Shown one piece after another: positions 1 to 61,775 of a stretch of 61,775 nt of DNA; position 1 is the first letter of the stretch, and each line of letters opens with the position of its first letter. Position numbers and translations under genes: made by a program. Source of the stretch: Prevotella multiformis DSM 16608 (lineage in GTDB: Bacteria > Bacteroidota > Bacteroidia > Bacteroidales > Bacteroidaceae); the NCBI RefSeq assembly GCF_000191065.1, contig NZ_GL872282.1, positions 914,273 through 976,047 on the forward strand, in the 5' to 3' direction. The notes below the pieces were generated by a model. That model saw only the letters and a list, made by a program, of their open reading frames with translations, had not been told where the DNA came from and did not search any database.

Positions 1-202
1 CCGATATGTGTGTCATTTCTGTCTGAATCCCGACATCTTTTGATTTCAGACCGTTGGATTTCAACAGTATGGCACGGCAACGCATACGGAAGGAATGGCT
101 TTTGCCACGGCGGAAGCCCTCCTCCAACTGAAGACGCTCTTTGTCTGTCAGTTCTATAATCTTGATCTTTCCGATAGTTGTACTTCTTTTATATGTTCGC
201 AC
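1..202 (-). CDS. IS630-type transposase, N-terminal part (runs off the window)
   Basis: The minus strand reads openly from a GTG at 202 to the window edge, giving about 67 residues. They begin VRTYKRSTTIGKIKIIELTD and contain a basic segment (RRGKSHSFRMRCRAILLKS) followed by SKDVG, which resembles the first helix-turn-helix of IS630-family transposases. The DDE catalytic part would lie outside the window. The GTG start is chosen because no in-frame ATG precedes it. The family assignment rests on the N-terminus alone. Confidence 0.6.
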   Translation of the reverse strand, partial: MRTYKRSTTIGKIKIIELTDKERLQLEEGFRRGKSHSFRMRCRAILLKSNGLKSKDVGIQTEMTHIS

Positions 203-229
203 AAAGGTACGCAAAAAATATGATATAAA

Positions 230-556
230 GTGTTTTTCAACATCTACTTAGGAGCTTTGACTGCATGGCATGAGAAATGGAAGGACTTCATAAACGAAGG
301 GGCAAAAGGAGCAGATGGGAAAATGCATTATGTGCATAAGAACGCAAGAAGCGCATATTTGAGTTTAAAGAGAAATACACCGTGGTTGTGGACATTCTAT
401 GATTTCCCTGAGCTGCAAATGCCGAATACAAACAATGAATTGGAAGCACTCAACTCTACTTTGAAAGCAAAATTAAACCTACATAAGGGTATTAGCAAAG
501 AAAGGAGAAAAGTCATTATTCAAGACTTTTTAAAGAATCATTCCCTTCGTAGATAA
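230..556 (+). pseudogene. Transposase remnant, C-terminal fragment (IS256-like, Zn-binding variant)
   Basis: This 108-codon frame carries the C-terminal signature of Mutator-type transposases of Bacteroidetes: PWLWTFYDFPELQMPNTNN followed by ELEALNSTLKAKLNLHKGIS. The N-terminal two thirds with the first catalytic aspartates is absent, and the apparent ATG lies just outside the neighbouring IS630-like gene, so this is a decayed end rather than a gene. A 20-bp direct repeat just downstream (571-590 and 612-631) may include its terminal repeat. Confidence 0.6.
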
Positions 557-570
557 AGGGATACAAGATG

Positions 571-631
571 TTTTAGGTCTCTTTTTGTCATATAAGAGCA
601 AAATAGACCCATTTTAGGTCTCTTTTTGTCA
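571..631. repeat. 20-bp perfect direct repeat, 41-bp period
   Basis: TTTTAGGTCTCTTTTTGTCA occurs at 571-590 and again at 612-631. It lies between the transposase remnant and the terminator of the DUF4374 gene. A nested IS end is the simplest explanation. Confidence 0.6.
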
Positions 632-643
632 CTTATGCCCAAA

Positions 644-682
644 AACGATGGCCTGCACAGTGGGTGCAGACCATCGTTTATT
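644..682 (-). terminator. Intrinsic terminator after the TonB receptor/DUF4374 operon
   Basis: AACGATGGCCTGCAC (644-658) pairs with GTGCAGACCATCGTT (664-678), 14 of 15 pairs around a 5-nt loop. On the minus strand the stem is followed by a T-rich stretch, and it lies about 70 bp past the stop codon of the DUF4374 gene. Confidence 0.75.
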
Positions 683-747
683 TTGATGCTTTTACGTTAT
701 CGTATGGTCATGCTGTTGCAGGCGTGAAGCATGACGATTGGCGTATT

Positions 748-1974
748 TTAATCTTTGATATATTCGATGTGCATGGGATTGCCGGCAGTCTTGATGACGG
801 GACCACGGGCGCGTTTCGTCTTTGTGTCATAATAGAAGAAGCCTGTGGCGTTGTCGCTCGAACAACCGAAAATGATGATATCGTTGTATTTCGTGACGGC
901 GAGACCGTGGGGACTTGATACGGGGATTCCTTTGATGGCCGTGATGGTTTTGTGATAGAGATCAACGGCCACTGCGACGGATGTCTTCGCGCTGTAAGGG
1001 TTGGCTGTTGCCGATGGGTCTAACGCGTTGCTGCTCACATGTCCGTAAGCGATGCCATTGCCGGCATACTTAAGGCTCGCCACATTGTCGGCCTTGATGT
1101 TGAGCCCTTCGATGTTGGTCTGATCAAGCCTTATACTATAGGTGGGATCGATGTCGGTTTCGCCCTTTTTGATGCGTGCAAAGCCGGCGTTGATGCCGGG
1201 AACCAAACCAAACGAGCCGATGCATGCGAAGTAGATGTCGCCTTTCTCATCCATAAAGAGCGTTCCACTGTCGATGGGGCGTGTGGGGAACGCCAAGCCG
1301 AGTGATTCATTCTTGATGTGCTTCTCGAGGCGATTGGTCTGGGCATCCACCATGGCAAACTCGATGCTGTTTTTAGCCGGCATCCATTGCGCATTGAATT
1401 GTGAGAGTGCGATGAATACTTTCCCGTCGCGCACAATCATGCACGAGGGACCTACGCGTACTCCTGCACCCGACAGACTGTTTAAATCGATTTCGCCGGT
1501 TTGCTTCATCTGTTTAAAGTCGAAGACGAGCACTTTTCCTAAGTTCTGGCACGAAACATAAGCTGTGTGATCGTTTACTTCGATGACCTGCGAAGCTGCA
1601 GAACCGGCCGGCAACATCATTTCGCCAGCCTTCACGAGCTGATGGTTGGCGTCGATGACAAAGCGCTGTAACGCTGCTTTTGACTGTCCCATGTAATCGG
1701 GAAAGATGTAAACATTCTTGCCTTGCACAGTGAAAGGATTGCCAAATCCGCCCGGTATCGCGCGGTTGTTGTCGATGGAAACGTCTGCGGTGTCGGTTAG
1801 CGTCTGTACATAACAACTGCCGGAGTTTCCGCTGGGATTGAGAACGGTTGTCGCCATGACGAGTGTGCCGCCGATGCTCGATGGCTGCGGAGCCGGTGTT
1901 GGATCGTCGTTCTTTTCGCACGCTGTCAAGCAGCACATGAGTGCAAAAGCACTGAATAAAAGATGTTTGTTCAT
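748..1974 (-). CDS. DUF4374-type surface/periplasmic lipoprotein
   Basis: The protein has 408 residues. A signal peptide ends in a lipobox (LTAC, Cys19), so it is probably a lipoprotein. The body is a repeated beta-rich pattern (VFIALSQFNAQW, GDIYFACIGSFGLV, NDIIIFGCSSDN) consistent with the propeller-like DUF4374 family, whose genes commonly sit beside TonB-dependent receptors, often with iron or heme functions. Here it follows the receptor gene on the same strand after 55 bp and shares its terminator at 644-682. I infer a role in handling the receptor's ligand; the ligand itself cannot be read from the sequence. Confidence 0.72.
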   Translation of the reverse strand: MNKHLLFSAFALMCCLTACEKNDDPTPAPQPSSIGGTLVMATTVLNPSGNSGSCYVQTLTDTADVSIDNNRAIPGGFGNPFTVQGKNVYIFPDYMGQSKAALQRFVIDANHQLVKAGEMMLPAGSAASQVIEVNDHTAYVSCQNLGKVLVFDFKQMKQTGEIDLNSLSGAGVRVGPSCMIVRDGKVFIALSQFNAQWMPAKNSIEFAMVDAQTNRLEKHIKNESLGLAFPTRPIDSGTLFMDEKGDIYFACIGSFGLVPGINAGFARIKKGETDIDPTYSIRLDQTNIEGLNIKADNVASLKYAGNGIAYGHVSSNALDPSATANPYSAKTSVAVAVDLYHKTITAIKGIPVSSPHGLAVTKYNDIIIFGCSSDNATGFFYYDTKTKRARGPVIKTAGNPMHIEYIKD

Positions 1975-2029
1975 ACGTTTTGTTTTTATATTACATAAAA
2001 TTGTGAATGTTCGATGGGGTAGGAGTGGC

Positions 2030-4201
2030 TCAATGCAGTAAGTAGCGTACTTTGAAGGCTACATAACGCCCCGGGAGCGGGTGATTGAGTTCGCTCACCA
2101 CTTCACGGTTGAGCACGTTCTTGATTTTGAGACTGAACGTGAGTGTTTGGTTCATCATGCTGTGTTCGAGCGCCGTGTCGAAGGTGATCGCTGTTGGAAT
2201 TTTGCGATCTTGGTAAATGGTCATCTCGTAGTCATAGAAGTATTGGTGCACATAGGAAGCATCGATGAGGAAACGAGTATTGCTGCGCTTGCCAATGAGG
2301 TTTTCGCGGTGACATTCGATACCGGCGTTGCCCAAAAGATAAGGTATGTTGGGGATGCGCTTACGATAAGTGGGGTTGGGCACGGTTGAACCTTCGGTGA
2401 AGCGTTGCGTATCGCGCAAATTCTGATAAGTGGCGTTGACGTAGGTATAGAGCCACGGCAACACGTCCCACTTAACTTCGCCTTCGATGCCGTAAGTGGT
2501 GGTTTCGCCGACATTGACGTATTGCGCGAGTGTGGGAACCATTGACGGCGTGTAACGAATCATGTCGGTGAGATGCGTATAGAAGCCGTTGACCTCTGCT
2601 TCGAAGATGCCGTCGGTCTTCAGCGTGCGCCGATAGAGTGTGCCGAGGTTGCAGGATCGCACATGCTCGGGTTTGAGCGTTGGGGAAGGCAGGATGGAAT
2701 AGCCGTTGCCGACAAGTTCCTCATCGCTGGGAATGCGCATTTCATCGCTATACGACGCTTTGAACATGAGTTCGGGGGTGAGACGATAACGCATGGATTC
2801 GTTCCATCCGAAGGAGTGTTTGGTGACGCGCACTTGCTCGGGTGTTGGTACATAGAAGGAGGGGAGTTGCTCGGTGGACGAATGATAGTGATAGCTGCGG
2901 AGGGTGAATGCGCTTTGAAAGCGATCGCGGAATAGGAGGAGGTCGTAGGAAAGTCCAGCAGTGAGACTGTTCATATAGCTGTCGAATTGAGTACGGAAAC
3001 CATAGGCCGCGTCCATTAATTCATCGTGCGGCTTGAGCTTCGTGTAGGCTTCATAGAGATTAAGGTTGAGGGAGTGATGCCGATTGATGGTGTAGTTGAG
3101 ATTAAGCTTGCCGGTGCCATCGAGATTCTTGTTGTGTCCGTCATAAGGATGCGTGCTGGTTTCGCCGCCGAGGGGCGATTGCGATGGGCGGCTGTTGCCA
3201 AACCAGTCGTATACGGTTTTTGCGTAATCGCTGACGCCGTAGTTTCCGATATCGAAGGCTGCTTCGAAATCGAAAGCCAGTCCGTCGATGAAAAACGTCT
3301 CACGCTTGGCTTTGAGTGAGGTGGCGATAGCTTGCGAATGGGTGTAGGCCTCACGCACGTCTAAGTCGATGCCCTGCAACTGCTGATGCGTGGCGGTGTA
3401 GATAAGTTCGGCTTTCAACTCATCGAACCACCACTTAGTAGCTTTAATGCTCCCTGCGATAACACCCTTTCGAAAGGCATCATGGTTGCGCCTCACACGC
3501 AAATCACCCAAATTGTGGAGTGTCATGTAATAGTTGTTTGCCGAATAGGTGAAGAAACCGCCCATGCCGAATTGCAACCCTGACGGCGCATACGTGCGCT
3601 TGAACACGGTGTTGAGGCGGTGAGTGTTAAACGAGCCAATCTCGTATGATGCATCGAAATAGATAGGCGGATATTCCTTCGTCACGACATTGATTGCACC
3701 GCCTAATGCGCTGCCGCCGAACTTATAGGGAACAATGCCTTTGTAAATTTCGATGCGCGCAATCATATCGGTAGGTATATCGTTGAGCGTGATGAAATTG
3801 CTGAATTGATTCATCGCTGTCTCATCGACGAATAGGCCCAAGCGCTTTCCTTCCAAACCGCGCACAGAGAGCCTTGATGCGCTGCCGACGCCGCCCGTAT
3901 TGCGAATGGTGACACCTGCGACGCGCGCCAACACATCGTTCATAGATGAGGCGGTACCCTGCAACTCTTTCGATGTCATCACTGATACGGGCATGCCGCT
4001 TTCGCGCAACTGGCGCGCTTCGTTACGTCCCATGACGGTAATTCCTTGTAGGAGGATGGTTTCGTCACCGATGTGCTTTTGTGGTTTCAGCGAGTCGCGT
4101 TTGGTTGTAGCTGCGTTGGTGGTTGTTGTCTGCGCCATCGTGGCTAACGATGCTAAGAGGAGGAGACTAAGTAGGGATAGTCTGTTGTGGAGTATGTACA
4201 T
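2030..4201 (-). CDS. TonB-dependent outer-membrane receptor
   Basis: The chosen start at 4201 (MYILHNRLSLLSLLLLASLA) gives 723 residues with a clean signal peptide. An upstream in-frame ATG at 4330 would add 43 residues and cross the promoter, so it is rejected. A plug domain follows at about 50-170 (GITVMGRNEARQLRESGMPV, then DVLARVAGVTIRNTGGVG and RLSVRGLEGKRLGLFVD), then a 22-strand-type barrel ending in the aromatic-rich PLPGRYVAFKVRYLLH. There is no SusC-type carboxypeptidase-like domain and no SusD partner, so a siderophore, heme or cobalamin-like substrate is more likely than a glycan. It heads an operon with the DUF4374 lipoprotein. Confidence 0.9.
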   Translation of the reverse strand: MYILHNRLSLLSLLLLASLATMAQTTTTNAATTKRDSLKPQKHIGDETILLQGITVMGRNEARQLRESGMPVSVMTSKELQGTASSMNDVLARVAGVTIRNTGGVGSASRLSVRGLEGKRLGLFVDETAMNQFSNFITLNDIPTDMIARIEIYKGIVPYKFGGSALGGAINVVTKEYPPIYFDASYEIGSFNTHRLNTVFKRTYAPSGLQFGMGGFFTYSANNYYMTLHNLGDLRVRRNHDAFRKGVIAGSIKATKWWFDELKAELIYTATHQQLQGIDLDVREAYTHSQAIATSLKAKRETFFIDGLAFDFEAAFDIGNYGVSDYAKTVYDWFGNSRPSQSPLGGETSTHPYDGHNKNLDGTGKLNLNYTINRHHSLNLNLYEAYTKLKPHDELMDAAYGFRTQFDSYMNSLTAGLSYDLLLFRDRFQSAFTLRSYHYHSSTEQLPSFYVPTPEQVRVTKHSFGWNESMRYRLTPELMFKASYSDEMRIPSDEELVGNGYSILPSPTLKPEHVRSCNLGTLYRRTLKTDGIFEAEVNGFYTHLTDMIRYTPSMVPTLAQYVNVGETTTYGIEGEVKWDVLPWLYTYVNATYQNLRDTQRFTEGSTVPNPTYRKRIPNIPYLLGNAGIECHRENLIGKRSNTRFLIDASYVHQYFYDYEMTIYQDRKIPTAITFDTALEHSMMNQTLTFSLKIKNVLNREVVSELNHPLPGRYVAFKVRYLLH

Positions 4202-4228
4202 ACTGTTTGATTGATGGATTTGATGACG

Positions 4229-4276
4229 CAAAGGTAGCGACAGTGGGGGGAGGTAGGCAATACCTAAAAGTAGGTA
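4229..4276 (-). promoter_or_regulatory. Promoter and triple half-site operator of the TonB receptor operon
   Basis: On the minus strand a -7 box TACCTTTG (4229-4236) stands 27 bp before the receptor ATG. A -33 TTG lies at 4258-4260. Overlapping and just upstream are three half-sites with a 10-bp period on the plus strand: AGGTA (4251), TACCT (4261) and TAGGTA (4271). They form two overlapping inverted repeats. A repressor bound here would cover the -33 element. Confidence 0.65.
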
Positions 4277-4317
4277 AATGTGGCTGTAGCGAGCATTTGC
4301 AGCAAGGGCTTCTGCGG

Positions 4318-4755
4318 TCATCCGGCACAAGCGAAGAGAGGTGAGAAGGGATGCTGCGGCAATGAAAGGGTTACTTTCTCCTCATCGGGGTAAATCATTT
4401 CCAATAGGCGATTGTGGCTGTCATATTTCCACTGTGTTACGTAGGTTGCCACAGCCTGATTAGGCACAATCAGCGTGCGTACCGTCTTCAAGACCTCACC
4501 CATTTTACCGTAGTAATACTCGATAGCACCACTGCCGTCCTCACGAAGCATCAATCTGCCGATACGGTTGTAAGAAGAGTTGATACCACCGTAATGGTAC
4601 TTCACGTTATTTTCCGGATGGTCAGGATAGTTGATTGCTGTCAGACGACCGTAATCGTACTCGTAATTGATGGTCTTGCCCTCCTTTTTGAGGTTGGCTG
4701 TCTGCTTCGTCACCACGTTGCCCAAAGCATCGTAGGTGAAGCCATTACTTGTTGT
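4318..4755 (-). pseudogene. RHS/YD-repeat protein fragment
   Basis: The frame encodes YD-repeat units (GFTYDALGNVVTKQ, INYEYDYGRLTAINYPD, QWKYDSHNRLLEMIYPDEE), the hallmark of RHS polymorphic-toxin shells. Only about 130 residues remain, against well over 1000 in complete proteins. The 3' end runs into unrelated codons (PLFACAG) near 4375 and the 5' end lies in the 3' end of the neighbouring lipoprotein gene. It is a rearrangement remnant without a start of its own. Confidence 0.8.
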
Positions 4756-5560
4756 GTATATAGCTAATTTTTTCAATAATCCCATCTTTATCAAGATACA
4801 AGATTTTCCCATATTGCATATTATTTTCGTATTTCTTGATTGACTGCAAATAATGATTTACAGAATCAAAATAATAACCCTCTCCACATTTTAAAAAATG
4901 GGAGCCACGCCTACTACATTGTGTGAAGATAGCTTCCAAAGTTCCTTTCCGACCTATAACAAAGCATAATGTTCCTATAAACAAAATGCCTTTTTCCTTT
5001 CGTTTGTAGTAAGCTATAGAAACTTTGTTAAAAGATTTTTTATTTATTCCTACAATTTTCAATGAATCAATATTGTTATATATAGTTTCCTGACAAGCCT
5101 TTTTGATTAATGATACAGAAACTTTTTTGTCTAACTCAGTCGGTTCTCCCTCCTCATCATAATATACAAGTTTTTCCACTTCTCCTGAATCTGTATAATA
5201 TACTGCCATTCCATGGAGCTTATTTTGAATTTTTGTAAAGGAATGCGATAATCTATGCGTTTCATCGTCAAAGTGATATACCCGTTCTATTGTATCCTGC
5301 CCTTCTACAATATTTTGTACACTTATGCTAATCAAACATGACCAACGTTTACTAAACACTATTCTTCCATTACCGACAGTAATATAATCCTCTAAATAAC
5401 GTTTACCACCAGAATAGTATTTAATATTAAAAGAGCTATCAATCATTGTAATATCCGCATCTTGCACGATATCACCTTTTCTGCTGTTGGGAGTAGAATT
5501 AGGCGATACCGAACAAGATGTAAATATTATAAGTAATAACAAAGAATATATTTTTTTCAT
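4745..5560 (-). CDS. Hypothetical lipoprotein with MORN-like repeats
   Basis: The protein has 271 residues. The start MKKIYSLLLLIIFTSCSV gives a signal peptide with lipobox cysteine Cys16. The middle carries short Tyr/Gly/Asp units (YYTDSGEVEKLVYYDEEGEP) resembling MORN-type repeats. I do not recognise a named family. It lies beside an RHS remnant, and small lipoproteins next to RHS genes can be immunity proteins, but nothing here proves that. The region is AT-rich compared with the receptor operon, suggesting separate acquisition. Confidence 0.6.
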   Translation of the reverse strand: MKKIYSLLLLIIFTSCSVSPNSTPNSRKGDIVQDADITMIDSSFNIKYYSGGKRYLEDYITVGNGRIVFSKRWSCLISISVQNIVEGQDTIERVYHFDDETHRLSHSFTKIQNKLHGMAVYYTDSGEVEKLVYYDEEGEPTELDKKVSVSLIKKACQETIYNNIDSLKIVGINKKSFNKVSIAYYKRKEKGILFIGTLCFVIGRKGTLEAIFTQCSRRGSHFLKCGEGYYFDSVNHYLQSIKKYENNMQYGKILYLDKDGIIEKISYIHNK

Positions 5561-5599
5561 TATTTCTTCCTTGTTGGAGTAAAATTCAAACGAATTGCG

Positions 5600-5614
5600 C
5601 TACTTCTATGCGGA
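5600..5614. repeat. Putative att core of element A, integrase side
   Basis: CTACTTCTATGCGGA, matched with one mismatch at 19131-19145. The 285 bp between the lipoprotein start and integrase gene hold this core, an arm-type site TTACCAAATCGT (5748-5759) also present inverted in element B (34756-34767), and a -7 box TAATTTTG (5864-5871). No gene is seen in this stretch; the frame at 5697-6083 is a shadow of the integrase. Confidence 0.55.
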
Positions 5615-5884
5615 AGTATGGGAGTAGAAAGCAGAATATGGCATAAAATTCATATCTGACTGAAATACAGCGGATATTGCTTGTTTCTTCTTAGGGTTGC
5701 ATCATAGAAAACAGGCAGAAAAGGGAGCGAAAAGGAGGGAGTTCAGTTACCAAATCGTTCGACAAACGATGAAAGGAAAAGGACGGCTGAAAGTGGTAAC
5801 TAAAACGGTGTTTTCTCTTTCATTATCAATGTTTTGCATCGCTCAAAGTTCCTCAAAGAAGTGTAATTTTGCAAGTAAAAAACA

Positions 5885-7138
5885 ATGGAAAAAGAAAAAT
5901 TCAAGCTGCTTTTCTACCTCAAGAGAGGTACGCAGGACAAAAACGGAAAAAGTCCCATCATGGGACGCATCAGCGCAGGACGCTCTATGGTACAGTTCAG
6001 TTGCAAATGCTCGTGTACTCCTCGTTTGTGGGATAGTCGCAAGAACCGACTGCTGGGCAAGAGTGCCGAAGCCGTATCGGTAAACAAGGAACTTGACCGC
6101 CTACAAGTGAGCATACACAAGGTTTATGAGTCTCTTTCGGGTAAATCCGATGCTCCCATCACGGCAGAGCGAGTACGGGAATTGGTGTTCGGGCTAAACA
6201 GCGAGGCGCAGGGACTGCTTTATCATACGGACGAGTATATCGACCGCTTCCGTGAGCGTGTGGGCATAGACCGCAGCGAACGCAGACTAAAATGCCTGTT
6301 GCTCTTTCGCAAGCATCTGGCAAACTTCGTCAGGTATCGCTACCATGTGGAGGATATTCCCGTACAGAAAGCCGATGCCGCCCTTGTCAAGGACTTGGAA
6401 GACTACTTCGCCAAAGAAAAGGGCTTCAAGCTCAACACTTCGGCTGGTTATCTCTCCATGCTGGCTTCCTTGCTCAAAGACCTGCATAAACGGCATATCA
6501 TTGACACCTATCCTTTCATCAACCATTCCATTCGTTGGGAAGTGGGTACTCCACGTTACATCACGAGGGAGGAGGTAAGTCGTATCGCAGCCTTGGGAGA
6601 AGATAAATTGCAAGGCTATGAAAAAGTGTCGAGGGATATGTTCCTTTTCTCCTGCCTGACGGGACTTTCCTATACCGACGTGTATCACTTGACGGAGCAG
6701 CACATCTTTCACGAAGCGGGAATGACTTGGATACGCAAGCCGAGAATAAAGACGGGCAACGTGTGCCACATCCCCCTACTTCCCGAAGCCGCTGCCATTA
6801 TCAAGCGTTATCGGGGCATTCACACGAGGGCTTTCCGACACGAACCGCCCAAGGGGTATCTGCTGCCCATACCCGGATGCGACACGGTAAACATACACCT
6901 CAAAAAGATAGCACGGCTTTGCGGTATTCAGAAAACGCTGACCTATCACATGGCACGGCATACCTTCGCATCGCAGATGACACTGTCGAAGGGCGTGTCC
7001 ATTGAGAGCGTTTCCAAAATGCTCGGACACAGTCAAATCAAAACCACGCAAGTGTATGCGGAGACTTCTCCCGAGCGTGTCTTTCTGGACATAGAGAAAA
7101 TACTTCCACAACTCGCACATTATCAACTGACCAACTAA
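5885..7138 (+). CDS. Tyrosine recombinase/integrase of element A (first of pair)
   Basis: The protein has 417 residues. An N-terminal Arm-DNA-binding domain of the Bacteroidetes type (FKLLFYLKRGTQDKNGKSPI) is followed by a SAM-like core-binding domain at about 105-200. The C-terminal catalytic domain carries SCLTGLSYTDV (the first Arg is replaced by Tyr/Thr, usual in this subgroup), HMARHTFASQ, MLGHSQIKTTQVYAE with the nucleophilic Tyr. It presumably cuts and joins the att sites. The first Met lies 13 bp after the TAATTTTG box. The second integrase follows after 12 bp, so the two are co-transcribed. The relative in element B starts at 34597. Confidence 0.9.
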   Translation: MEKEKFKLLFYLKRGTQDKNGKSPIMGRISAGRSMVQFSCKCSCTPRLWDSRKNRLLGKSAEAVSVNKELDRLQVSIHKVYESLSGKSDAPITAERVRELVFGLNSEAQGLLYHTDEYIDRFRERVGIDRSERRLKCLLLFRKHLANFVRYRYHVEDIPVQKADAALVKDLEDYFAKEKGFKLNTSAGYLSMLASLLKDLHKRHIIDTYPFINHSIRWEVGTPRYITREEVSRIAALGEDKLQGYEKVSRDMFLFSCLTGLSYTDVYHLTEQHIFHEAGMTWIRKPRIKTGNVCHIPLLPEAAAIIKRYRGIHTRAFRHEPPKGYLLPIPGCDTVNIHLKKIARLCGIQKTLTYHMARHTFASQMTLSKGVSIESVSKMLGHSQIKTTQVYAETSPERVFLDIEKILPQLAHYQLTN

Positions 7139-7150
7139 AACCGCAGCACA

Positions 7151-8434
7151 ATGAAAAGTACATTTTCCATACTATTCTACACGGACAGAAGCAAGACCAA
7201 TGAACACGGAGTATGCGTAATCCGTTGCCGTATCACCTGCAATGGTACGTCCTCATCGTTTTCCACGCAGTTGCAAACTTCCCCCGATGAGTGGCTTGCC
7301 CGAAAAGGGCGCATCAAGGCGACAGCAGGTAATTCAAGCGGCATCAATCTGCAACTGAACTCAATCGAAGAGTGCTTGCATTCACTCTATGAACGTACAC
7401 TAAGGGAAGAAAACTATATCACGGCGGAATACCTCAAGGAGCGTTATATGCAGCAAAGTCGCCCTATGCCAACACTTGCGGAGCTATATCAATCCGTTTG
7501 TGAATACAAGGAGGAATTGCAGGGCAGAACCTTAAGCAAGGCAACCGTCAGGGCTTTTAAGGACAGCTACAAGAGTTTTGTTCATTTCCTGCAAGTAAGG
7601 GACAGGGCAGACTGTATGCCCACAGAGGTGGACAAGACTTTGCTTGAGGACTATCGCCTTTTCATGCTTCGGGACTTGGGAAACAAGGAAAGCAGTGTCG
7701 GCAACCGCCTACGCCACTTGCATCAGGTCATTCGCAAGGCATTGCAGGAGCGATACGTTCGTGAAGACCCTTTTGAACTCATAGACATAGAAACGCCTAC
7801 CTACGAGCGCAATGCACTTACGGCGGACGACCTGCAAAAACTCTTGGCTTACCGTCCGCACCGCTCAGTGGACAACCATTGCAGACTTATTTTCCTCTTG
7901 GGCTGTTTCACGGGGCTGGCATTCTCAGACTTAAAGAAACTCCGAATGGACGATGTTTATACATTCGGGGATGGGCGTAGGTACATATCGCTCTGTCGCA
8001 CAAAGACACAGAACAGAAGTATTGTCCCGTTACTGCCCATTGCCGAGAAAATACTCGCCATAGTGAGCCCCGGACGAAGGGAGGGGCTTTTCTTTCGAGA
8101 GTTTCCCAGCAACAGTAATTTCAATAGAACTATTCAGGAGATATGTATTAAGGCAGGACTGCCACCGCATACCCAAGCGACCTCGCACACCGCACGGCAC
8201 ACCTTTGCCACGACCATCTGTCTGGAGAACGGACTTCCGATAGAAACGGTGAGCAAGATGCTGGGGCATCGCTTTATCTCCACGACCGAGATTTATGCAC
8301 GGGTGACCAAGAGCAAGATTGCCAAGGAAATGCAACCCCTGATGGGTAGTGAGCATACAAGGGTACTGCGTAAAGCCTTACGGCTGTGTCCGTCAAGAAC
8401 ACCGAAAAAGTCAAGTCCCATAATTGGGATGTAA
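7151..8434 (+). CDS. Tyrosine recombinase/integrase of element A (second of pair)
   Basis: The protein has 427 residues. It has the same layout as its neighbour: Arm-binding domain (MKSTFSILFYTDRSKTNEHG), core-binding domain, catalytic domain with GCFTGLAFSDLKKL, SHTARHTFATTICLENG, KMLGHRFISTTEIYARV. It diverges strongly from the second integrase of element B, unlike the downstream backbone. Paired integrases are common in these elements and may act together. The gene ends inside a stem (TTACGGCTGT at 8378-8387 with ACAGCCGTAA at 8434-8443) that could attenuate read-through. Confidence 0.88.
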   Translation: MKSTFSILFYTDRSKTNEHGVCVIRCRITCNGTSSSFSTQLQTSPDEWLARKGRIKATAGNSSGINLQLNSIEECLHSLYERTLREENYITAEYLKERYMQQSRPMPTLAELYQSVCEYKEELQGRTLSKATVRAFKDSYKSFVHFLQVRDRADCMPTEVDKTLLEDYRLFMLRDLGNKESSVGNRLRHLHQVIRKALQERYVREDPFELIDIETPTYERNALTADDLQKLLAYRPHRSVDNHCRLIFLLGCFTGLAFSDLKKLRMDDVYTFGDGRRYISLCRTKTQNRSIVPLLPIAEKILAIVSPGRREGLFFREFPSNSNFNRTIQEICIKAGLPPHTQATSHTARHTFATTICLENGLPIETVSKMLGHRFISTTEIYARVTKSKIAKEMQPLMGSEHTRVLRKALRLCPSRTPKKSSPIIGM

Positions 8435-8488
8435 CAGCCGTAATGAATGATTCAAAAAAAGAAGTCCAACTTTTTAACAAGAAGAACA

Positions 8489-8974
8489 ATGAAACAGAAG
8501 AACAAAAAGGAAATTTCCTACTTCCGATTGAAGTTGGAAAGCTATATGAGTGAACATCACCCCGAGCGATTGGGAGACAAGGAGCTTATCACGGCAAGAG
8601 CCGACATGGCACTGACAGCCTACTGCGATGCCGTGGCGCAAGGTTTTAATCATTTAGAAGCAGAAAGAATAGCAAGTGAAGTGCTTTTCAGTGGACTGCA
8701 TTTCTCAAAGTACGATACCCTTGTTTCTGTCTTGGAGGACGAGTTTGAGAGGGAACTTCCTACACCGCTCCCCGAGAGGCTTTCGCTTTTATTGTTGGCG
8801 GACAAGGCTGTTCAAGCCACATTCGCCAAGTATGAACTGACGGACGCATTTGCCGCAAGCGGACAATACGACCGTCTTTACACCGAACTGACAGGCACGA
8901 TAGTGCTGCTCATCGAGAGCAACAACCTGCCAACGGTCAAACAGACGGAGGAGGCAAGCCCGAAGGCGTTGTAG
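8489..8974 (+). CDS. DUF1896-family protein
   Basis: With the start at 8489 (MKQKNKKEISYFRLKLESYM) the protein has 161 residues, exactly the length of its element-B counterpart at 31555-32040. An upstream ATG at 8447 would add 14 unmatched residues. The predicted fold is all-alpha and acidic. The family occurs in conjugative and mobilizable elements of Bacteroidetes; its biochemical role is unknown. It sits between the integrases and the structured RNA. Confidence 0.75.
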   Translation: MKQKNKKEISYFRLKLESYMSEHHPERLGDKELITARADMALTAYCDAVAQGFNHLEAERIASEVLFSGLHFSKYDTLVSVLEDEFERELPTPLPERLSLLLLADKAVQATFAKYELTDAFAASGQYDRLYTELTGTIVLLIESNNLPTVKQTEEASPKAL

Positions 8975-9000
8975 GCAAAGGCGCACGCAAAGTTCCTGAT

Positions 9001-9206
9001 GCCGTTTCTTATCGTGCAAAGGTACAACGGCAGCCTGTCTGCCCTGCAAGGTCGAGTCCTGCGGATGGAGAGAAGAATCTCCACCGTAGGATTTTTCTGT
9101 TTCAAGGTGGTATTGCCATTTTCTATATCCATGCGGTCGTATTCATCTCTCCCAACCTTGCAGGGCTGGGCTGCCGTAGAGAGTATAGGCACGACAAGAA
9201 TACGGC
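9001..9206 (+). ncRNA. Large structured RNA (or DNA) element, copy in element A
   Basis: Nested complementary segments: GCCGT (9001) with ACGGC (9202-9206); TTCTT with AAGAA; TCGTGC (9012-9017) with GCACGA (9189-9194); ACGGCAGC (9027-9034) with GCTGCCGT (9170-9177); GCCCTGCAAGGT (9041-9052) with ACCTTGCAGGGC (9155-9166). An inner hairpin, TCCTGCGGATGGAGA (9057-9071) with TCTCCACCGTAGGA (9078-9091), is followed directly by TTTTT, as in an intrinsic terminator. The element-B copy (31317-31522, minus) keeps these stems with few base changes. The overlapping 84-codon frame (8999-9253) is interrupted in B. The rest of 8974-9634 holds the TATCGA-rich cluster and a conserved leader of the HTH gene. 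Confidence 0.65.
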
Positions 9207-9289
9207 ATACTCAGGCTCTTTGGACGCAAGGCGTAACAACTAACAACAGATAGGACTGACGATAATACGGACAATCTATTGTTTGTACA

Positions 9290-9412
9290 ATTTGTTGTCA
9301 TGACTATCTGTTGTCAAAACTATATATCGTCAAAATAATCTATCGATAAAACTATCTATCGACACTTCGACATCTCGATTTGTCGAACTATCGAATTATC
9401 GATAAAACAACA
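9290..9412. repeat. TATCGA-rich cluster of short direct and inverted repeats
   Basis: Between the structured RNA and the HTH operon the sequence turns AT-rich and repeats TATCGA/TCGATA-type words at least six times (for example CTATCGATAAAACTATC, then TATCGAATTATCGATAAAAC), along with TGTTGTCA words. It is absent from the equivalent stretch of element B. It could bind a regulator or partition/replication protein. Confidence 0.45.
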
Positions 9413-9633
9413 AAATAATAAAAGGAACGAACCGGCACCTCATCTCATTACCGCAATAACACAGACGGATTTCCTTTGTTTTTCTATTGCTTTCTTTCTA
9501 TTTCCCTGCTTATCCTCATTTCTTGCAGCGGTGCTTCCGAGGGTTTACTTTTGCACCCGAGAAGTACGGCAATGGACTGCATAACAGTTTGTTTGCTGAG
9601 TAACAATAAAGTAATCAAAACAAAATTAAGGCA

Positions 9634-9903
9634 ATGAAACTCATTATCATCGACCGCAAAGCGTGGGAGCGACATCGCTCCGAATTTGCAGACTTTATCC
9701 ATCGTGTGGAGAAACTCATCGGTAATCCTCCTGAGACCGAGCAATGGCTCGACAACGAAGCCGTGTGCAAGCGTTTGGGCATCAGCAAGCGTACCCTACA
9801 ATCATACAGAGATACGGGTAAAATTCCTTATTCAATGATTGGACATAAGTGCTATTACAAGGAGAGTGACATCATGGAGATACTGAACTCAAAAAATGAA
9901 TAA
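9634..9903 (+). CDS. Helix-turn-helix (excisionase/MerR-like) protein 1
   Basis: The protein has 89 residues. WLDNEAVCKRLGISKRTLQS (about 35-54) is followed by YRDTGKIPYSMIGHKCYYKE, the wHTH of DUF3853/excisionase-like proteins in Bacteroidetes mobile elements. It is about 90% identical to 30728-30997 of element B. It heads a tight run HTH-HTH-DUF3408 (gap 3 bp, then a 13-bp overlap), probably one operon. The roughly 150 bp upstream are conserved in both elements and probably carry the promoter. Likely roles are control of excision or transfer. Confidence 0.82.
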   Translation: MKLIIIDRKAWERHRSEFADFIHRVEKLIGNPPETEQWLDNEAVCKRLGISKRTLQSYRDTGKIPYSMIGHKCYYKESDIMEILNSKNE

Positions 9904-9906
9904 ACA

Positions 9907-10221
9907 ATGGCAGAGAACGAAATCATTACACAGCAAGACCCTCAGATGCAGATGTTTGCACAACTGATGGAGGGCATCTTAAAGAAACTGGAGCGTTATT
10001 GCGCCACTGCCCGTCCGATGTTGGGTGGAGAGGTTTACCTCACTGGTGAAGAGGTTTGCAGCCAATTACAGCTCAGCACACGTACGCTCCAAGAGTACAG
10101 AAACTCAGGAACGCTTCCTTTCTACAAAATCGGAGGGAAGATACTCTACAAGCAGAGCGACATACAAGCCATGCTTGAAAAACACTATAACCCGATACCC
10201 AAGAAATTATGGCAAGAATAG
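9907..10221 (+). CDS. Helix-turn-helix (excisionase-like) protein 2
   Basis: The protein has 104 residues, with the wHTH at about 45-95 (YLTGEEVCSQLQLSTRTLQE, then GTLPFYKIGGKILYKQSDI). Its first helix pair is preceded by an acidic/hydrophobic tail that may dimerise. Its near twin is at 30410-30724. The stop overlaps the start of the DUF3408 gene by 13 bp, suggesting translational coupling. Confidence 0.82.
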   Translation: MAENEIITQQDPQMQMFAQLMEGILKKLERYCATARPMLGGEVYLTGEEVCSQLQLSTRTLQEYRNSGTLPFYKIGGKILYKQSDIQAMLEKHYNPIPKKLWQE

Positions 10222-10844
10222 ATGAACAAAGGAAACAGCGCTTGGAACAAGCCATTAGAGATATGGGAAATTATGGCGTTAAGCTCCGCAAGCCCGAAAA
10301 GTTGCCCGATTTTGACCAGCCCTCCGATTATGAAGAGGAGAAGAATAGATTTGAGCCTATAAAAATGGATGAAGATGATGAAGAAGAGGCTTTGTCCGAA
10401 GAGCCATTGACAGCGGAAGAGAAGCGAGAAAGAATATTGGAAGAAGCACTGAAACGGATGGCAGAGGACGGAACTACCGGGATTCCTTCACGGCGCACTG
10501 CGATGTTTGACCCTTCAGATGATGAAGATGCTTCGGAGGAAAAAATAATCAGCTCAGAGAAAATTAAAACGGGCACGGAAGAAGTTTCTCGTCAAGTGGG
10601 TAAGAGCAAGACGAAAGGCAAGGACAGAGAGGACTTAGCCCGGTTTCAAGGGAAATACCTCCGCCCCTTTCGCAACAGCCATCGCAAAGCTGTGTATGTG
10701 TCAGAGGAAACCCAACGAAGATTGGACTTCGTGGTGCGGAAAATCGGTGAGCAGGGAGCGAGCGTTTCAGGATACGTGGAACAAGTGCTTCGGGAACACC
10801 TCGACCAATACAAGGAGGATGTGGAAAGATGGCGGAAACTCTGA
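10209..10844 (+). CDS. DUF3408-family mobilization-associated protein
   Basis: The protein has 211 residues. The N-terminus (MARIDEQRKQRLEQAIRDMG) and the C-terminus (RKAVYVSEETQRRLDFVVRK then GASVSGYVEQVLREHL) match element B's 166-residue copy. The C-terminal part looks like a ribbon-helix-helix DNA-binding fold. The 45 extra residues are an acidic spacer (about 55-115). DUF3408 proteins accompany conjugative transposon mobilization genes. It ends just upstream of an oriT-like region. Confidence 0.78.
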   Translation: MARIDEQRKQRLEQAIRDMGNYGVKLRKPEKLPDFDQPSDYEEEKNRFEPIKMDEDDEEEALSEEPLTAEEKRERILEEALKRMAEDGTTGIPSRRTAMFDPSDDEDASEEKIISSEKIKTGTEEVSRQVGKSKTKGKDREDLARFQGKYLRPFRNSHRKAVYVSEETQRRLDFVVRKIGEQGASVSGYVEQVLREHLDQYKEDVERWRKL

Positions 10845-10850
10845 ACCACT

Positions 10851-11004
10851 GCATTCCTCGAATGCAAACCCCTGCCGAGTTACCGCATTCACAGAATGCA
10901 GTAACACAGCTGGGGCTTATCAACCTCTTTCTTGATATTGGCAAGGTGTGTCTTTGTACCACAAATTGCCATTTGTCCCACAAAGACCCTTGCCCCGAAA
11001 GGGG
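10851..11004. other. Candidate origin of transfer (oriT), element A
   Basis: The 200 bp between the DUF3408 and mobilization genes hold a series of short inverted repeats: GCATTCCTCGAATGC (10851-10865); GCATTC (10885-10890) with GAATGC (10894-10899); TTTGTACCACAAA (10953-10965); TTTGTCCCACAAA (10972-10984); CCCCGAAAGGGG (10993-11004). The same series, with base changes, lies before the matching gene in element B. Position and symmetry suit an oriT or relaxosome site; a nick site was not identified. Confidence 0.5.
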
Positions 11005-11045
11005 ATTAAATCACTCCAAAGTCGTGATTAGAAAACATAGAAACA

Positions 11046-11465
11046 ATGAAAAGAAAGAAAACAAACAAGCCTGATGGCAAATGCACCACCTGCCCCAAAT
11101 GGAACAGATGGCATATCAGAATACCTAATCCCAAAGACCAGCAAAAAGTCATCGAATTATATCGAAAGTCTGGAGCAAAAACAAAGAGCGATTATCTAAG
11201 GGCAAGATTACTTGGAGAATCTTTCAAGGTTATCACAGAGAATTCTTCTAATGAGAAATACATGCGTGAACTCACTAACATAATATCCCAAATTTATAAG
11301 ATTGGTGTTCTCTATAATGAAGCAGTCAAGACACTTAACTGCTACCACTCAACAGCTACCGCCCAAAGAATGCTCCGCAAAATCGAAACTTATTCTGAAG
11401 CAATCATTAAACTGCAAGTGCAAGCGATAAAACTAACAGAGGAGTATTCCATGATTGTTGGGTAA
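11046..11465 (+). CDS. MobA/MobC-like mobilization accessory protein
   Basis: The protein has 139 residues. The N-terminal WNRWHIRIPNPKDQQKVIEL followed by KSGAKTKSDYLRARLLGESF resembles the ribbon-helix-helix proteins that recruit relaxases in Bacteroidetes mobilizable elements. A C-terminal coiled segment follows (about 85-135). The element-B relative at 29282-29713 aligns along its whole length, so this copy is complete. A relaxase gene would be expected next but hsdS lies there instead, convergent and overlapping by 33 bp. Confidence 0.72.
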   Translation: MKRKKTNKPDGKCTTCPKWNRWHIRIPNPKDQQKVIELYRKSGAKTKSDYLRARLLGESFKVITENSSNEKYMRELTNIISQIYKIGVLYNEAVKTLNCYHSTATAQRMLRKIETYSEAIIKLQVQAIKLTEEYSMIVG

Positions 11466-12638
11466 ATCATAATTTAGTCGAGAACGCTCGACACCGACTT
11501 TTACTTGTCCGTTCATCAGAAGGGGGAGAAGTTCGTCGCGCTGCTTAGTCAATTTTTCGATTTCTTGTAGCCTCAATAGTTGTTCATCGAACATAGGCGT
11601 TACTGTATCTACAAATTTCTTACAAATCGTTTCATTAAAGGCAAAACGGAAATCAGCCAAATCACCTAAGACAATATATGGAATAGAAGAGCCATGTTTA
11701 CCACCGCTATATATAGGTTGAAATAAGTATCTTAAAGTATAATAGAAGAATGATACGTTACGCACCTCTTCATCTAAAACGCAAGCATATGTCCTTTGAT
11801 ATAAATCGAATTTACCTCTATAAAAACCTACTCGTCCTGTATAACTCCCATTTCCTGAAACCAACACTGCATACCCGTCATAAATGTATTCGTTAGAAGT
11901 AATAGCCTCCGGCGCACAAGAAAAGAATTTATAATTTCCAGGAACAGCTTTGGACACATCTTTCTTACCAGTGAAGATTCTCATAAAGTCTTTGATTTTA
12001 CAATCTTTCCACCCTTGTGGTATCTCTCTCTTCAACTTCTCATTCCACCCCATCTTACCACCGCTACTTTTGTACGGCTTCCCATTCTCATCGGGAAAGT
12101 CAAATTGCACAAACCAGTAGTCGTAGAGTTGCTTTGCCATCGCCTCTAAATTATGATTTACCGCACGATTAAGGCTTAATTTATTAGTAATATCTATAAT
12201 CAACTTGCCGATATTCTTTTGCTCATGCAAAGTGAATGTCGGCAATTCATATCTCATAATCTGATCTTTATCTCCACGAGGCATTTTACTGCCTTTAGCT
12301 CCTTTCATTGCATATGCAAAAAAACTATCTTGTAACAGTAAGGCATAAAGGAATGTACTATCATTGCCTTGTTTTGCACGAAAGACCAAGACATCTGCCG
12401 AAGCTCCTCCATTTATATTTGCATACCAAACTTTTTTCAAATAGGGGCGAATATTGGCTACCAACACATCGCCTTTTAGGTAATGCGTTAGCGGACATAC
12501 AGTTGGCGGAAGGTTTGTTGCTACTGCTTTTCCTTGCTTGTTTTGTAAGATAGAATCAGTAGTAACATATTCTTCTAATGTAATTTGACTACTACTTATT
12601 TTATCTTCTACATATTCGGCAATTTGTGATAGCTTCAT
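11433..12638 (-). CDS. hsdS: Type I restriction specificity subunit HsdS, without HsdM/HsdR
   Basis: The protein has 401 residues in two target-recognition halves. TRD1 covers about 1-150, a conserved spacer helix follows (LNRAVNHNLEAMAKQLYDYW, about 155-175), TRD2 about 205-345, and the distal helix reads LTKQRDELLPLLMNGQVKVG. The last 16 or so residues (ERSRLNYDLP onward) read across the end of the mobilization gene, so the 3' end may have been replaced. No methyltransferase or HsdR gene of type I is in the window. A recombinase gene lies 83 bp upstream on the same strand, the usual layout of phase-variable hsdS loci in Bacteroidetes. It could supply specificity to HsdM/HsdR encoded elsewhere. 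Confidence 0.85.
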   Translation of the reverse strand: MKLSQIAEYVEDKISSSQITLEEYVTTDSILQNKQGKAVATNLPPTVCPLTHYLKGDVLVANIRPYLKKVWYANINGGASADVLVFRAKQGNDSTFLYALLLQDSFFAYAMKGAKGSKMPRGDKDQIMRYELPTFTLHEQKNIGKLIIDITNKLSLNRAVNHNLEAMAKQLYDYWFVQFDFPDENGKPYKSSGGKMGWNEKLKREIPQGWKDCKIKDFMRIFTGKKDVSKAVPGNYKFFSCAPEAITSNEYIYDGYAVLVSGNGSYTGRVGFYRGKFDLYQRTYACVLDEEVRNVSFFYYTLRYLFQPIYSGGKHGSSIPYIVLGDLADFRFAFNETICKKFVDTVTPMFDEQLLRLQEIEKLTKQRDELLPLLMNGQVKVGVERSRLNYDLPNNHGILLC

Positions 12639-12664
12639 TTTACTTCATTCTTTTGTTTACGATG

Positions 12665-12672
12665 CAAAGATA
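12665..12672 (-). promoter_or_regulatory. -7 promoter box of hsdS
   Basis: TATCTTTG on the minus strand, 27 bp before the hsdS ATG, matches the Bacteroidetes TAnnTTTG box. It implies hsdS is transcribed separately from the recombinase gene. Confidence 0.55.
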
Positions 12673-12721
12673 CAGAATGAAGCTCATAATTAAGAATTTT
12701 CATAAGATAAAGTGGCTATTA

Positions 12722-13738
12722 TCAGCCTATAAACTTGCGATGTGCAATCTTGACATTGGTTTGATTGACCATAGCATAATGTAAAGTAGTATCAATCTTT
12801 ACGTGTCCTAATAGCTTCTGCACTTGTTCTATCGGCATTCCCTTATCAATAGCCATCGTTGCCAATGTGCGCCTGAACTTATGTGGGTGCACTTTGCTAA
12901 TGCCAGCTTTTCGCCCTAATTGCCGTAATCGCACTTCTACACCACTTATTGTTAGGCGATTATGTGGTGAAGATAATGATACAAAAAGTGCAGGGTTATT
13001 GTCTTTACGGCTTTCCAAGTAGCGTTTAAGGTGGATTTTGGTGCGAGCATTAAAATATACCTCTCGTTCTTTATTGCCCTTGCCAAAGACCACGCATTGC
13101 CGTTCCTGAAAATCTATATCTTCTCGGTTCATCTTTGCTAATTCACCTACACGCATACCCGTAGAAGCCAATAAATCAATCATCGCAAGGTCGCGTATCT
13201 CGTGGCAGGTATCACGCAATACTTCCATATTTTCATCACTCAGCACTTCCTTTACAAGGCTTTCCGTTCTAACCTTGTGTATTCTTCGCACAGGGCTCTT
13301 ACCAATATAGTCTTCATCTTCCAACCATGCAAAGAAGCTGGAAAAGATACGCCGAAGGTTATCGATGGTAACACGGCTTGAAAGTCTTTCTTCTTGATAA
13401 TCAGAGAGGTAATTGCGAATGTCGTTTGTAACTATCACGTCTATCTTTTTGTTCAACTTTGCAAGCAGGGCTTCTATTGAACTGCGATAATAATGCAAAG
13501 TTTTATCAGAACAGCCTTCTATCTTCTTGGCAGCAATAAAAGCATTAAGCAATTCATTATTAGCCTTATTTCTTTGCGACACTTCATCGCCTAATGGTTT
13601 GATTTCTACGTTCTTAAAGTTGTCATTCAATACTGTATTAAGAAATAGTAATTGTTCTGGAGTCAAATTTTGAGCCATTGCAGTTACTATTCTCGTTTTT
13701 ACTTCTTCTTTCATAGGATTTTTAGTCGCATTATACAA
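12722..13738 (-). CDS. Tyrosine recombinase, probable HsdS shuffler
   Basis: The protein has up to 338 residues; a second Met at 13714 (MKEEVKTRIV) is an equally good start. It is a XerC/D-type protein without the Arm domain of the element integrases: core-binding domain at about 50-140 and a catalytic domain with STGMRVGEL (Arg), HPHKFRRTLATMAIDKG (His-x-x-Arg), KLLGHVKIDTTLHYAMV (Tyr). Recombinases of this type next to hsdS genes invert or exchange target-recognition segments. Here only one hsdS is in the window, so its partner sites are not visible. Confidence 0.85.
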   Translation of the reverse strand: MYNATKNPMKEEVKTRIVTAMAQNLTPEQLLFLNTVLNDNFKNVEIKPLGDEVSQRNKANNELLNAFIAAKKIEGCSDKTLHYYRSSIEALLAKLNKKIDVIVTNDIRNYLSDYQEERLSSRVTIDNLRRIFSSFFAWLEDEDYIGKSPVRRIHKVRTESLVKEVLSDENMEVLRDTCHEIRDLAMIDLLASTGMRVGELAKMNREDIDFQERQCVVFGKGNKEREVYFNARTKIHLKRYLESRKDNNPALFVSLSSPHNRLTISGVEVRLRQLGRKAGISKVHPHKFRRTLATMAIDKGMPIEQVQKLLGHVKIDTTLHYAMVNQTNVKIAHRKFIG

Positions 13739-13773
13739 AATTTGAGCGAAAAGACAAAGAAGTAAATCATAAT

Positions 13774-13825
13774 TTAACGTGAGTTCGACGGATTAAAACA
13801 TCTGATTTTGTCGAACTCACGTTAA
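13774..13825. repeat. Perfect 16-bp inverted repeat equal to an IS end
   Basis: TTAACGTGAGTTCGAC (13774-13789) is mirrored by GTCGAACTCACGTTAA (13810-13825) around 20 bp. The first 17 bp are identical to the terminal sequence of the IS982-like element at 61414-61430. It looks like two IS ends left after an internal deletion, but could serve as a terminator for the surface operon ending at 13929. Confidence 0.6.
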
Positions 13826-13928
13826 GTTACAATTTATTTTCTGTTTAATACAGATAAAAGATGGATAGAGGATAAGTAGTATTGCTGTTTTTACTTACCC
13901 TCTATCTTTATAACAACAGTTCTTACAT

Positions 13929-14486
13929 TTAGTTCTTATTAGGTCGTCCACCCAAGACTAATCCAAGGGTTAAGCCATAGGTGTTAAATCCTTTACGTGT
14001 TACCATGACATGTGTGTTAACTCTAATTATATGCCATAATTCCACACCAATTTTAGGCATTATTACAGGGGATGTTGCATTTATATCCATGAACTCATCT
14101 CCCACGGTTTGATTAAAACCAACACCTAAGGCGACATTGATGAAAGGATTTACTTTTTGCCCCTGTCGAAAATTGTAACCACCCGTAGCGGCCAAAATCA
14201 TAGTTCTGTTAGTCTGCCATTTATCGCTATTCCTATCATGCCAGAAATCACGCCGTGCTCCATCCGTCTGCAGTAGAAAGCCACAATCCCAAGGTGTGTT
14301 CTTGATGTTGTATCGAAGATTCACTGCTAATGATGGTCCAACTAATTTATCCCCACCATGATACTGGTCAAGAGGCAAAGTAATACCAAAGCCAAATTCA
14401 GTTTCAAGACATTTGACAGGTATCTCTTGCGCGTTACACGCAAAAGATACCATTATCATGATTGAAAAGACAATACATCTTAACAT
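13929..14486 (-). CDS. Outer-membrane beta-barrel protein, unknown role
   Basis: The protein has 185 residues. The signal peptide ends at CNAQ (about residue 20). It is followed by alternating beta-strands (EFGFGITLPLDQY, PFINVALGVGF, YGLTLGLVLGGR) typical of a small 8-stranded barrel. It starts 5 bp after the stop of the large lipoprotein gene, so the two are co-transcribed and may form one envelope complex. No named family recognised. Confidence 0.65.
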   Translation of the reverse strand: MLRCIVFSIMIMVSFACNAQEIPVKCLETEFGFGITLPLDQYHGGDKLVGPSLAVNLRYNIKNTPWDCGFLLQTDGARRDFWHDRNSDKWQTNRTMILAATGGYNFRQGQKVNPFINVALGVGFNQTVGDEFMDINATSPVIMPKIGVELWHIIRVNTHVMVTRKGFNTYGLTLGLVLGGRPNKN

Positions 14487-14491
14487 AATTC

Positions 14492-16111
14492 TTAATATTT
14501 ATAGAAACGTACTCCACGCCATTGATTGTCATAATAAGCGGCACCAAACACATCCAGTTTATTAATGTCAAACTCGGAAGGAAGGAAACCTGTAATGCCT
14601 CCAGCATTAGTAAACGAAAATCCGAATGATCTATCAAAGATTACCGATTTTGATTTACAATTAGTGTATTCTTTCACTCCTGTAATATACGGATGTTCCT
14701 TATTAAACTCAATATTGGTATTACCCCATACTAAGTAAGCCATCATAGGATCTGTTGGTGTAATTCTTTTCTTTACTGGAGAATAGATATACTTATTCTC
14801 CAATGATTTTAATTGAGAATAGACGGCCTTCGCTGGTGCTTCATAAAGTTTGTTGCCTACCTTCTCACGCCAATCTTTATCTCCAATCTTAATTTCGGGA
14901 ATCAGGCATATTATATCGTCTGTCCAATCTTTTATGAACTTCAATTTATGATAGTTACCATAGAAGAATTTTGACTGAATATTATTTATTGCACCCGTGA
15001 AAGTATTCCAATTCGTATTCATTGTAGGGTTAATGGTGGAATAGTTTCTTGGATTGTTGTATTTCATAACTCCATCTAAACCATTAAATCCAATTACGAT
15101 CTTGGAAGCTTTTTCACCTTTCCAATATGGGATGCCTAAGAACTTTTTCCTTTTCTGCATATTTACTTTTATACCAGCACTAGCATAAAATCCATAGTTC
15201 ACATCAAACACTTTCATCTGAACACGATGTTTTTTAGAGAAGTTGTTTTCGCGAGACACATCCTTGCCCCTGAGCCAATCGAAAAACTTTTGTACCACGC
15301 TATGATTCTTCCATAAATATGAGTTCGTATTATAACCCACGTGAAAAGCATTCTCTGTATATGTGTCATTAGATGCTGCTCGAGTTAGAGTTGCTGTTAT
15401 TGGTTCGTCTACAGCCTCAAATTCAGAATATTGAATACTTTTATCAGAGAATGTTCTTGTGAAAGTAACATTCTCATCAAGAGCGACAGAAGCTCCTGGA
15501 TTTACTTTAAGCTTAAGTTCAGGATTAAATGTTCTGATAGATTCATCAAGCAGCTTCTCTTTCTTGACATCAATGGAGAATGTCCCCTGATCTGTGATTT
15601 TATAAAGTCTACCTTCCACGCATACACGAAGAGTTGTGTCAACCATGTGTGTCATAATATCATCAAAGAGCAGATTCTCTGCCTTCATAACATTATATTC
15701 GTCTTGGGTCATCTCTTCCAACTCATCCAGTCCTTTTAGGTCCTCATTGGATATGCTGTTGACTTTTTGATCAATACTAGCTTCAGAGTTCGCGCGTGTT
15801 ATATGGCGACCATTAGCAAGACGTTCACTCAAATCTGCTACAGATTCAAAATGAGCCCCACCAATTGCTCTTGTGTTAGGGAGAAATTTTTGACACGCAG
15901 AGGCTCCTGCGCCGTCTTCCGAATATTGCTCCACGAAATTTTGTAGACTCTGGACTGTGGGAAACACCAAGTAACCCTCGTTCGAAACTGAAACTGACGA
16001 AGTCGCAGATTGGTTAGTGGTCTGTGCTGTTTCAGCACCTGGACTAAGGTCTTCTGACGAACAAGCTGTAATGAGACTTGCAGTCAACATAAGAAATACT
16101 AATTTTTTCAT
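14492..16111 (-). CDS. Large lipoprotein of unknown function
   Basis: The protein has 539 residues with signal peptide MKKLVFLMLTASLITACSSE (Cys17). A low-complexity Ser/Thr stretch follows, then an acidic helical region (about 110-160) and a mixed beta-rich body with several aromatic segments (YWKGEKASKIVIGFNGLDG, FYGNYHKLKFIKDW). The C-terminus ends in aromatic beta pattern AAYYDNQWRGVRFYKY. I recognise no family. It is first gene of the operon with the barrel protein and carries LytTR-like boxes upstream, so it is the likely main target of the adjacent two-component system. Confidence 0.65.
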   Translation of the reverse strand: MKKLVFLMLTASLITACSSEDLSPGAETAQTTNQSATSSVSVSNEGYLVFPTVQSLQNFVEQYSEDGAGASACQKFLPNTRAIGGAHFESVADLSERLANGRHITRANSEASIDQKVNSISNEDLKGLDELEEMTQDEYNVMKAENLLFDDIMTHMVDTTLRVCVEGRLYKITDQGTFSIDVKKEKLLDESIRTFNPELKLKVNPGASVALDENVTFTRTFSDKSIQYSEFEAVDEPITATLTRAASNDTYTENAFHVGYNTNSYLWKNHSVVQKFFDWLRGKDVSRENNFSKKHRVQMKVFDVNYGFYASAGIKVNMQKRKKFLGIPYWKGEKASKIVIGFNGLDGVMKYNNPRNYSTINPTMNTNWNTFTGAINNIQSKFFYGNYHKLKFIKDWTDDIICLIPEIKIGDKDWREKVGNKLYEAPAKAVYSQLKSLENKYIYSPVKKRITPTDPMMAYLVWGNTNIEFNKEHPYITGVKEYTNCKSKSVIFDRSFGFSFTNAGGITGFLPSEFDINKLDVFGAAYYDNQWRGVRFYKY

Positions 16112-16146
16112 GTTGAGTTTTATTTAGGATTAAACGATTAGTGTCC

Positions 16147-16219
16147 CAAAAGTAAATTATATATAGTATTCTGCAAGTCGAAATGTCATGAAACGGAAAT
16201 AAATGACGGTGAAACGGAA
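16147..16219 (-). promoter_or_regulatory. Promoter with two LytTR-like boxes before the lipoprotein operon
   Basis: A -7 box TACTTTTG (minus strand, 16147-16154) lies 36 bp before the ATG at 16111. Upstream, TTCCGTTTCA occurs twice on the minus strand (plus-strand positions 16189-16198 and 16210-16219), a direct repeat with an exact 21-bp period. TCCGTT fits the core of LytTR/AlgR-type boxes, which are usually paired two helical turns apart. The LytTR regulator is encoded 0.5 kb away. Confidence 0.6.
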
Positions 16220-16272
16220 GAAATCGCGTTCAAACTTTTTATCTACTTTCTAATAATTGGCAAGTTTTGCTA

Positions 16273-16623
16273 CTATGGATCGATTTTTTGAGCAGATTCC
16301 GTAATTTTGCACTTGCTTGTTGAATCCGCTTTTATTTGTTGCGCACTATCGGTCTGTTCTATCTCGTAATTCTCAATTAATTCCCTTTTCTTTTTCTTCT
16401 TTTGTTCTTTCCTGGCCCTTATGATTTCTCCAACATTAATTTGATAAGGTTTCGTGTCATACTCTCGCGTGAAAACAGGGGTACCTGTTTTGGGGTCAGT
16501 GATTGATTCCACGACCTCCTCCTTTACTATTTCTTTAAAAGTGTTGCATGATGACATTAATAGTAAAACTATCAATGAACCAAAAGCATAAAAACACAAA
16601 GAAGTTTTCTTTACTTTTCCCAT
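16273..16623 (-). CDS. Small charged lipoprotein in the two-component operon
   Basis: The protein has 116 residues, with a signal peptide and lipobox (LLMSSC, Cys26). A conserved-looking middle follows (TDPKTGTPVFTREYDTKPYQ), then a very basic helix (RARKEQKKKKKRELIENYEI). It begins 11 bp after the response regulator stop and belongs to that operon. Its last 12 or so codons coincide with a 23-bp sequence (16301-16323) almost identical to the end of the IS30-like remnant at 58974-58996, so the native C-terminus may be lost. Confidence 0.6.
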   Translation of the reverse strand: MGKVKKTSLCFYAFGSLIVLLLMSSCNTFKEIVKEEVVESITDPKTGTPVFTREYDTKPYQINVGEIIRARKEQKKKKKRELIENYEIEQTDSAQQIKADSTSKCKITESAQKIDP

Positions 16624-16634
16624 AAGGCATGAGT

Positions 16635-17384
16635 TTATTTGTTAAGCCATTGCTTGAATTTGCTGGCTCTGGTTTTGCTGATTATTATATTATTATCGCT
16701 GCATCCCTTGATCCTAACATGAAGTTTAGAGCTGAAAAAGAATGAAATCTTTTCTAAGTAATTGATGTTGGCGATATATTGTCGATTAATACGAAAATAT
16801 ATGTCAGGATTGAGGGTTGTTTCTAAATCTGACAGACCGTCGTTCATGACATAGACTTCACCATCATGTGTATAAGCCACTACTTGACGTTCTCCACTAT
16901 AAATGCAACTGATTTCGTCAGCTTTCAATGGGACTAACTCGTCACCCTTGGTAACCAAAAAGCGTGAGCGCCATATTTGCATATCCCGTGCCACTGCAGA
17001 CAGTGCGGTAGGTGGAGTAGCTTTATGTAATAGCATATTGATTTTATCCAAAGAGTTGAACAGATCTTTACTATTCACAGGTTTAAGCAAATAATCTATG
17101 CCATTTGATTTGATAGCATTCATTGCATATTCATCATATGCAGTTGTAAAAATGACGAAGGAGGTTGGCATGTTCAACTCAAAGGCTTCAAATACAGTAT
17201 GTGCACCAAGCCTTATGTCTGATATGATTAAATCATAATCGTGGTCACTTGTAAGAAAGTTCTTGACCTCATCAGTTGTTTGGAATGGACCAAGGATAGT
17301 AATGGAATCATCGTAATCCTTTATCAATCTAATGAGGCGATTGGCACTTAATGTCTCATCTTCTATAATAACAATCTTGTTCAT
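16635..17384 (-). CDS. LytTR-family response regulator
   Basis: The protein has 249 residues. The receiver domain at 1-120 has the acidic pair (IIEDE), phosphoacceptor Asp56 (LIISDIRLG), and Lys101 (YLLKPV). The C-terminal LytTR DNA-binding domain covers about 140-247 (FLVTKGDELVPLKADEISCI, then YFRINRQYIANINYLEKI). Its start overlaps the kinase stop by 4 bp. It should bind paired direct repeats such as those at 16189-16219. Confidence 0.9.
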   Translation of the reverse strand: MNKIVIIEDETLSANRLIRLIKDYDDSITILGPFQTTDEVKNFLTSDHDYDLIISDIRLGAHTVFEAFELNMPTSFVIFTTAYDEYAMNAIKSNGIDYLLKPVNSKDLFNSLDKINMLLHKATPPTALSAVARDMQIWRSRFLVTKGDELVPLKADEISCIYSGERQVVAYTHDGEVYVMNDGLSDLETTLNPDIYFRINRQYIANINYLEKISFFFSSKLHVRIKGCSDNNIIISKTRASKFKQWLNK

Positions 17385-18397
17385 TTTTCAATAATTGGAA
17401 CGTATACTGTAAATTCTGTGTTGCTCTCCCTAATATCAATACCTGTCCCTGTCTCGATGATGTATCTTTGTTGCAAATTTTGCAATCCCATACCTAAGGA
17501 AAAGGAAGGTTTCGTCACATTGTCTTTGTTTGTTTGAATATTGTTTGAAACTAAAATTTTATTATCCTTGCGATCTATACATATAATCAATGGGCTTTCA
17601 CGGGAAGCCAAATTATGTTTAATCGCATTTTCCACAAGGACTTGTATGCTCATTGGCAACATATACTCATTACTATTTATAGGGAAATCAGCAATACGGA
17701 ATACAACTGACTCTCCGAACCGCACATGCAATATCCCGGTATAATTCTTTGCAAAAAGCATTGCTTCTGACAACGGAACTATATCCATGTCAATTGTTTT
17801 TAATACATGTCTGTACACATTTGCAAGACGAAGCGTAAATTCTTCAGCCTTAGCCCCGTTTTCTCTTGTCAACTCAGCCAAGACACTTAGGCTGTTGAAT
17901 AGAAAATGTGGATCTAACTGAGCTTTGAGAGATTTCTTCTTAAACGATATATATTCATTATAGTGACTTTCAACGATCTTTGTATAGTAATGATTCACGT
18001 TGATCAATCCTATGAGAGATGCAATTAAGGCAAAGATATAAGAGTTTCCCCAAAAATCATTATCAGGGACATTGCTACAAATTACGCCCTCATAAATAAA
18101 CTCACAAATAAAAGCAAGAATTATATTTATAAAAATCACGCACCATGCAATTCCTGTTAATTGCTTATTTGTTATATGCTGACGTTTCTCAGACAGTTTA
18201 ATAAGCTGATTACATATAAAAATGCTTGTCAAGGAGAATAATGAGCAATAAACAAAATCTTCAATAATTTCACTTGAATGGTTTAAAACACTCCGTGAAA
18301 AATCATCATAATCTCCAGCAAGCCATATCACATCATAAAGAAAAAATGTTATGATAGTGATTAGCAACCATTGTTTAATCTGATGTTTTGTTTTCAT
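17381..18397 (-). CDS. Membrane sensor histidine kinase (LytS/YehU type)
   Basis: The protein has 338 residues. Four hydrophobic segments lie at about 10-27, 45-63, 82-103 and 117-134 with no large periplasmic domain. They are followed by the His_kinase domain with LDPHFLFNSLSVLAEL (phosphoacceptor His164) and a GHKL ATPase domain (VENAIKHNL N-box; LGMGLQNLQQRY G-box). It presumably senses a membrane or intramembrane cue and phosphorylates the LytTR regulator that overlaps it by 4 bp. Confidence 0.9.
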   Translation of the reverse strand: MKTKHQIKQWLLITIITFFLYDVIWLAGDYDDFSRSVLNHSSEIIEDFVYCSLFSLTSIFICNQLIKLSEKRQHITNKQLTGIAWCVIFINIILAFICEFIYEGVICSNVPDNDFWGNSYIFALIASLIGLINVNHYYTKIVESHYNEYISFKKKSLKAQLDPHFLFNSLSVLAELTRENGAKAEEFTLRLANVYRHVLKTIDMDIVPLSEAMLFAKNYTGILHVRFGESVVFRIADFPINSNEYMLPMSIQVLVENAIKHNLASRESPLIICIDRKDNKILVSNNIQTNKDNVTKPSFSLGMGLQNLQQRYIIETGTGIDIRESNTEFTVYVPIIEK

Positions 18398-18600
18398 TTT
18401 TTGCTCTAAATTTATAACGAATTGTCAAAACACTCAATTTTATGATTAAATAAGTGCAGGAAGGTACTGACATACTTCGTTTTTAGACCTTTAAAGGAAA
18501 CATACTTGATTCATACCCATAAGATACATGAGAGTTGGAATTTCACCCTGACGTCCTCGCAGGAAACAGACTTTAATATTTTATCTTCCATACCTACTTC

Positions 18601-18795
18601 TTATTTATCGACAATTAAGTCCTTGATATTCACGGATAGATATTCCGCTATTTTATTCAGCAAGTCTAAAGAGGGTTGTTTGCGATTGCTGCAATACGCA
18701 TTGATTGTACTGAAACTCTTGCCAAGTTCCTTTGCCAATTGCGTTTGGGAAATTTCTTTTTCCACAAGCACAAGTTTTATTCTGTTCAGTTTCAT
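18601..18795 (-). CDS. XRE-family helix-turn-helix protein
   Basis: The protein has 64 residues that are almost only the Cro/C1-type HTH domain (ISQTQLAKELGKSFSTINAY, then NRKQPSLDLLNKIAEYLSVN). Small proteins of this kind act as controller or repressor proteins. A -7 box TATCTTTG lies at 18828-18835, 33 bp before the ATG. It is the last gene before the distal end of element A; the 330 bp beyond it hold only this promoter and the element's arm sequence. Confidence 0.8.
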   Translation of the reverse strand: MKLNRIKLVLVEKEISQTQLAKELGKSFSTINAYCSNRKQPSLDLLNKIAEYLSVNIKDLIVDK

Positions 18796-18827
18796 CTTCC
18801 AAGTCTTTGATTTACAATTATCAAATG

Positions 18828-18835
18828 CAAAGATA
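18828..18835 (-). promoter_or_regulatory. -7 box of the XRE gene
   Basis: TATCTTTG on the minus strand, 33 bp from the ATG at 18795, with TTTG about 19 bp farther upstream as a possible -33 element. Confidence 0.5.
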
Positions 18836-19130
18836 ACAATTATATTTCATCAAACCGCTTGTTTTACGATATATTTATAGATTTATTTTGTATATCTATC
18901 CTTTTGTAATTATTTGAAAAGTAAAAAGAATGGAACAACAAGCACTTTTTCTCTAATTCCTACTGCTTTTCATAAAGAAATCATTATCTTTGCAACATAG
19001 AATTAACGTGTTCTTTGAAGCATTGCAGAATAAAGAAAGGAAAAGAAACTCGCTCGTTTCTTAATCGTTCACCTTATTATATCATATATTCTGTTTTCTA
19101 TTAGTAATCAGCCGATTACATTCACAGGTA

Positions 19131-19145
19131 CTACTTTTATGCGGA
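19131..19145. repeat. Putative att core of element A, distal side
   Basis: CTACTTTTATGCGGA matches 5600-5614 at 14 of 15 positions. It encodes YFYAE of the helicase fragment, so the element appears to sit inside that gene. Confidence 0.5.
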
Positions 19146-19361
19146 GATTTGCGATTTTCGTACAGCCAAGGACATCGGTATTGACAGACCGGAGAAGAAT
19201 GAGATACTGCATAACATACCACCGACACCCGAACAGGAGGTTTTTATCGGCAAACTGATGGAGTTTGCCAAGAGTGGCGATGCCACGCTTTTGGGACGAG
19301 CACCACTGAGTGAGAGCGAGGAAAGGGCAAAGATGCTTATTGCAACCGATTATGCCCGCAA
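19132..19361 (+). pseudogene. Helicase/DNA-methylase gene fragment between elements A and B
   Basis: The plus frame reads [20 protein letters not shown] onward to [10 protein letters not shown], about 77 residues, then runs into element B sequence and stops at 19392. It has no start. It matches the style of the giant SNF2-helicase/N6-methylase proteins of Bacteroidetes conjugative elements. Its last residues TDYARK are the first residues of the fragment that resumes at 34894, so the two pieces are one gene split by element B. Confidence 0.75.
19348..19361. repeat. att core of element B, distal side
   Basis: GATTATGCCCGCAA, identical to 34894-34907. Just inside, GGGTTACGAGTTGGAAACG (19424-19442) nearly repeats GGGTTACGATTTGGTAACG near the integrase end (34751-34769), as expected of integrase arm sites. 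No gene lies between 19392 and 19637. Confidence 0.75.
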
Positions 19362-19596
19362 AAGATTCAATAAATCTGTATCTTTCAGATAATCAATAGA
19401 GTAAGAAAGAATAAAGGATAAAAGGGTTACGAGTTGGAAACGAGCGAGTTTCTTTCTCCTTCTTTATTCTGCAACACCTCAAAGAACACACGAAGTAATA
19501 TGTGCAAAGGTAGTAAATTAAACTATAAAAAACCTCATAAACTATATTAAATGTTTTTGTTCAGAGATAATTCTGACAATCAAGTAGATAATTAAA

Positions 19597-19614
19597 GATA
19601 AATGTTTATCTTTG
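19597..19614 (+). promoter_or_regulatory. Promoter and operator-like palindrome of the defence operon
   Basis: A -7 box TATCTTTG (19607-19614) precedes the controller gene ATG by 31 bp. The palindrome GATAAATGTTTATC (19597-19610) overlaps it, a position suited to autorepression by the XRE protein encoded first. Confidence 0.55.
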
Positions 19615-19645
19615 CACGAATTAAGTATAACATGATGTGCTAAAT

Positions 19646-19855
19646 ATGAGCATGAACAATTATCCAAATCGACTACGCGTTGTCATGGCAGAGAAAAACA
19701 TCACCAATCGGTGGTTGGCTGCACAATTAGGCGTTACGGAAATGACTGTGTCAAGATGGTCTACAAACAAGATGCAACCCTCTGTTGCACAGTTTATCAA
19801 TATCGCCAAGATTTTAGACGTTACACTTGAAGATTTGGTAGAACCTTATAAATAA
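19646..19855 (+). CDS. XRE-family controller protein of the restriction operon
   Basis: With the ATG at 19646 (MSMNNYPNRLRVVMAEKN) the protein has 69 residues; a GTG at 19637 would add three. It is a single Cro/C1 HTH domain (ITNRWLAAQLGVTEMTVSRW, then MQPSVAQFINIAKILDVTLE). It begins the operon 14 bp before the m5C methyltransferase gene. C proteins at this position delay endonuclease expression until the methylase has acted. Confidence 0.8.
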   Translation: MSMNNYPNRLRVVMAEKNITNRWLAAQLGVTEMTVSRWSTNKMQPSVAQFINIAKILDVTLEDLVEPYK

Positions 19856-19869
19856 TAGGCTCGTTAAAG

Positions 19870-21081
19870 ATGAAAAATAAAATAAAGATAGCGTCATTAT
19901 TCTCTGGTTGTGGAGGATTAGATTTGGGATTTATAGGAGGATTCGATTTTATGGGGAAATCTTATCCGGAATTACCTACTGAAATTGTATTTGCAAATGA
20001 TTTTGATACAGATGCAGCAACCTGCTATAATTCTAATTCTTTATTGGCCAAAAATAATCACGCAAAATGCCTTTTAAGGGATATTCGTTCGGTTAATGTT
20101 GAAGAAATTCCCGATTACGATATTCTTTTGGCAGGCTTCCCTTGCCAACCATTCTCAAATGCTGGAAATAGAAAAGGAATTCATGATGACAATGGTCGAG
20201 GTACATTATTTGAAGAATGTGAACGAATATTGAAGTCAAAAATTCAGATAGGGAAACGACCCAAAGCTTTTGTATTTGAGAATGTGCGTGGCATCTTATC
20301 TTCAAAAATGCCTTCGGGTGTAACCGTTCCACAAGAAATTAAAAACAGAATGGAGAATATGGGATATAATGTTGCAATTCATTTGGTCTGTGCAAAAGAT
20401 TATGGTGTTCCCCAATCACGTTACAGAGTTCTAATAATCGGAACAGAGCGTAATTTACCCACATTTGATTTTGCCGAAATGGCTAATATTGTTGTAGACC
20501 ATAATATTCCATCTTTCTGCCACGGCAATTATGAAAATCTTTTAGTTGGAAGTGTACTCCAGAATCTCAATGGCGTAAGCGGGTCAGAGTATTGGGAGTA
20601 TACTGCTGCAACACAGTATATGGTTGATATGATTGGTCCTTGCAAAACTGGTAAAGAATATCTGTCTTTCTTTGCAAAACCATTCCATATAACAGAGATA
20701 CCCCAAATTTCTACAGAGGGGAAATCGTGGAAGGACATTCCTTACGAAAAATTACCTCCAAGGTTTAAACGAATTTATGACAACCCCAAAAAATATCATG
20801 CTCCAAAGTTCTATAGGCGTTTTGCATTGGGCGAAATAAATGGGACGATAACAGCATCAGCTCAGCCAGAGAATTGTGGAATTACTCATCCAATAGAAAA
20901 TCGGAGGTACACTGTGCGCGAAATTGCAAGAATTCAATCTTTCCCTGATAATTATCATTTTGATTCTATTCCATTACAATCTCGCTACAAGGTAATTGGA
21001 AATGCAGTGCCACCTGTTTTAGGATGGGTTATAGCATCGGCTTTAATAAAAACTATAAGCAATTATGGATTACATAAATAA
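19870..21081 (+). CDS. DNA (cytosine-5) methyltransferase
   Basis: The protein has 403 residues with all main motifs: I (IKIASLFSGCGGLDLGF, 5-21), IV with catalytic Cys92 (LLAGFPCQPFSNAG), VI (FVFENVRGI, Glu137), VIII (GVPQSRYRVLIIGTE), and X (SRYKVIGNAVPPVLGWVIAS). The variable region between VIII and X (about 215-345) would set the target. It presumably protects host DNA from the downstream nuclease. The McrB-like gene starts 17 bp before its stop. Confidence 0.95.
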   Translation: MKNKIKIASLFSGCGGLDLGFIGGFDFMGKSYPELPTEIVFANDFDTDAATCYNSNSLLAKNNHAKCLLRDIRSVNVEEIPDYDILLAGFPCQPFSNAGNRKGIHDDNGRGTLFEECERILKSKIQIGKRPKAFVFENVRGILSSKMPSGVTVPQEIKNRMENMGYNVAIHLVCAKDYGVPQSRYRVLIIGTERNLPTFDFAEMANIVVDHNIPSFCHGNYENLLVGSVLQNLNGVSGSEYWEYTAATQYMVDMIGPCKTGKEYLSFFAKPFHITEIPQISTEGKSWKDIPYEKLPPRFKRIYDNPKKYHAPKFYRRFALGEINGTITASAQPENCGITHPIENRRYTVREIARIQSFPDNYHFDSIPLQSRYKVIGNAVPPVLGWVIASALIKTISNYGLHK

Positions 21082-23158
21082 GCAGGATATACTCAATGCG
21101 TATAGAGTATTATCATCAATTTCTCCTGACCCCAATTTACAAGGGGCTACACAAAAAGTTAGTGCAATAAGATACTTTATTGCATTAGATATGTTCTGCA
21201 ATAAAAAAGGAATTAGCGAGTGCAGTTCAAGAGAAAAAAACGATAAAGAACTTTTTGAGAGCTTTGTTGGACAGATTTGTTCTGTCCGGGAAAAATTCTA
21301 TACTCCTAATTTTTATTATCCACTCAAATATCACAATGGCGATTATAATGTAGGGAGTAATTTTTATTCAGCAGGGCAGGTAAAAGCCTCTTTAATTAAT
21401 CCAACAAATCGTTTTGATTATCCAAAACGGGGTAATTCTCCTTTGTTTCGCATTCGTGATGGAATTTTGATAAAAGATTCAGGGCTCTATCAGAACATAA
21501 ATTCTTATTTAGAAACGGATAAGGTTAAAGCTGCTTTAGTTATTTGGATAAATAGAGATGTTGCTATTCTTCAAGAAAGTTCTGTTTTTGCTCGCTTACA
21601 AAACACGCTAAAACAAATAGTTTCTTCTGAAATGATAGACTTATTAATGCCTGACACAGAGAATTATCATCAAGAAATAGAAAAGCTGATTAAGAGTCCT
21701 TTTTCAACATCACCATCTCTACTAACAGATGAAGATATAGCAGAACTATTCCCTTCTAGTATAATGAAGGTATCATATCACAGCAATAGCCTTCCCCACC
21801 AGGTAATTTACTATGGTGCACCAGGTACAGGTAAGTCGTATAAAATAAAAGAGTATTTGGAAAGCAACGATGTGCCAAAAGAAAACATCTTCCGCACTAC
21901 TTTCCACCCTGATAGCGATTACGCTACTTTTGTGGGGGCTTACAAGCCTGCTATGGAGAAACAATACCGCTACACAGATGCAGGGGTAAAGACCAAATAC
22001 TACGAGGACGATGATCTGGCACAAGCAAAGAAGAATGAACCTATCGTTGATAAGACAATAGGCTATCATTTTGTGCCACAGGTTTTCCTCAATGCTTATG
22101 TGCGTGCTTACCAAACGGATGAGGATGTTTTTTTGATAATAGAGGAAATAAACCGTGGTAATTGCGCACAGATATTCGGTGATTTGTTTCAACTACTGGA
22201 CAGAAATGCTGAAGGCGAGTCGAGCTACACTATCAAGGCAGACACCGATCTCAAGGCTTATTTGAAAGAGACATTGGGGACTGAGAACGACGGAATTAAA
22301 GATGGTGAACTGCACCTACCTGCAAACCTCTTCATCCTAGCAACGATGAACACCAGCGACCAGAGTTTATTCCCCATTGATAGTGCCTTCAAGCGCAGAT
22401 GGGATTGGGAGTATGAACCCATCAAATATAAGAACAAAAAATGGAAAATCGTAGTTGGTAGCAAGGAGTATTCTTGGGTATCGTTCCAAGAAGAAATCAA
22501 TAAGAGGATTTTTGACACAACGCACAGCGAAGACAAGATGCTGGGCGACTATTTTGTGAATCCTCACGATAGCATTATTACAGAAAAAATGCTGCTGAAC
22601 AAAGTGCTTTTCTATCTTTGGAACGATGTGTGCAAAGATGGTGAGGGCGATATTTTCATGACAAGCGAAACGGGAGAGGTGTCTTTTTCGGAATTATACG
22701 GTGCAGAGGGGCAAACGAAGCTTATACAAATGCTGGAAACGCTTGGCATAGAACTTGTTTCTGATACAACAAATGAAACAGGCATTGAGGATAATCAAGA
22801 TGATGACTCCAATCCATCAAAGGATTATACAAAATATTCCATAAATGGAGGTATACCGGTGGCTAAGAGAATGGCAGCTGCAACATTAGTGAAGCAGTAC
22901 ATAGCGAGTCACCCTGCATTGACCGCAACTGAAGTTGTTAATAATTGGAAATCCCTTGGAACATTTGTGTCTCACTTTATCGAAACTCAAGCTGAATACG
23001 AACTAAGGACGGATATAGAACCGAGAGTGGAAATAATAGATTGCAATGGAGAAAAAATTTATGTATCTACGAACGGATGGGGCGGAAAAGTTATTATAGA
23101 CAATTTGATTTCTGCTATTCCTGCTGAATGGAATTTAAAGGTTGAAAAAGTAAACTAA
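21065..23158 (+). CDS. McrB-like AAA+ NTPase (restriction motor subunit)
   Basis: The protein has 697 residues. The N-terminal third (1-240) is a variable putative DNA-recognition region. The AAA+ domain follows with Walker A GAPGTGKS (251-258), Walker B FLIIEEINRGN (Glu360/361), and sensor-1 ATMNTSDQSLFPIDSAFKRR, all features of McrB. A C-terminal extension (about 590-697) carries ATLVKQYIASHPALTATEVV. In McrBC and LlaJI systems this subunit uses GTP or ATP to translocate DNA and activates the nuclease subunit, which is encoded 14 bp downstream. Confidence 0.9.
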   Translation: MDYINKQDILNAYRVLSSISPDPNLQGATQKVSAIRYFIALDMFCNKKGISECSSREKNDKELFESFVGQICSVREKFYTPNFYYPLKYHNGDYNVGSNFYSAGQVKASLINPTNRFDYPKRGNSPLFRIRDGILIKDSGLYQNINSYLETDKVKAALVIWINRDVAILQESSVFARLQNTLKQIVSSEMIDLLMPDTENYHQEIEKLIKSPFSTSPSLLTDEDIAELFPSSIMKVSYHSNSLPHQVIYYGAPGTGKSYKIKEYLESNDVPKENIFRTTFHPDSDYATFVGAYKPAMEKQYRYTDAGVKTKYYEDDDLAQAKKNEPIVDKTIGYHFVPQVFLNAYVRAYQTDEDVFLIIEEINRGNCAQIFGDLFQLLDRNAEGESSYTIKADTDLKAYLKETLGTENDGIKDGELHLPANLFILATMNTSDQSLFPIDSAFKRRWDWEYEPIKYKNKKWKIVVGSKEYSWVSFQEEINKRIFDTTHSEDKMLGDYFVNPHDSIITEKMLLNKVLFYLWNDVCKDGEGDIFMTSETGEVSFSELYGAEGQTKLIQMLETLGIELVSDTTNETGIEDNQDDDSNPSKDYTKYSINGGIPVAKRMAAATLVKQYIASHPALTATEVVNNWKSLGTFVSHFIETQAEYELRTDIEPRVEIIDCNGEKIYVSTNGWGGKVIIDNLISAIPAEWNLKVEKVN

Positions 23159-23171
23159 ACACGCTCCCTCA

Positions 23172-25400
23172 ATGCTATTATTTATAGAAGGATACCCATA
23201 CGCACTCAATTACAATGTTAGAGGCGGCCTGACTGTGAAGGACATTCTTGAAGGCATTGTGTCGTTTCCCAAAATAGAAAAGACACAATTGTTCACCTAT
23301 GTGGGGTACTGCTATTCAAAGACTGCCAAGGATGTAGTGTTCTTCTTGCCCAAAGTGGTGCTGACAGGTGAAACGGAAGGCAACGATCAAACCGACACCA
23401 TTTTCGGGGCTTCGCCATTGGAGATTATAGACTTTGAGAATGAGCGGATAAAGGAGAAGTTTACGGAAGAAGGGTGCAAAGAGTACAAGGCATTTCTGTC
23501 CAACCTTTCCATTTGGATTTATCGCACCATCAGCGTGTATCGGAAAACGAACAATGACAACATTCTCGAAAGCAGGGAGCATCAAAAAGAAAGCAGTGGC
23601 AGAAAGCAAAAACACAACACGCTGCTCGATGTTATTATAGCCTTGAGAGATTTCAATAAGGACAATCAAGATTATTTCACCTTTATTGCAAAGAATCTGC
23701 ATTCGGGGAATAATAAAATTCAGTGGACGAAAACCATTGCGAATTCGCCTGCCATCATTCAAAGAGGAAAACCTATTTATGTTTCGCCCATCAACAAGAA
23801 AAAAGTTATGAACTTCGATGAAGAGCTGCTTGTTATCTATTTCTCCATTCTCAACTATATCAAGCAGACGCATGGTTTTAGTTTTGAAATCAATATACAA
23901 TATCCTTTGATTGGTATTGAAAGGTTACGGAGGGCATATATAGAGCGGAATGTTGGGTGTAAAAGACTGAAACAGATAAAATATAAATATTTCAGCGACA
24001 AGGCGTTGCGGATTTGGGATTTGTGCTATGCTTTCTTTGACAGAGAGTACAAGATTGCCATGAACCAATTTGAAACAGACTATCTGCTGACCAAGGACTT
24101 TGCTCACATTTTTGAGGTGATGATTGATGTTCTTATTGGTGGAAACGACAAAAAAGACTTACCAAAGGAACTGTTGGAACAAAAAGATGGAAAGTTGGTT
24201 GACCATATGTTTATTGGGCAAGGGCTCATAGAACAATCCGACATTCCCGCCGAACTGACCTATTATATAGGCGACAGCAAGTATTACAAGCGCACGAAGA
24301 GCGATGCGGTGCATTTGGGTACAAATTCCATTTACAAGCAATACACCTACGCCAAGAATGTGATTCAGTGGAACCTGAACCTGTTTTTGGATGGTGCTGC
24401 AAACGAACAACCGCAACTGCGTGATGCACTCACAGAGGGCTACAATCCCATTCCTAATTTCTTTATTAGTGCCAGAATCCCCAACAGGGCGAACAGCGGT
24501 GATAAATTCCTTTCATTCAACGAGGGAACATTGAACAGCCAAGATAGGAATGTGCAACTCAACAGGCAGTACGAGAACAGACTGTTTGACAGAGACACGC
24601 TGCTGCTGTGTCACTACGATGTTAATTTCCTTTTTATCGTGTCCCTATATGGACGTGATAACAAACGTCAGCAATCGAATTGGCGGGCCTATGTGCGGAA
24701 GGAATTCAGATTGAGGATTCAAGCCACGCTGAACAAGCTATATGACTTCCGCATCCTTCAGCCGCGCGATGGAATGGATTGCCATGAATACGTTCAAAAC
24801 AACTTCCATTTGCTGAATGGCAAACTGTATCGTCCGCATGCAAACAGCAACTACCTTATCTTGGCATTGCTAAAGAAGGAGGATAACGGATTGTGGGAGC
24901 AAATAAAAATACGCCCCGAGGTGATAGCGAACGAGGTGGTAAACAATGATGCGATGATAGAGAATGTGGAGCGTTTTTTTCATGTAAGTCCTTCTTTCAC
25001 GCTTGATTCGGATTTGAACATTCCAGCATTGGGGCAAGTGGGAACTTTGGACCCCATCCCTAAGAAAGAGGTAAAGAATGTGCTTACAGGCTTTGTGCGC
25101 GAAACAGACAGAGAATCTGAAGCGTTTGCCAATCATCAAGCCACCACCTACGTCATGGAAAAGATTCCCACTATCAACCTGATGGATATCGAATATTTCT
25201 TGCCAATGGTGGCAGGGGCTATTGATGGATATTACAAGGTGGAGAAAGTATATTTCGGCTCATCGAAAGGAAGTCCTTGCTTGAAGCTCAAGCTTTCAAC
25301 TTACATACCTCTTGGCGAAATGCAAGTATTAATCTATCGCTTAAAGATGCAACCTGGAGAGTTAATTTCAGAAAGCTATATGAAAAAATTATATGAATGA
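23172..25400 (+). CDS. McrC/LlaJI-like restriction nuclease subunit
   Basis: The protein has 742 residues. A PD-(D/E)XK-type site is visible: acidic residues in FEVMIDVLIGG, then LVDHMFIGQGL (Asp about 344) and YYIGDSKYYKR (Asp368, Lys370). Length and the pairing with an m5C methyltransferase and a McrB-like partner suggest the LlaJI type of McrBC-related, sequence-specific systems rather than McrC itself (about 350 residues). The C-terminal 150 residues (from about 600) may be an extra binding domain. There is a 72-bp gap before the next gene. Confidence 0.75.
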   Translation: MLLFIEGYPYALNYNVRGGLTVKDILEGIVSFPKIEKTQLFTYVGYCYSKTAKDVVFFLPKVVLTGETEGNDQTDTIFGASPLEIIDFENERIKEKFTEEGCKEYKAFLSNLSIWIYRTISVYRKTNNDNILESREHQKESSGRKQKHNTLLDVIIALRDFNKDNQDYFTFIAKNLHSGNNKIQWTKTIANSPAIIQRGKPIYVSPINKKKVMNFDEELLVIYFSILNYIKQTHGFSFEINIQYPLIGIERLRRAYIERNVGCKRLKQIKYKYFSDKALRIWDLCYAFFDREYKIAMNQFETDYLLTKDFAHIFEVMIDVLIGGNDKKDLPKELLEQKDGKLVDHMFIGQGLIEQSDIPAELTYYIGDSKYYKRTKSDAVHLGTNSIYKQYTYAKNVIQWNLNLFLDGAANEQPQLRDALTEGYNPIPNFFISARIPNRANSGDKFLSFNEGTLNSQDRNVQLNRQYENRLFDRDTLLLCHYDVNFLFIVSLYGRDNKRQQSNWRAYVRKEFRLRIQATLNKLYDFRILQPRDGMDCHEYVQNNFHLLNGKLYRPHANSNYLILALLKKEDNGLWEQIKIRPEVIANEVVNNDAMIENVERFFHVSPSFTLDSDLNIPALGQVGTLDPIPKKEVKNVLTGFVRETDRESEAFANHQATTYVMEKIPTINLMDIEYFLPMVAGAIDGYYKVEKVYFGSSKGSPCLKLKLSTYIPLGEMQVLIYRLKMQPGELISESYMKKLYE

Positions 25401-25472
25401 AGAGTTTTATAGGATGCACAGAAGGCAATAGATGGCAAAAACAAAATAAATGTAACCTAAATAACTTCAATT

Positions 25473-27638
25473 ATGTTCGAAGATGCTAATAAATTTGTGG
25501 AATATAAAGATCTTAGATGGTCGGGTATTTTAAAGAGTATTAAAAAATCTGCTAATATTTTTCAACCCTTATTCGAGGGATTTACAAATAGTCTTGAAGC
25601 AATAAGGCTGCGACAGAGAAATAATGTTGAGTTTGCTCCTTATATCAATATCATATTAAATTTTAACGCTTCTTTGGGCGGTAACCGTGTGACACTCGCA
25701 GATATTACAATTGAAGATAATGGTATTGGTTTCGATAATAAGAACTTTGATAGACTTTCTATTTATAAGGATGATACAAAGGGCTTTAACAATCGTGGTT
25801 CTGGTCGTATCCAGATGATTCACTCTTTCCAATATGTAAACTTTGATAGTATATATTGGGATGGTACACGTACAATGAAAAGAAAGTTTGCACTTTCAAA
25901 AACAAACCCTTTTTTAAGGAAAAACACGATTCTGTATAAGACAGAAGAGCCTTCTCCTGCAGATGGAGAAGAAGTGAAAACCACTGTCAAAATGGCACAT
26001 CCTATAGAAGCCAAGGATGCTAAAATATATGCAGAACTGGGTTGTGAAGACATTAAAAAAGCCTTGTTTAATCATTATTTGCTTGCCTTTTGTAATATAA
26101 AGTCGTCTTTCCCATCTATCAATATCATATATTTTGTTGGGGGGATAGAAAAAGACCGCGAAAGAATCGCTGCAGATGAGATTCCTGAACCGACACAAAA
26201 GGACATAACTATCTCGGTACCAGTGTGCAAGATGTCGGAAGATATGAAACGTGTAGAAAACGTGGAGAACACCTCGGTATCTATTAACGTTTTACCATAT
26301 AAAATCAGCTCAAGTATTCTTCCTGCGAGTGCGATTAAAATTACCAGTAAGAATGAAATTTCTGAAACAACCAAAATCAAATTAACTTGCATAGATCCCA
26401 ATGCATCCTTAAATGGCTATAGATACTTGTTTTTACTTAAAAGTGATTACTTTGATGCACTTGACAGTGATGAGCGAGGTAACATTGAAATTATCGATAA
26501 AACTGATTTTAAAAAAATAGCCAAGGCACAAGGCTATATTGATGAACAAATTGTATTGAATGACATACAAGACGGCGTTAACAATAAAGCTCGTGAAATT
26601 TACCAAGAAATATCAATTCAAAATGAACATTTTCATGAAAAGATCGAGCAATTAAAAAGAGACTACTTACTTTCCGAAGAAGCTTTAGCGGATGTTTCGT
26701 TATGCGATAGCGTGGATGAGGTGTTTAAGAAGGCTTATGCGTATGATGCCAAGATAATGGCAAAAGAAAGTGCGTCATATGAAAACAGCATTCAAAATCT
26801 AAATAATTTAGATCCTTCTTCAGATGACTATCAAGGCAAACTTTCAAATATTGTTGATCAATTAGTCGAGTCTTTGCCTATTCAGAACCGTGCTACACTT
26901 TCTAAATACGTTGCACGCAGAAAAATGGTGATAGAACTGATGGATAAAATTCTAAAGCGTATGTTAGTCTGTCAAGATGCAACTGAAAGAAATGTGGATG
27001 AAAAACTTCTTCATAACCTAATCTTTAAGCAACATAGCGACAATCCACTTACTAGTGACCTATGGGTGATTAATGAAGAATATATGTATTTCAAAGGTTC
27101 TTCTGAAAGTATGTTATCAAAGGTGAAATTAAATGACGAACGAATTTTCAGAGATGATTTTGATGAAGAGGAACAACGTTATCTTACATCTTTAGGCGAA
27201 AATCGTGAGAGAATGCGGACGGATGTGCTTTTGTTTCCATCGGAGGGAAAATGCGTTATTATAGAGTTTAAAAATCCGAATGTAAATTTGGCAGATTGCC
27301 TACTTCAGATATCTAAGTATGCCTATTTCCTTAGGAATTTCACTAAACCAGAATATAAATTTCTTACCTTTTATGGTTACCTTATTGGTGAAAGTTTAGA
27401 GAAGAGGGATGTTAGAGCTGCGGATGGTGATTTTAAGACTGCACCTAATTTAGATTATCTCTTTCGTCCAATGAAAACCGTACCAGATGATAGTGGTTCA
27501 AATATTGATGGTTCTCTATATATGGAGGTAATCCAGTTCTCTGTCTTAAAAGAACGTGCAGAACTGAGAAATAAAGCTTTCATTGATCGTCTAATGGACA
27601 ATGCTACGGAAAGCGATAATATTGGTGAAAGAGTATAA
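25473..27638 (+). CDS. GHKL ATPase fused to a PD-(D/E)XK nuclease-like domain
   Basis: The protein has 721 residues. The N-terminal GHKL ATPase has an N-box FTNSLEAI (37-44), DNGIGF (82-87) and a glycine-rich loop NNRGSGRIQMIHSF (106-119), as in Hsp90/MutL/MORC ATPases. A transducer-like region and a coiled helical middle (about 370-480) follow. Near the C-terminus RTDVLLFPSEG and KCVIIEFKNP (Asp about 584, Glu598-x-Lys600) form a PD-(D/E)XK pattern. MORC/MutL-like ATPases are known in restriction operons. It probably adds a DNA-clamping or second nuclease step; the exact role is inference. Confidence 0.7.
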   Translation: MFEDANKFVEYKDLRWSGILKSIKKSANIFQPLFEGFTNSLEAIRLRQRNNVEFAPYINIILNFNASLGGNRVTLADITIEDNGIGFDNKNFDRLSIYKDDTKGFNNRGSGRIQMIHSFQYVNFDSIYWDGTRTMKRKFALSKTNPFLRKNTILYKTEEPSPADGEEVKTTVKMAHPIEAKDAKIYAELGCEDIKKALFNHYLLAFCNIKSSFPSINIIYFVGGIEKDRERIAADEIPEPTQKDITISVPVCKMSEDMKRVENVENTSVSINVLPYKISSSILPASAIKITSKNEISETTKIKLTCIDPNASLNGYRYLFLLKSDYFDALDSDERGNIEIIDKTDFKKIAKAQGYIDEQIVLNDIQDGVNNKAREIYQEISIQNEHFHEKIEQLKRDYLLSEEALADVSLCDSVDEVFKKAYAYDAKIMAKESASYENSIQNLNNLDPSSDDYQGKLSNIVDQLVESLPIQNRATLSKYVARRKMVIELMDKILKRMLVCQDATERNVDEKLLHNLIFKQHSDNPLTSDLWVINEEYMYFKGSSESMLSKVKLNDERIFRDDFDEEEQRYLTSLGENRERMRTDVLLFPSEGKCVIIEFKNPNVNLADCLLQISKYAYFLRNFTKPEYKFLTFYGYLIGESLEKRDVRAADGDFKTAPNLDYLFRPMKTVPDDSGSNIDGSLYMEVIQFSVLKERAELRNKAFIDRLMDNATESDNIGERV

Positions 27639-27684
27639 TAAAAGAAAATGCAATTTTACATTCTAAAAATCAGACAATTCAATT

Positions 27685-28680
27685 ATGGAGAGCAGTATTA
27701 TATTATATACTAATGACAATGGCGATGTAAACATACAAGTGCATTATGAGGATGGTACTTTTTGGCTTACACAAAAGCGCATGGCTGAGCTATTCAATGT
27801 AAATGTTAGTACCATTAATGAACACTTAAAAAGTATCTTCAGCACTGGGGAGTTATCAGAAGAGGGAACTATTCGGAAATTCCGAATAGTTCAAAATGAG
27901 GGCACTCGCCAAGTGACACGGGAAGTCACATTCTACCCTTTAGATGCCATTATTGCAATAGGGTATAGAGTAAATTCAGAGCAAGCGACACGCTTTAGAA
28001 AATGGGCTACGAAAGTGCTTAATTCGTTCATAACCAAAGGTTATGTACTTGATAAAAAACGATTGAAGCAAGGAGAACAGTTTGGACACGATTATTTTAA
28101 GGAATTACTGGAAGATATTCGGGAGATACGTGCCAGCGAGCGACGCTTCTATCAGAAAATTACAGATATTTATGCGCTGTCGATAGACTACGACAAACAA
28201 GCGCCAGAGACAAAACGCTTCTTTGCATCGGTGCAGAACAAGTTGCATTGGGCAATTTCCGAACAGACGGCAGCCGAAATTATTTATGGGAAGGCTAATG
28301 CAAGCCAACCTCACATGGGACTGACCACATGGAGGCATGCCCCAGACGGGAAGGTAATGAAGTCGGATATAACAATTGCCAAGAATTATCTCGACCAAAG
28401 GCACATGACGGCAATCAATCGTCTTGTATCCGCCTATCTTGATTTGGCAGAAGATCGTGCTGAACAAGAAATTCCAATGACCATGCATGATTGGAGTACA
28501 CTACTTGATGGATTTTTGACTGTTGCTGGTCGTCCTATCCTTGACGGATTAGGGAGTATCTCCGCATTGGAGGCTAAGGTGAAGGCGGAACGAGAATATG
28601 AGGTGTTCCGCCATAAACAAGACGCAGAATATATATCTGATTTCGATAAAGAAATAAAACGATTAAAAGGAGAGGAATAG
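27685..28680 (+). CDS. RhuM-family protein
   Basis: The protein has 331 residues. It starts MESSIILYTNDNGDVNIQVH and has the typical DGTFWLTQKRMAELFNVNVS then VREVTFYPLDAIIAIGYRVN style blocks, followed by a C-terminal helical part (about 175-331, PMTMHDWSTLLDGFL). RhuM proteins were first described in a Salmonella pathogenicity island but are frequent passengers in restriction operons; the molecular role is unknown. It follows the GHKL gene by 46 bp and ends the operon. Confidence 0.85.
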   Translation: MESSIILYTNDNGDVNIQVHYEDGTFWLTQKRMAELFNVNVSTINEHLKSIFSTGELSEEGTIRKFRIVQNEGTRQVTREVTFYPLDAIIAIGYRVNSEQATRFRKWATKVLNSFITKGYVLDKKRLKQGEQFGHDYFKELLEDIREIRASERRFYQKITDIYALSIDYDKQAPETKRFFASVQNKLHWAISEQTAAEIIYGKANASQPHMGLTTWRHAPDGKVMKSDITIAKNYLDQRHMTAINRLVSAYLDLAEDRAEQEIPMTMHDWSTLLDGFLTVAGRPILDGLGSISALEAKVKAEREYEVFRHKQDAEYISDFDKEIKRLKGEE

Positions 28681-28809
28681 CGTCGAGTAAGTACTTAGGT
28701 ATGATTAAATGCTTCACAACTTTGCTCTCTTCCTGAATGCTGCCAGAAGAAAACTAATGGAAAAGAAATAAAGAATTACTACGAACTTTTATAACAAAAT
28801 AGGAATTAC

Positions 28810-29226
28810 ATGAAAAGAACTGCCCTCTTCTTTCTAATGATAGTGTCATCTATCACTATGTTAGCTCAAAACAAGAAATACTATTGCGAAGTCAAAGGTA
28901 TTGAGAAGGAGTTATCATCTGGTCTAACAATTGTTTTTGATTTTGGAAATAATCCCGTGTACTCTGTATGGAGTGGACTTAAAAGTAAACAAAAATTAGT
29001 TGATGAAAAAGGCGAAGAAATCCTTTTTAATAGTATGGTTGATGCAGGTAATTATATGTCCGACAAAGGTTGGACTTTCATTCAAGCATATACATCAGTT
29101 TATAGTTCCCAGGCTATAGTTCACTGGATTTTCTACAAGGAAGCACTAAGCCCAAATGAAGCCATCAAAGGAATAATGACTAAAGATGCATACAACAAAG
29201 CACGGAAGAATGATAGAAATCCGTAA
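28810..29226 (+). CDS. Small secreted hypothetical protein
   Basis: The protein has 138 residues. The signal peptide is MKRTALFFLMIVSSITMLAQ with cleavage after AQN or so. The mature part is beta-rich (SGLTIVFDFGNNPVYSVWSG) with a helix AGNYMSDKGWTFIQAYTSVY. I do not recognise a family. It faces the mobilization gene convergently and lies 129 bp after RhuM, so probably outside the defence operon. Confidence 0.55.
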   Translation: MKRTALFFLMIVSSITMLAQNKKYYCEVKGIEKELSSGLTIVFDFGNNPVYSVWSGLKSKQKLVDEKGEEILFNSMVDAGNYMSDKGWTFIQAYTSVYSSQAIVHWIFYKEALSPNEAIKGIMTKDAYNKARKNDRNP

Positions 29227-29281
29227 AAAACTTAGCTATTAAAATGTTACTTCGTAAAAGTAAAAATGCTTGGCATGTGGT

Positions 29282-29713
29282 TTAGCCCATTCTATCCTTG
29301 TATTCATTACTTAATTTTAAGGTCTTTTCTTTCAGGACAGTAAGTTCTTTTGTCTGCTGGATAAGTTCTTGTAACAATGCTTTTACACTTTTCTCTGCCG
29401 TATAAAGATGCATCAAGCGGACGACTTGATTATAGTTTGTGCCTATCTTATGTACTTGGGCTGTGAGTTCGGAGAGCTTGCGGTAATACTCTACGGCAGA
29501 TTTATCCACCGTTATCACTTTGAAACTCTCCCCAAGAATGCGGGCACGCACGAAATCAGACTTGCTTATTGCCCCGGATTTGTTGTATAGGTCGATGGCA
29601 CGCAGTTGGTCTTTCACATTGGGCATACGGGTGTCCCATCTGTCCCAGTGTGGAACTTCTACAGTGTTTCGGTGTCCGTAACGATTCTCATTGGCTATTT
29701 CTAATTTGGTCAT
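29282..29713 (-). CDS. MobA/MobC-like mobilization accessory protein, element B
   Basis: The protein has 143 residues. The conserved VPHWDRWDTRMPNVKDQLRA and SKSDFVRARILGESFKVITV align with 11046-11465 of element A along the whole length, though more diverged than the HTH genes. It is a predicted ribbon-helix-helix DNA-binding protein of a relaxosome. No relaxase follows; the next gene is convergent. Confidence 0.72.
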   Translation of the reverse strand: MTKLEIANENRYGHRNTVEVPHWDRWDTRMPNVKDQLRAIDLYNKSGAISKSDFVRARILGESFKVITVDKSAVEYYRKLSELTAQVHKIGTNYNQVVRLMHLYTAEKSVKALLQELIQQTKELTVLKEKTLKLSNEYKDRMG

Positions 29714-29763
29714 AATTGTATTGTTTTGTTTGTTTCCTAATCACGACTTTGGAGTGATTTAAT

Positions 29764-29915
29764 CCCCTTCGGGGCAAGGGGCTTTGTGGGACAAACGGCA
29801 GTTTGTCGGACAAAGACACACCTTGCTGATGTAGAAAATGGGATTATAAGCCCATGCCGTGTTACTGCATTCATTGAATACAGTAACTCAGCGTAGGCTT
29901 GCATTCGAGGAATGC
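29764..29915. other. Candidate oriT, element B
   Basis: The same series of inverted repeats as at 10851-11004, on the opposite strand: GCATTCGAGGAATGC (29901-29915), two TTTGTCC(G/C)ACAAA-type units, and CCCCTTCGGGG (29764-29774). It lies in the same place, between DUF3408 and the mobilization gene. Confidence 0.5.
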
Positions 29916-29921
29916 AGTACT

Positions 29922-30422
29922 TCAGAGTTTCCGCCATCTTTCCACATCATCTTTGTATTGGTCGAGATGTTCTCGAAGTACCTGCTCCACATATCCTGAA
30001 ACGCTTGCTCCCTGCTCACCAATTTTCCTCACCACGAAGTCCAACTTTCGTTGAGTTTCCTCTGATATATACACGGCTTTGCGGTGACTGTTGCGAAAGG
30101 GCTGGAGATATTTCCCCTGAAACTCGGATAATTGCTTCCTGTTCTTTGTTTTTCCCATTCGTTGATGATTGGTAGAAGTAGCCCTTTCCGTTGGTGACAA
30201 CTCTGTTTCTTGATAGGACGGTTGAGAATAGTCCTTGTGACTCTCCTTGTCATTTTGTTCCTCAACTTTAACAGGCTCAAATCTTTTCTTTTCCTCTTCA
30301 TAATCTATGGGCTGATCAAAATCGGGCAACTCTTCGGGCTTGCGGAGCTTAACGCCATAAATGCCCATATCTCGAAGGGCTTGTTCCAGACGTTGTTTCC
30401 TTTGTTCATCTATTCTTGCCAT
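29922..30422 (-). CDS. DUF3408-family mobilization-associated protein, element B
   Basis: The protein has 166 residues. The ends are nearly identical to the element-A copy (MARIDEQRKQRLEQALRDMG; GASVSGYVEQVLREHLDQYK) but the middle is shorter and different, lacking the acidic 45-residue spacer. The C-terminal 60 residues look like a ribbon-helix-helix fold. It overlaps the HTH-2 gene by 13 bp as in element A. Confidence 0.78.
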   Translation of the reverse strand: MARIDEQRKQRLEQALRDMGIYGVKLRKPEELPDFDQPIDYEEEKKRFEPVKVEEQNDKESHKDYSQPSYQETELSPTERATSTNHQRMGKTKNRKQLSEFQGKYLQPFRNSHRKAVYISEETQRKLDFVVRKIGEQGASVSGYVEQVLREHLDQYKDDVERWRKL

Positions 30423-30724
30423 AATTTCTTGGGTATTGCGTTATAATGCCTTTCAAGCATTGTCTGTATGTCGCTCTGCTTGTATAGTATCTTCCCTCCG
30501 ATTTTGTAGAAAGGAAGTATTCTTGCATTTCTGTACTCTTGGAGCGTGCGTGTGCTGAGCCGTAATTGGCTGCAAACCTCCTCGCCCGAAAGGTAAACTT
30601 CACCATTCAGCATCGGACGGGCGGTAGCGCAATAACGCTCCAATTTCTTCAATGTACTCTCCATCAACTGAGAAAACATCTGCATCTGAGGGTCTTCCTG
30701 CGTAATGATTTCATTCTCCGCCAT
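30410..30724 (-). CDS. Helix-turn-helix protein 2, element B
   Basis: The protein has 104 residues, close to 90% identical to 9907-10221, with wHTH YLSGEEVCSQLRLSTRTLQE. It is middle gene of the HTH-HTH-DUF3408 run and lies 3 bp after HTH-1. Confidence 0.82.
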   Translation of the reverse strand: MAENEIITQEDPQMQMFSQLMESTLKKLERYCATARPMLNGEVYLSGEEVCSQLRLSTRTLQEYRNARILPFYKIGGKILYKQSDIQTMLERHYNAIPKKLWQE

Positions 30725-30727
30725 AAT

Positions 30728-30997
30728 TCATTCATTGTTTGCGTTCAGCAACTCCGTGATGTCGCTCTCCTTGTAATAGCATTTATGTCCAATCATGGAG
30801 AAAGAGATTTTCCCCGTATCTCTGTATGATTGCAGGGTACGTTTGCTGATGCCCAAACGCTTGCACACAGCTTCGTTGTCGAGCCATTCGTCCGTTTCGG
30901 GCGGATTGCCGATGAGCTTCTCTACACGATGGATAAAGTCTGCAAATTCGGAGCAGTGTCGCTCCCACGCTTTGCGGTCGATGATAATGAGTTTCAT
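30728..30997 (-). CDS. Helix-turn-helix (excisionase-like) protein 1, element B
   Basis: The protein has 89 residues, differing from 9634-9903 at about nine positions. The wHTH is WLDNEAVCKRLGISKRTLQS. It is the first gene of its operon. The preceding roughly 150 bp (31000-31150) are also conserved with element A and probably hold the promoter. Confidence 0.82.
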   Translation of the reverse strand: MKLIIIDRKAWERHCSEFADFIHRVEKLIGNPPETDEWLDNEAVCKRLGISKRTLQSYRDTGKISFSMIGHKCYYKESDITELLNANNE

Positions 30998-31316
30998 TGC
31001 CTTGATTTTGTTTTGATTACTTTATTGTTACTCGGCAAACAAGCTGTTATGCAGTCCATTGCCGTACTTATCGAGTGCAAAAGTAAACCCTCGGAAGCAC
31101 CGCTGCAAGAAATGAGGATAAGCAGGGAAATGTCAGGAAAACAAGAGAAAAAACAAAGGAAATGCGTCAGTGTTATTGCGGTAATGAGATGAGGAACCGG
31201 CTCTTTCCTTTTTTGTTCGAGAATATAAGTGCTATATCTGTCGTCTGATTGGGAGGGTTCGCAAAACAGTGGATTACAGTTGGGAACAGCGCCTTGCGTC
31301 CAAAGAGCCTGAGTAT

Positions 31317-31522
31317 GCCGTATTCTTGTCGTGCATATACTCTATACGGCAGTCCTACCCTGCAAGGTTGGGAGAGATGAATACAACCGCACGGATATTG
31401 AGGATGGCAGTACCGACTTGAAAAAGAAAAATCCTACGGTGGAGATTCTTCTCTCCATCCGCAGGACTTGACCTTGCAGGGCAGATTGGCTGCCATCGTA
31501 CCTTTGCACGATAAGAAACGGC
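31317..31522 (-). ncRNA. Large structured RNA (or DNA) element, copy in element B
   Basis: On the minus strand this repeats the element-A structure at 9001-9206. The outer stem GCCGT/ACGGC, TTCTT/AAGAA, TCGTGC/GCACGA, the long CCCTGCAAGGT/ACCTTGCAGGG pairing, and the inner hairpin with TTTTT are all retained. The overlapping frame stops after 60 codons here instead of 84, and most differences between the copies would change amino acids, which argues for a nucleic-acid function. Confidence 0.65.
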
Positions 31523-31554
31523 ATCAGGGACTTTGCGTGCGCTTTTACTTACAA

Positions 31555-32040
31555 CTACTTCGGGCTTGCTTCCTCCGCCTGTCTGACCGTTGGTAGCTTA
31601 TTGCTCTCGATGAGCAGCACAATCGTGCCTGTGAGTTCGGTGTAAAGACGGTCGTATTGTCCGCTTGTGACAAATGTGTCCGTCAAACCGAACTTGTCGA
31701 ATGTGGCTTGAACAGCCTTGTTCGACAACAATATGCGTGCAAACTTCTCGGGGAGCGGTGCAGGCAGTTCCATTTCAAACTCGTTTTCCAAGACAGAAAT
31801 AAGCGTGTCATACTTGGAAAAGTGCAAACCTTGATACAACACCTCACTTGCCATACTCTCTGCTTCGAGGTGCGAAAAACCTTGTACCACGGCATCGCAA
31901 TAAGCAGCGAGAGCCATGTCTGCCCGTGCCGTGATAAATTCCGTGTCTTTCAATCTTTCTGGGTGGTGCTCCCTCATAAAACTTCTTAACTTCAACCGAA
32001 AGTAGGAAAGTTCCTGTTTGATGTCCCGTTTTTTATTCAT
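31555..32040 (-). CDS. DUF1896-family protein, element B
   Basis: The protein has 161 residues, starting MNKKRDIKQELSYFRLKLRS. It aligns end to end with 8489-8974. Conserved blocks are EHHPERL, TARADMALAAYCDAVVQGF and SGQYDRLYTELTGTIVLLIE. The function is unknown; it belongs to the mobile backbone. Confidence 0.75.
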   Translation of the reverse strand: MNKKRDIKQELSYFRLKLRSFMREHHPERLKDTEFITARADMALAAYCDAVVQGFSHLEAESMASEVLYQGLHFSKYDTLISVLENEFEMELPAPLPEKFARILLSNKAVQATFDKFGLTDTFVTSGQYDRLYTELTGTIVLLIESNKLPTVRQAEEASPK

Positions 32041-32097
32041 GATTTTTGGTGTTAAATGTGATAGTTACTGCTGAATTGAATGTCTTTTGTTTTTATT

Positions 32098-33372
32098 TCA
32101 TTCCTCATGTCTACGTTGCAATATGTTCTGCCGTGCAATCGACTTGCAATAACCCTCAAAGGCTGAATGCTCCCTGTCAGTGAGTGCAGTCATATCCTCT
32201 TGTATCTTATGGTCGGTTATCTTTCCGTAGATTTGTGTCGTACCTATATTGCTGTGTCCGAGCATCTTGCTGAGCGTTTCCATCGAAATACCATTGGAAA
32301 GGCAAATCGTGGTTGAGAATGTGTGGCGAGCCATGTGAAAGGTCAAGCCCTTATCTATCCGGCATATCTGCCCGATGTTCACACACGCAAAGGATGCTTT
32401 CCTTATTGTAAGATTGGGAAATATCAATTCGTCTGCTTTCTTGTCCTTGATATAAAGCGAAAGGATTTGGTTGGCAATGGGCAGGAGTGGAATGATGGCT
32501 TCCACGTCTGTTTTCTGCCTTTTGATGCGGATTTCCTCCGTACCATCTGCATTACGGATGATATGCTTCGGTTTGAGCCGTTGCATATCCACACGAGCCA
32601 ATCCTGTAAAAGCGCAGAAAAGAAAGAGTTGCCTTGCTCGCTCAAACTGTCTGTCAATGATGGGAGTTTGCAGTACCCGCTGCAGTTCCTCTGTTGTGAG
32701 ATACCTGCGTGTGCGGTGTGGCAGTTCTGCCTTGTAATCCACAAATGGATCGATGCGGATGTATTTCTTCTGCTGACCGATGCCGATGAGCTTTCTAAGG
32801 AAGATGACCGCTACCTGAATAGTGGCAAGAGAAAGGTTGCGCTCTGATTTAAGATAGAAGTCCAGCCCCTCGATAAAGCCATAGTCCAACAGGGAGTAAC
32901 GAATATCCTCTAATCCTAAGCGTTCACGCAAATAACCCTCTATGAGTTGTGTGGAATAGATGTAGTTGGCAAAGGTCGGCTTGGCTACCGTTATTCCTAC
33001 ACAAGGACGCTTTTCCTCTATGAAAAGTCGTGCTTCCTCCATAAGAAAACCTTTGGGATTGTCTTCTTCCATGAGTTCACGCTTCAGCAACTCAGCGGTA
33101 ATATAGCCACGTTGCCAGACTAATTCTTGATACTTCGCTTTGGCTTGTTCCTCTTTGGTTTGCAAATAGCGGTTAATTTCCTTTGTTTCTCCTCCTGTTC
33201 CCTTGCACCGTCCCTTACGACTGTCCCAAAGTTCGGGAGCGATTTCCTTGCCCGTGCTGTATTGCACCTGCTCACCGTCTATGGTGATGCGTCCCATAAT
33301 CGGGCATTTGCCGTTCTTTTTCTCTTTGGAGCGATTGATATAGAATAGTGTCTTGAATGTACTTCGTGCCAT
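32098..33372 (-). CDS. Tyrosine recombinase/integrase of element B (second of pair)
   Basis: The protein has 424 residues. The Arm-binding domain is MARSTFKTLFYINRSKEKKN, with a core-binding domain at about 115-215. The catalytic domain has CAFTGLARVDMQRL (Arg), FHMARHTFSTTICLSNG, KMLGHSNIGTTQIYGKI (Tyr). It is only distantly related to the second integrase of element A, so target choice has diverged while the backbone has not. It starts 4 bp after the stop of the first integrase. Confidence 0.9.
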   Translation of the reverse strand: MARSTFKTLFYINRSKEKKNGKCPIMGRITIDGEQVQYSTGKEIAPELWDSRKGRCKGTGGETKEINRYLQTKEEQAKAKYQELVWQRGYITAELLKRELMEEDNPKGFLMEEARLFIEEKRPCVGITVAKPTFANYIYSTQLIEGYLRERLGLEDIRYSLLDYGFIEGLDFYLKSERNLSLATIQVAVIFLRKLIGIGQQKKYIRIDPFVDYKAELPHRTRRYLTTEELQRVLQTPIIDRQFERARQLFLFCAFTGLARVDMQRLKPKHIIRNADGTEEIRIKRQKTDVEAIIPLLPIANQILSLYIKDKKADELIFPNLTIRKASFACVNIGQICRIDKGLTFHMARHTFSTTICLSNGISMETLSKMLGHSNIGTTQIYGKITDHKIQEDMTALTDREHSAFEGYCKSIARQNILQRRHEE

Positions 33373-33376
33373 AATG

Positions 33377-34597
33377 TCAAAGTTTTAAGGTGAATGTATC
33401 TTGTATTCGCTGCTGTATCGCTTGCATATCCCGATGGATTCTTTCGGAGGAAACCGCTGCATATACCTGTGTTGTTCTCAGGTTGGTGTGTCCGAGCATA
33501 CGGCTCACCGTTTCGATAGGTACACCTGCCGAGAGCGTGATAATCGACGCAAAGGTATGGCGAGCCATATGAAAGGTTAGCGGAGTTCCCATGCCGATGT
33601 TTCGTTGTATGTAGTGCATGCCATTGAGGACAATGTCGATGGTCGGCACGTCAAAGACAAAGCCTGCCCTTATCCCTCTATAACGATTCATGATAGTCAG
33701 CGCAGGGGGAAGCACCTGTACACGGTACGGTGTCTTGGTCTTCATGCGTCTACCCTTGATGCAGAGTTCCCCCTCTTCCAAAACAATGTTTTCCTCACGA
33801 AGATTGCGGACATCTGAGATTGCCAGACCTGTGAAGCAGGAGAAGACGAACAAATCACGCACAATGCGGTAATTCTCCCACTCAATCTCCAAGTCAATTA
33901 TCTTTTGTAGTTCGTCTTGCGTGATGCATCTCGGCTCTCCCTTAGGGCGTTCATAGCTGTAACCAAAGAAAGGATAGAAATCCGGGACGCCTTTCTTCAC
34001 CGCCATACGGACAATGGTCTGCAAGGTAGATAGGGCGCTTGATATGCTGCTGCGTTTCAGCTTGCGGTCGATGGTGAGATAATACTCGAAGCCCTCGATA
34101 AAGGATTTGTCCAGTTGTGAAAGTGGAATGTCGCTTACCCTGTGTTTCTTCTGCACATACTCATGGAGCAGGGAGAGCTGGTAGGTACGGAGCTTGAATG
34201 TCTTTAATTCTCGGTCGATACCGATACGTTCCTTTGTCTGTGTGAGATACTCGCTGAAACTCTCCAAGAGCAAGGCTTGACGGTGGATTTGTCCCTGATA
34301 GGCATCCCTCACATCGGTGGCGGTAAAAGATTCTTCCCTTTCACTGAGTTCGTGAAAGCGTGAGTGGATGAGTGCAGTACATTCACCGAGTTTCTGATTG
34401 ACGGACACCGCCATTGCACTCTTGCCGACGAGCCGTTGCTTACGACTGTCCCAAAGAGTGAGCGGAGTCTTGCACTTGGTAGAAAAGCCAGAATGGGTTC
34501 TGCCAACTGAGATGCGCCCGATAACAGGCACAAGTCCTTTCTTGTCGGTTCGTTTCGCCTGAACGAAGAACGATACTTTGAGTTTGTTTTCCTTCAT
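33377..34597 (-). CDS. Tyrosine recombinase/integrase of element B (first of pair)
   Basis: Start at 34597 (MKENKLKVSFFVQAKRTDKK) gives 406 residues and fits the related element-A protein. The longer frame from 34720 would cross the -7 box TACCTTTG (34632-34639). Arm-binding, core-binding and catalytic domains are present (SCFTGLAISDVRNL, FHMARHTFASIITLSAG, RMLGHTNLRTTQVYAAV). It is presumably the enzyme that recognises the GATTATGCCCGCAA core. The 297 bp upstream hold the promoter, arm-type repeats and the att core, and no gene. Confidence 0.88.
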   Translation of the reverse strand: MKENKLKVSFFVQAKRTDKKGLVPVIGRISVGRTHSGFSTKCKTPLTLWDSRKQRLVGKSAMAVSVNQKLGECTALIHSRFHELSEREESFTATDVRDAYQGQIHRQALLLESFSEYLTQTKERIGIDRELKTFKLRTYQLSLLHEYVQKKHRVSDIPLSQLDKSFIEGFEYYLTIDRKLKRSSISSALSTLQTIVRMAVKKGVPDFYPFFGYSYERPKGEPRCITQDELQKIIDLEIEWENYRIVRDLFVFSCFTGLAISDVRNLREENIVLEEGELCIKGRRMKTKTPYRVQVLPPALTIMNRYRGIRAGFVFDVPTIDIVLNGMHYIQRNIGMGTPLTFHMARHTFASIITLSAGVPIETVSRMLGHTNLRTTQVYAAVSSERIHRDMQAIQQRIQDTFTLKL

Positions 34598-34887
34598 TTT
34601 TCTGTCGTTTTTTCTAAATTTCCTTTGCTTGCAAAGGTACAGATGAACAAGTATTCCTGAGCGATGCAGAAAAATGAAAGATGAAGAATAAAAACCTATG
34701 ACACAGTTGTTTACATTCAATTCGTAACCCCTTTTTGCTTTTTCCCTGATGGGTTACGATTTGGTAACGGAACTCCTGCCGTTTGATGCTCGTTTTTGCT
34801 AATCCCCATAATGGCAGGAAAATGCTAAATAATGATATTTCAAATAGTTACATTCCCTATATTTCCCTCTGTTTCCCTTAATTCTTA

Positions 34888-36384
34888 ATGACTGATTATG
34901 CCCGCAAGATGAGCTTAGATTTACGCATGATTGATGAAAATAGTTACTCAGACCATATCGACAACAAGGCAAGCCACTGTGCGAAACTACTCAATGACTA
35001 CTATCGGAAGTATGATGCACAAAAAGGTACGCAGTTTGTGTTCTCTGATTTGGGCACTTATAAGCCAGGTGGAGACTTCAATGTCTATTCGGAAATCAAG
35101 CGCAAGCTGGTAGAAGACTATCATATCCCTTCCTACGAAATACGCTTTATCCAAGAGTGTAAGAACGAGAAGGCAAAAAAAGCGATGGTAGATGCGATGA
35201 ACCGTGGAGATTTTCGTATTATTTTCGGCTCTACATCCATGTTGGGTACTGGTGTGAATGCTCAGCAACGTGCCGTAGCGGTCCATCATTTGGACACGCC
35301 TTGGCGACCTTCGGACTTAGAGCAGCGTAACGGACGAGCTGTGCGCAAGGGAAACCTTATTGCCAAAGAATTTGCGGACAACAAGGTCGATGTCATCATC
35401 TATGCTGTGGAACGCTCGTTGGACAGTTACAAGTTCAACCTGCTACACAACAAACAGCTCTTCATCAATCAGCTGAAGACCAACACGCTCGGCAGTCGTA
35501 CCATTGACGAGGGTTCGATGGACGAGGACAGTGGCATGAACTTCTCAGAGTACGTGGCCGTACTTTCGGGTAATACCGACCTTTTGGAAAAAGCAAGACT
35601 TGACAAGAAGATTATCACCTTGGAATCCGAGCGCAAGAACTTTCTCCGTGAGCGTGATGCCGCAACGGGCAAGTTGGCGGAGATTGACAGCTCCGTGTCT
35701 TTCCATTCAGACAAGATTAAGGAAGTCAAGGAAGATTTTGCGTGCTTTGAAAAGCGTGTGGAACGTGATGCAGATGGCAATCCCATCAACAAACTGGTCA
35801 TCAAAAGTGTGGAGGACAGCATGGACGTCAAGGTCCTTGCCGCACGCCTACAGAAGATTAACGATAAGGCACGCACTAAAGGCGAGTACAATAAAATCGG
35901 TGAGATTTATGGCTTTTCCATCATGGTGAAGACGGAGAGTACCTCAAAGGACTTATTTGACTGCTCCGTGAACCGTTTCTTTGTCAAAGGGCAGGAGAGT
36001 ATCTACTACACCTATAATAACGGTAAGTTGGCTACGGACCCGAAACTTGCATGCGAGAACTTCTTGGGCGCGTTGGGGCGCATCCCGAAAGTGATTGAGT
36101 CGCACGAGAAGGAGAAAGAGAAGGTTGCTGCCAACAAGGAAATCTACACTGCTATTGCTAATGGGACGTGGAAGAAAGAGGACGAGCTTCGCTCGCTCAA
36201 AGGGCAGTCGGCAGAGTTGGACAGAAAGATTGCCTTGACGATTACTGCGAACAAAGAGGATAAAGAGGAACAGGAAAATAGTCTGTCCGATAATGAGATT
36301 TCTACATCAATAAAAAATGGCAATGAGCAGGCGCAAGAAGCGGATAATCGCTCACTGGGTTTTCGTCCGAAATGGCGGCTCTAA
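34888..36384 (+). pseudogene. C-terminal part of the helicase/DNA-methylase gene
   Basis: The frame holds 498 codons. After TDYARK it continues MSLDLRMIDENSY and contains helicase motifs V and VI (RIIFGSTSMLGTGVNAQQRA; HHLDTPWRPSDLEQRNGRAV), then a long coiled region. This is the C-terminal third of the giant SNF2-like helicase/methylase proteins of Bacteroidetes conjugative elements. The 5' part is separated by element B; the missing upstream portion is partly at 19132-19361. An ATG in the element (34888) happens to open the frame, so a truncated product could be made. A terminator follows at 36408. Confidence 0.8.
34894..34907. repeat. att core of element B, integrase side
   Basis: GATTATGCCCGCAA, identical to 19348-19361. 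The arm site ACGATTTGGTAA (34756-34767) is the inverse of 5748-5759 in element A, at almost the same distance from the core (127 against 134 bp). Confidence 0.75.
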
Positions 36385-36407
36385 ACATATAATTCTGAAA
36401 CAAAATG

Positions 36408-36441
36408 CCCCAAAGGTTAGATACAAAACTTTTGGGGATTT
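36408..36441 (+). terminator. Terminator after the helicase fragment
   Basis: CCCCAAAGG (36408-36416) pairs with CTTTTGGGG (36429-36437), followed by ATTTTC. It lies 24 bp after the stop codon. Confidence 0.6.
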
Positions 36442-36494
36442 TCGATAAATTTTTCAGGTTTCCCCTTACTTAGAGCTCTTTATTTTCTAAATGT

Positions 36495-37499
36495 TTAATT
36501 CTCTTGCCGTCCTAAATCAATATTTTCTATTGAGTGGAGAATCTTGGTGAAAGAGGTTTTTATATTGTCTGGTGATGGTATCGTTCGGTATGCGATTTTA
36601 GATAAATTCTCAATATATTTCGGTGTTAGAGAACTCCATATATTTTCAAAGTCTTTTATCAAGGGAGATTGATTTAGGCTGTTTAAAAGTCTCCAACCTT
36701 GTGGCTCATCAAAGGCTTGCTGATCGTGTCTTATCAATGTTGTCAAATCTGAAACAAACGCATCGCTGGAAATATAGTTTTGTAATTGTTCTATACTTAG
36801 GAGTGCATCCAAATCATAGAAGTGACGCACTTTAGATGTCAATGATGCCAATGGGGTGTCGCTCATTGAAAAACGAATGAGCGATACGACTTTCTCACAT
36901 AAGGTTTGTCTGAGTGACAGCACATTTAATTCAAAGGGGGCAAGATTATACTGTTCTATAAAGTTGCTCATTCCCTTCTTTCTCAGAAATGTAGTTACAA
37001 ACGGCTCAATTATTCGTCTCTCGTGGGGAAATGGATTGGCAAATGCACTGATTTCCACTATAATTCTTGCGGGTACAGGGTTGGATAATTCGTCCAATCC
37101 TACTTGAGTTTCATAGAGAAAAGCCTGTTTCCGATATTTTGAGCCTTTGGAAATATCTCCAAAACATCGATCCTCCTTCAAGTTGGCTGTAACTTCTTTC
37201 ATTAGGTGTGAAAGTAACATCTTTACTTGATTACCACTCATATTTTCGCTTATGACTGCAAAATCCACGTCCTCGGAAAATCTGTTTATCAGTTGATAAG
37301 CCTTAGACAAGGATGTTCCACCTTTGAATACTATCTGTTCGGTATAGCTACTTTCATAAAGAGCGCGGAGTATGGACGAGATGTAGTAATCCTTCTCTAC
37401 CAGTTGGATGGGAATGGCCAGTTCCTCAGAAGTTGCATGAATCAGGTCTCTAAAGTTTTCTTTTTCCAAATGCAGTTGTTTGTCTATTGTATGTTCCAT
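36495..37499 (-). CDS. AbiEii/AbiGii-type nucleotidyltransferase toxin
   Basis: The protein has 334 residues. The nucleotidyltransferase motif is complete: IVFKGGTSLSKAYQLINRFS then EDVDF (Gly60-Ser63, Asp77, Asp79), with EKDYYISSILRAL before it. AbiEii-type toxins transfer nucleotides to tRNA and give abortive phage resistance. It overlaps the antitoxin gene by 16 bp, the usual coupled arrangement. Confidence 0.88.
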   Translation of the reverse strand: MEHTIDKQLHLEKENFRDLIHATSEELAIPIQLVEKDYYISSILRALYESSYTEQIVFKGGTSLSKAYQLINRFSEDVDFAVISENMSGNQVKMLLSHLMKEVTANLKEDRCFGDISKGSKYRKQAFLYETQVGLDELSNPVPARIIVEISAFANPFPHERRIIEPFVTTFLRKKGMSNFIEQYNLAPFELNVLSLRQTLCEKVVSLIRFSMSDTPLASLTSKVRHFYDLDALLSIEQLQNYISSDAFVSDLTTLIRHDQQAFDEPQGWRLLNSLNQSPLIKDFENIWSSLTPKYIENLSKIAYRTIPSPDNIKTSFTKILHSIENIDLGRQEN

Positions 37500-38191
37500 T
37501 GTTCTTTTGCAAGTGATGATGAAAGTCCAATTCTAAATTGCGTTAGCGGACTAAGCGATTGATATAATTTATCTGTCAGTGATTTGTCAGAAAGCATCGA
37601 GCCAAGTAGTGCACGGGTTAAAGGAGAGTATTGCATAGAAAGCTCTACAATCCGTTCCTGTTCTTTTTTAGAATATGCCTTTACCAAGTTTTTTAACTGA
37701 GAATAGGATTGGTCAACAGTTGTGTCGGGTATCTTTTTTATCCATTTAAGGCAGTCCAGCAGGCGCAGCATATCAATGTTGTCTTTGTTTATCTCATTTT
37801 TCTGTATTACAAACCGGACTGCATACATACCTCGTTTTCTATTTCGACGGGGGAAGTTCGTTCCTATTTCAAGAGTGGTGGATTGCTGCGTGGTAAGTCC
37901 CAACAAGTTGAAAGCATAGAATCCTGTCAGATAACCTATAGGGCGATTATCTTTGTATAACAAATCTCGAAATCTTTCGTCCATAGTAGGCCCGACCTCT
38001 CCGAAGCGTGTTATTTTAGGTTTATAGTAGAGTCCCGGACTGAGCCGCTCTATTTCTCCTTTTTCCACAAGTCTTCGTAAAGTCATTACTGCTGCTTGAT
38101 GTTCGGTGTGCAAAAGCCCTAAGTCTTCTAACTTAAAGACTTTTCCCATTTCAAATTCTGATATTTTTTTCTTGATTCCCTTGCTTGTCAT
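37484..38191 (-). CDS. AbiEi-type antitoxin (DUF6088-like)
   Basis: With the start at 38191 (MTSKGIKKKISEFEMGKVFK) the protein has 235 residues. The longer frame from 38254 would run through the promoter. A winged-helix N-terminus (about 10-75, EHQAAVMTLRRLVEKGEIER) is followed by a larger domain that in this family neutralises the toxin. Such proteins repress their own promoter through inverted repeats, and one is present upstream at 38221-38256. Confidence 0.82.
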   Translation of the reverse strand: MTSKGIKKKISEFEMGKVFKLEDLGLLHTEHQAAVMTLRRLVEKGEIERLSPGLYYKPKITRFGEVGPTMDERFRDLLYKDNRPIGYLTGFYAFNLLGLTTQQSTTLEIGTNFPRRNRKRGMYAVRFVIQKNEINKDNIDMLRLLDCLKWIKKIPDTTVDQSYSQLKNLVKAYSKKEQERIVELSMQYSPLTRALLGSMLSDKSLTDKLYQSLSPLTQFRIGLSSSLAKEQWNIQ

Positions 38192-38208
38192 ATAAGTCAA
38201 TCTTGGTG

Positions 38209-38256
38209 CAAAGATACTAATTTTGTTATGTAACTGCAAGCATTTACATAACAAAA
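38209..38256 (-). promoter_or_regulatory. Autoregulated promoter of the AbiE pair
   Basis: The -7 box TATCTTTG (minus strand, 38209-38216) stands 18 bp before the ATG. A perfect 13-bp inverted repeat, TTTTGTTATGTAA (38221-38233) and TTACATAACAAAA (38244-38256), spans the -33 region, a fitting operator for the AbiEi winged helix. Confidence 0.7.
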
Positions 38257-38281
38257 CATGTATCCTAATCGTGAAAGATGA

Positions 38282-38590
38282 TTACCAACCGTCACGCTTG
38301 CGTAGCATCTCGTCTATTTCTTCACGAAGGAAAAGAAGTCTTCCATTAGCTTTTAGGTATGGTATCTTATGGGCCCAAACCCAGTTGTAAATGGTTTTCT
38401 GTTCCACTTTGAGAATTTTCGACACGTCAATGATGTCAAGATACTCTGGTTTAAGAGGCGGATGAATAGTTGTATCAACGGACTACTCTTTCAGTACGAG
38501 TAGTTGGTCGATCTTATTCTCAACAGTTCTCAATCTGTCAAACAATCGCTTGCACCAATCATTCTCTGTTGTTTGTTCTAAGTATGGCAT
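38282..38590 (-). pseudogene. Helix-turn-helix (excisionase-like) gene with an in-frame amber codon
   Basis: One frame of 103 codons runs from ATG at 38590 (MPYLEQTTENDWCKRLFDRL) to TAA at 38282, broken by TAG at 38483-38485 (codon 36). Beyond it lies a good w[23 protein letters not shown] then [20 protein letters not shown]. The start overlaps the stop of the ATPase gene by 13 bp. Other genes here use TAG as a normal stop, so readthrough is unlikely and this is probably a broken gene. It is not an open frame of normal length and is easily missed. Confidence 0.65.
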
Positions 38591-40191
38591 AGTTCACCCT
38601 TTTGATAGTTACCATTTGTGTCCTGCGACAATATACGCTGCTCTTTCATATAGGCAATGTACTTCTTTGCTGTTCGGTCTTTGATCTCCATTTCACGCAT
38701 CAATACATCACATAACTCTTGGTATGAAAGTCTTACTTTAGTACGGAATGCAGATTTTACAACTGACAAAAGTTCATCCGTCTTGCGCTTTTCCTTGTCC
38801 TCTTTCGATTTCTCACCACGGTAAACGTGCATATCTGCTTGTTTGTCCCAACCGAAAAGCATCATCGGTACGTCCAACGGACTTCCGTCACGGACTTTCA
38901 ATGCCTTTACAACCGAGTATTCGGGATTATCGTCTTTCTCAATAGAGAGAATACCCGCAGCCTTACGCTGTAATTCAGATCCAATATGTCCACGCAACTT
39001 AATACCGTTAGGAAAAAAATGAAGCACGCAAATTATGCAGGTGTTGTAGATTCCTGCCAAGCGATAGAGTTCATCCACAATGGCGATACTGTCCGTTTCG
39101 TCATTGGCAGAGCGTATCAAGTCTGCAATTCCATCAATGACTACAAGGTGAATGCCACCGTGCTTGTGATGGAACAAGTCCATGCTCTCACGAATAATTT
39201 TCAGTCTGTCCTTGCGGGATAACGATGCCAAGTAGAGCGAATGGTAGAACTCTGGAACAGTCTTTACTCCTGCACGACGAAGTGTCTTTCCCAAGTTCTT
39301 GTGCAGTTGTGCTTCAGACTGCTCCGTATCATAGTGAAGAACCGCTAAGCCTTTTGGGTTAGCAGTTATCTCTAATCCCAATGTCTGTTCAGCTTGTAAT
39401 CGTTCCGAACCAAGTGTGCCAGAAAGAATTCCAGAAATATAGTTACTCTTACCTGTTCCTTCTCCACCAGTGATGAATATGATATCTCCTTTACTGGGCA
39501 ACTGTTGGAAGCCAAAGACATAATCGGTCACTTTCTCGCCACCATAAAGAAAGCGTAGCTTGCTTTTGGGGCGATAGATCTTTACAAACGTCCTCATATT
39601 GTAAGCAAACATCGGCTCTTCATGTGTCGCTCCTAATGTAAACGGCTTGCCCTGATTGGAGATAGACTCATAATGGGCAAGCGACTTTACATGAAAACGT
39701 TGTAAGGTATTGGAATCAATACCATATTGTTGCCAATATTTCATTTCCTCGATACTAAAAGATTGCTCTATCAGTTTATACCACTTCTTCTCTTCCATTA
39801 ACTTTGGTTGGTCTGCAGGTTGTGAAATAGTCGGTTTAGGCGGTTTCATTATCATAGCTCGTTGTTCAAAGCGTTCTTGCTTTCCTATGTAGATTTTTAG
39901 TTGCAAGTCTCGAATAATAGTTTCAAGTACCTTAACAAAATCTTTCTTCACATCCAGTCCAATCATTGTGGCAGCAAACCAAAAACAATCTCCAGAATAA
40001 GCATCATTTCCAAAGTCTTTCATGCGATAGCAGTCTGACTTTTTATCAAGATATATATTGCATGAAGCACGTTTATCGTCATACAAAGGGTTACGGAAAT
40101 TACGCTTAATCACGAAATCAATAGGCATATAGAAACAGAATATTTCAAGTCCTTTGTTGGTACGCAATAATATTTCTTCTTTGATGTTCAT
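38578..40191 (-). CDS. Primase-like/AAA (RepA-type) ATPase of a mobile element
   Basis: The protein has 537 residues. The N-terminal region resembles primase-type domains of mobilizable elements (FRNPLYDDKRASCNIYLDKK, then DCYRMKDFGNDAYSGDCFWF). A RecA/RepA-like ATPase follows with Walker A GGEGTGKSN (about 243) and Walker B HLVVIDGIADLI (about 350). The C-terminal winged-helix-like tail is SYQELCDVLMREMEIKDRTA. Genes of this type handle replication or stabilisation of excised elements. It overlaps the upstream HTH gene by 4 bp, forming a three-gene operon with the broken HTH gene. Confidence 0.72.
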   Translation of the reverse strand: MNIKEEILLRTNKGLEIFCFYMPIDFVIKRNFRNPLYDDKRASCNIYLDKKSDCYRMKDFGNDAYSGDCFWFAATMIGLDVKKDFVKVLETIIRDLQLKIYIGKQERFEQRAMIMKPPKPTISQPADQPKLMEEKKWYKLIEQSFSIEEMKYWQQYGIDSNTLQRFHVKSLAHYESISNQGKPFTLGATHEEPMFAYNMRTFVKIYRPKSKLRFLYGGEKVTDYVFGFQQLPSKGDIIFITGGEGTGKSNYISGILSGTLGSERLQAEQTLGLEITANPKGLAVLHYDTEQSEAQLHKNLGKTLRRAGVKTVPEFYHSLYLASLSRKDRLKIIRESMDLFHHKHGGIHLVVIDGIADLIRSANDETDSIAIVDELYRLAGIYNTCIICVLHFFPNGIKLRGHIGSELQRKAAGILSIEKDDNPEYSVVKALKVRDGSPLDVPMMLFGWDKQADMHVYRGEKSKEDKEKRKTDELLSVVKSAFRTKVRLSYQELCDVLMREMEIKDRTAKKYIAYMKEQRILSQDTNGNYQKGELCHT

Positions 40192-40580
40192 AGCTCTTCG
40201 AATAAGGTTTGAGATTCTCCCATATAGCCTTTTAGCACACCTTCCTTGTAAGCGTTTAAACGCTGCAAAGCCTCTAAACGACGAAAGCCGTTGAATGTGG
40301 CTCTACCCGTCTTGACAGAGAGATAGAGTCCTTTAAATGGATAAATTACATGGTTACTTGATACATACCTATACGGAATTGAGTTAGATTCCCTCCATCT
40401 TGCAAGTGATGCCTTTGATATTCCAAGCAGGTGCAGAACATCTGCCGAACTCAACTCAATCTTTTCCTCCAAAACGGAATAATCAAGCTTTAGCTCCCTG
40501 ATAAAGCAGGCTATCTGTTTGAATTCTTCACGAAGTGCTTGAAGTTCATTTATTAAGGAGAGTGTTTCGTGGTGTTCCAT
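40188..40580 (-). CDS. Helix-turn-helix protein before the ATPase gene
   Basis: The protein has 130 residues. A coiled N-terminus (ELQALREEFKQIACFIRELK) precedes a wHTH (LSSADVLHLLGISKASLARW, then NSIPYRYVSSNHVIYPFKGL). It is of the excisionase-like kind seen in Bacteroidetes mobilizable elements. It is first gene of a coupled set with the ATPase gene. Confidence 0.72.
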   Translation of the reverse strand: MEHHETLSLINELQALREEFKQIACFIRELKLDYSVLEEKIELSSADVLHLLGISKASLARWRESNSIPYRYVSSNHVIYPFKGLYLSVKTGRATFNGFRRLEALQRLNAYKEGVLKGYMGESQTLFEEL

Positions 40581-40627
40581 CTTCTTTAAGTAGGATTTGG
40601 CAAAGATTAATAATAGCTGATAAAAAT

Positions 40628-41214
40628 GGTTCTTCTGTTAAATGTGTGGACGCTTTTCGTATTGCTTTAACAGAAGAACCATAGCTACTCATTAAACAAA
40701 AACATGGCTACGACAGTCAACTATCTATCCTATTATTATCCTCTGTCATTGAAAATCTTTTCGTTTTAAGACTTCGAAAATCTGCAGACAAGAGGTTTGA
40801 AAAATCATTACATAATTTCAAAGAAAACATCTATAACTAACGCAAAAACACACATAAGAAGCTGGTTTGCAATAAACAGAAAGTCAAGTAGTTACCAAGT
40901 AGTAAAGTAAAAGGTGCTTAATAGGACTTCAAAAGGGCGTTAGTAATAGCCTTAAAGGGCATCTTTTGCAACCCAAAAGGGCGTCTTTTAAAAGCCAAAA
41001 GAGCATGTGTTGGGTTTGAGTTGTACGAAAATAATTTACAAATATAATTTAATAAGGGAATAAGCAGGTTGTAGATGACAGATAGACATCGAACCTAATT
41101 ACATTTATCATGTAGTTTATCCCCCTTTATAAAACCATCTAATTGGAGGTAAGCTTATCATGTATGTGGATTAATCTCATTCTATTAACATTCTACACAT
41201 TTAACGGAAGAGCC
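40628..41214. mobile_element. 587-bp MITE with ISL3-like ends, copy 1
   Basis: The terminal inverted repeats are GGTTCTTCTGTTAAATGTGT (left) and the inverse of GGCTCTTCCGTTAAATGTGT (right). The flanks are a perfect 8-bp target duplication, ATAAAAAT (40620-40627 and 41215-41222). Both features fit the ISL3 family. No transposase frame is inside. A subterminal hairpin pairs 40628-40641 with 40667-40680. The middle has about four imperfect 20-23-nt units with an AAAAGGGC core. A related copy lies inverted at 58040-58627. This stretch contains no gene. Confidence 0.8.
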
Positions 41215-41292
41215 ATAAAAATGGTTTCATTAGATGTTCTTTATCGTGACTTGTTAGGTGTTTCTTGAAATCCTCCATGAAGTTAAAAATTT

Positions 41293-41637
41293 TTATTCCG
41301 CACTCGGCATAACCGCCATCAGCACCTTAATCAATTTATCTTGCTCAATAGTTTCATAAAAACGTTCACATGAGTCTTAGGCTCAATCATTGACTCTATG
41401 GTTCCCAAAGGAAGATGGATAACCAGAACTTTCTTCCCCAAGCCTGCTACACACTTTCGATATGTGCTAAATCTTATATCCTTTTCCATCTTGCAAGCCT
41501 TAAGGAAATTTGAATACTCGATGCCACTTATATGAGCAGCTTCTTTTGCATTCTCACATAAAAGAACTAAATTCTCAAGTGTAGGGCTACTAATATAAAG
41601 ATGCCCTTTGGGTTTTAATTTGTTTTTTATTAGCCAT
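41293..41637 (-). pseudogene. Conserved-looking small gene with two frameshifts
   Basis: It starts MANKKQIK at 41637 and then changes frame near the CCCAAAGGG run to continue GHLYISSPTLENLVLLCENA and LKACKMEKDIRFSTYRKCVA. It changes again at a TTTTT run to end FYETIEQDKLIKVLMAVMPS. The intact protein would have about 115 residues. No family recognised. Both shifts are at short homopolymers, so they could be sequencing errors or real decay. Confidence 0.5.
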
Positions 41638-41639
41638 AA

Positions 41640-42223
41640 TATATATAATTGTAATTATTATGGCTGCAAAGTTCCTAATGAAACAGGTTTTAGATAGAAT
41701 ATTAAAATACCATTTTCTGGTAGTATAATACCATTTTACGTGTTGATAATCAACGGTATAAAATATAAGGTAGGGGCCCTCAGTGCAAGGTGCAAGACCT
41801 ATCTATATATATAGGCTTGCACCTTGCACTGAAAATTGTAGCCAAAGAATCTATAAAACATTTTCTATCAAATATTTGGAGGAAGTTCATTTTTTTTAGT
41901 ACTTTTGAACCCAAGAAATGCAGGAGTGTATTTCAAGCAGCAATGTCTGCATGTATTCTCCAAATACTCTGTTGTGGCTACAATCGGGCTACACAGAAAA
42001 GAAGAAAGTTTATAAAAGACTATGATACAAGGATTTGCAAGGAAAATTCATTTTCCTCTCTCCGCAAACAAGGGTGTAAATCAGCAAGTTATGCGATTTA
42101 CACCCCTTATTACACCCACAAAAAAGTAAGATTGAGTGTTTTCTATTTGACTAGTCACAAGTATAGCTTAAATTGTAAAAAAGAGTGGTGGACCATATTC
42201 TTTCTTTGAGCAAGTCTCACTCA
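41640..42223. other. Intergenic stretch with a long hairpin and an inverted repeat
   Basis: No convincing gene. A near-perfect hairpin pairs CAGTGCAAGGTGCAAG (41781-41796) with CTTGCACCTTGCACTG (41816-41831), extended by CCTAT/ATAGG inside. A second repeat pairs GGTGTAAATC (42073-42082) with GATTTACACC (42095-42104). The 139-codon frame at 41790-42209 starts inside the hairpin, has unusual composition and is rejected. Confidence 0.55.
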
Positions 42224-43064
42224 TCACAGCCTTTTCCTATCCAACATCTCCAAATTCTCAAAAACTTCATCAAACCAACGTGTCTTTTTCAACTCATACC
42301 CAACCTTTCTCGCTTCTTGAAATATGTATTTATTGAAAGGAAACACTTGATTTAATTCAAACTCTTCCTTATACTCAATATAGCTATTTATTAGATAAGC
42401 CAAATCCAACTTCTCGGCAGCAAAGAATTTTTCTATTCTCATCAACTGCTCAATATTCACCATCACTACATCCTTCACTTCGTAATCTGCTGAAACTTTC
42501 TTTTCACTAATGATTCGTTGAAACTCTTTATTCAGCAAATAACTCGGGTCTTCTACATCAAAACAATCATCGAAGTACACTATCACGGGGTAGATAAATT
42601 TCACACCATTAGCGGCCCACTTATCAACTTCGCTCAATATGCTTGGTATCTTTTTGCCAATCACATTTGCCAACTGCCACCCCTTTCGCATGCCCCTTGG
42701 AATTTGTGACATACTTCTCAAAAAATGTTTTTTTTATCGTCTCATAATCACCGCTTAATTTCATTTTTGCAGCCATCTGAACATCCTTACATCCAAATAC
42801 GAATACCCTATTTCGATATCTCAGATAATAATCTGGCATTCCCTTCCCTAGAGTATTTTCCAGTTCTTCTCCACTATAATTCACATAATTCAAACCAAAA
42901 CATCTTTTCATCAAGGAGTAAAAGAAGAATCGTTCCGAGAACTCCTCACCCAAAAACTGTACGTTGTCAAACAAAAGTGCATGCGAAAATGTCCGTATAC
43001 GGTTTTGCAATGAAGAACCTTTGCTGTGAAGAACGATAAAACTGGAAGCATATACCATTGACAA
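42224..43064 (-). pseudogene. Nuclease-like hypothetical gene broken by a frameshift
   Basis: Two overlapping frames form one protein of about 280 residues. The first (from 43064, MSMVYASSFIVLHSKGSS) includes GMPDYYLRYRNRVFVFGCKD, a PD-(D/E)XK-like pattern with Cys in place of the usual acidic residue. The frame changes at an AAAGGGG run near 42680 and continues WQLANVIGKKIPSILSEVDK to EVFENLEMLDRKRL. The function is unknown. The 220 bp beyond 43064 hold only the promoter of the downstream locus. Confidence 0.5.
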
Positions 43065-43172
43065 CCAGTCTTAAGCTTATAAAGAATGTATGGAATTACC
43101 TCTTACAGTCTACTTTGGCAAATATATCCACGTTTTACAACTGATAAATGAGGTAGAATTTCATTTTTATTG

Positions 43173-43180
43173 TATCTTTG
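43173..43180 (+). promoter_or_regulatory. -7 box upstream of the hybrid regulator locus
   Basis: TATCTTTG at 43173-43180, about 105 bp before the small broken gene and 325 bp before the hybrid regulator ATG. It could drive both. Confidence 0.45.
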
Positions 43181-43284
43181 TATAGTACTTTGTACATGAG
43201 AAGATTTTGAGGCTTGGTTTGCTAATACAAAGATAAGAAATCCTCTCGATTTTAACAAAATAAAAAGTCAAGACAACTTCAATA

Positions 43285-43503
43285 TAAAAAAGTAATAGGA
43301 ATCGTTATAGGGCTTGCCATCGGCTTCTTCCTGGGTATCGACGATCTGATAACTCGTCTTTCCAGGACCTTCGATAAGACAAGGTAGCAGCTTTACGATG
43401 GAAGCGGCAACGTGATGCGCAGGGTGGAGAGCTTGAAGGGACTCGGCATAACGCTGAAGAAGCAAACCAAGGGACTGGAAGAAATTAATACATTGGAGCG
43501 ATA
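43285..43503 (+). pseudogene. Small membrane-anchored gene remnant with an in-frame stop
   Basis: One frame reads KKVIGIVIGLAIGFFLGIDD (a membrane segment), LITRLSRTFDKTR, then TAG at about 43384. It continues QLYDGSGNVMRRVESLKGLG and KKQTKGLEEINTLER to a TAA just before the hybrid regulator start. No clear start codon. It looks like a broken small membrane protein gene co-oriented with the regulator. Confidence 0.4.
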
Positions 43504-43504
43504 A

Positions 43505-46500
43505 ATGAAAAATAAAGGCTTATCATATTTCCTAAGATTACAGGTTGATTTCCTGTGGCTCTTGTGCATGGTGCTGTGTTCGCAGCTCCATGCTCAGGAA
43601 CATTTGACCCGCAATATGCTGATGTTGTCGAATCTCAATACGGACAATGGGCTCTCCAGTGCCCGTGTGTATTCGATAGTTGAGGCTGAGGATGGTGCTA
43701 TGTGGATCAGTACCAAGCGAGGCGTTGACAGGTACAATGGTCAACAGGTACGGAACTATACCTTGGCTACGGATATGCAGTTTAGTGATGCCAGTGGCAG
43801 AAACATCAAGTTGACTAAGGATAGCCAACAGCATATCTATGCCTATGATAATAAAGGAAAGATCTATATATATAATAAGGTGAAAGACACATTCCAACTC
43901 CAGGTCAATCTGATGAATGTGCTTGGAGGAAGTGTGGTGCTCAATGACTTGCTGGTCGATGACAAGGGATGCTTTTGGATGGCATTGGATAGGGGAGTGT
44001 ATAGGATGGCTCCTCTATCTATTGCTGGTAGCAAAGACAAAACAGCGTATAGTTCGCCGAACAAAGGAAAATACATTCTGAAGAACACATATGTCAATCA
44101 TATCCGATTCTTCGGCAAACAATTATTGATAGGTTCTCCTTCGGGAGTCTTCGCCTATTCACAAAATGCAGCCCAGCCTCGATTGCTCTTGCGAGGGTAT
44201 TCCGTGCTTTCGTCTTATCACGACGTGAAGACTCATCAGATATGGTTGGGAACTTTCCATCGTGGCATTCTCTTGCTCGATGACAGAACATGGAAGCCAT
44301 TGTCTTCTCTCGCGCAATTCTCATCCTTATCAGATATTCCGCTCATCCCTGTTCGTTCCATTATCCCCTATGATGCAGCCACCATCTTGATGGCAGTGGA
44401 TGGAGCAGGTGTCTATGCCTACGACAAGAAGACTTGTAAGACGAATCTACTTTTGAATACGGATGGCAGACCGGAAAATGTATTGCATGGCAATGGCGTC
44501 TATGCCCTTTGCAAGGACCATCTTGGCGACCTTTGGATGGGTTCCTATTCGGGAGGTGTGGATATGGCTATTCCAATGGAGCATACCTTGGAGTTTGTGC
44601 GCCATGAGTATCTCAACAGCCAGTCGCTTATCAATAATGGTGTGAACGATGTCATGCAGAGCGTGGATGCACAGGGCCGCAATAGCAAGATATGGTATGC
44701 TACCGACAAGGGGGTGAGCATCTATGACGAGCAAACCCATCTGTGGCATCATTCCCTATATAATAAGGTGGCGCTTACCCTTTGTCAGACTGCCGATGGC
44801 AAGGTCTTGGTGGGAACCTATGGTGATGGCATCTTTCAGGTTCATGCCGATGGAAGCAGTAGTCGGGCTTACTCCGTGTCGAATGGCAAGTTAAAGACCG
44901 ACTATGTGTATAGCATTTTCAAGGATAGCGAAGGAAGCTTGTGGATAGGTTGTTTGGATGGAGACTTGGTACATATCCCATCATCATTAGAAAAGAATGG
45001 AAATGTGGATAACTCCTTTAACTACTTGCCAATCAATGAAGTTCAGAGTATCGTGGAGTCTCCTGATAAGAAGATTATTGCGGTGGGAACGACCCATGGA
45101 TGTTATCGTATCGACAAGCGAAGCCTTCGTGTCAGTCGATTCTTCTATCCGTCGGAATTTCCGTCAGTCGATTATAATTTCTTTGTCAATGCGATGGATT
45201 TTCAGGATGCACGGCATATCTGGATAGCCACCGATGGAGGAGGCTTGTACCTCTACGATTGGCAGAAGCATCAGGTTAAGAACTATACCATCTCGCAGTC
45301 TTTGCCTTCCAACACCGTCTATGCCTTGGTCAAGACTCCCATTGGCAAGGTGTGGATGAGTACCGACAAGGGACTGGCTTTCATCGATCATGGAAAGGTG
45401 ACCAATCTCAACTTCTTCAAGGGATTGGAGCGGGAGTACAAGCGTATGGCTGTGGTCCGAACCCAAGACGGGCGAATGATATTCGGAAGCAGTGAAGGAG
45501 CTGTGGTCTTGGCATCCAAGTTTGCCAGAGGATTGAACTACAAGGCTCCTCTTCATATCACGGGTGTTGAGGTGGAAGGAAAGACTTTCGATGAGGCTGC
45601 CCAACTGGAAGATTGGAATGCAGAACTCTTCAAGATGTTGCAGACTGGCAAGATGAGCTTTTCACACAGCGAGAATACTCTCATCGTGCATTTCGAGAGC
45701 ATCAATTACCAGTATCAGCACGACATCCAATACCAGTATTATTTGGAGGGGTATGACCATCAGTGGAGTGTGCCTTCTGCCTACCAGCAGGCTCGTTTCG
45801 CCACCTTGCCTCCTGGCAGTTACACCTTGCATGTCAAGGCAATGGGTAGGAGCAACGGACGCATTTTGGGAGAATCCACCTTGCGCATTCATATCGCCCA
45901 ACCATGGTGGAACTCTTGGTGGGCATGGATTGTCTATCTCAGCATCTTTGGTGCTATCGTCTATTTCGGCTGGGATTACTACAGGGAGCGTTTGCATCGC
46001 AAGTACTACGATGACAAGATCAACTTCTTTGTGAATACCGCTCATAACATCCGTACCCCTTTGAGTCTTGTGCTGGCACCTCTTGCCGACTTGGCGAAGG
46101 ATACTACACTGGGCGATAAGAGCCGAAAGTTCTTGGAGATGGCACTGCATAATGGCGACAAGCTTCTGAGGATGGTGACCGAGTTGCTTGATTTCCAGAA
46201 AATAGCCGTAGCGAAGACACAAGTCCACTTGAAGAATGTGGAGCTGTCTGTCCTCTTGCGTCAGCAGGTGGATAAGTTCCAGATGTCTGCCCAGGAGAAA
46301 CATATCAGTCTTCGGTTGACAACCTGTGGACAGCATACCTTCTCTACCGATCTTTCTATGATGGATTTGATATTCGAGAATCTGCTCTCCAATGCCGTAA
46401 AATATACGCCGGTGGGTGGAACCATCACCGTCTCTGTTTCGATCGATGAGGTTGGCAAGCAGGTCTGCATCCAGGTAAGCGATACCGGCATCGGTATCCC

Positions 46501-47632
46501 GAAATCCGAGGCAAGGCATATCTTCCAGAGTTTTTTCCGTGCCTCCAATGCAGTCAACTCTCAGGAGATGGGTAGTGGCTTGGGCTTGATGCTCACTCGC
46601 CAGCTTGTGCAGAAACTGGGAGGAAAGTTAACGTTCGAGAGCGAGGAAGGCAAGGGAACTGCTTTCTTGGTTGTGTTGCCTGATAACGGAAATGTTGATG
46701 TTCCCGTTTCTTCCAAGCCAGCAAGTCTGCCAGAAACTTCAGATACCTCCGTGTCTGCCGATGAAAAAATAAAATCAGAGGAATCCCTTAAGGACACGCT
46801 CCTTTTTGTAGATGACAACGAAGACCTCCATCAATACATCCGTATGGCTTTCGCTGACCAATATCATGTGGTGGATGTGGAGAGTGGTGAGGCAGCCTTG
46901 AACTATCTGGCAGAGAATGGCGAGTGCGACATCGTGGTATCCGATGTGATGATGCCGGGTATGCAGGGCGACGAACTCTGCCGTCGCATCAAGGAAAACA
47001 AGGAGACCAGTTGGCTGCCTGTCATTCTCCTGACGGCGAAGGCTGGTCGCGACTTCGTGATAGAAGGCCTAGGCCTTGGAGCAGACGATTACATTGCCAA
47101 GCCATTCGACTCTGCCATTCTTGCCAGCAAGATAGCGAGCATGTTGAAGAACCGTTGTCGTCTGAGTCAATACTATATGGAGCGAAGTCTCGCCATCGTC
47201 AGAGGAGAGGACTCTGGGCAATCGTCTCAAAAGAGCCTGTTGCCAAGCGAACCTTCCGTGCCATCCGCTTCCGATGAAAAGAATAAATCTTCCGATGAAA
47301 AAGAACCGGAATTGGATCCGATGGACCAAGCTTTCGTTGAGAAAGCAACCCGTCTCGTCCTCGATAGCCTGAGCGACACCGACTTCACCATCGACCGCCT
47401 TTGCCGGGAGATGGCGATGAGCCGCACCCTCTTCTATGGCAAGTTGAAGACTCTGACTGGGCAAGGACCGCAAGACTTCATACGACTCATCCGTTTGGAG
47501 CAGGCAGCCCAGTATCTGAAGCAAGGCGATAGCGTCTTGGATGTCTCTGTGAAGACAGGATTTGTAAACGTAAAGTACTTCAGTACAGTCTTCAAGAAGC
47601 ATTTCGGGGTGTCACCGAGTAAGTATGAATAA
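43505..47632 (+). CDS. Hybrid two-component system (HTCS) sensor-regulator of the PUL
   Basis: The protein has 1375 residues. It has a signal/anchor peptide, then a periplasmic two-propeller sensor built of repeats (SVVEAEDGAMWISTKRGVD, CKDHLGDLWMGSYSGGVD, KDSEGSLWIGCLDGDLV) to about 690, and a Y_Y_Y domain (about 705-795). A membrane helix lies at about 801-827 (WAWIVYLSIFGAIVYFGW). The histidine kinase follows with His at about 846 (VNTAHNIRTPLSLVL) and an ATPase domain. The receiver has Asp at about 1147 (IVVSDVMMPGMQGDEL). The C-terminal AraC-type HTH (about 1270-1375) ends FVNVKYFSTVFKKHFGVSPS. These regulators bind an oligosaccharide in the periplasm and activate the adjacent locus. Confidence 0.95.
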   Translation: MKNKGLSYFLRLQVDFLWLLCMVLCSQLHAQEHLTRNMLMLSNLNTDNGLSSARVYSIVEAEDGAMWISTKRGVDRYNGQQVRNYTLATDMQFSDASGRNIKLTKDSQQHIYAYDNKGKIYIYNKVKDTFQLQVNLMNVLGGSVVLNDLLVDDKGCFWMALDRGVYRMAPLSIAGSKDKTAYSSPNKGKYILKNTYVNHIRFFGKQLLIGSPSGVFAYSQNAAQPRLLLRGYSVLSSYHDVKTHQIWLGTFHRGILLLDDRTWKPLSSLAQFSSLSDIPLIPVRSIIPYDAATILMAVDGAGVYAYDKKTCKTNLLLNTDGRPENVLHGNGVYALCKDHLGDLWMGSYSGGVDMAIPMEHTLEFVRHEYLNSQSLINNGVNDVMQSVDAQGRNSKIWYATDKGVSIYDEQTHLWHHSLYNKVALTLCQTADGKVLVGTYGDGIFQVHADGSSSRAYSVSNGKLKTDYVYSIFKDSEGSLWIGCLDGDLVHIPSSLEKNGNVDNSFNYLPINEVQSIVESPDKKIIAVGTTHGCYRIDKRSLRVSRFFYPSEFPSVDYNFFVNAMDFQDARHIWIATDGGGLYLYDWQKHQVKNYTISQSLPSNTVYALVKTPIGKVWMSTDKGLAFIDHGKVTNLNFFKGLEREYKRMAVVRTQDGRMIFGSSEGAVVLASKFARGLNYKAPLHITGVEVEGKTFDEAAQLEDWNAELFKMLQTGKMSFSHSENTLIVHFESINYQYQHDIQYQYYLEGYDHQWSVPSAYQQARFATLPPGSYTLHVKAMGRSNGRILGESTLRIHIAQPWWNSWWAWIVYLSIFGAIVYFGWDYYRERLHRKYYDDKINFFVNTAHNIRTPLSLVLAPLADLAKDTTLGDKSRKFLEMALHNGDKLLRMVTELLDFQKIAVAKTQVHLKNVELSVLLRQQVDKFQMSAQEKHISLRLTTCGQHTFSTDLSMMDLIFENLLSNAVKYTPVGGTITVSVSIDEVGKQVCIQVSDTGIGIPKSEARHIFQSFFRASNAVNSQEMGSGLGLMLTRQLVQKLGGKLTFESEEGKGTAFLVVLPDNGNVDVPVSSKPASLPETSDTSVSADEKIKSEESLKDTLLFVDDNEDLHQYIRMAFADQYHVVDVESGEAALNYLAENGECDIVVSDVMMPGMQGDELCRRIKENKETSWLPVILLTAKAGRDFVIEGLGLGADDYIAKPFDSAILASKIASMLKNRCRLSQYYMERSLAIVRGEDSGQSSQKSLLPSEPSVPSASDEKNKSSDEKEPELDPMDQAFVEKATRLVLDSLSDTDFTIDRLCREMAMSRTLFYGKLKTLTGQGPQDFIRLIRLEQAAQYLKQGDSVLDVSVKTGFVNVKYFSTVFKKHFGVSPSKYE

Positions 47633-47707
47633 AATGAGCAGTGTAAATTGCTGGTAAAGAAAGTAAAGTTACTACTATCTGATATTCAGTTAGTTATATA
47701 CAAATGT

Positions 47708-47750
47708 AAGGTTTCAGACCTGGCGATAAGTCAGATTTGAAACCTTTTTT
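47708..47750 (+). terminator. Terminator of the HTCS gene
   Basis: AAGGTTTCA (47708-47716) pairs with TGAAACCTT (47738-47746), followed by a T-run, 76 bp after the stop codon. Confidence 0.7.
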
Positions 47751-47785
47751 GTTTGCATTCTAACCTAGTTTTTTCCTCTTTTCTA

Positions 47786-47793
47786 TACTTTTG
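47786..47793 (+). promoter_or_regulatory. -7 box of the PUL operon
   Basis: TACTTTTG lies 67 bp before the GH5 start. No clear -33 TTG is spaced correctly, as expected where an AraC-type activator is required. Confidence 0.5.
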
Positions 47794-47859
47794 CAGCCAA
47801 GTCTAAACAATAACTCGCAATGAATAAACAATTAAGCATAAACAACAATAAACTTAATA

Positions 47860-49074
47860 ATGAAAAGGAACCTTTTGAAAATCTGCTTGCTATTTGTAAG
47901 TATGTTTACTGCATTTTCTTGCAGTGCTAGTCCTTCGGTGGTGGATACGCCTGATACAAGCGAATCGATTCCTACCGCCAAGCAATGGAACAAGGATGTA
48001 GTAGGTTGGAATCTCGGCAATGAATTCGAGTGCTCAGCTCCTGGACAGGATGGCGAGTCGATGCAGATTGGCAACCCTGATGGTTCCATTCATGCAGAGA
48101 CAGCTTGGGGCAATCCCGTTGTCACCAAAAAAATGATACAAGCCGTGAAGAAGGCAGGTTTCAATGCCATCCGTATTCCAATCCGTTGGCAGTGCCACAT
48201 TACCAATGCTCAGGCGATGAGCATCGACAAGGCTTGGATTGCTCGTATCAAGGAGGTAGTGGGTTGGTGTCTGGATAATGACCTCAAGGTTATCATCAAT
48301 GCGCATCATGAAAAATGGCTCGAAGGTCGTCCTACCTATCAATATAAGGATGAAAACTGCCAAAAGCTTGCGCTCCTCTGGATGAATATCTCCTCTGAGT
48401 TTGCCAATTATGACAGCCGCTTGGCTTTCGCCGGTACCAATGAGGTTCACGTCAGGGACAACTGGAGCAAGCCTACTGCCGAGAACCTCGAAGTGCAGAA
48501 TGCTTACAATCAGATATTCGTGGATATGGTTCGTGCCACAGGCGGCAACAATGCCAAGCGCCACCTCATCTTACAGACTTACGTTTGCAACCCTTGGTTT
48601 GGCATCGAGAATGGAGGATTCATCATTCCGAAGGATGCCGAAGGCAATGGCAACAACTATATGAGTGTGGAATTCCACTACTATCAGCCATGGAGTTATG
48701 CCGGCGATTGCGCTTACGATTACTGGGGTGATGCTTACAAGGATGTTGGCAAGATACCTGCTGAAAACGAGAAGACGATGACGGATTTCTTCGATAAGGC
48801 GATGAATACCTGGAGCAACAAAGGACTGGGTGTCGTAATAGGAGAATGGGGAGTAACCGACCACTATAAGTCAAACTCAGTGAAAGTGCATGAAAACATG
48901 ACCTACTACTGTAAGTTCTTGACTACGGAGGCTCGCAAACGAGGCTTCTCTACTTTCGTTTGGGACAACAACCACTTTGGCAACGGCTCTGAGAAGTATG
49001 GCGTCTTCGACCGTTTCAAGAGTATGAAGGTGAATGCTCCTTGGATTCTCGAAGGAATCTTTGGGAAAGAATAA
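47860..49074 (+). CDS. GH5 endo-glycanase lipoprotein (probable endo-beta-glucanase)
   Basis: The protein has 404 residues. The signal peptide ends in a lipobox (TAFSC, Cys21), so it is likely exported to the surface. The GH5 barrel motifs are VVGWNLGNEFEC, FNAIRIPIRWQCHI, IINAHHEKW, the acid/base Glu195 in AGTNEVH, FHYYQPW, and the nucleophile Glu329 in VVIGEWGVTDH. Family members cut beta-1,4 linked glucans, xyloglucan or mannans; the subfamily cannot be settled by eye. It opens the operon with SusC, SusD, the binding lipoprotein and GH3, which points to a beta-glucan or related hemicellulose. Confidence 0.88.
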   Translation: MKRNLLKICLLFVSMFTAFSCSASPSVVDTPDTSESIPTAKQWNKDVVGWNLGNEFECSAPGQDGESMQIGNPDGSIHAETAWGNPVVTKKMIQAVKKAGFNAIRIPIRWQCHITNAQAMSIDKAWIARIKEVVGWCLDNDLKVIINAHHEKWLEGRPTYQYKDENCQKLALLWMNISSEFANYDSRLAFAGTNEVHVRDNWSKPTAENLEVQNAYNQIFVDMVRATGGNNAKRHLILQTYVCNPWFGIENGGFIIPKDAEGNGNNYMSVEFHYYQPWSYAGDCAYDYWGDAYKDVGKIPAENEKTMTDFFDKAMNTWSNKGLGVVIGEWGVTDHYKSNSVKVHENMTYYCKFLTTEARKRGFSTFVWDNNHFGNGSEKYGVFDRFKSMKVNAPWILEGIFGKE

Positions 49075-49101
49075 TGTTAAACTAAAAACAAAATATCTAT
49101 T

Positions 49102-52100
49102 ATGAGAAAGAAAACCATGTTTCTCGGCATGCTCGGTGCAGGTTTGATGTGGATGCCTACTTCTGCCATCCTCGCTGCTCAGATGAACAATGCTGCTATG
49201 AGCGTTCAGCAGAACCAAGGCATCAAGGGTACAGTGGTGGATGCCACTGGCGAAACCTTGATTGGTGCAAGCGTGAAGGTGGCTGGTACAACAAACGGTG
49301 TCGTTACCGATCTGGATGGTAACTTTACGCTGAATTGCAAGCCTGGAGCTACACTCGAAGTGAGCTACGTCGGTTACAAGACGATGACCGTGAAAGCTGT
49401 TAATGGTATGAAAATCAAGATGCAAGAGGATAGTAAAGCCTTGAATGAGGTTGTTGTCACCGCCCTCGGTATCAAACGAGACCGCAAGGCTCTCGGCTAT
49501 GGCTTGGAGGAAGTGAAGGGTGAGGAACTCACCAAGGCGAAGGAAACCAACGTCATCAACTCTCTTTCAGGTAAGGTGGCTGGTCTCGTCGTGCAGAATA
49601 CGGCTGGCGGTGCTTCTGGTTCTACCCGCGTGCTCCTTCGTGGTAATACAGAAATGGCAGGCAACAACCAGCCTCTCTACGTGGTGGATGGTGTGCCTTT
49701 GGATAATACAAACTTTGGCAGTGCTGGTGAAAGTGGCGGTTATGATCTGGGTGATGGAATCTCTGCCATCAACCCTGATGATATTGAGACGATGACCGTA
49801 TTGAAAGGTCCTGCTGCCTCTGCCCTCTATGGTAGCCGTGCTTCCCACGGTGTTATCTTGATTACGACCAAGAAGGCGGAGAAGGATAAGATTTCCGTGG
49901 AGTACAATGGTTCTTACACTGTCGATACCCAGTTGGCTAAGTGGGACGACATCCAGGAGATATATGGCGCTGGATACAATGGCGAGCTGCCTACATCCAG
50001 CACCTCTGGTACCAATGCCAGTTGGGGACCTAAGGCCGATGATTTCATGTTCAAGTATTTCGATGGCGAGGAGCGTCCATTCTTGATGCACCCTAACAAC
50101 GCCTCCGATTTCTTCCGCACAGGTTTCACCACCCAGAACTCTGCCATCCTCTCTGTTAATTCCAGTAAGACGGGTATGCGTTTTTCTGTTACCGATATGC
50201 GCAACAAGGACATCCTGCCTAACACCAATATGAGTCGTGACAACTTCAACCTCCGTGTTAATACCTCCGCAGGTCCTGTTGACTTCGACTTCACCGCCAA
50301 CTATACTCGTGAGAAGGTGAAGAATCGTCCTGCCCTTGGTGACTCCCAGAGCAACGTGGGTAAGAACCTCATGACCCTGGCGGGTACCTACGACCAGGCT
50401 TGGTTGAAGCACTATGAGGATGCCGACGGCAACTATTCCAACTGGAATGGTAACGACCAGTATAACAAGAACCCATACTGGGATCTCTATAAGAACAGCA
50501 ATACATCCGACAAGGACGTGTTCCGTTTTACGGGTAAGGCCATCTGGAACATCGACAACCACCTCAAGTTGCAGGGTACCATCGGTACCGACATCAACAG
50601 CATGAACTTCGAGGACTTCATCGCCAAGACAACTCCAGGTACTCCTGCCGGAAAGCTTACCGACCAAATCTTCAACAACCGCACATTCAACGCCGAGATA
50701 CTCGCCCTCTACAACAACTCATGGGGCGACTTCGATGTCAATGCTACCGCTGGTGGTAACATCTTCAAGGTGAACAACAAGACCACTACCAACGTCGGTC
50801 TCAACCAGCAGATGAATGGAATACAGAACATCATGAACTATCTGGAGCAGAAAACTCGTGAGAACATGTATAAGAAGCAGATTTCTTCCCTCTATGCCAG
50901 TGCGAGCCTCGGCTACAAACATACTTACTATCTGGAGGGAACCCTCCGTGGCGATAGGTCATCTACGCTCCCTACCAATAACAATACATACGTATATCCT
51001 TCGGTATCTGGTAGTTTGGTGTTCTCCGAGTTTATCAAGAACAAGAAGTTCATCAATTACGGTAAGATTCGCGCATCTTGGGCAAAGGTAGGTAGCGATA
51101 CCGATCCATACCTGTTGGCACTCAACTATACCACGGGCAAGTACAGCTACTCGGGTTATACCATCGGTATGATAGCCAACTCAACACAGCCAAACAAGGA
51201 TTTGAAGCCTACTATGACAGATTCTTACGAGGTAGGCTTGGAGATGAAGTTCTTCAACGGACGCTTGGGTTTGGATGCCACCTATTACAACCAGAACTCC
51301 AAGGACCAGATTTTGAGCTTGGCTTCAACCACCACCTCTGGCTATGCTTACCGCCTCATCAATGCCGGTGAGATTCAGAACCAGGGTATTGAGATTGCCC
51401 TCAATGCCCGTGCCTTGCAGATCAAGGACTTCGCTTGGGACTTGGGTGTCAACTTCTCGAAGAATACCAACAAGGTGAAGTCGCTCACCAATGGCGTGGA
51501 CTACTTCGAGTTGGCGAAGGCATACTGGTGCGGTGTTTCTGTTGGTGCCAAGGTAGGAGAGAACTATGGAGCCATCCGTGGACACGACTTCCTCTACAAC
51601 GACAAGGGTCAGGTGGTTGTCGATGCAGCTACTGGTCTTCCAAAGGTTGACCAGAAAATCAAGACCATCGGCAACTCTTCTTGGGACTGGACAGGTGGTT
51701 TCTACTCAACCTTCAGCTACAAGAACTTCCGCCTCTCTGCTGCATTCGATGTTAAGGTAGGTGCCGACATCTACTCTATGTCCATGCGTTCCGCATACCA
51801 GACAGGTAAGGCAAAGGGAACATTGGCAGGCCGTGAGGAGTGGTACACTTCTGAGGAGGCTCGCAAGGCTTCGGGTATGGACCTTGCCGCATGGCGTGAA
51901 ACAGGTAACTGCAAGGGATTTGTCGTAGAGGGTGTCATCGACAATGGCGATGGTACTTATCGTAAGAACGACATCGCCGTGAACCCTGAGGATTACTGGA
52001 AGCATGTGGCAAATGGCGTGCAGAGTGCCTTCGTTTACGACAACTCTTACGTGAAGTGTCGTGAGATTACTTTCGGCTATACCTTCCCAGAGAGCATCCT

Positions 52101-52278
52101 GGGCAAGTATGTCAAGGGCTTGACCGTATCCTTCGTGGCTCGTAACCCATTCATTATTTGGAAGAATATTCCTAACATCGACCCAGACTCCAGTTACAAT
52201 ACCTCTGGTCTCGGTCTGGAATATGGTTCCCTGCCATCTCGTAAGAGCTATGGTTTAAACGTGAACGTGAAGTTCTAA
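49102..52278 (+). CDS. SusC-family TonB-dependent glycan transporter
   Basis: The protein has 1058 residues. It has a signal peptide, a carboxypeptidase-like domain (about 40-110, GIKGTVVDATGETLIGASVK), a TonB box region (LNEVVVTAL), a plug (GKVAGLVVQNTAGGASGSTR, QPLYVVDGVPLDN, ETMTVLKGPAASALYGSRAS), and a barrel ending GLNVNVKF. It imports oligosaccharides across the outer membrane with SusD as lid. It starts 27 bp after the GH5 gene; the SusD gene follows 58 bp later. Confidence 0.96.
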   Translation: MRKKTMFLGMLGAGLMWMPTSAILAAQMNNAAMSVQQNQGIKGTVVDATGETLIGASVKVAGTTNGVVTDLDGNFTLNCKPGATLEVSYVGYKTMTVKAVNGMKIKMQEDSKALNEVVVTALGIKRDRKALGYGLEEVKGEELTKAKETNVINSLSGKVAGLVVQNTAGGASGSTRVLLRGNTEMAGNNQPLYVVDGVPLDNTNFGSAGESGGYDLGDGISAINPDDIETMTVLKGPAASALYGSRASHGVILITTKKAEKDKISVEYNGSYTVDTQLAKWDDIQEIYGAGYNGELPTSSTSGTNASWGPKADDFMFKYFDGEERPFLMHPNNASDFFRTGFTTQNSAILSVNSSKTGMRFSVTDMRNKDILPNTNMSRDNFNLRVNTSAGPVDFDFTANYTREKVKNRPALGDSQSNVGKNLMTLAGTYDQAWLKHYEDADGNYSNWNGNDQYNKNPYWDLYKNSNTSDKDVFRFTGKAIWNIDNHLKLQGTIGTDINSMNFEDFIAKTTPGTPAGKLTDQIFNNRTFNAEILALYNNSWGDFDVNATAGGNIFKVNNKTTTNVGLNQQMNGIQNIMNYLEQKTRENMYKKQISSLYASASLGYKHTYYLEGTLRGDRSSTLPTNNNTYVYPSVSGSLVFSEFIKNKKFINYGKIRASWAKVGSDTDPYLLALNYTTGKYSYSGYTIGMIANSTQPNKDLKPTMTDSYEVGLEMKFFNGRLGLDATYYNQNSKDQILSLASTTTSGYAYRLINAGEIQNQGIEIALNARALQIKDFAWDLGVNFSKNTNKVKSLTNGVDYFELAKAYWCGVSVGAKVGENYGAIRGHDFLYNDKGQVVVDAATGLPKVDQKIKTIGNSSWDWTGGFYSTFSYKNFRLSAAFDVKVGADIYSMSMRSAYQTGKAKGTLAGREEWYTSEEARKASGMDLAAWRETGNCKGFVVEGVIDNGDGTYRKNDIAVNPEDYWKHVANGVQSAFVYDNSYVKCREITFGYTFPESILGKYVKGLTVSFVARNPFIIWKNIPNIDPDSSYNTSGLGLEYGSLPSRKSYGLNVNVKF

Positions 52279-52336
52279 TCTCGAAAAAATAAATCAATTT
52301 CTTTAGAAGAGTTCTAAAATATAATAATGTAAGAAA

Positions 52337-54112
52337 ATGAACAATATAATCAAGAAATATATAGGTAAGAGCAGCCTGCTGATGGCTTTCGCCCTGATGA
52401 CAACCGGCACTGCGATGACTTCTTGCTCAGATGAAACCTTGAGCAACATCAATACCGACAAGACCAAGGTGGGCGAGCTCGACCCTAACGCACAGTTGAC
52501 TACTGCTTTGTTGCAGACTTACGGTGACTTCAGTTTGATGGATACCTACCGTAACTATATCTCAGGTTTTCCACAGTATTTCGCTGGTGGTTGGAACGTA
52601 ACCAACTATGCAGGTTCCAACTTCCGTGAGGACGACATCACTCGTCGTGTCTGGGACCGCTACTATGAGGTCAGCATCAAGAACCTTGTGGATGCCATCC
52701 ACAATTCAGCAGACAAGGCAAACTTGAATGCGGCACTTCGTATCCATCGTGTCTATCTCACGGCGGTCTTGGCAGATACCTACGGCGACGTGCCTTGTTT
52801 GGAGGCAGGTCTGGGTTACATCTCAGGCATCTCCACCCCTAAGTATGATACCGTAGAGGAACTCTACAGCTGGTTCTTTGAGGAGCTTGACGCTTGCGAG
52901 AAGCAACTTGGCACTGGTACCGACCGCATTTCTGGTGATGTCACCAGCATGGGTGGTGATGTAGCCAAGTGGAAGAAGTATGCCAATGCGCTCCGTATGC
53001 GCTATGCCATGCGCATTTCAGATGTTAATCCACAGAAGGCAAAGGAAGAGTTTGAGAAGGCTGTTGCTGCCGGTGTTATCGCCAGTGCAGCAGATGATGC
53101 TTACATCAGATATGCTGATACTCCTTATACTTATTATGATGGAGCCAACGACTACGATTTCCGCACCAATGCCTTAGGAGAGATTCTCTATGGTCAGGAT
53201 GCCACATCGCCTACCATGGTATGCTCTACCTTGTTCTATCAGTTGCAGAATACCAACGACCCTCGTCTCTATCGCATCTGCCGTCACTACTACAATATCA
53301 AACGTAGTCAGGTGAAGCCAGACAAAGAGCAGAACATCGACTTGACCGATGATTTCCTGGCTTACTTCCAGAGCAAGAATCTCGGTGAAGAGCCTTGCAA
53401 CCCTGGTGCTACCTGGTACACAGACTGGATGAATCCAGCTACGGTTGATGACCTTCCCACTTTGAAGAAGTATGCGGAGATAGACGAGAACACTTATGCC
53501 AACTCTGATTATATAGCCCGAGCAGGTCGTCCTTGCCTGAACATCGACTTCGAGATGCCTTCTTGTCCTGGCGACTTGATGAGCTATGCCGAGGTGGAGT
53601 TCCTCAAGGCTGAGGCTGCAACCAAGGGTTGGAATGTTGGGGGTGGTGATGCAGAGAGCCACTACGAGGCTGGTGTTCGTGCCAGCATGGAGTTGCTCAA
53701 CAACTACTATCTTACATCCAACAAGATTTCCAAGGAAGAGATAGATGCGTTCATTGCCAATAATCCGTTGGGTGACAATCCTAAGGAGACCATCAACACC
53801 CAGGCTTGGATTCTCCACATGATGAACCCTTCTGAGGGTTGGGCAAACATGCGCCGCTCTGACTATCCTGCTATCTTGAATCGTGATCTCTTGACCAAGA
53901 ATGGTTTTACTTACACAGATTCTAACTGGTCAATGCCTGTCCGTTTGCAGTATCCTGAGTTGGAAGGTCAGTACAACAGTGCCAACTACAAGGCTGCCAT
54001 CGACCGCATGGGTGGTGCAGACGACTGGCACAAGCGCCTCTGGTGGGACAAGGCTGATGTAAACCTTCAGCCAGACTTCAATCCTCCATTCGGAAAGGGA
54101 TACAGCGAGTAG
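52337..54112 (+). CDS. SusD-family glycan-binding lipoprotein
   Basis: The protein has 591 residues with lipobox MTSC (Cys30). It has SusD-like helical repeats (ALRIHRVYLTAVLADTYGDV; WKKYANALRMRYAMRISDVN) and the C-terminal SusD pattern (SYAEVEFLKAEAATKGW). It is close to the SusD-like_2 (RagB/SusD) group. It caps the SusC barrel and captures the glycan. The 73 bp after its stop consist of a short GTTTAAT/TTAAGTG repeat tract (54113-54160). Confidence 0.95.
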   Translation: MNNIIKKYIGKSSLLMAFALMTTGTAMTSCSDETLSNINTDKTKVGELDPNAQLTTALLQTYGDFSLMDTYRNYISGFPQYFAGGWNVTNYAGSNFREDDITRRVWDRYYEVSIKNLVDAIHNSADKANLNAALRIHRVYLTAVLADTYGDVPCLEAGLGYISGISTPKYDTVEELYSWFFEELDACEKQLGTGTDRISGDVTSMGGDVAKWKKYANALRMRYAMRISDVNPQKAKEEFEKAVAAGVIASAADDAYIRYADTPYTYYDGANDYDFRTNALGEILYGQDATSPTMVCSTLFYQLQNTNDPRLYRICRHYYNIKRSQVKPDKEQNIDLTDDFLAYFQSKNLGEEPCNPGATWYTDWMNPATVDDLPTLKKYAEIDENTYANSDYIARAGRPCLNIDFEMPSCPGDLMSYAEVEFLKAEAATKGWNVGGGDAESHYEAGVRASMELLNNYYLTSNKISKEEIDAFIANNPLGDNPKETINTQAWILHMMNPSEGWANMRRSDYPAILNRDLLTKNGFTYTDSNWSMPVRLQYPELEGQYNSANYKAAIDRMGGADDWHKRLWWDKADVNLQPDFNPPFGKGYSE

Positions 54113-54185
54113 TGTTTAATGTTTAATGTTAAATATTAAGTGTTAAGTGTTAAGTTTTATAGGACAATAGATAGAATAATTAATT

Positions 54186-55184
54186 ATGAATAAGACAATG
54201 AAACAATATAAGGGAAAAGTCTTGAAGGCTATGATGATGCTCTTCGCCATGAGTTTCGCACTGGCTGGTACATCTACCTTGTCTTCTTGCTCTTCTGACG
54301 ATGATCCATACTTCACTGTCAGCGAAAATGACGATCCACGTATCTTGAACACCGACTTGGCTGATTCCAAGATAGACCGCAAGACAAATTATAAGTTGGA
54401 AATCAAGGTGACTCCTGTTCACTACACCACAGTGACATGGTTGCTCGACGGCACTCAGATTGCCGCAGGTACTACCATCGACCAACCTTTGCCTTTAGGT
54501 AATCATGAACTGAAGATTGTGGCAACCACCACCAAGGGCAAGACCACATCCCGCACCTTGAACGTTACCGTGACTCCTGCTGCCGATGACCCAGCCTTGG
54601 GTACCAATGCCATCGAGCTTAGGGTAGCTCCAGGAGAAACTACAACCATCCACGAGTGCAAGAACCTGGGTCTCGTTCAGAAAGTTCTCATCGCTGATAA
54701 GGAGGTTGCCTTCGAAGTTCTCGATGAGGGTACAACATTGAAAGTTACTGCTCCTTCCGACCTCGCCAATGGCGATTACGACATTACATTGGTAGATGGC
54801 AATGGTGTACAGTTTGCTGGCGGTACCATCAAGGTAACCACCGAGGCTCGCCCATCTATGGAGAACACCATCTGGGAAGGTGAGTTTGCCGTGACATGGG
54901 GTACACCATTCAATGCCTTGAAGGATACCTTCCTCTCAAAGGTGAAGGCTGGCACCATCCTCCGTGTCTATGTGAATGGAAATGGTCAGGGTACTGCTGC
55001 AACTGCTTGGTGGAACAACATCCTTACTGGTAAGGGCGACCCAGAACGTGGCGACATCATGGTGGATGGACCTGCTAAATGGGAGTTTAAACTGACCGAC
55101 TTATCTATCCAACTTTTGACAGAGCAGGATGGTTTCCTCCTCGTGGGTGACGGTTACACCGTAAAGAAAGTAACTATCGAATAA
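54186..55184 (+). CDS. Surface glycan-binding lipoprotein (SusE/SGBP-like)
   Basis: The protein has 332 residues with lipobox LSSC (Cys35). An Ig/PKD-like domain lies at about 65-130 (VTWLLDGTQIAAGTTIDQPL), a second beta domain at about 135-225 (LRVAPGETTTIHECKNLGLV), and a C-terminal domain rich in Trp (MENTIWEGEFAVTWG; TAWWNNILTG) that probably binds the glycan. Position after SusD is typical of SGBPs. The ligand is inferred only from the neighbouring GH5 and GH3. Confidence 0.75.
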   Translation: MNKTMKQYKGKVLKAMMMLFAMSFALAGTSTLSSCSSDDDPYFTVSENDDPRILNTDLADSKIDRKTNYKLEIKVTPVHYTTVTWLLDGTQIAAGTTIDQPLPLGNHELKIVATTTKGKTTSRTLNVTVTPAADDPALGTNAIELRVAPGETTTIHECKNLGLVQKVLIADKEVAFEVLDEGTTLKVTAPSDLANGDYDITLVDGNGVQFAGGTIKVTTEARPSMENTIWEGEFAVTWGTPFNALKDTFLSKVKAGTILRVYVNGNGQGTAATAWWNNILTGKGDPERGDIMVDGPAKWEFKLTDLSIQLLTEQDGFLLVGDGYTVKKVTIE

Positions 55185-55234
55185 AATATTAGAAAGATTT
55201 CCGTTTTATCATAAAACGTCAAACCTTTGAACTT

Positions 55235-57553
55235 ATGAAGAAATTATTATTATCTATTTCAATGTTGGCATTTGCTTATACAACCAGTGCCAATGTTCCA
55301 GTTATCAAAAGCAACCCTAAGATAGAGGCTCAAGTAGAACAAACCCTGAAGAAACTCACCTTGGAGGAAAAGATAGGTCAGATGATGGAATTGGTGACCG
55401 ACCTCTTTGGTGCCAACGACAAGAACGGTGTGTTCTATATCGACGAGCACAAGACCGATTCTATCTTTTCTCGCTATAAGATTGGCTCTATCCTCAACGC
55501 TCCTAACACTTGCGCGCCAACCGCCAAGCAGTGGGAGAAGTACATCGAGCAAATTCAGAAGATTTCGATGAAGCGCATCGGCATCCCTTGCGTCTTCGGT
55601 CTCGATCAGAACCACGGTTCTACTTATACACAAGACGGTACCCTCTTCCCGCAGAACATCAATGTAGCTGCCACCTTCAATCGTGAGATTGCTCGCCATT
55701 CGGCTGAGGCTACTGCTTATGAGACTCGTGCGGTGAGTGTGCCTTGGACTTACAGTCCTACCGTTGATCTCGGTCGTGATGCCCGTTGGCCTCGCATCTG
55801 GGAGAACTTTGGAGAAGATTGCTATCTCAGTTCAGAGATGGGCAAGGCCATGGTCTATGGCTTCCAGGGCGAGGACCCAAATAACATCGACCAGTATCAC
55901 ATCGCCACTTCATTGAAGCACTTCATGGGCTATGGCGTGCCTTGGACTGGTAAAGACCGTACACCAGCCTATATCTCTCCTGCCAACTTGCGAGAGAAGC
56001 ACTTTGCTCCTTTCCTGGCGGGTCTGCAAGCTGGAGCCTTGACCGTGATGGTGAATTCCGCTTCCGTCAACGGTATGCCGATGCACGCCAACAAGGAAAT
56101 CCTGACAGGATGGCTGAAGGAAGAGACAGGATGGGATGGTGTGCTTATCACCGACTGGGCAGACATCAACAATCTCTATACTCGTGAGATGGTGGCAAAG
56201 GACAAGAAGGATGCACTCCGCATCGCCATCAATGCTGGTATCGACATGATTATGGAACCTTATTCTTGCGATGCTTGTGGCTACCTTATTGAATTGGTGA
56301 AGGAAGGCAAGATTCCGATGAGTCGCATCGATGATGCCTGTCGCCGTGTGCTTCGTATGAAGTACCGTCTCGATCTCTTTAAGAACCCAACCCAGAAACT
56401 GAAGAATTATCCTAAGTTTGGTGGCGAGGAGTTTGCCAAACTCGCCTTAGAGGGAGCTACCGAGAGTATGGTACTCTTGAAGAACGAGCGTAATATCCTT
56501 CCTTTGCAGCATGGCAAGAAGATTCTCCTCACGGGGCCTAATGCCAATCAGATGCGCTGTCTGGACGGTGGATGGAGCTATACCTGGCAGGGCCATCGTA
56601 CCGATGAGTTTGCCGGCAAGTATAATACCATCTATGAGGCATTCTGCAATGAGTATGGCAAGGAGAATGTTATTTTGAACCAGGGTGTTACCTATAATGA
56701 AAAGGGCAAGTATTGGGAGGAGAACGAACCTCAGATTCTGGGGGCAGTGGCTGCAGCGAAGGATGCCGACGTCATTGTGGCTTGCATTGGCGAGAACTCC
56801 TATACCGAGACTCCGGGCAACCTGACAGACCTCTGGCTTTCTGAAAACCAGCGCAATCTGGTCAAGGCTTTGGCTCAGACAGGCAAGCCTGTCATCTTGG
56901 TACTGAATGAAGGACGTCCACGTCTCATCGCCGACATCGAACCATTGGCACAGGGTATCATCGATATCCTTATCCCTGGCAACATGGGCGGCGATGCCTT
57001 GGTAAACTTGGTATCGGGCAAGTCAAACTTCAGTGGCAAGATGCCTTACACCTATCCTAAGGAAATCAATTCGCTCGCTAACTACGACTTCAAGAAGAGT
57101 GAGGAGGTGGGTACGATGGAAGGGGCTTACGACTACAATGCGAAGATTACCCAGCAGTGGGGCTTCGGATATGGTTTGAGCTACACCTCTTATCAATATA
57201 GCAACCTGAAGGTTTCCAAGTCTGACTTCCGCCACGGAGACATTATCAAGGTGAGCGTGGATGTGAAGAACACGGGCAAGGTAGCAGGCAAGGAGAGCAT
57301 TCTCCTGTTCAGCAGCGACCTCGTTGCCAGCATGGTACCAGATGGTCGTCGTCTCCGTGCCTTCGACAAGGTGGAACTTCAGCCAGGTGAGACCAAGACT
57401 GTGACCTTCGAATTAAAGGCAGACGACTTGGCTTTTGTAGGTTGGGATGGCAAATGGAGATTGGAGGAAGGCGACTTTAAGTTGATGATTGCCGACCAAA
57501 CTGCCTCTGTTCATTGTGCAGATACTTATCTGTGGCAGACAGCCAATAGATAA
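55235..57553 (+). CDS. GH3 beta-glucosidase-like enzyme
   Basis: The protein has 772 residues. A signal peptide without lipobox (MKKLLLSISMLAFAYTTSAN) suggests a periplasmic enzyme. The GH3 N-terminal barrel has VFGLDQNHGSTYTQDGTLFP, SLKHFMGYG and the nucleophile in VLITDWADI. The C-terminal alpha/beta domain is NILPLQHGKKILLTGPNANQ. The fibronectin-like end is VDVKNTGKVAGKESILLFSS. It should release glucose (or similar) from the oligosaccharides produced by GH5. It is last gene of the operon and is followed by a terminator. Confidence 0.93.
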   Translation: MKKLLLSISMLAFAYTTSANVPVIKSNPKIEAQVEQTLKKLTLEEKIGQMMELVTDLFGANDKNGVFYIDEHKTDSIFSRYKIGSILNAPNTCAPTAKQWEKYIEQIQKISMKRIGIPCVFGLDQNHGSTYTQDGTLFPQNINVAATFNREIARHSAEATAYETRAVSVPWTYSPTVDLGRDARWPRIWENFGEDCYLSSEMGKAMVYGFQGEDPNNIDQYHIATSLKHFMGYGVPWTGKDRTPAYISPANLREKHFAPFLAGLQAGALTVMVNSASVNGMPMHANKEILTGWLKEETGWDGVLITDWADINNLYTREMVAKDKKDALRIAINAGIDMIMEPYSCDACGYLIELVKEGKIPMSRIDDACRRVLRMKYRLDLFKNPTQKLKNYPKFGGEEFAKLALEGATESMVLLKNERNILPLQHGKKILLTGPNANQMRCLDGGWSYTWQGHRTDEFAGKYNTIYEAFCNEYGKENVILNQGVTYNEKGKYWEENEPQILGAVAAAKDADVIVACIGENSYTETPGNLTDLWLSENQRNLVKALAQTGKPVILVLNEGRPRLIADIEPLAQGIIDILIPGNMGGDALVNLVSGKSNFSGKMPYTYPKEINSLANYDFKKSEEVGTMEGAYDYNAKITQQWGFGYGLSYTSYQYSNLKVSKSDFRHGDIIKVSVDVKNTGKVAGKESILLFSSDLVASMVPDGRRLRAFDKVELQPGETKTVTFELKADDLAFVGWDGKWRLEEGDFKLMIADQTASVHCADTYLWQTANR

Positions 57554-57571
57554 GCATATATAAAGATTGGG

Positions 57572-57620
57572 ATCCATTCCTGCAAGAATATTCTATGTAT
57601 TCTTGTTAGGAATGGATTTT
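57572..57620 (+). terminator. Terminator of the PUL operon
   Basis: ATCCATTCCT plus CAAGAAT (57572-57589) pairs with ATTCTTG plus AGGAATGGAT (57599-57617), with a small bulge, followed by TTTTGG. It lies 18 bp after the GH3 stop. Confidence 0.8.
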
Positions 57621-57672
57621 GGTAAAATCTTTGGTGAATATGGGGTAGAGAAATATATTGCTCATATTGAAC

Positions 57673-57930
57673 TTATTTTGACTTTTGTTTCTTTTTCACT
57701 TTCTTCATCAGAATAACAATAAATGCTATATAATTCCATGCTTGCCAACTTGTCAAAGTAACATCAAATCTGTTCAACAGACTTCTGTATGAATCTAACC
57801 ACGCATTTGTTTTTCTATGCTGTACCTTTCTTTATACAGTATATCGTCAAACAAATAGCAATCTTCCTCACGTGCAAGTTCTAAAACGAAGTGCAATAAA
57901 AGAGTGCCTCTCTCGGAGAGGAAAAAGAAA
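57673..57930 (-). pseudogene. Transposase C-terminal remnant (IS5-like)
   Basis: On the minus strand the frame reads LELAREEDCYLFDDILYKER then YSIEK, shifts by one base at a short A-run, and continues NAWLDSYRSLLNRFDVTLTS and WNYIAFIVILMKKVKKK to a TAA at 57673. The YSIE(R/K)TNAW-DS-RSLL-RF pattern is the C-terminal end of an IS5-like DDE transposase. The catalytic aspartates are missing. Confidence 0.65.
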
Positions 57931-57946
57931 CAACCAGCAATACAAA

Positions 57947-57972
57947 TAAAAAAAAGGAGACCGAAGTCTCCC
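57947..57972 (-). terminator. Strong minus-strand terminator hairpin
   Basis: GGAGAC CGAA GTCTCC (57956-57971) with a tetraloop; on the minus strand it is followed by eight Ts. It lies upstream of the transposase remnant. No intact gene reads into it from the right. Confidence 0.65.
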
Positions 57973-58039
57973 AAAGATTAACTAACTTTGTATTGCAAAT
58001 GTATCATCAATTAATCTCGGAGCAAAGGTCGCAAATTTT

Positions 58040-58627
58040 GGTTCTTTCGTTAAATGTGTAGACAGGTTAATAGAATGAGATTAATCCGTATACACGATAT
58101 GATTAGCCTTAAATAGATGGTTTTACAAAGGTGGATAAACTACATGATAAATGTAATTAGGTGCATCGTCTATCTGTCTTCAATAAACAACGTATTCCTT
58201 TATTATGTGAAGTTTGTAAATTATTTTCGCGCAGTTCAAACCCAACACATGCTCTTTTGGCTTCTAAAAGATGACCAATTGACTTGCAAAAGGTGCCCTT
58301 TAAGAGCCTTACTAACGCCCTTTTGAAGTCCAATTAAGCATCTTTTACTTTACCAATTTATAACTAATTGACTAACTGTTGGTTGCAAACTTGCTTCGTA
58401 TATATATTTTTGCCGTTATTTATAGATATTTTCTTTGAGATTATGTAATGATTTTTCAAATCATTGTCTGCATATTTTCGAAGTATAAAAAGAAATAATT
58501 ATCAATGTCAGAGAATGAGAATAAGATAGATAGTTGACAATCTTAGCAATGTTTTTGGTTTAGCGAGTAACTTTGGTTCTTTTACTAAAGCAATACGAAA
58601 AGCGTCCACACATTTAACAGAAGAACC
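58040..58627. mobile_element. 588-bp MITE with ISL3-like ends, copy 2 (inverted)
   Basis: The same element as 40628-41214 in the opposite orientation, with ends GGTTCTTTCGTTAAATGTGT and the inverse of GGTTCTTCTGTTAAATGTGT. It has its own perfect 8-bp duplication CAAATTTT (58032-58039 and 58628-58635). The internal AAAAGGGC-type units are retained with changes. No gene inside; the 69-codon frame at 58117-58326 is not supported. Confidence 0.8.
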
Positions 58628-58633
58628 CAAATT

Positions 58634-58978
58634 TTTGCCTTACTCCAAAAAAAACAGCGAGAAAAGAAATTGCCGACATCGTCGGTATTAGTCAGTCAAC
58701 ACTATTACAACAGATAACGGACCTGAATTTGCGGTACATAAGGACATCACCAAATACTTAGGCGTGCCCGTGTACTTCGCTGACCCATATTGTTCATGGC
58801 ATAAGGGAACTGTTGAGAATACAAATAATTAATCAGGCAGTATATACCTAAAAAGGATTCGTTTGATAACTATACGGAGAAGAGAATTATGTCCATACAA
58901 AAGAAATTGAACGAAAGACCAAGAGAAAAATTAAACTTTTCTACTCCAAAGTGCGAGTTCTTTAAACATCTTTTGTAA
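58634..58978 (+). pseudogene. IS30-like transposase remnant with internal deletion and frameshift
   Basis: The N-terminal HTH piece KTAREIADIVGISQST is joined directly to the catalytic part ITTDNGPEFAVHKDITKYLG and VPVYFADPYCSWHKGTVENT. The frame is lost at AATAATTAATC by a missing A and resumes LIRQYIPKKDSFDNYTEKRI to PKCEFFKHLL and a TAA at 58978. The element's terminal sequence GTAATTTTGCACTTGCTGG begins at 58974. The fused ends show a deletion of several hundred bases. Confidence 0.75.
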
Positions 58979-58993
58979 TTTTGCACTTGCTGG

Positions 58994-59203
58994 TTGACTC
59001 TGCGGGTTCAACAAGCAAAAGGAAAGTTTATTGGAGGATTAATTGGCTTTGGAATGGGTGTTGGTGGAGCTGCGATTAATATGCTTATTGACAGTAAATT
59101 CAAAGAAGAAGAGTATAATATGACAAAAAGTACTATTTCGAATATAGAAAAAATACATCTTTTAGATAAAGAAAAATCAAAAATAGTATCAGATGGGAAG
59201 TAA
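58994..59203 (+). pseudogene. 3' fragment of an unknown gene with a glycine-rich membrane segment
   Basis: The frame has no ATG near its 5' end (only a TTG inside the IS30-like end) and reads RVQQAKGKFIGGLIGFGMGV then GGAAINMLIDSKFKEEEYN to a stop at 59203, about 67 codons. The glycine zipper suggests a membrane-inserting or toxin C-terminus. It overlaps the start of the next gene by 11 bp, so these genes were probably coupled before the IS insertion removed the 5' part. Confidence 0.5.
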
Positions 59204-59909
59204 TGAAGGAAATTGGGGAAGATACGGATTACAAGCATTTGGAATTTCAGTGCTTGGTCCCCTCTTATTTTATCTTATTAATCCTATCATTGAACATTTT
59301 AAGGGTAATCGTGATGCTGTAGCATATACAAAGACATACGTAAGTCAGTGGGATAGTATAAAAATAGTGCTACCCACTAACCTATTTGATTTCTCATCTG
59401 GTGAATTTACTCATCGAACAGAAGTCTTGACTGGTGATGGTAAGCAAAAACAAAGGATATATGCAAGCTTTGAAAAGTGTTATATTTCACAATATAAGAA
59501 ATATTTTGAAATTATATGGATCGTAGGTATAGATGAAATTGTTGGACTTTACAATCGTCATCATGATGCAGCAGGTGTTCAAAATAGCTTAATGCGTCCA
59601 AACATGGTACTATCAGTCTATGTCAATCGTAAACAATGGAAGGATAAATCATATGGAACGTTAGAAAAGCCTATGCCAGTCTTTCTACATAGAATTATCT
59701 CAGGTGATGATATAGAAGAGCGGAATAAGAATGCGTTAAGGCAAGATAGTCTTTTCCCTGGAGAAATTATGGTATATTTTTATCTCCCACCCAAGGCTGT
59801 TCAACGTATGCGCAACACGCCAGACTCTGTTAACTATAAGTTTGCAGAGTATTACTTGCGTTATCTCTTACCCGAAGACGAGTTTGAAAGACTGTTTGAA
59901 GAAGAATAA
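59193..59909 (+). CDS. Unknown protein, duplicated family copy 1
   Basis: The protein has 238 residues, starting MGSNEGNWGRYGLQAFGISV. A hydrophobic segment follows (FGISVLGPLLFYLINPII, about 17-34), then a soluble beta/alpha region (RIYASFEKCYISQYKKYF; MRPNMVLSVYVNRKQWKDKS) and an acidic C-terminus (YLLPEDEFERLFEEE). It is strongly similar to the next gene. No family recognised. Duplicated genes downstream of a possible toxin remnant are often immunity genes; this is inference. Confidence 0.6.
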   Translation: MGSNEGNWGRYGLQAFGISVLGPLLFYLINPIIEHFKGNRDAVAYTKTYVSQWDSIKIVLPTNLFDFSSGEFTHRTEVLTGDGKQKQRIYASFEKCYISQYKKYFEIIWIVGIDEIVGLYNRHHDAAGVQNSLMRPNMVLSVYVNRKQWKDKSYGTLEKPMPVFLHRIISGDDIEERNKNALRQDSLFPGEIMVYFYLPPKAVQRMRNTPDSVNYKFAEYYLRYLLPEDEFERLFEEE

Positions 59910-59923
59910 TCTAAGAGTTCATT

Positions 59924-60646
59924 ATGATGAGAAGTAGCAAAGGAAATTGGGGAAGATACGGATTACAAGCATTTGGAATTTCAGTGCTTGGACCACTTTT
60001 GTTTTATCTTATTAATCCTATCATTGAACATTTTAAGGGAAATCGTGATGCTGTCGCATATACAAAGACATACGTAAGTCAGTGGGATAGTATAAAAATA
60101 GTGCTACCCACTAACTTGTACGACTTCTCATCTGGTGAAATACCTCGTCGAACAAAAGTTTTGACAGGTGATGGTAAACAAAAACAGAGGATATATGCAA
60201 GCTTTGAACAATATTATATTACACAATACAAGAAATATTTTAAGATTATATGGATTGTAGGTGGTATAGATGAAATTGTTGGGCATTATCAACGTCGTCA
60301 TGATGCTGCAGGTATACAATGTCGACTGATGCGTCCAAACATGGTGCTATCAGTCTATGTCAATCGTAAACAATGGAAGGATAAATCATACGGAACGATA
60401 GAAAAGCCAATGCCAGTCTTTCTACATAGAATTATCTCAGGTGATGATATAGAAGAGCGAAACAAATTTGCACTCTGGAGAGATAGTCTTCAACCTGGAG
60501 GAAGATTTGTAGATTTCTATCTCCCCCCCAAGGCTGTCCAACGTATGCGCAACACGCCAGACTCTGTTAACTATAAGTTTGCAGAGTATTACTTGCGTTA
60601 CCTCCTACCCGAAGACGAGTTTGAAAGACTGTTTGAAGAGGAATAA
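59924..60646 (+). CDS. Unknown protein, duplicated family copy 2
   Basis: The protein has 240 residues, around 85% identical to copy 1; the N-terminal 60 residues and the last 40 are almost unchanged, and the central part (VGGIDEIVGHYQRRHDAAGI) varies most. It starts 14 bp after copy 1. The duplication is recent by its nucleotide similarity (long identical stretches such as 59785-59895 against 60522-60632). Confidence 0.6.
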   Translation: MMRSSKGNWGRYGLQAFGISVLGPLLFYLINPIIEHFKGNRDAVAYTKTYVSQWDSIKIVLPTNLYDFSSGEIPRRTKVLTGDGKQKQRIYASFEQYYITQYKKYFKIIWIVGGIDEIVGHYQRRHDAAGIQCRLMRPNMVLSVYVNRKQWKDKSYGTIEKPMPVFLHRIISGDDIEERNKFALWRDSLQPGGRFVDFYLPPKAVQRMRNTPDSVNYKFAEYYLRYLLPEDEFERLFEEE

Positions 60647-60648
60647 TT

Positions 60649-60744
60649 ATGCTTCCGAAAATTATTTATACACTTATTCAATTCTTGGCAAATGTGCTTC
60701 CGCCTAACAAAAGAGAAGAAAATAGGAAATACCTATGGAAATGA
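60649..60744 (+). CDS. Possible 31-residue membrane peptide
   Basis: An ATG 3 bp after the previous stop opens a 31-codon frame: MLPKIIYTLIQFLANVLPPN then a basic end. A hydrophobic stretch followed by positive charges is compatible with a small membrane peptide, but the length gives little support. Confidence 0.25.
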   Translation: MLPKIIYTLIQFLANVLPPNKREENRKYLWK

Positions 60745-60774
60745 AGTATATAAAATATTATGTTTCATTACAGT

Positions 60775-61356
60775 ATGAAGAAACAGATCTTTAATTTCTA
60801 TGCCACCCCCTTGAACATATGGTCCATAGTAGGCTTTATGTTTCTTGCAATGATTTGTAGTGGAATCATTTACGAAGTTTTCTTTGCTCTTGCATATGGA
60901 ATAGAATCAACATTACGTTTTATTAGTATCACAGGATTGGTGACAGGGGGTATCTTCCTTTTTTTAATCATTGTAACCATTCGAAAGAAAAGCATTGAGG
61001 TAACTGACGATAATCTATTTAAGTATTATTCGGGAAGAAAGTTAATATATACAAACACCATGGATAATCTGTATTATATTGAGGCTGTGGATATAAGCAG
61101 AGGGATAATTGGAGAAATGGCCTTCTGTTTTAATGATAAGAAAATCAGAATCAGTATGCCCTCCCATCTACCCCATTTCTATGAACCAGGAAAATATGAA
61201 TGGATATTTTCATTCTTTGTTAAAAGTCTAAATCTTAAGAAAATGCATCATCATACGCTATTTGGAAAGTCTAAATATGTCTTTGGCTATTGGAACCCTG
61301 TGAGAAATGCAAATTATGAAATATATAGCAAGTCAAGAGGACAACGATTCCTTTAA
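60775..61356 (+). CDS. Small membrane protein of unknown function
   Basis: With the start at 60775 (MKKQIFNFYATPLNIWSIVG) the protein has 193 residues; an ATG at 60760 would add five. Two membrane helices (about 15-40 and 55-75) are followed by a cytoplasmic beta-rich domain (IEVTDDNLFKYYSGRKLIYT) and a C-terminal region rich in His and aromatics. It resembles in layout the membrane-anchored immunity-like proteins of toxin loci, without a recognised family. Confidence 0.55.
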   Translation: MKKQIFNFYATPLNIWSIVGFMFLAMICSGIIYEVFFALAYGIESTLRFISITGLVTGGIFLFLIIVTIRKKSIEVTDDNLFKYYSGRKLIYTNTMDNLYYIEAVDISRGIIGEMAFCFNDKKIRISMPSHLPHFYEPGKYEWIFSFFVKSLNLKKMHHHTLFGKSKYVFGYWNPVRNANYEIYSKSRGQRFL

Positions 61357-61413
61357 AAGGGGAATGGACATCCTTGTTTATTAGAATCTCTATCGTGACA
61401 ATGAAAAAACTAT

Positions 61414-61775
61414 TTAACGTGAGTTCGACGAATTATAAGTGTCTATAAATTTGGTGATTGGCGAAATTTGTTGTAACTTTAAAGAACTAATATACAAACA
61501 GTTACAAACAAAAATCGCTATGATCACTGAGGACAAAGTTACTGAAAGATTTTGTATGGCAGATGACTTCTGCAAGTTTTTTGATGCAATGACAGCAAAA
61601 TATAGGCTAAAACCTACAGGAAAAAGGAAATATCATCGAAATTCTACAATGTCAAAGGCAGAAGTTATGCTGATAATAATCCTTTTCCACGATTCTGGTT
61701 ATCGTTGCTTCAAACATTTCTATCTTGAAAAAGTATGCAAGCAGCTTCGCCATCTGTTTCCAAAAGTTGTTTCTT
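61414..61775 (+). mobile_element. IS982-like insertion sequence, left end (runs off the window)
   Basis: It begins with TTAACGTGAGTTCGACG (61414-61430), which matches the solo repeat at 13774-13790. A roughly 90-bp leader separates it from the transposase start. The right end is outside the window. Confidence 0.6.
61520..61775 (+). CDS. IS982-like transposase, N-terminal part
   Basis: The frame begins MITEDKVTERFCMADDFCKF and continues to the window edge (85 residues) with YHRNSTMSKAEVMLIIILFH and FYLEKVCKQLRHLFPKVVS. This is the pattern of IS982-family N-termini. The catalytic domain lies outside the window. Confidence 0.7.
   Translation, partial: MITEDKVTERFCMADDFCKFFDAMTAKYRLKPTGKRKYHRNSTMSKAEVMLIIILFHDSGYRCFKHFYLEKVCKQLRHLFPKVVS

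Follow-up and report, generated by a model that had tools for sequence, protein, structure and literature searches.

Two elements in the remains of one methylase-helicase gene

The window, a 61,775-nucleotide stretch of Prevotella multiformis DSM 16608 (contig NZ_GL872282.1), holds two elements, A and B, placed tail to tail about 0.2 kb apart, with the remains of one methylase-helicase gene between them and on the far side of B. The host gene carries N6_Mtase, SNF2 and Helicase_C domains. Its pieces and the element boundaries are:

5600..5614, + strand: left core of A; A-type homology begins at 5603-5604
19131..19145, + strand: right core of A, within the methylase-helicase reading frame
19135..19362, + strand: middle piece of the gene between A and B, 76 codons (tblastn, 80% to amino acids 1371-1446 of the intact gene)
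19348..19361, + strand: core copy of B, tail side
34894..34907, + strand: core copy of B, integrase side
34888..36384, + strand: 3′ part of the gene, Helicase_C (PF00271; tblastn)

As originally predicted, B is bounded by an identical 14-bp repeat, GATTATGCCCGCAA, which is exact at 19348 and 34894 and has no further site at up to 2 mismatches on either strand of the window. The predicted restoration of the helicase frame on removal of one repeat copy is also confirmed: the joined flanks, with one 14-mer retained, can be read as a single open frame. Against an intact homologue this frame aligns without a break at the B site (60% over 534 columns), and a closer homologue is covered by one alignment (85% over 573 columns, gaps totalling 7 residues). 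We attach no meaning to an ATG supplied by the integrase end of B ahead of the helicase 3′ part, as it is not conserved among B copies.

The right end of A falls within this gene as well, 0.2 kb 5′ of B. Its core is 15 bp long with a single-base difference between the copies at 5600 and 19131, as had been described, and the right copy is in the helicase gene, but A is not wholly inside that gene. The picture of two elements tail to tail in one helicase gene accordingly stands for B and for the right end of A, and fails for the left end of A.

One backbone, two integrase sets

The arms and genes of A, in order, are:

5748..5759, + strand: integrase-side arm word, mirrored in B
5885..7138, + strand: int1, tyrosine recombinase with arm-binding domain (Pfam PF00589, PF17293)
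7151..8434, + strand: int2, second tyrosine recombinase (Pfam)
8447..8974, + strand: DUF1896 gene, backbone (PF08989; 76% to the B counterpart)
9907..10221, + strand: HTH_17 gene, backbone, a possible excision factor (PF12728; 87.5% to the B counterpart)
10209..10844, + strand: DUF3408 gene, backbone (PF11888)
11046..11465, + strand: MobC-like gene (PF19514)
11462..13776, − strand: cargo cassette with HsdS (ORF 11433-12638) and its own tyrosine recombinase (12722-13738)
16635..18397, − strand: cargo, LytTR response regulator and histidine kinase (Pfam)
19008..19075, + strand: distal arm, mirrored in B

Those of B are:

19422..19489, − strand: distal arm
19870..27638, + strand: cargo, C5 methylase, McrB-like AAA protein, LlaJI-like protein and a 721-aa protein without a Pfam match
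27685..28680, + strand: cargo, RhuM-like protein (PF13310)
29282..29713, − strand: MobC-like gene (PF19514)
29922..30422, − strand: DUF3408 gene (PF11888)
30410..30724, − strand: HTH_17 gene (PF12728)
31555..32040, − strand: DUF1896 gene (PF08989)
32098..33372, − strand: int2 (Pfam)
33377..34720, − strand: int1 (Pfam)
34756..34767, − strand: integrase-side arm word

Each element thus has two PF00589 genes as its own integration module; among the scanned ORFs of A and B there were tyrosine recombinases only and no serine integrase. The cargo cassette of A is flanked by a 15-bp direct repeat, and the A of one related genome (G076) is 99.95% identical to the window's A except that this cassette is missing.

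The mirrored backbone of the original prediction takes the form of three inverted repeats, 919, 742 and 311 nt long (84-88%). Between A and B, backbones are 82-91% and integrases 34-38% identical. In the backbone tree (19 rows, two of which, L049 and L051, could be given neither an A nor a B label; five hits shorter than 600 nt, from L065, L073 and L068, were omitted), A and B are intermixed, and the starred branches require at least two switches between them. Taken together, these identities and the mixed tree indicate that integrase modules have been exchanged.

The ends are mirrored as well. The distal arms align with a score of 62 against 23 for the best of 500 shuffles, far beyond chance; they had been placed as 54-56 bp lying 71-76 bp from the cores, and the mirroring holds with revised dimensions of 68 nt at 55-60 bp. 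The integrase-side arms lie where predicted to within one base (133 and 126 bp from the cores, against 134 and 127) and score 39 against 27 for shuffles, which is weaker but above chance. A TATGC word is indeed common to both cores as letters; it carries little weight as evidence, because two A copies have the target's AAT in place of the GCG at the A left end. Each integrase pair would recombine a short core, TTYTAT in A and the region of the 14-mer in B, and the common arms and common HTH protein may aid excision.

Each family has its own codon

In named genomes, 19 of 25 readable A left ends adjoin helicase codon ~1375 (26 left ends came from 36 named loci, and one lies beyond a stretch of N). 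In a 200-genome set, for which 12 of 16 close places were taken and whose genomes overlap with those of the named loci, the same codon adjoins 8 of 11 readable left ends, the window included. B adjoins codon ~1438 at 11 of 17 places. Since 6 of the 25 A left ends and 6 of the 17 B places are elsewhere, specificity is strong, not absolute. Neither A at the B site nor B at the A site was seen among the copies read in both surveys. The suggestion that both integrase sets prefer similar sites has to be revised, as each family has a codon of its own.

Orientation is constant at each site in the copies read, so that double occupancy gives a tail-to-tail arrangement. Both sites are unbroken in two copies, L096 (G075) and L098 (G026), where the empty A site reads TTCTATGCGGAGAT and the empty B site reads GACTACGCC. 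Uninterrupted homologues are thus continuous across both sites, so that the refuting condition set beforehand speaks in favour of B and of the site of A; it speaks against A as a simple insertion in this genome, the left junction of A being elsewhere.

Occupancy was surveyed with a 160-aa probe spanning both sites, which gave 66 copies in 200 genomes. Of these, 40 are uninterrupted; the break is confined to the A site in 7 and to the B site in 6, and 13 are broken twice. Tails of both elements can be recognised in 10 of the 13 doubly broken copies; the ten loci with both tails on the 76-codon piece are spread over seven genomes. At the A site, 3 of the 13 doubly broken and 2 of the 7 A-only copies carry some DNA that is not a recognisable A tail.

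These counts bear on the possibility that A and B are mobilizable transposons of the usual kind, loose in their choice of target, that came to lie side by side by chance. Related tandem-integrase elements, MTnPi1-3 of Prevotella intermedia, are described with low specificity in the part of PMC5704250 available to us, and some A and B copies do lie at other sites. However, most copies read are at one codon per family in one gene, and in 26 of the 66 copies the breaks in the helicase gene fall precisely at these two codons, which contradicts such a chance origin; we consider it highly improbable.

A pair formed once as a composite unit, and inherited or transferred en bloc, would account for the excess of joint breakage over all 66 copies (odds ratio 12.4, p = 4.5e-5). 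The host clade (support 93/95) has 29 copies, of which 12 are broken at both sites, 6 at A, 5 at B and 6 at neither; here the association is not detectable (odds ratio 2.4, Fisher p = 0.44), and we interpret the overall association as a lineage effect. Further, A-alone and B-alone copies are scattered over the tree, requiring 15 state changes, and A copies at the site share ~78 to 95% DNA identity with the window's A over a long left piece and vary in the size of their cargo ORFs. A composite unit is thus improbable, if somewhat less so than a chance pairing.

The left end of element A

The left flank of A has no helicase match; a TonB-receptor operon adjoins it. A search of the window's own genome with amino acids 1-1370 of the intact homologue matched only an intact copy (0.24 Mb), 0.7 Mb away. 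In G076, G003 and G145, which have the same A-B pair, the 5′ part of the gene is present on A's left (in G145 the two ends of A are 34 kb apart, and the interval was examined in part). With its left junction elsewhere, A is not a simple insertion in the window. The uninterrupted left locus, sought in 100 genomes, gave hits in 5, all of them short except that in the window's own genome, so an empty site at 5600 is not shown.

Once both elements were in the ICE gene, a recombination event at the left end of A would have removed codons 1 to 1,370 together with the adjoining topoisomerase gene; the integrase of A may have carried it out at a secondary site, or it may have involved another copy of A. 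Mis-sized excision, which would predict a third A core close to the right-hand end of the remnant, is not supported: anywhere in the window outside 5600 and 19131 a third core has at least 3 mismatches, and at 35-44 kb at least 4.

The host ICE and the predicted mobility of A and B

The interrupted methylase-helicase gene is part of a conjugative element (ICE) that has decayed and whose remnant continues downstream:

36495..42123, unstranded: AbiEii, AbiEi and AAA_25 genes

Parts of this remnant match DNA near the helicase gene in four genomes (G076, G046, G061 and G162). Relaxase, T4CP and TraN-like genes lie outside the elements on the same contig in G003, G145, G061 and G012. G076 has a further, uninterrupted helicase copy situated between the broken copy and the T4CP and relaxase genes, which may therefore belong to another ICE there. 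In the window's genome the T4CP gene is reduced to a 304-aa frame, and the interval from it to the TraN-like gene has no PF03432 match. The ICE is broken there, and the ride has consequently ended in this genome.

Judged as IMEs, A and B each have their own integration module, and direct att-core repeats are present as the identical 14-bp pair of B and the 15-bp pair of A, with one mismatch and ends in different loci. The predicted mobilizability of both is at most putative: both have a MobC-like gene, and no PF03432 relaxase was found in the window, inside A or B in 11 spans of 7 genomes, or among the 25 commonest of 62 families (in 71 of 147 listed ORFs); an oriT or a relaxase from a family other than PF03432 may be present. 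The scanned A and B ORFs of the window gave neither a relaxase nor a primase match. Some mobilisation in trans is hinted at by the MobC-like gene of each element.

Because no relaxase gene was detected in either, A and B are predicted to ride the ICE between cells. We think it probable that they represent two tandem-integrase families, with no relaxase detected, that are fixed on two codons of one ICE gene and travel as ICE riders. Transfer would be passive within the ICE, or in trans through another ICE's relaxase.

Alternatively, A and B may do more than ride: landing in the methylase-helicase gene could knock out an ICE exclusion function, leaving the cell open to further ICEs that could move the elements. 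The host gene has the same N6_Mtase, SNF2 and Helicase_C architecture as mhgA of GA1 ICEs, and according to PMC8102008 mhgA is missing or broken in 11 of the 15 strains that carry GA1 together with GA2 ICEs, compared with 31.2% of the 125 carrying only GA1. In the 8 helicase copies read, the A left end also introduces an in-frame stop within 5 to 8 codons. Against this, 12 of 16 genomes with a broken copy retain an uninterrupted one, so function need not be lost; the host gene is likened to mhgA by domain make-up only; and mhgA exclusion is itself correlational in that source. This reading seems unlikely to us. Slightly more doubtful again is a scenario in which sister families without a relaxase split the ICE gene between them through integrase swaps, with breakage disabling an ICE barrier and so gaining helpers. 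We retain the interpretation of A and B as probable ICE riders with preferred sites.

Relation to known systems

The closest precedents are streptococcal elements nested in snf2. In the available parts of PMC7168690, PMC5704250 and PMC12942858, snf2 of streptococcal Tn5252/ICESa2603-family ICEs hosts nested IMEs and Tn1806-like ICEs, an ICE carries 1 to 3 IMEs, and other ICE genes have two sites (traG site 1/site 2, Maff2 S1/S2). Like the snf2 IMEs, A and B insert within a methylase-helicase gene of an ICE, at fixed positions. The snf2 IMEs use serine integrases and occur in Firmicutes, whereas A and B have tandem tyrosine integrases, occur in Bacteroidota, have no PF03432 relaxase, and join one common backbone to two integrase sets. 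Tyrosine-integrase families in Bacteroidota on two codons of the same kind of gene point to convergence on one landing place, and raise the question of whether this gene is chosen as a safe seat or as a barrier worth breaking. Elements at fixed sites of a Bacteroidota ICE methylase-helicase gene were not reported among the matches listed from the open-access PMC literature. With one backbone and two integrase sets 0.2 kb apart, the pair is a natural system for studying tandem-integrase targeting.

Within Bacteroidales, MTnPi1-3 likewise carry two tandem tyrosine integrase genes (PMC4755523). Unlike A and B, most MTnPi types have relaxase and primase genes (PMC4755523), and their 11-bp att sites (TTAC/TTGC N5) go with low target specificity (PMC5704250); the text of PMC4755523 available to us names no fixed codon or helicase gene for them and contains the word ‘helicase’ 0 times. 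Its authors considered MTn-like insertion into CTnPi2 and CTnPi3, which have internal integrase genes, possible, so the idea of nesting in ICEs of Prevotella had been raised before. The mhgA gene resembles the present target in combining N6-methylase and SNF2 helicase domains, in belonging to a Bacteroidales ICE and in being frequently disrupted by mobile DNA; the events described for it are independent transposase insertions (PMC8102008), in contrast to two integrase families at fixed codons.

NBU1, NBU2 and Tn4555 are, like A and B, Bacteroidales integrative elements with tyrosine integrases and help from ICEs; unlike them, they are listed with a single tyrosine integrase type and a MobP relaxase in the part of PMC5704250 available to us. 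A-like DNA also occurs in 3 records of a plasmid collection. The targets given in PMC5704250 are the 3′ ends of tRNA genes for NBU1 and NBU2, and two preferred sites for Tn4555.

A shared backbone with divergent integrases in one host gene

The original prediction placed two related elements, A and B, tail to tail in a single helicase gene. This holds for B and for the right end of A; the gene, a methylase-helicase gene, belongs to a conjugative element (ICE). They and the features around them occupy the window as follows.

Features of the window
748–5560: TonB-receptor operon, opposite strand; its upstream region directly adjoins A's left end
5604–19140: element A, 13.5 kb
11462–13776: HsdS and tyrosine recombinase cassette in A, bounded by the 15-bp direct repeat GTAAATCATAATTTA
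19348–34907: element B, 15.6 kb
19870–27638: four-gene block of B, encoding a C5 methylase, a McrB-like AAA protein, a LlaJI-like protein and a 721-aa protein

Each element carries at its outer end two tandem tyrosine recombinase genes (int1 and int2), followed by DUF1896, HTH_17, DUF3408 and MobC-like genes; neither has a match to the PF03432 relaxase. The backbones form inverted repeats, the two longest matches being 919 nt (88%) and 742 nt (84%). Between A and B, the HTH proteins share 87.5% identity and the DUF1896 proteins 76%, against just 38% for int1 and 34% for int2. For the distal arms the match far exceeds that of shuffled controls; for the integrase-side arms it is less strong.

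When the flanks of B are joined with one copy of the 14-bp core, a single frame results. It matches residues 1371–1900 of an intact homologue (about 1,954 aa) encoded elsewhere in this genome, and a single alignment (85%, 573 columns) joins it to the end of a frame of 2,073 aa in G075. Intact homologues combine methylase (N6_Mtase or Eco57I), SNF2 and Helicase_C domains. In G076 the helicase gene directly follows topoisomerase and DUF4099/DUF3945 genes. Genes for a T4CP, a PF03432 relaxase and a TraN-like (DUF4138) protein share a contig with the broken gene in G012 and lie about 18–53 kb from it in G003, G145 and G061. In G076 they are 41–55 kb off and may be part of another ICE, because a second, intact helicase copy lies in between.

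Two families, two sites

A search of 200 genomes with A's int1 gave matches in 43 at E 1e-60, and 12 of the 16 close places besides the window were fetched. We read the start of each A-type element at the base matching 5603–5604, or 5607 where the preceding bases are N. Eleven left ends were readable, including the window's: eight adjoin helicase codon ~1375, each leading to an in-frame stop within 5 to 8 codons, and three (the window, L043 and L049) lie elsewhere; that of L045 is preceded by a run of N, and L053 gave none. Of 36 A loci found in named genomes, 26 have a recognised left end: 19 adjoin the helicase, 6 lie elsewhere and 1 follows a run of N. The remaining ten have none that was recognised, though at one of them (L159) a helicase match stops at the same place. 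B's int1 found 17 places in 12 of the 200 genomes at E 1e-150, 11 of them adjoining codon ~1438. These site tables contain no site common to both families. Separately, the A left ends at L152 and L178, in a different helicase lineage, have the target's AAT where A would have GCG, as though the target had supplied the bases lying between the strand cuts.

A 160-aa probe across both sites matched in 32 of 200 genomes. By break point, 40 copies are uninterrupted, 7 are interrupted at the A site alone, 6 at the B site alone and 13 at both. Fragments further out were not recounted, and a match of 25% was excluded. Among the A-only copies, L124 runs into its contig end about 10 codons beyond the B site, and one assembly contributes two of the doubly broken copies as identical contigs. 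Recognisable A and B tails, one A tail being diverged, flank 10 of the 13 middle pieces, the 76 codons between the sites: one each in the window, G076, G003 and G145 (where the 34 kb between A's two ends were examined in part) and two each in G010, G029 and G162. In the remaining three, from G046 and the twin contigs of G075, other DNA stands on the A side, as it does at the A site of two A-only copies of G162.

Across all 66 copies, A and B occupancy are associated (p = 4.5e-5). A middle-piece tree has a clade of 29 copies (support 93/95; 12 double, 6 A-only, 5 B-only, 6 intact), within which no association was seen (p = 0.44), and the tree needs fifteen changes of occupancy state.

Integrase exchange and movement

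A tree was built from a 0.9-kb stretch of the backbone in 19 elements, of which 8 were labelled A, 9 were labelled B and 2 had no label; shorter hits were excluded. A and B are intermixed in it, and its well-supported branches require a minimum of two switches of integrase type. This mixing indicates that integrase pairs, and their targets with them, have been swapped on a common backbone, from A to B or from B to A. The sites, orientation, core, shared backbone and missing PF03432 match are observations; by inference, the two integrases recombine the short core with help from the HTH protein, and the elements are predicted to transfer as passengers of the ICE or through another ICE's relaxase. 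Near-identical A integrases (95–100%) occur in Prevotella, Hoylesella, Alloprevotella, Porphyromonas and Phocaeicola records, a spread that points to recent horizontal movement by one route or another.

The combination of features differs from each of the known systems compared here. Streptococcal guests in the SNF2 gene of ICEs use serine integrases, unlike the tandem tyrosine recombinases of A and B, and two guests can occupy two sites of one ICE gene, traG (PMC7168690, PMC5704250). Prevotella MTnPi elements, as described in parts of PMC4755523 and PMC5704250, resemble A and B in their tandem tyrosine integrases, but most types carry relaxases and specificity is low, whereas A and B lack a PF03432 match and use mostly one codon per family. 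Nesting of MTn-like elements in two Prevotella conjugative transposons had already been considered possible.

Why should this gene be the target? ICEs may conserve it without needing it for transfer; in streptococci, a composite ICE that carried a guest in snf2 was still able to transfer, at low frequency (PMC12942858). Alternatively, breaking the gene may itself pay for the elements: mhgA, which has the same make-up and belongs to Bacteroidales ICEs, was more often found broken where a strain held two types of ICE (PMC8102008). This second view is disfavoured, since 12 of the 16 genomes with a broken helicase copy also keep an uninterrupted one.

The resident ICE is broken

The window DNA before A's left end is not helicase; the TonB-receptor operon occupies the place where the related G076 locus has ICE genes. 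Just left of the window, an ICE DUF4099 gene breaks off about 60 bp before position 1, the DNA being 81% identical to the G076 locus as far as this point, and helicase residues 1–1370 found a single match in this genome, the other, intact copy. If the gene order was that of G076, the stretch from this break to 5600 would therefore replace the rest of DUF4099/DUF3945, the topoisomerase gene and the first 1,370 helicase codons. To the right of B, DNA matches the helicase neighbourhoods of relatives, in pieces, to about 42.1 kb. The resident T4CP is a 304-aa frame; 14 of 16 T4CP matches in eight genomes measure 669–783 aa, and the other short one 248 aa. No PF03432 relaxase lies between this T4CP and the TraN-like gene. 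Judged by its sequence, the resident ICE is broken. A near-identical copy of A in G076 (99.95% and 99.96% over pieces of 5.9 and 5.4 kb) sits at an unrelated site.

Within the ICE remnant, a near-perfect palindrome of about 53 bp (41780–41832; 93% to its own reverse complement) stands in DNA that matches the G076 locus. A 0.6-kb repeat (40622–41218 and 58036–58636, inverted, 83% identical) recurs in G003 (L056:16149–16714, 86%); by eye, its ends resemble terminal inverted repeats.

Cargo

The cargo of A comprises an HsdS gene, accompanied by a recombinase of its own, and a LytTR two-component pair; that of B is the four-gene block plus a RhuM-like protein. The otherwise 99.95% identical A of G076 lacks the HsdS cassette and has a single copy of GTAAATCATAATTTA, so 11462–13776 looks like a small integrative cassette within A. 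A third, inverted-type copy of the repeat lies at 12147, inside the HsdS gene. The four-gene block of B is possibly a restriction-type defence system; its 721-aa protein matched neither Pfam nor PADLOC. The B-type loci L067 and L069 have ORFs of 742 aa, which equals the length of the LlaJI-like one.
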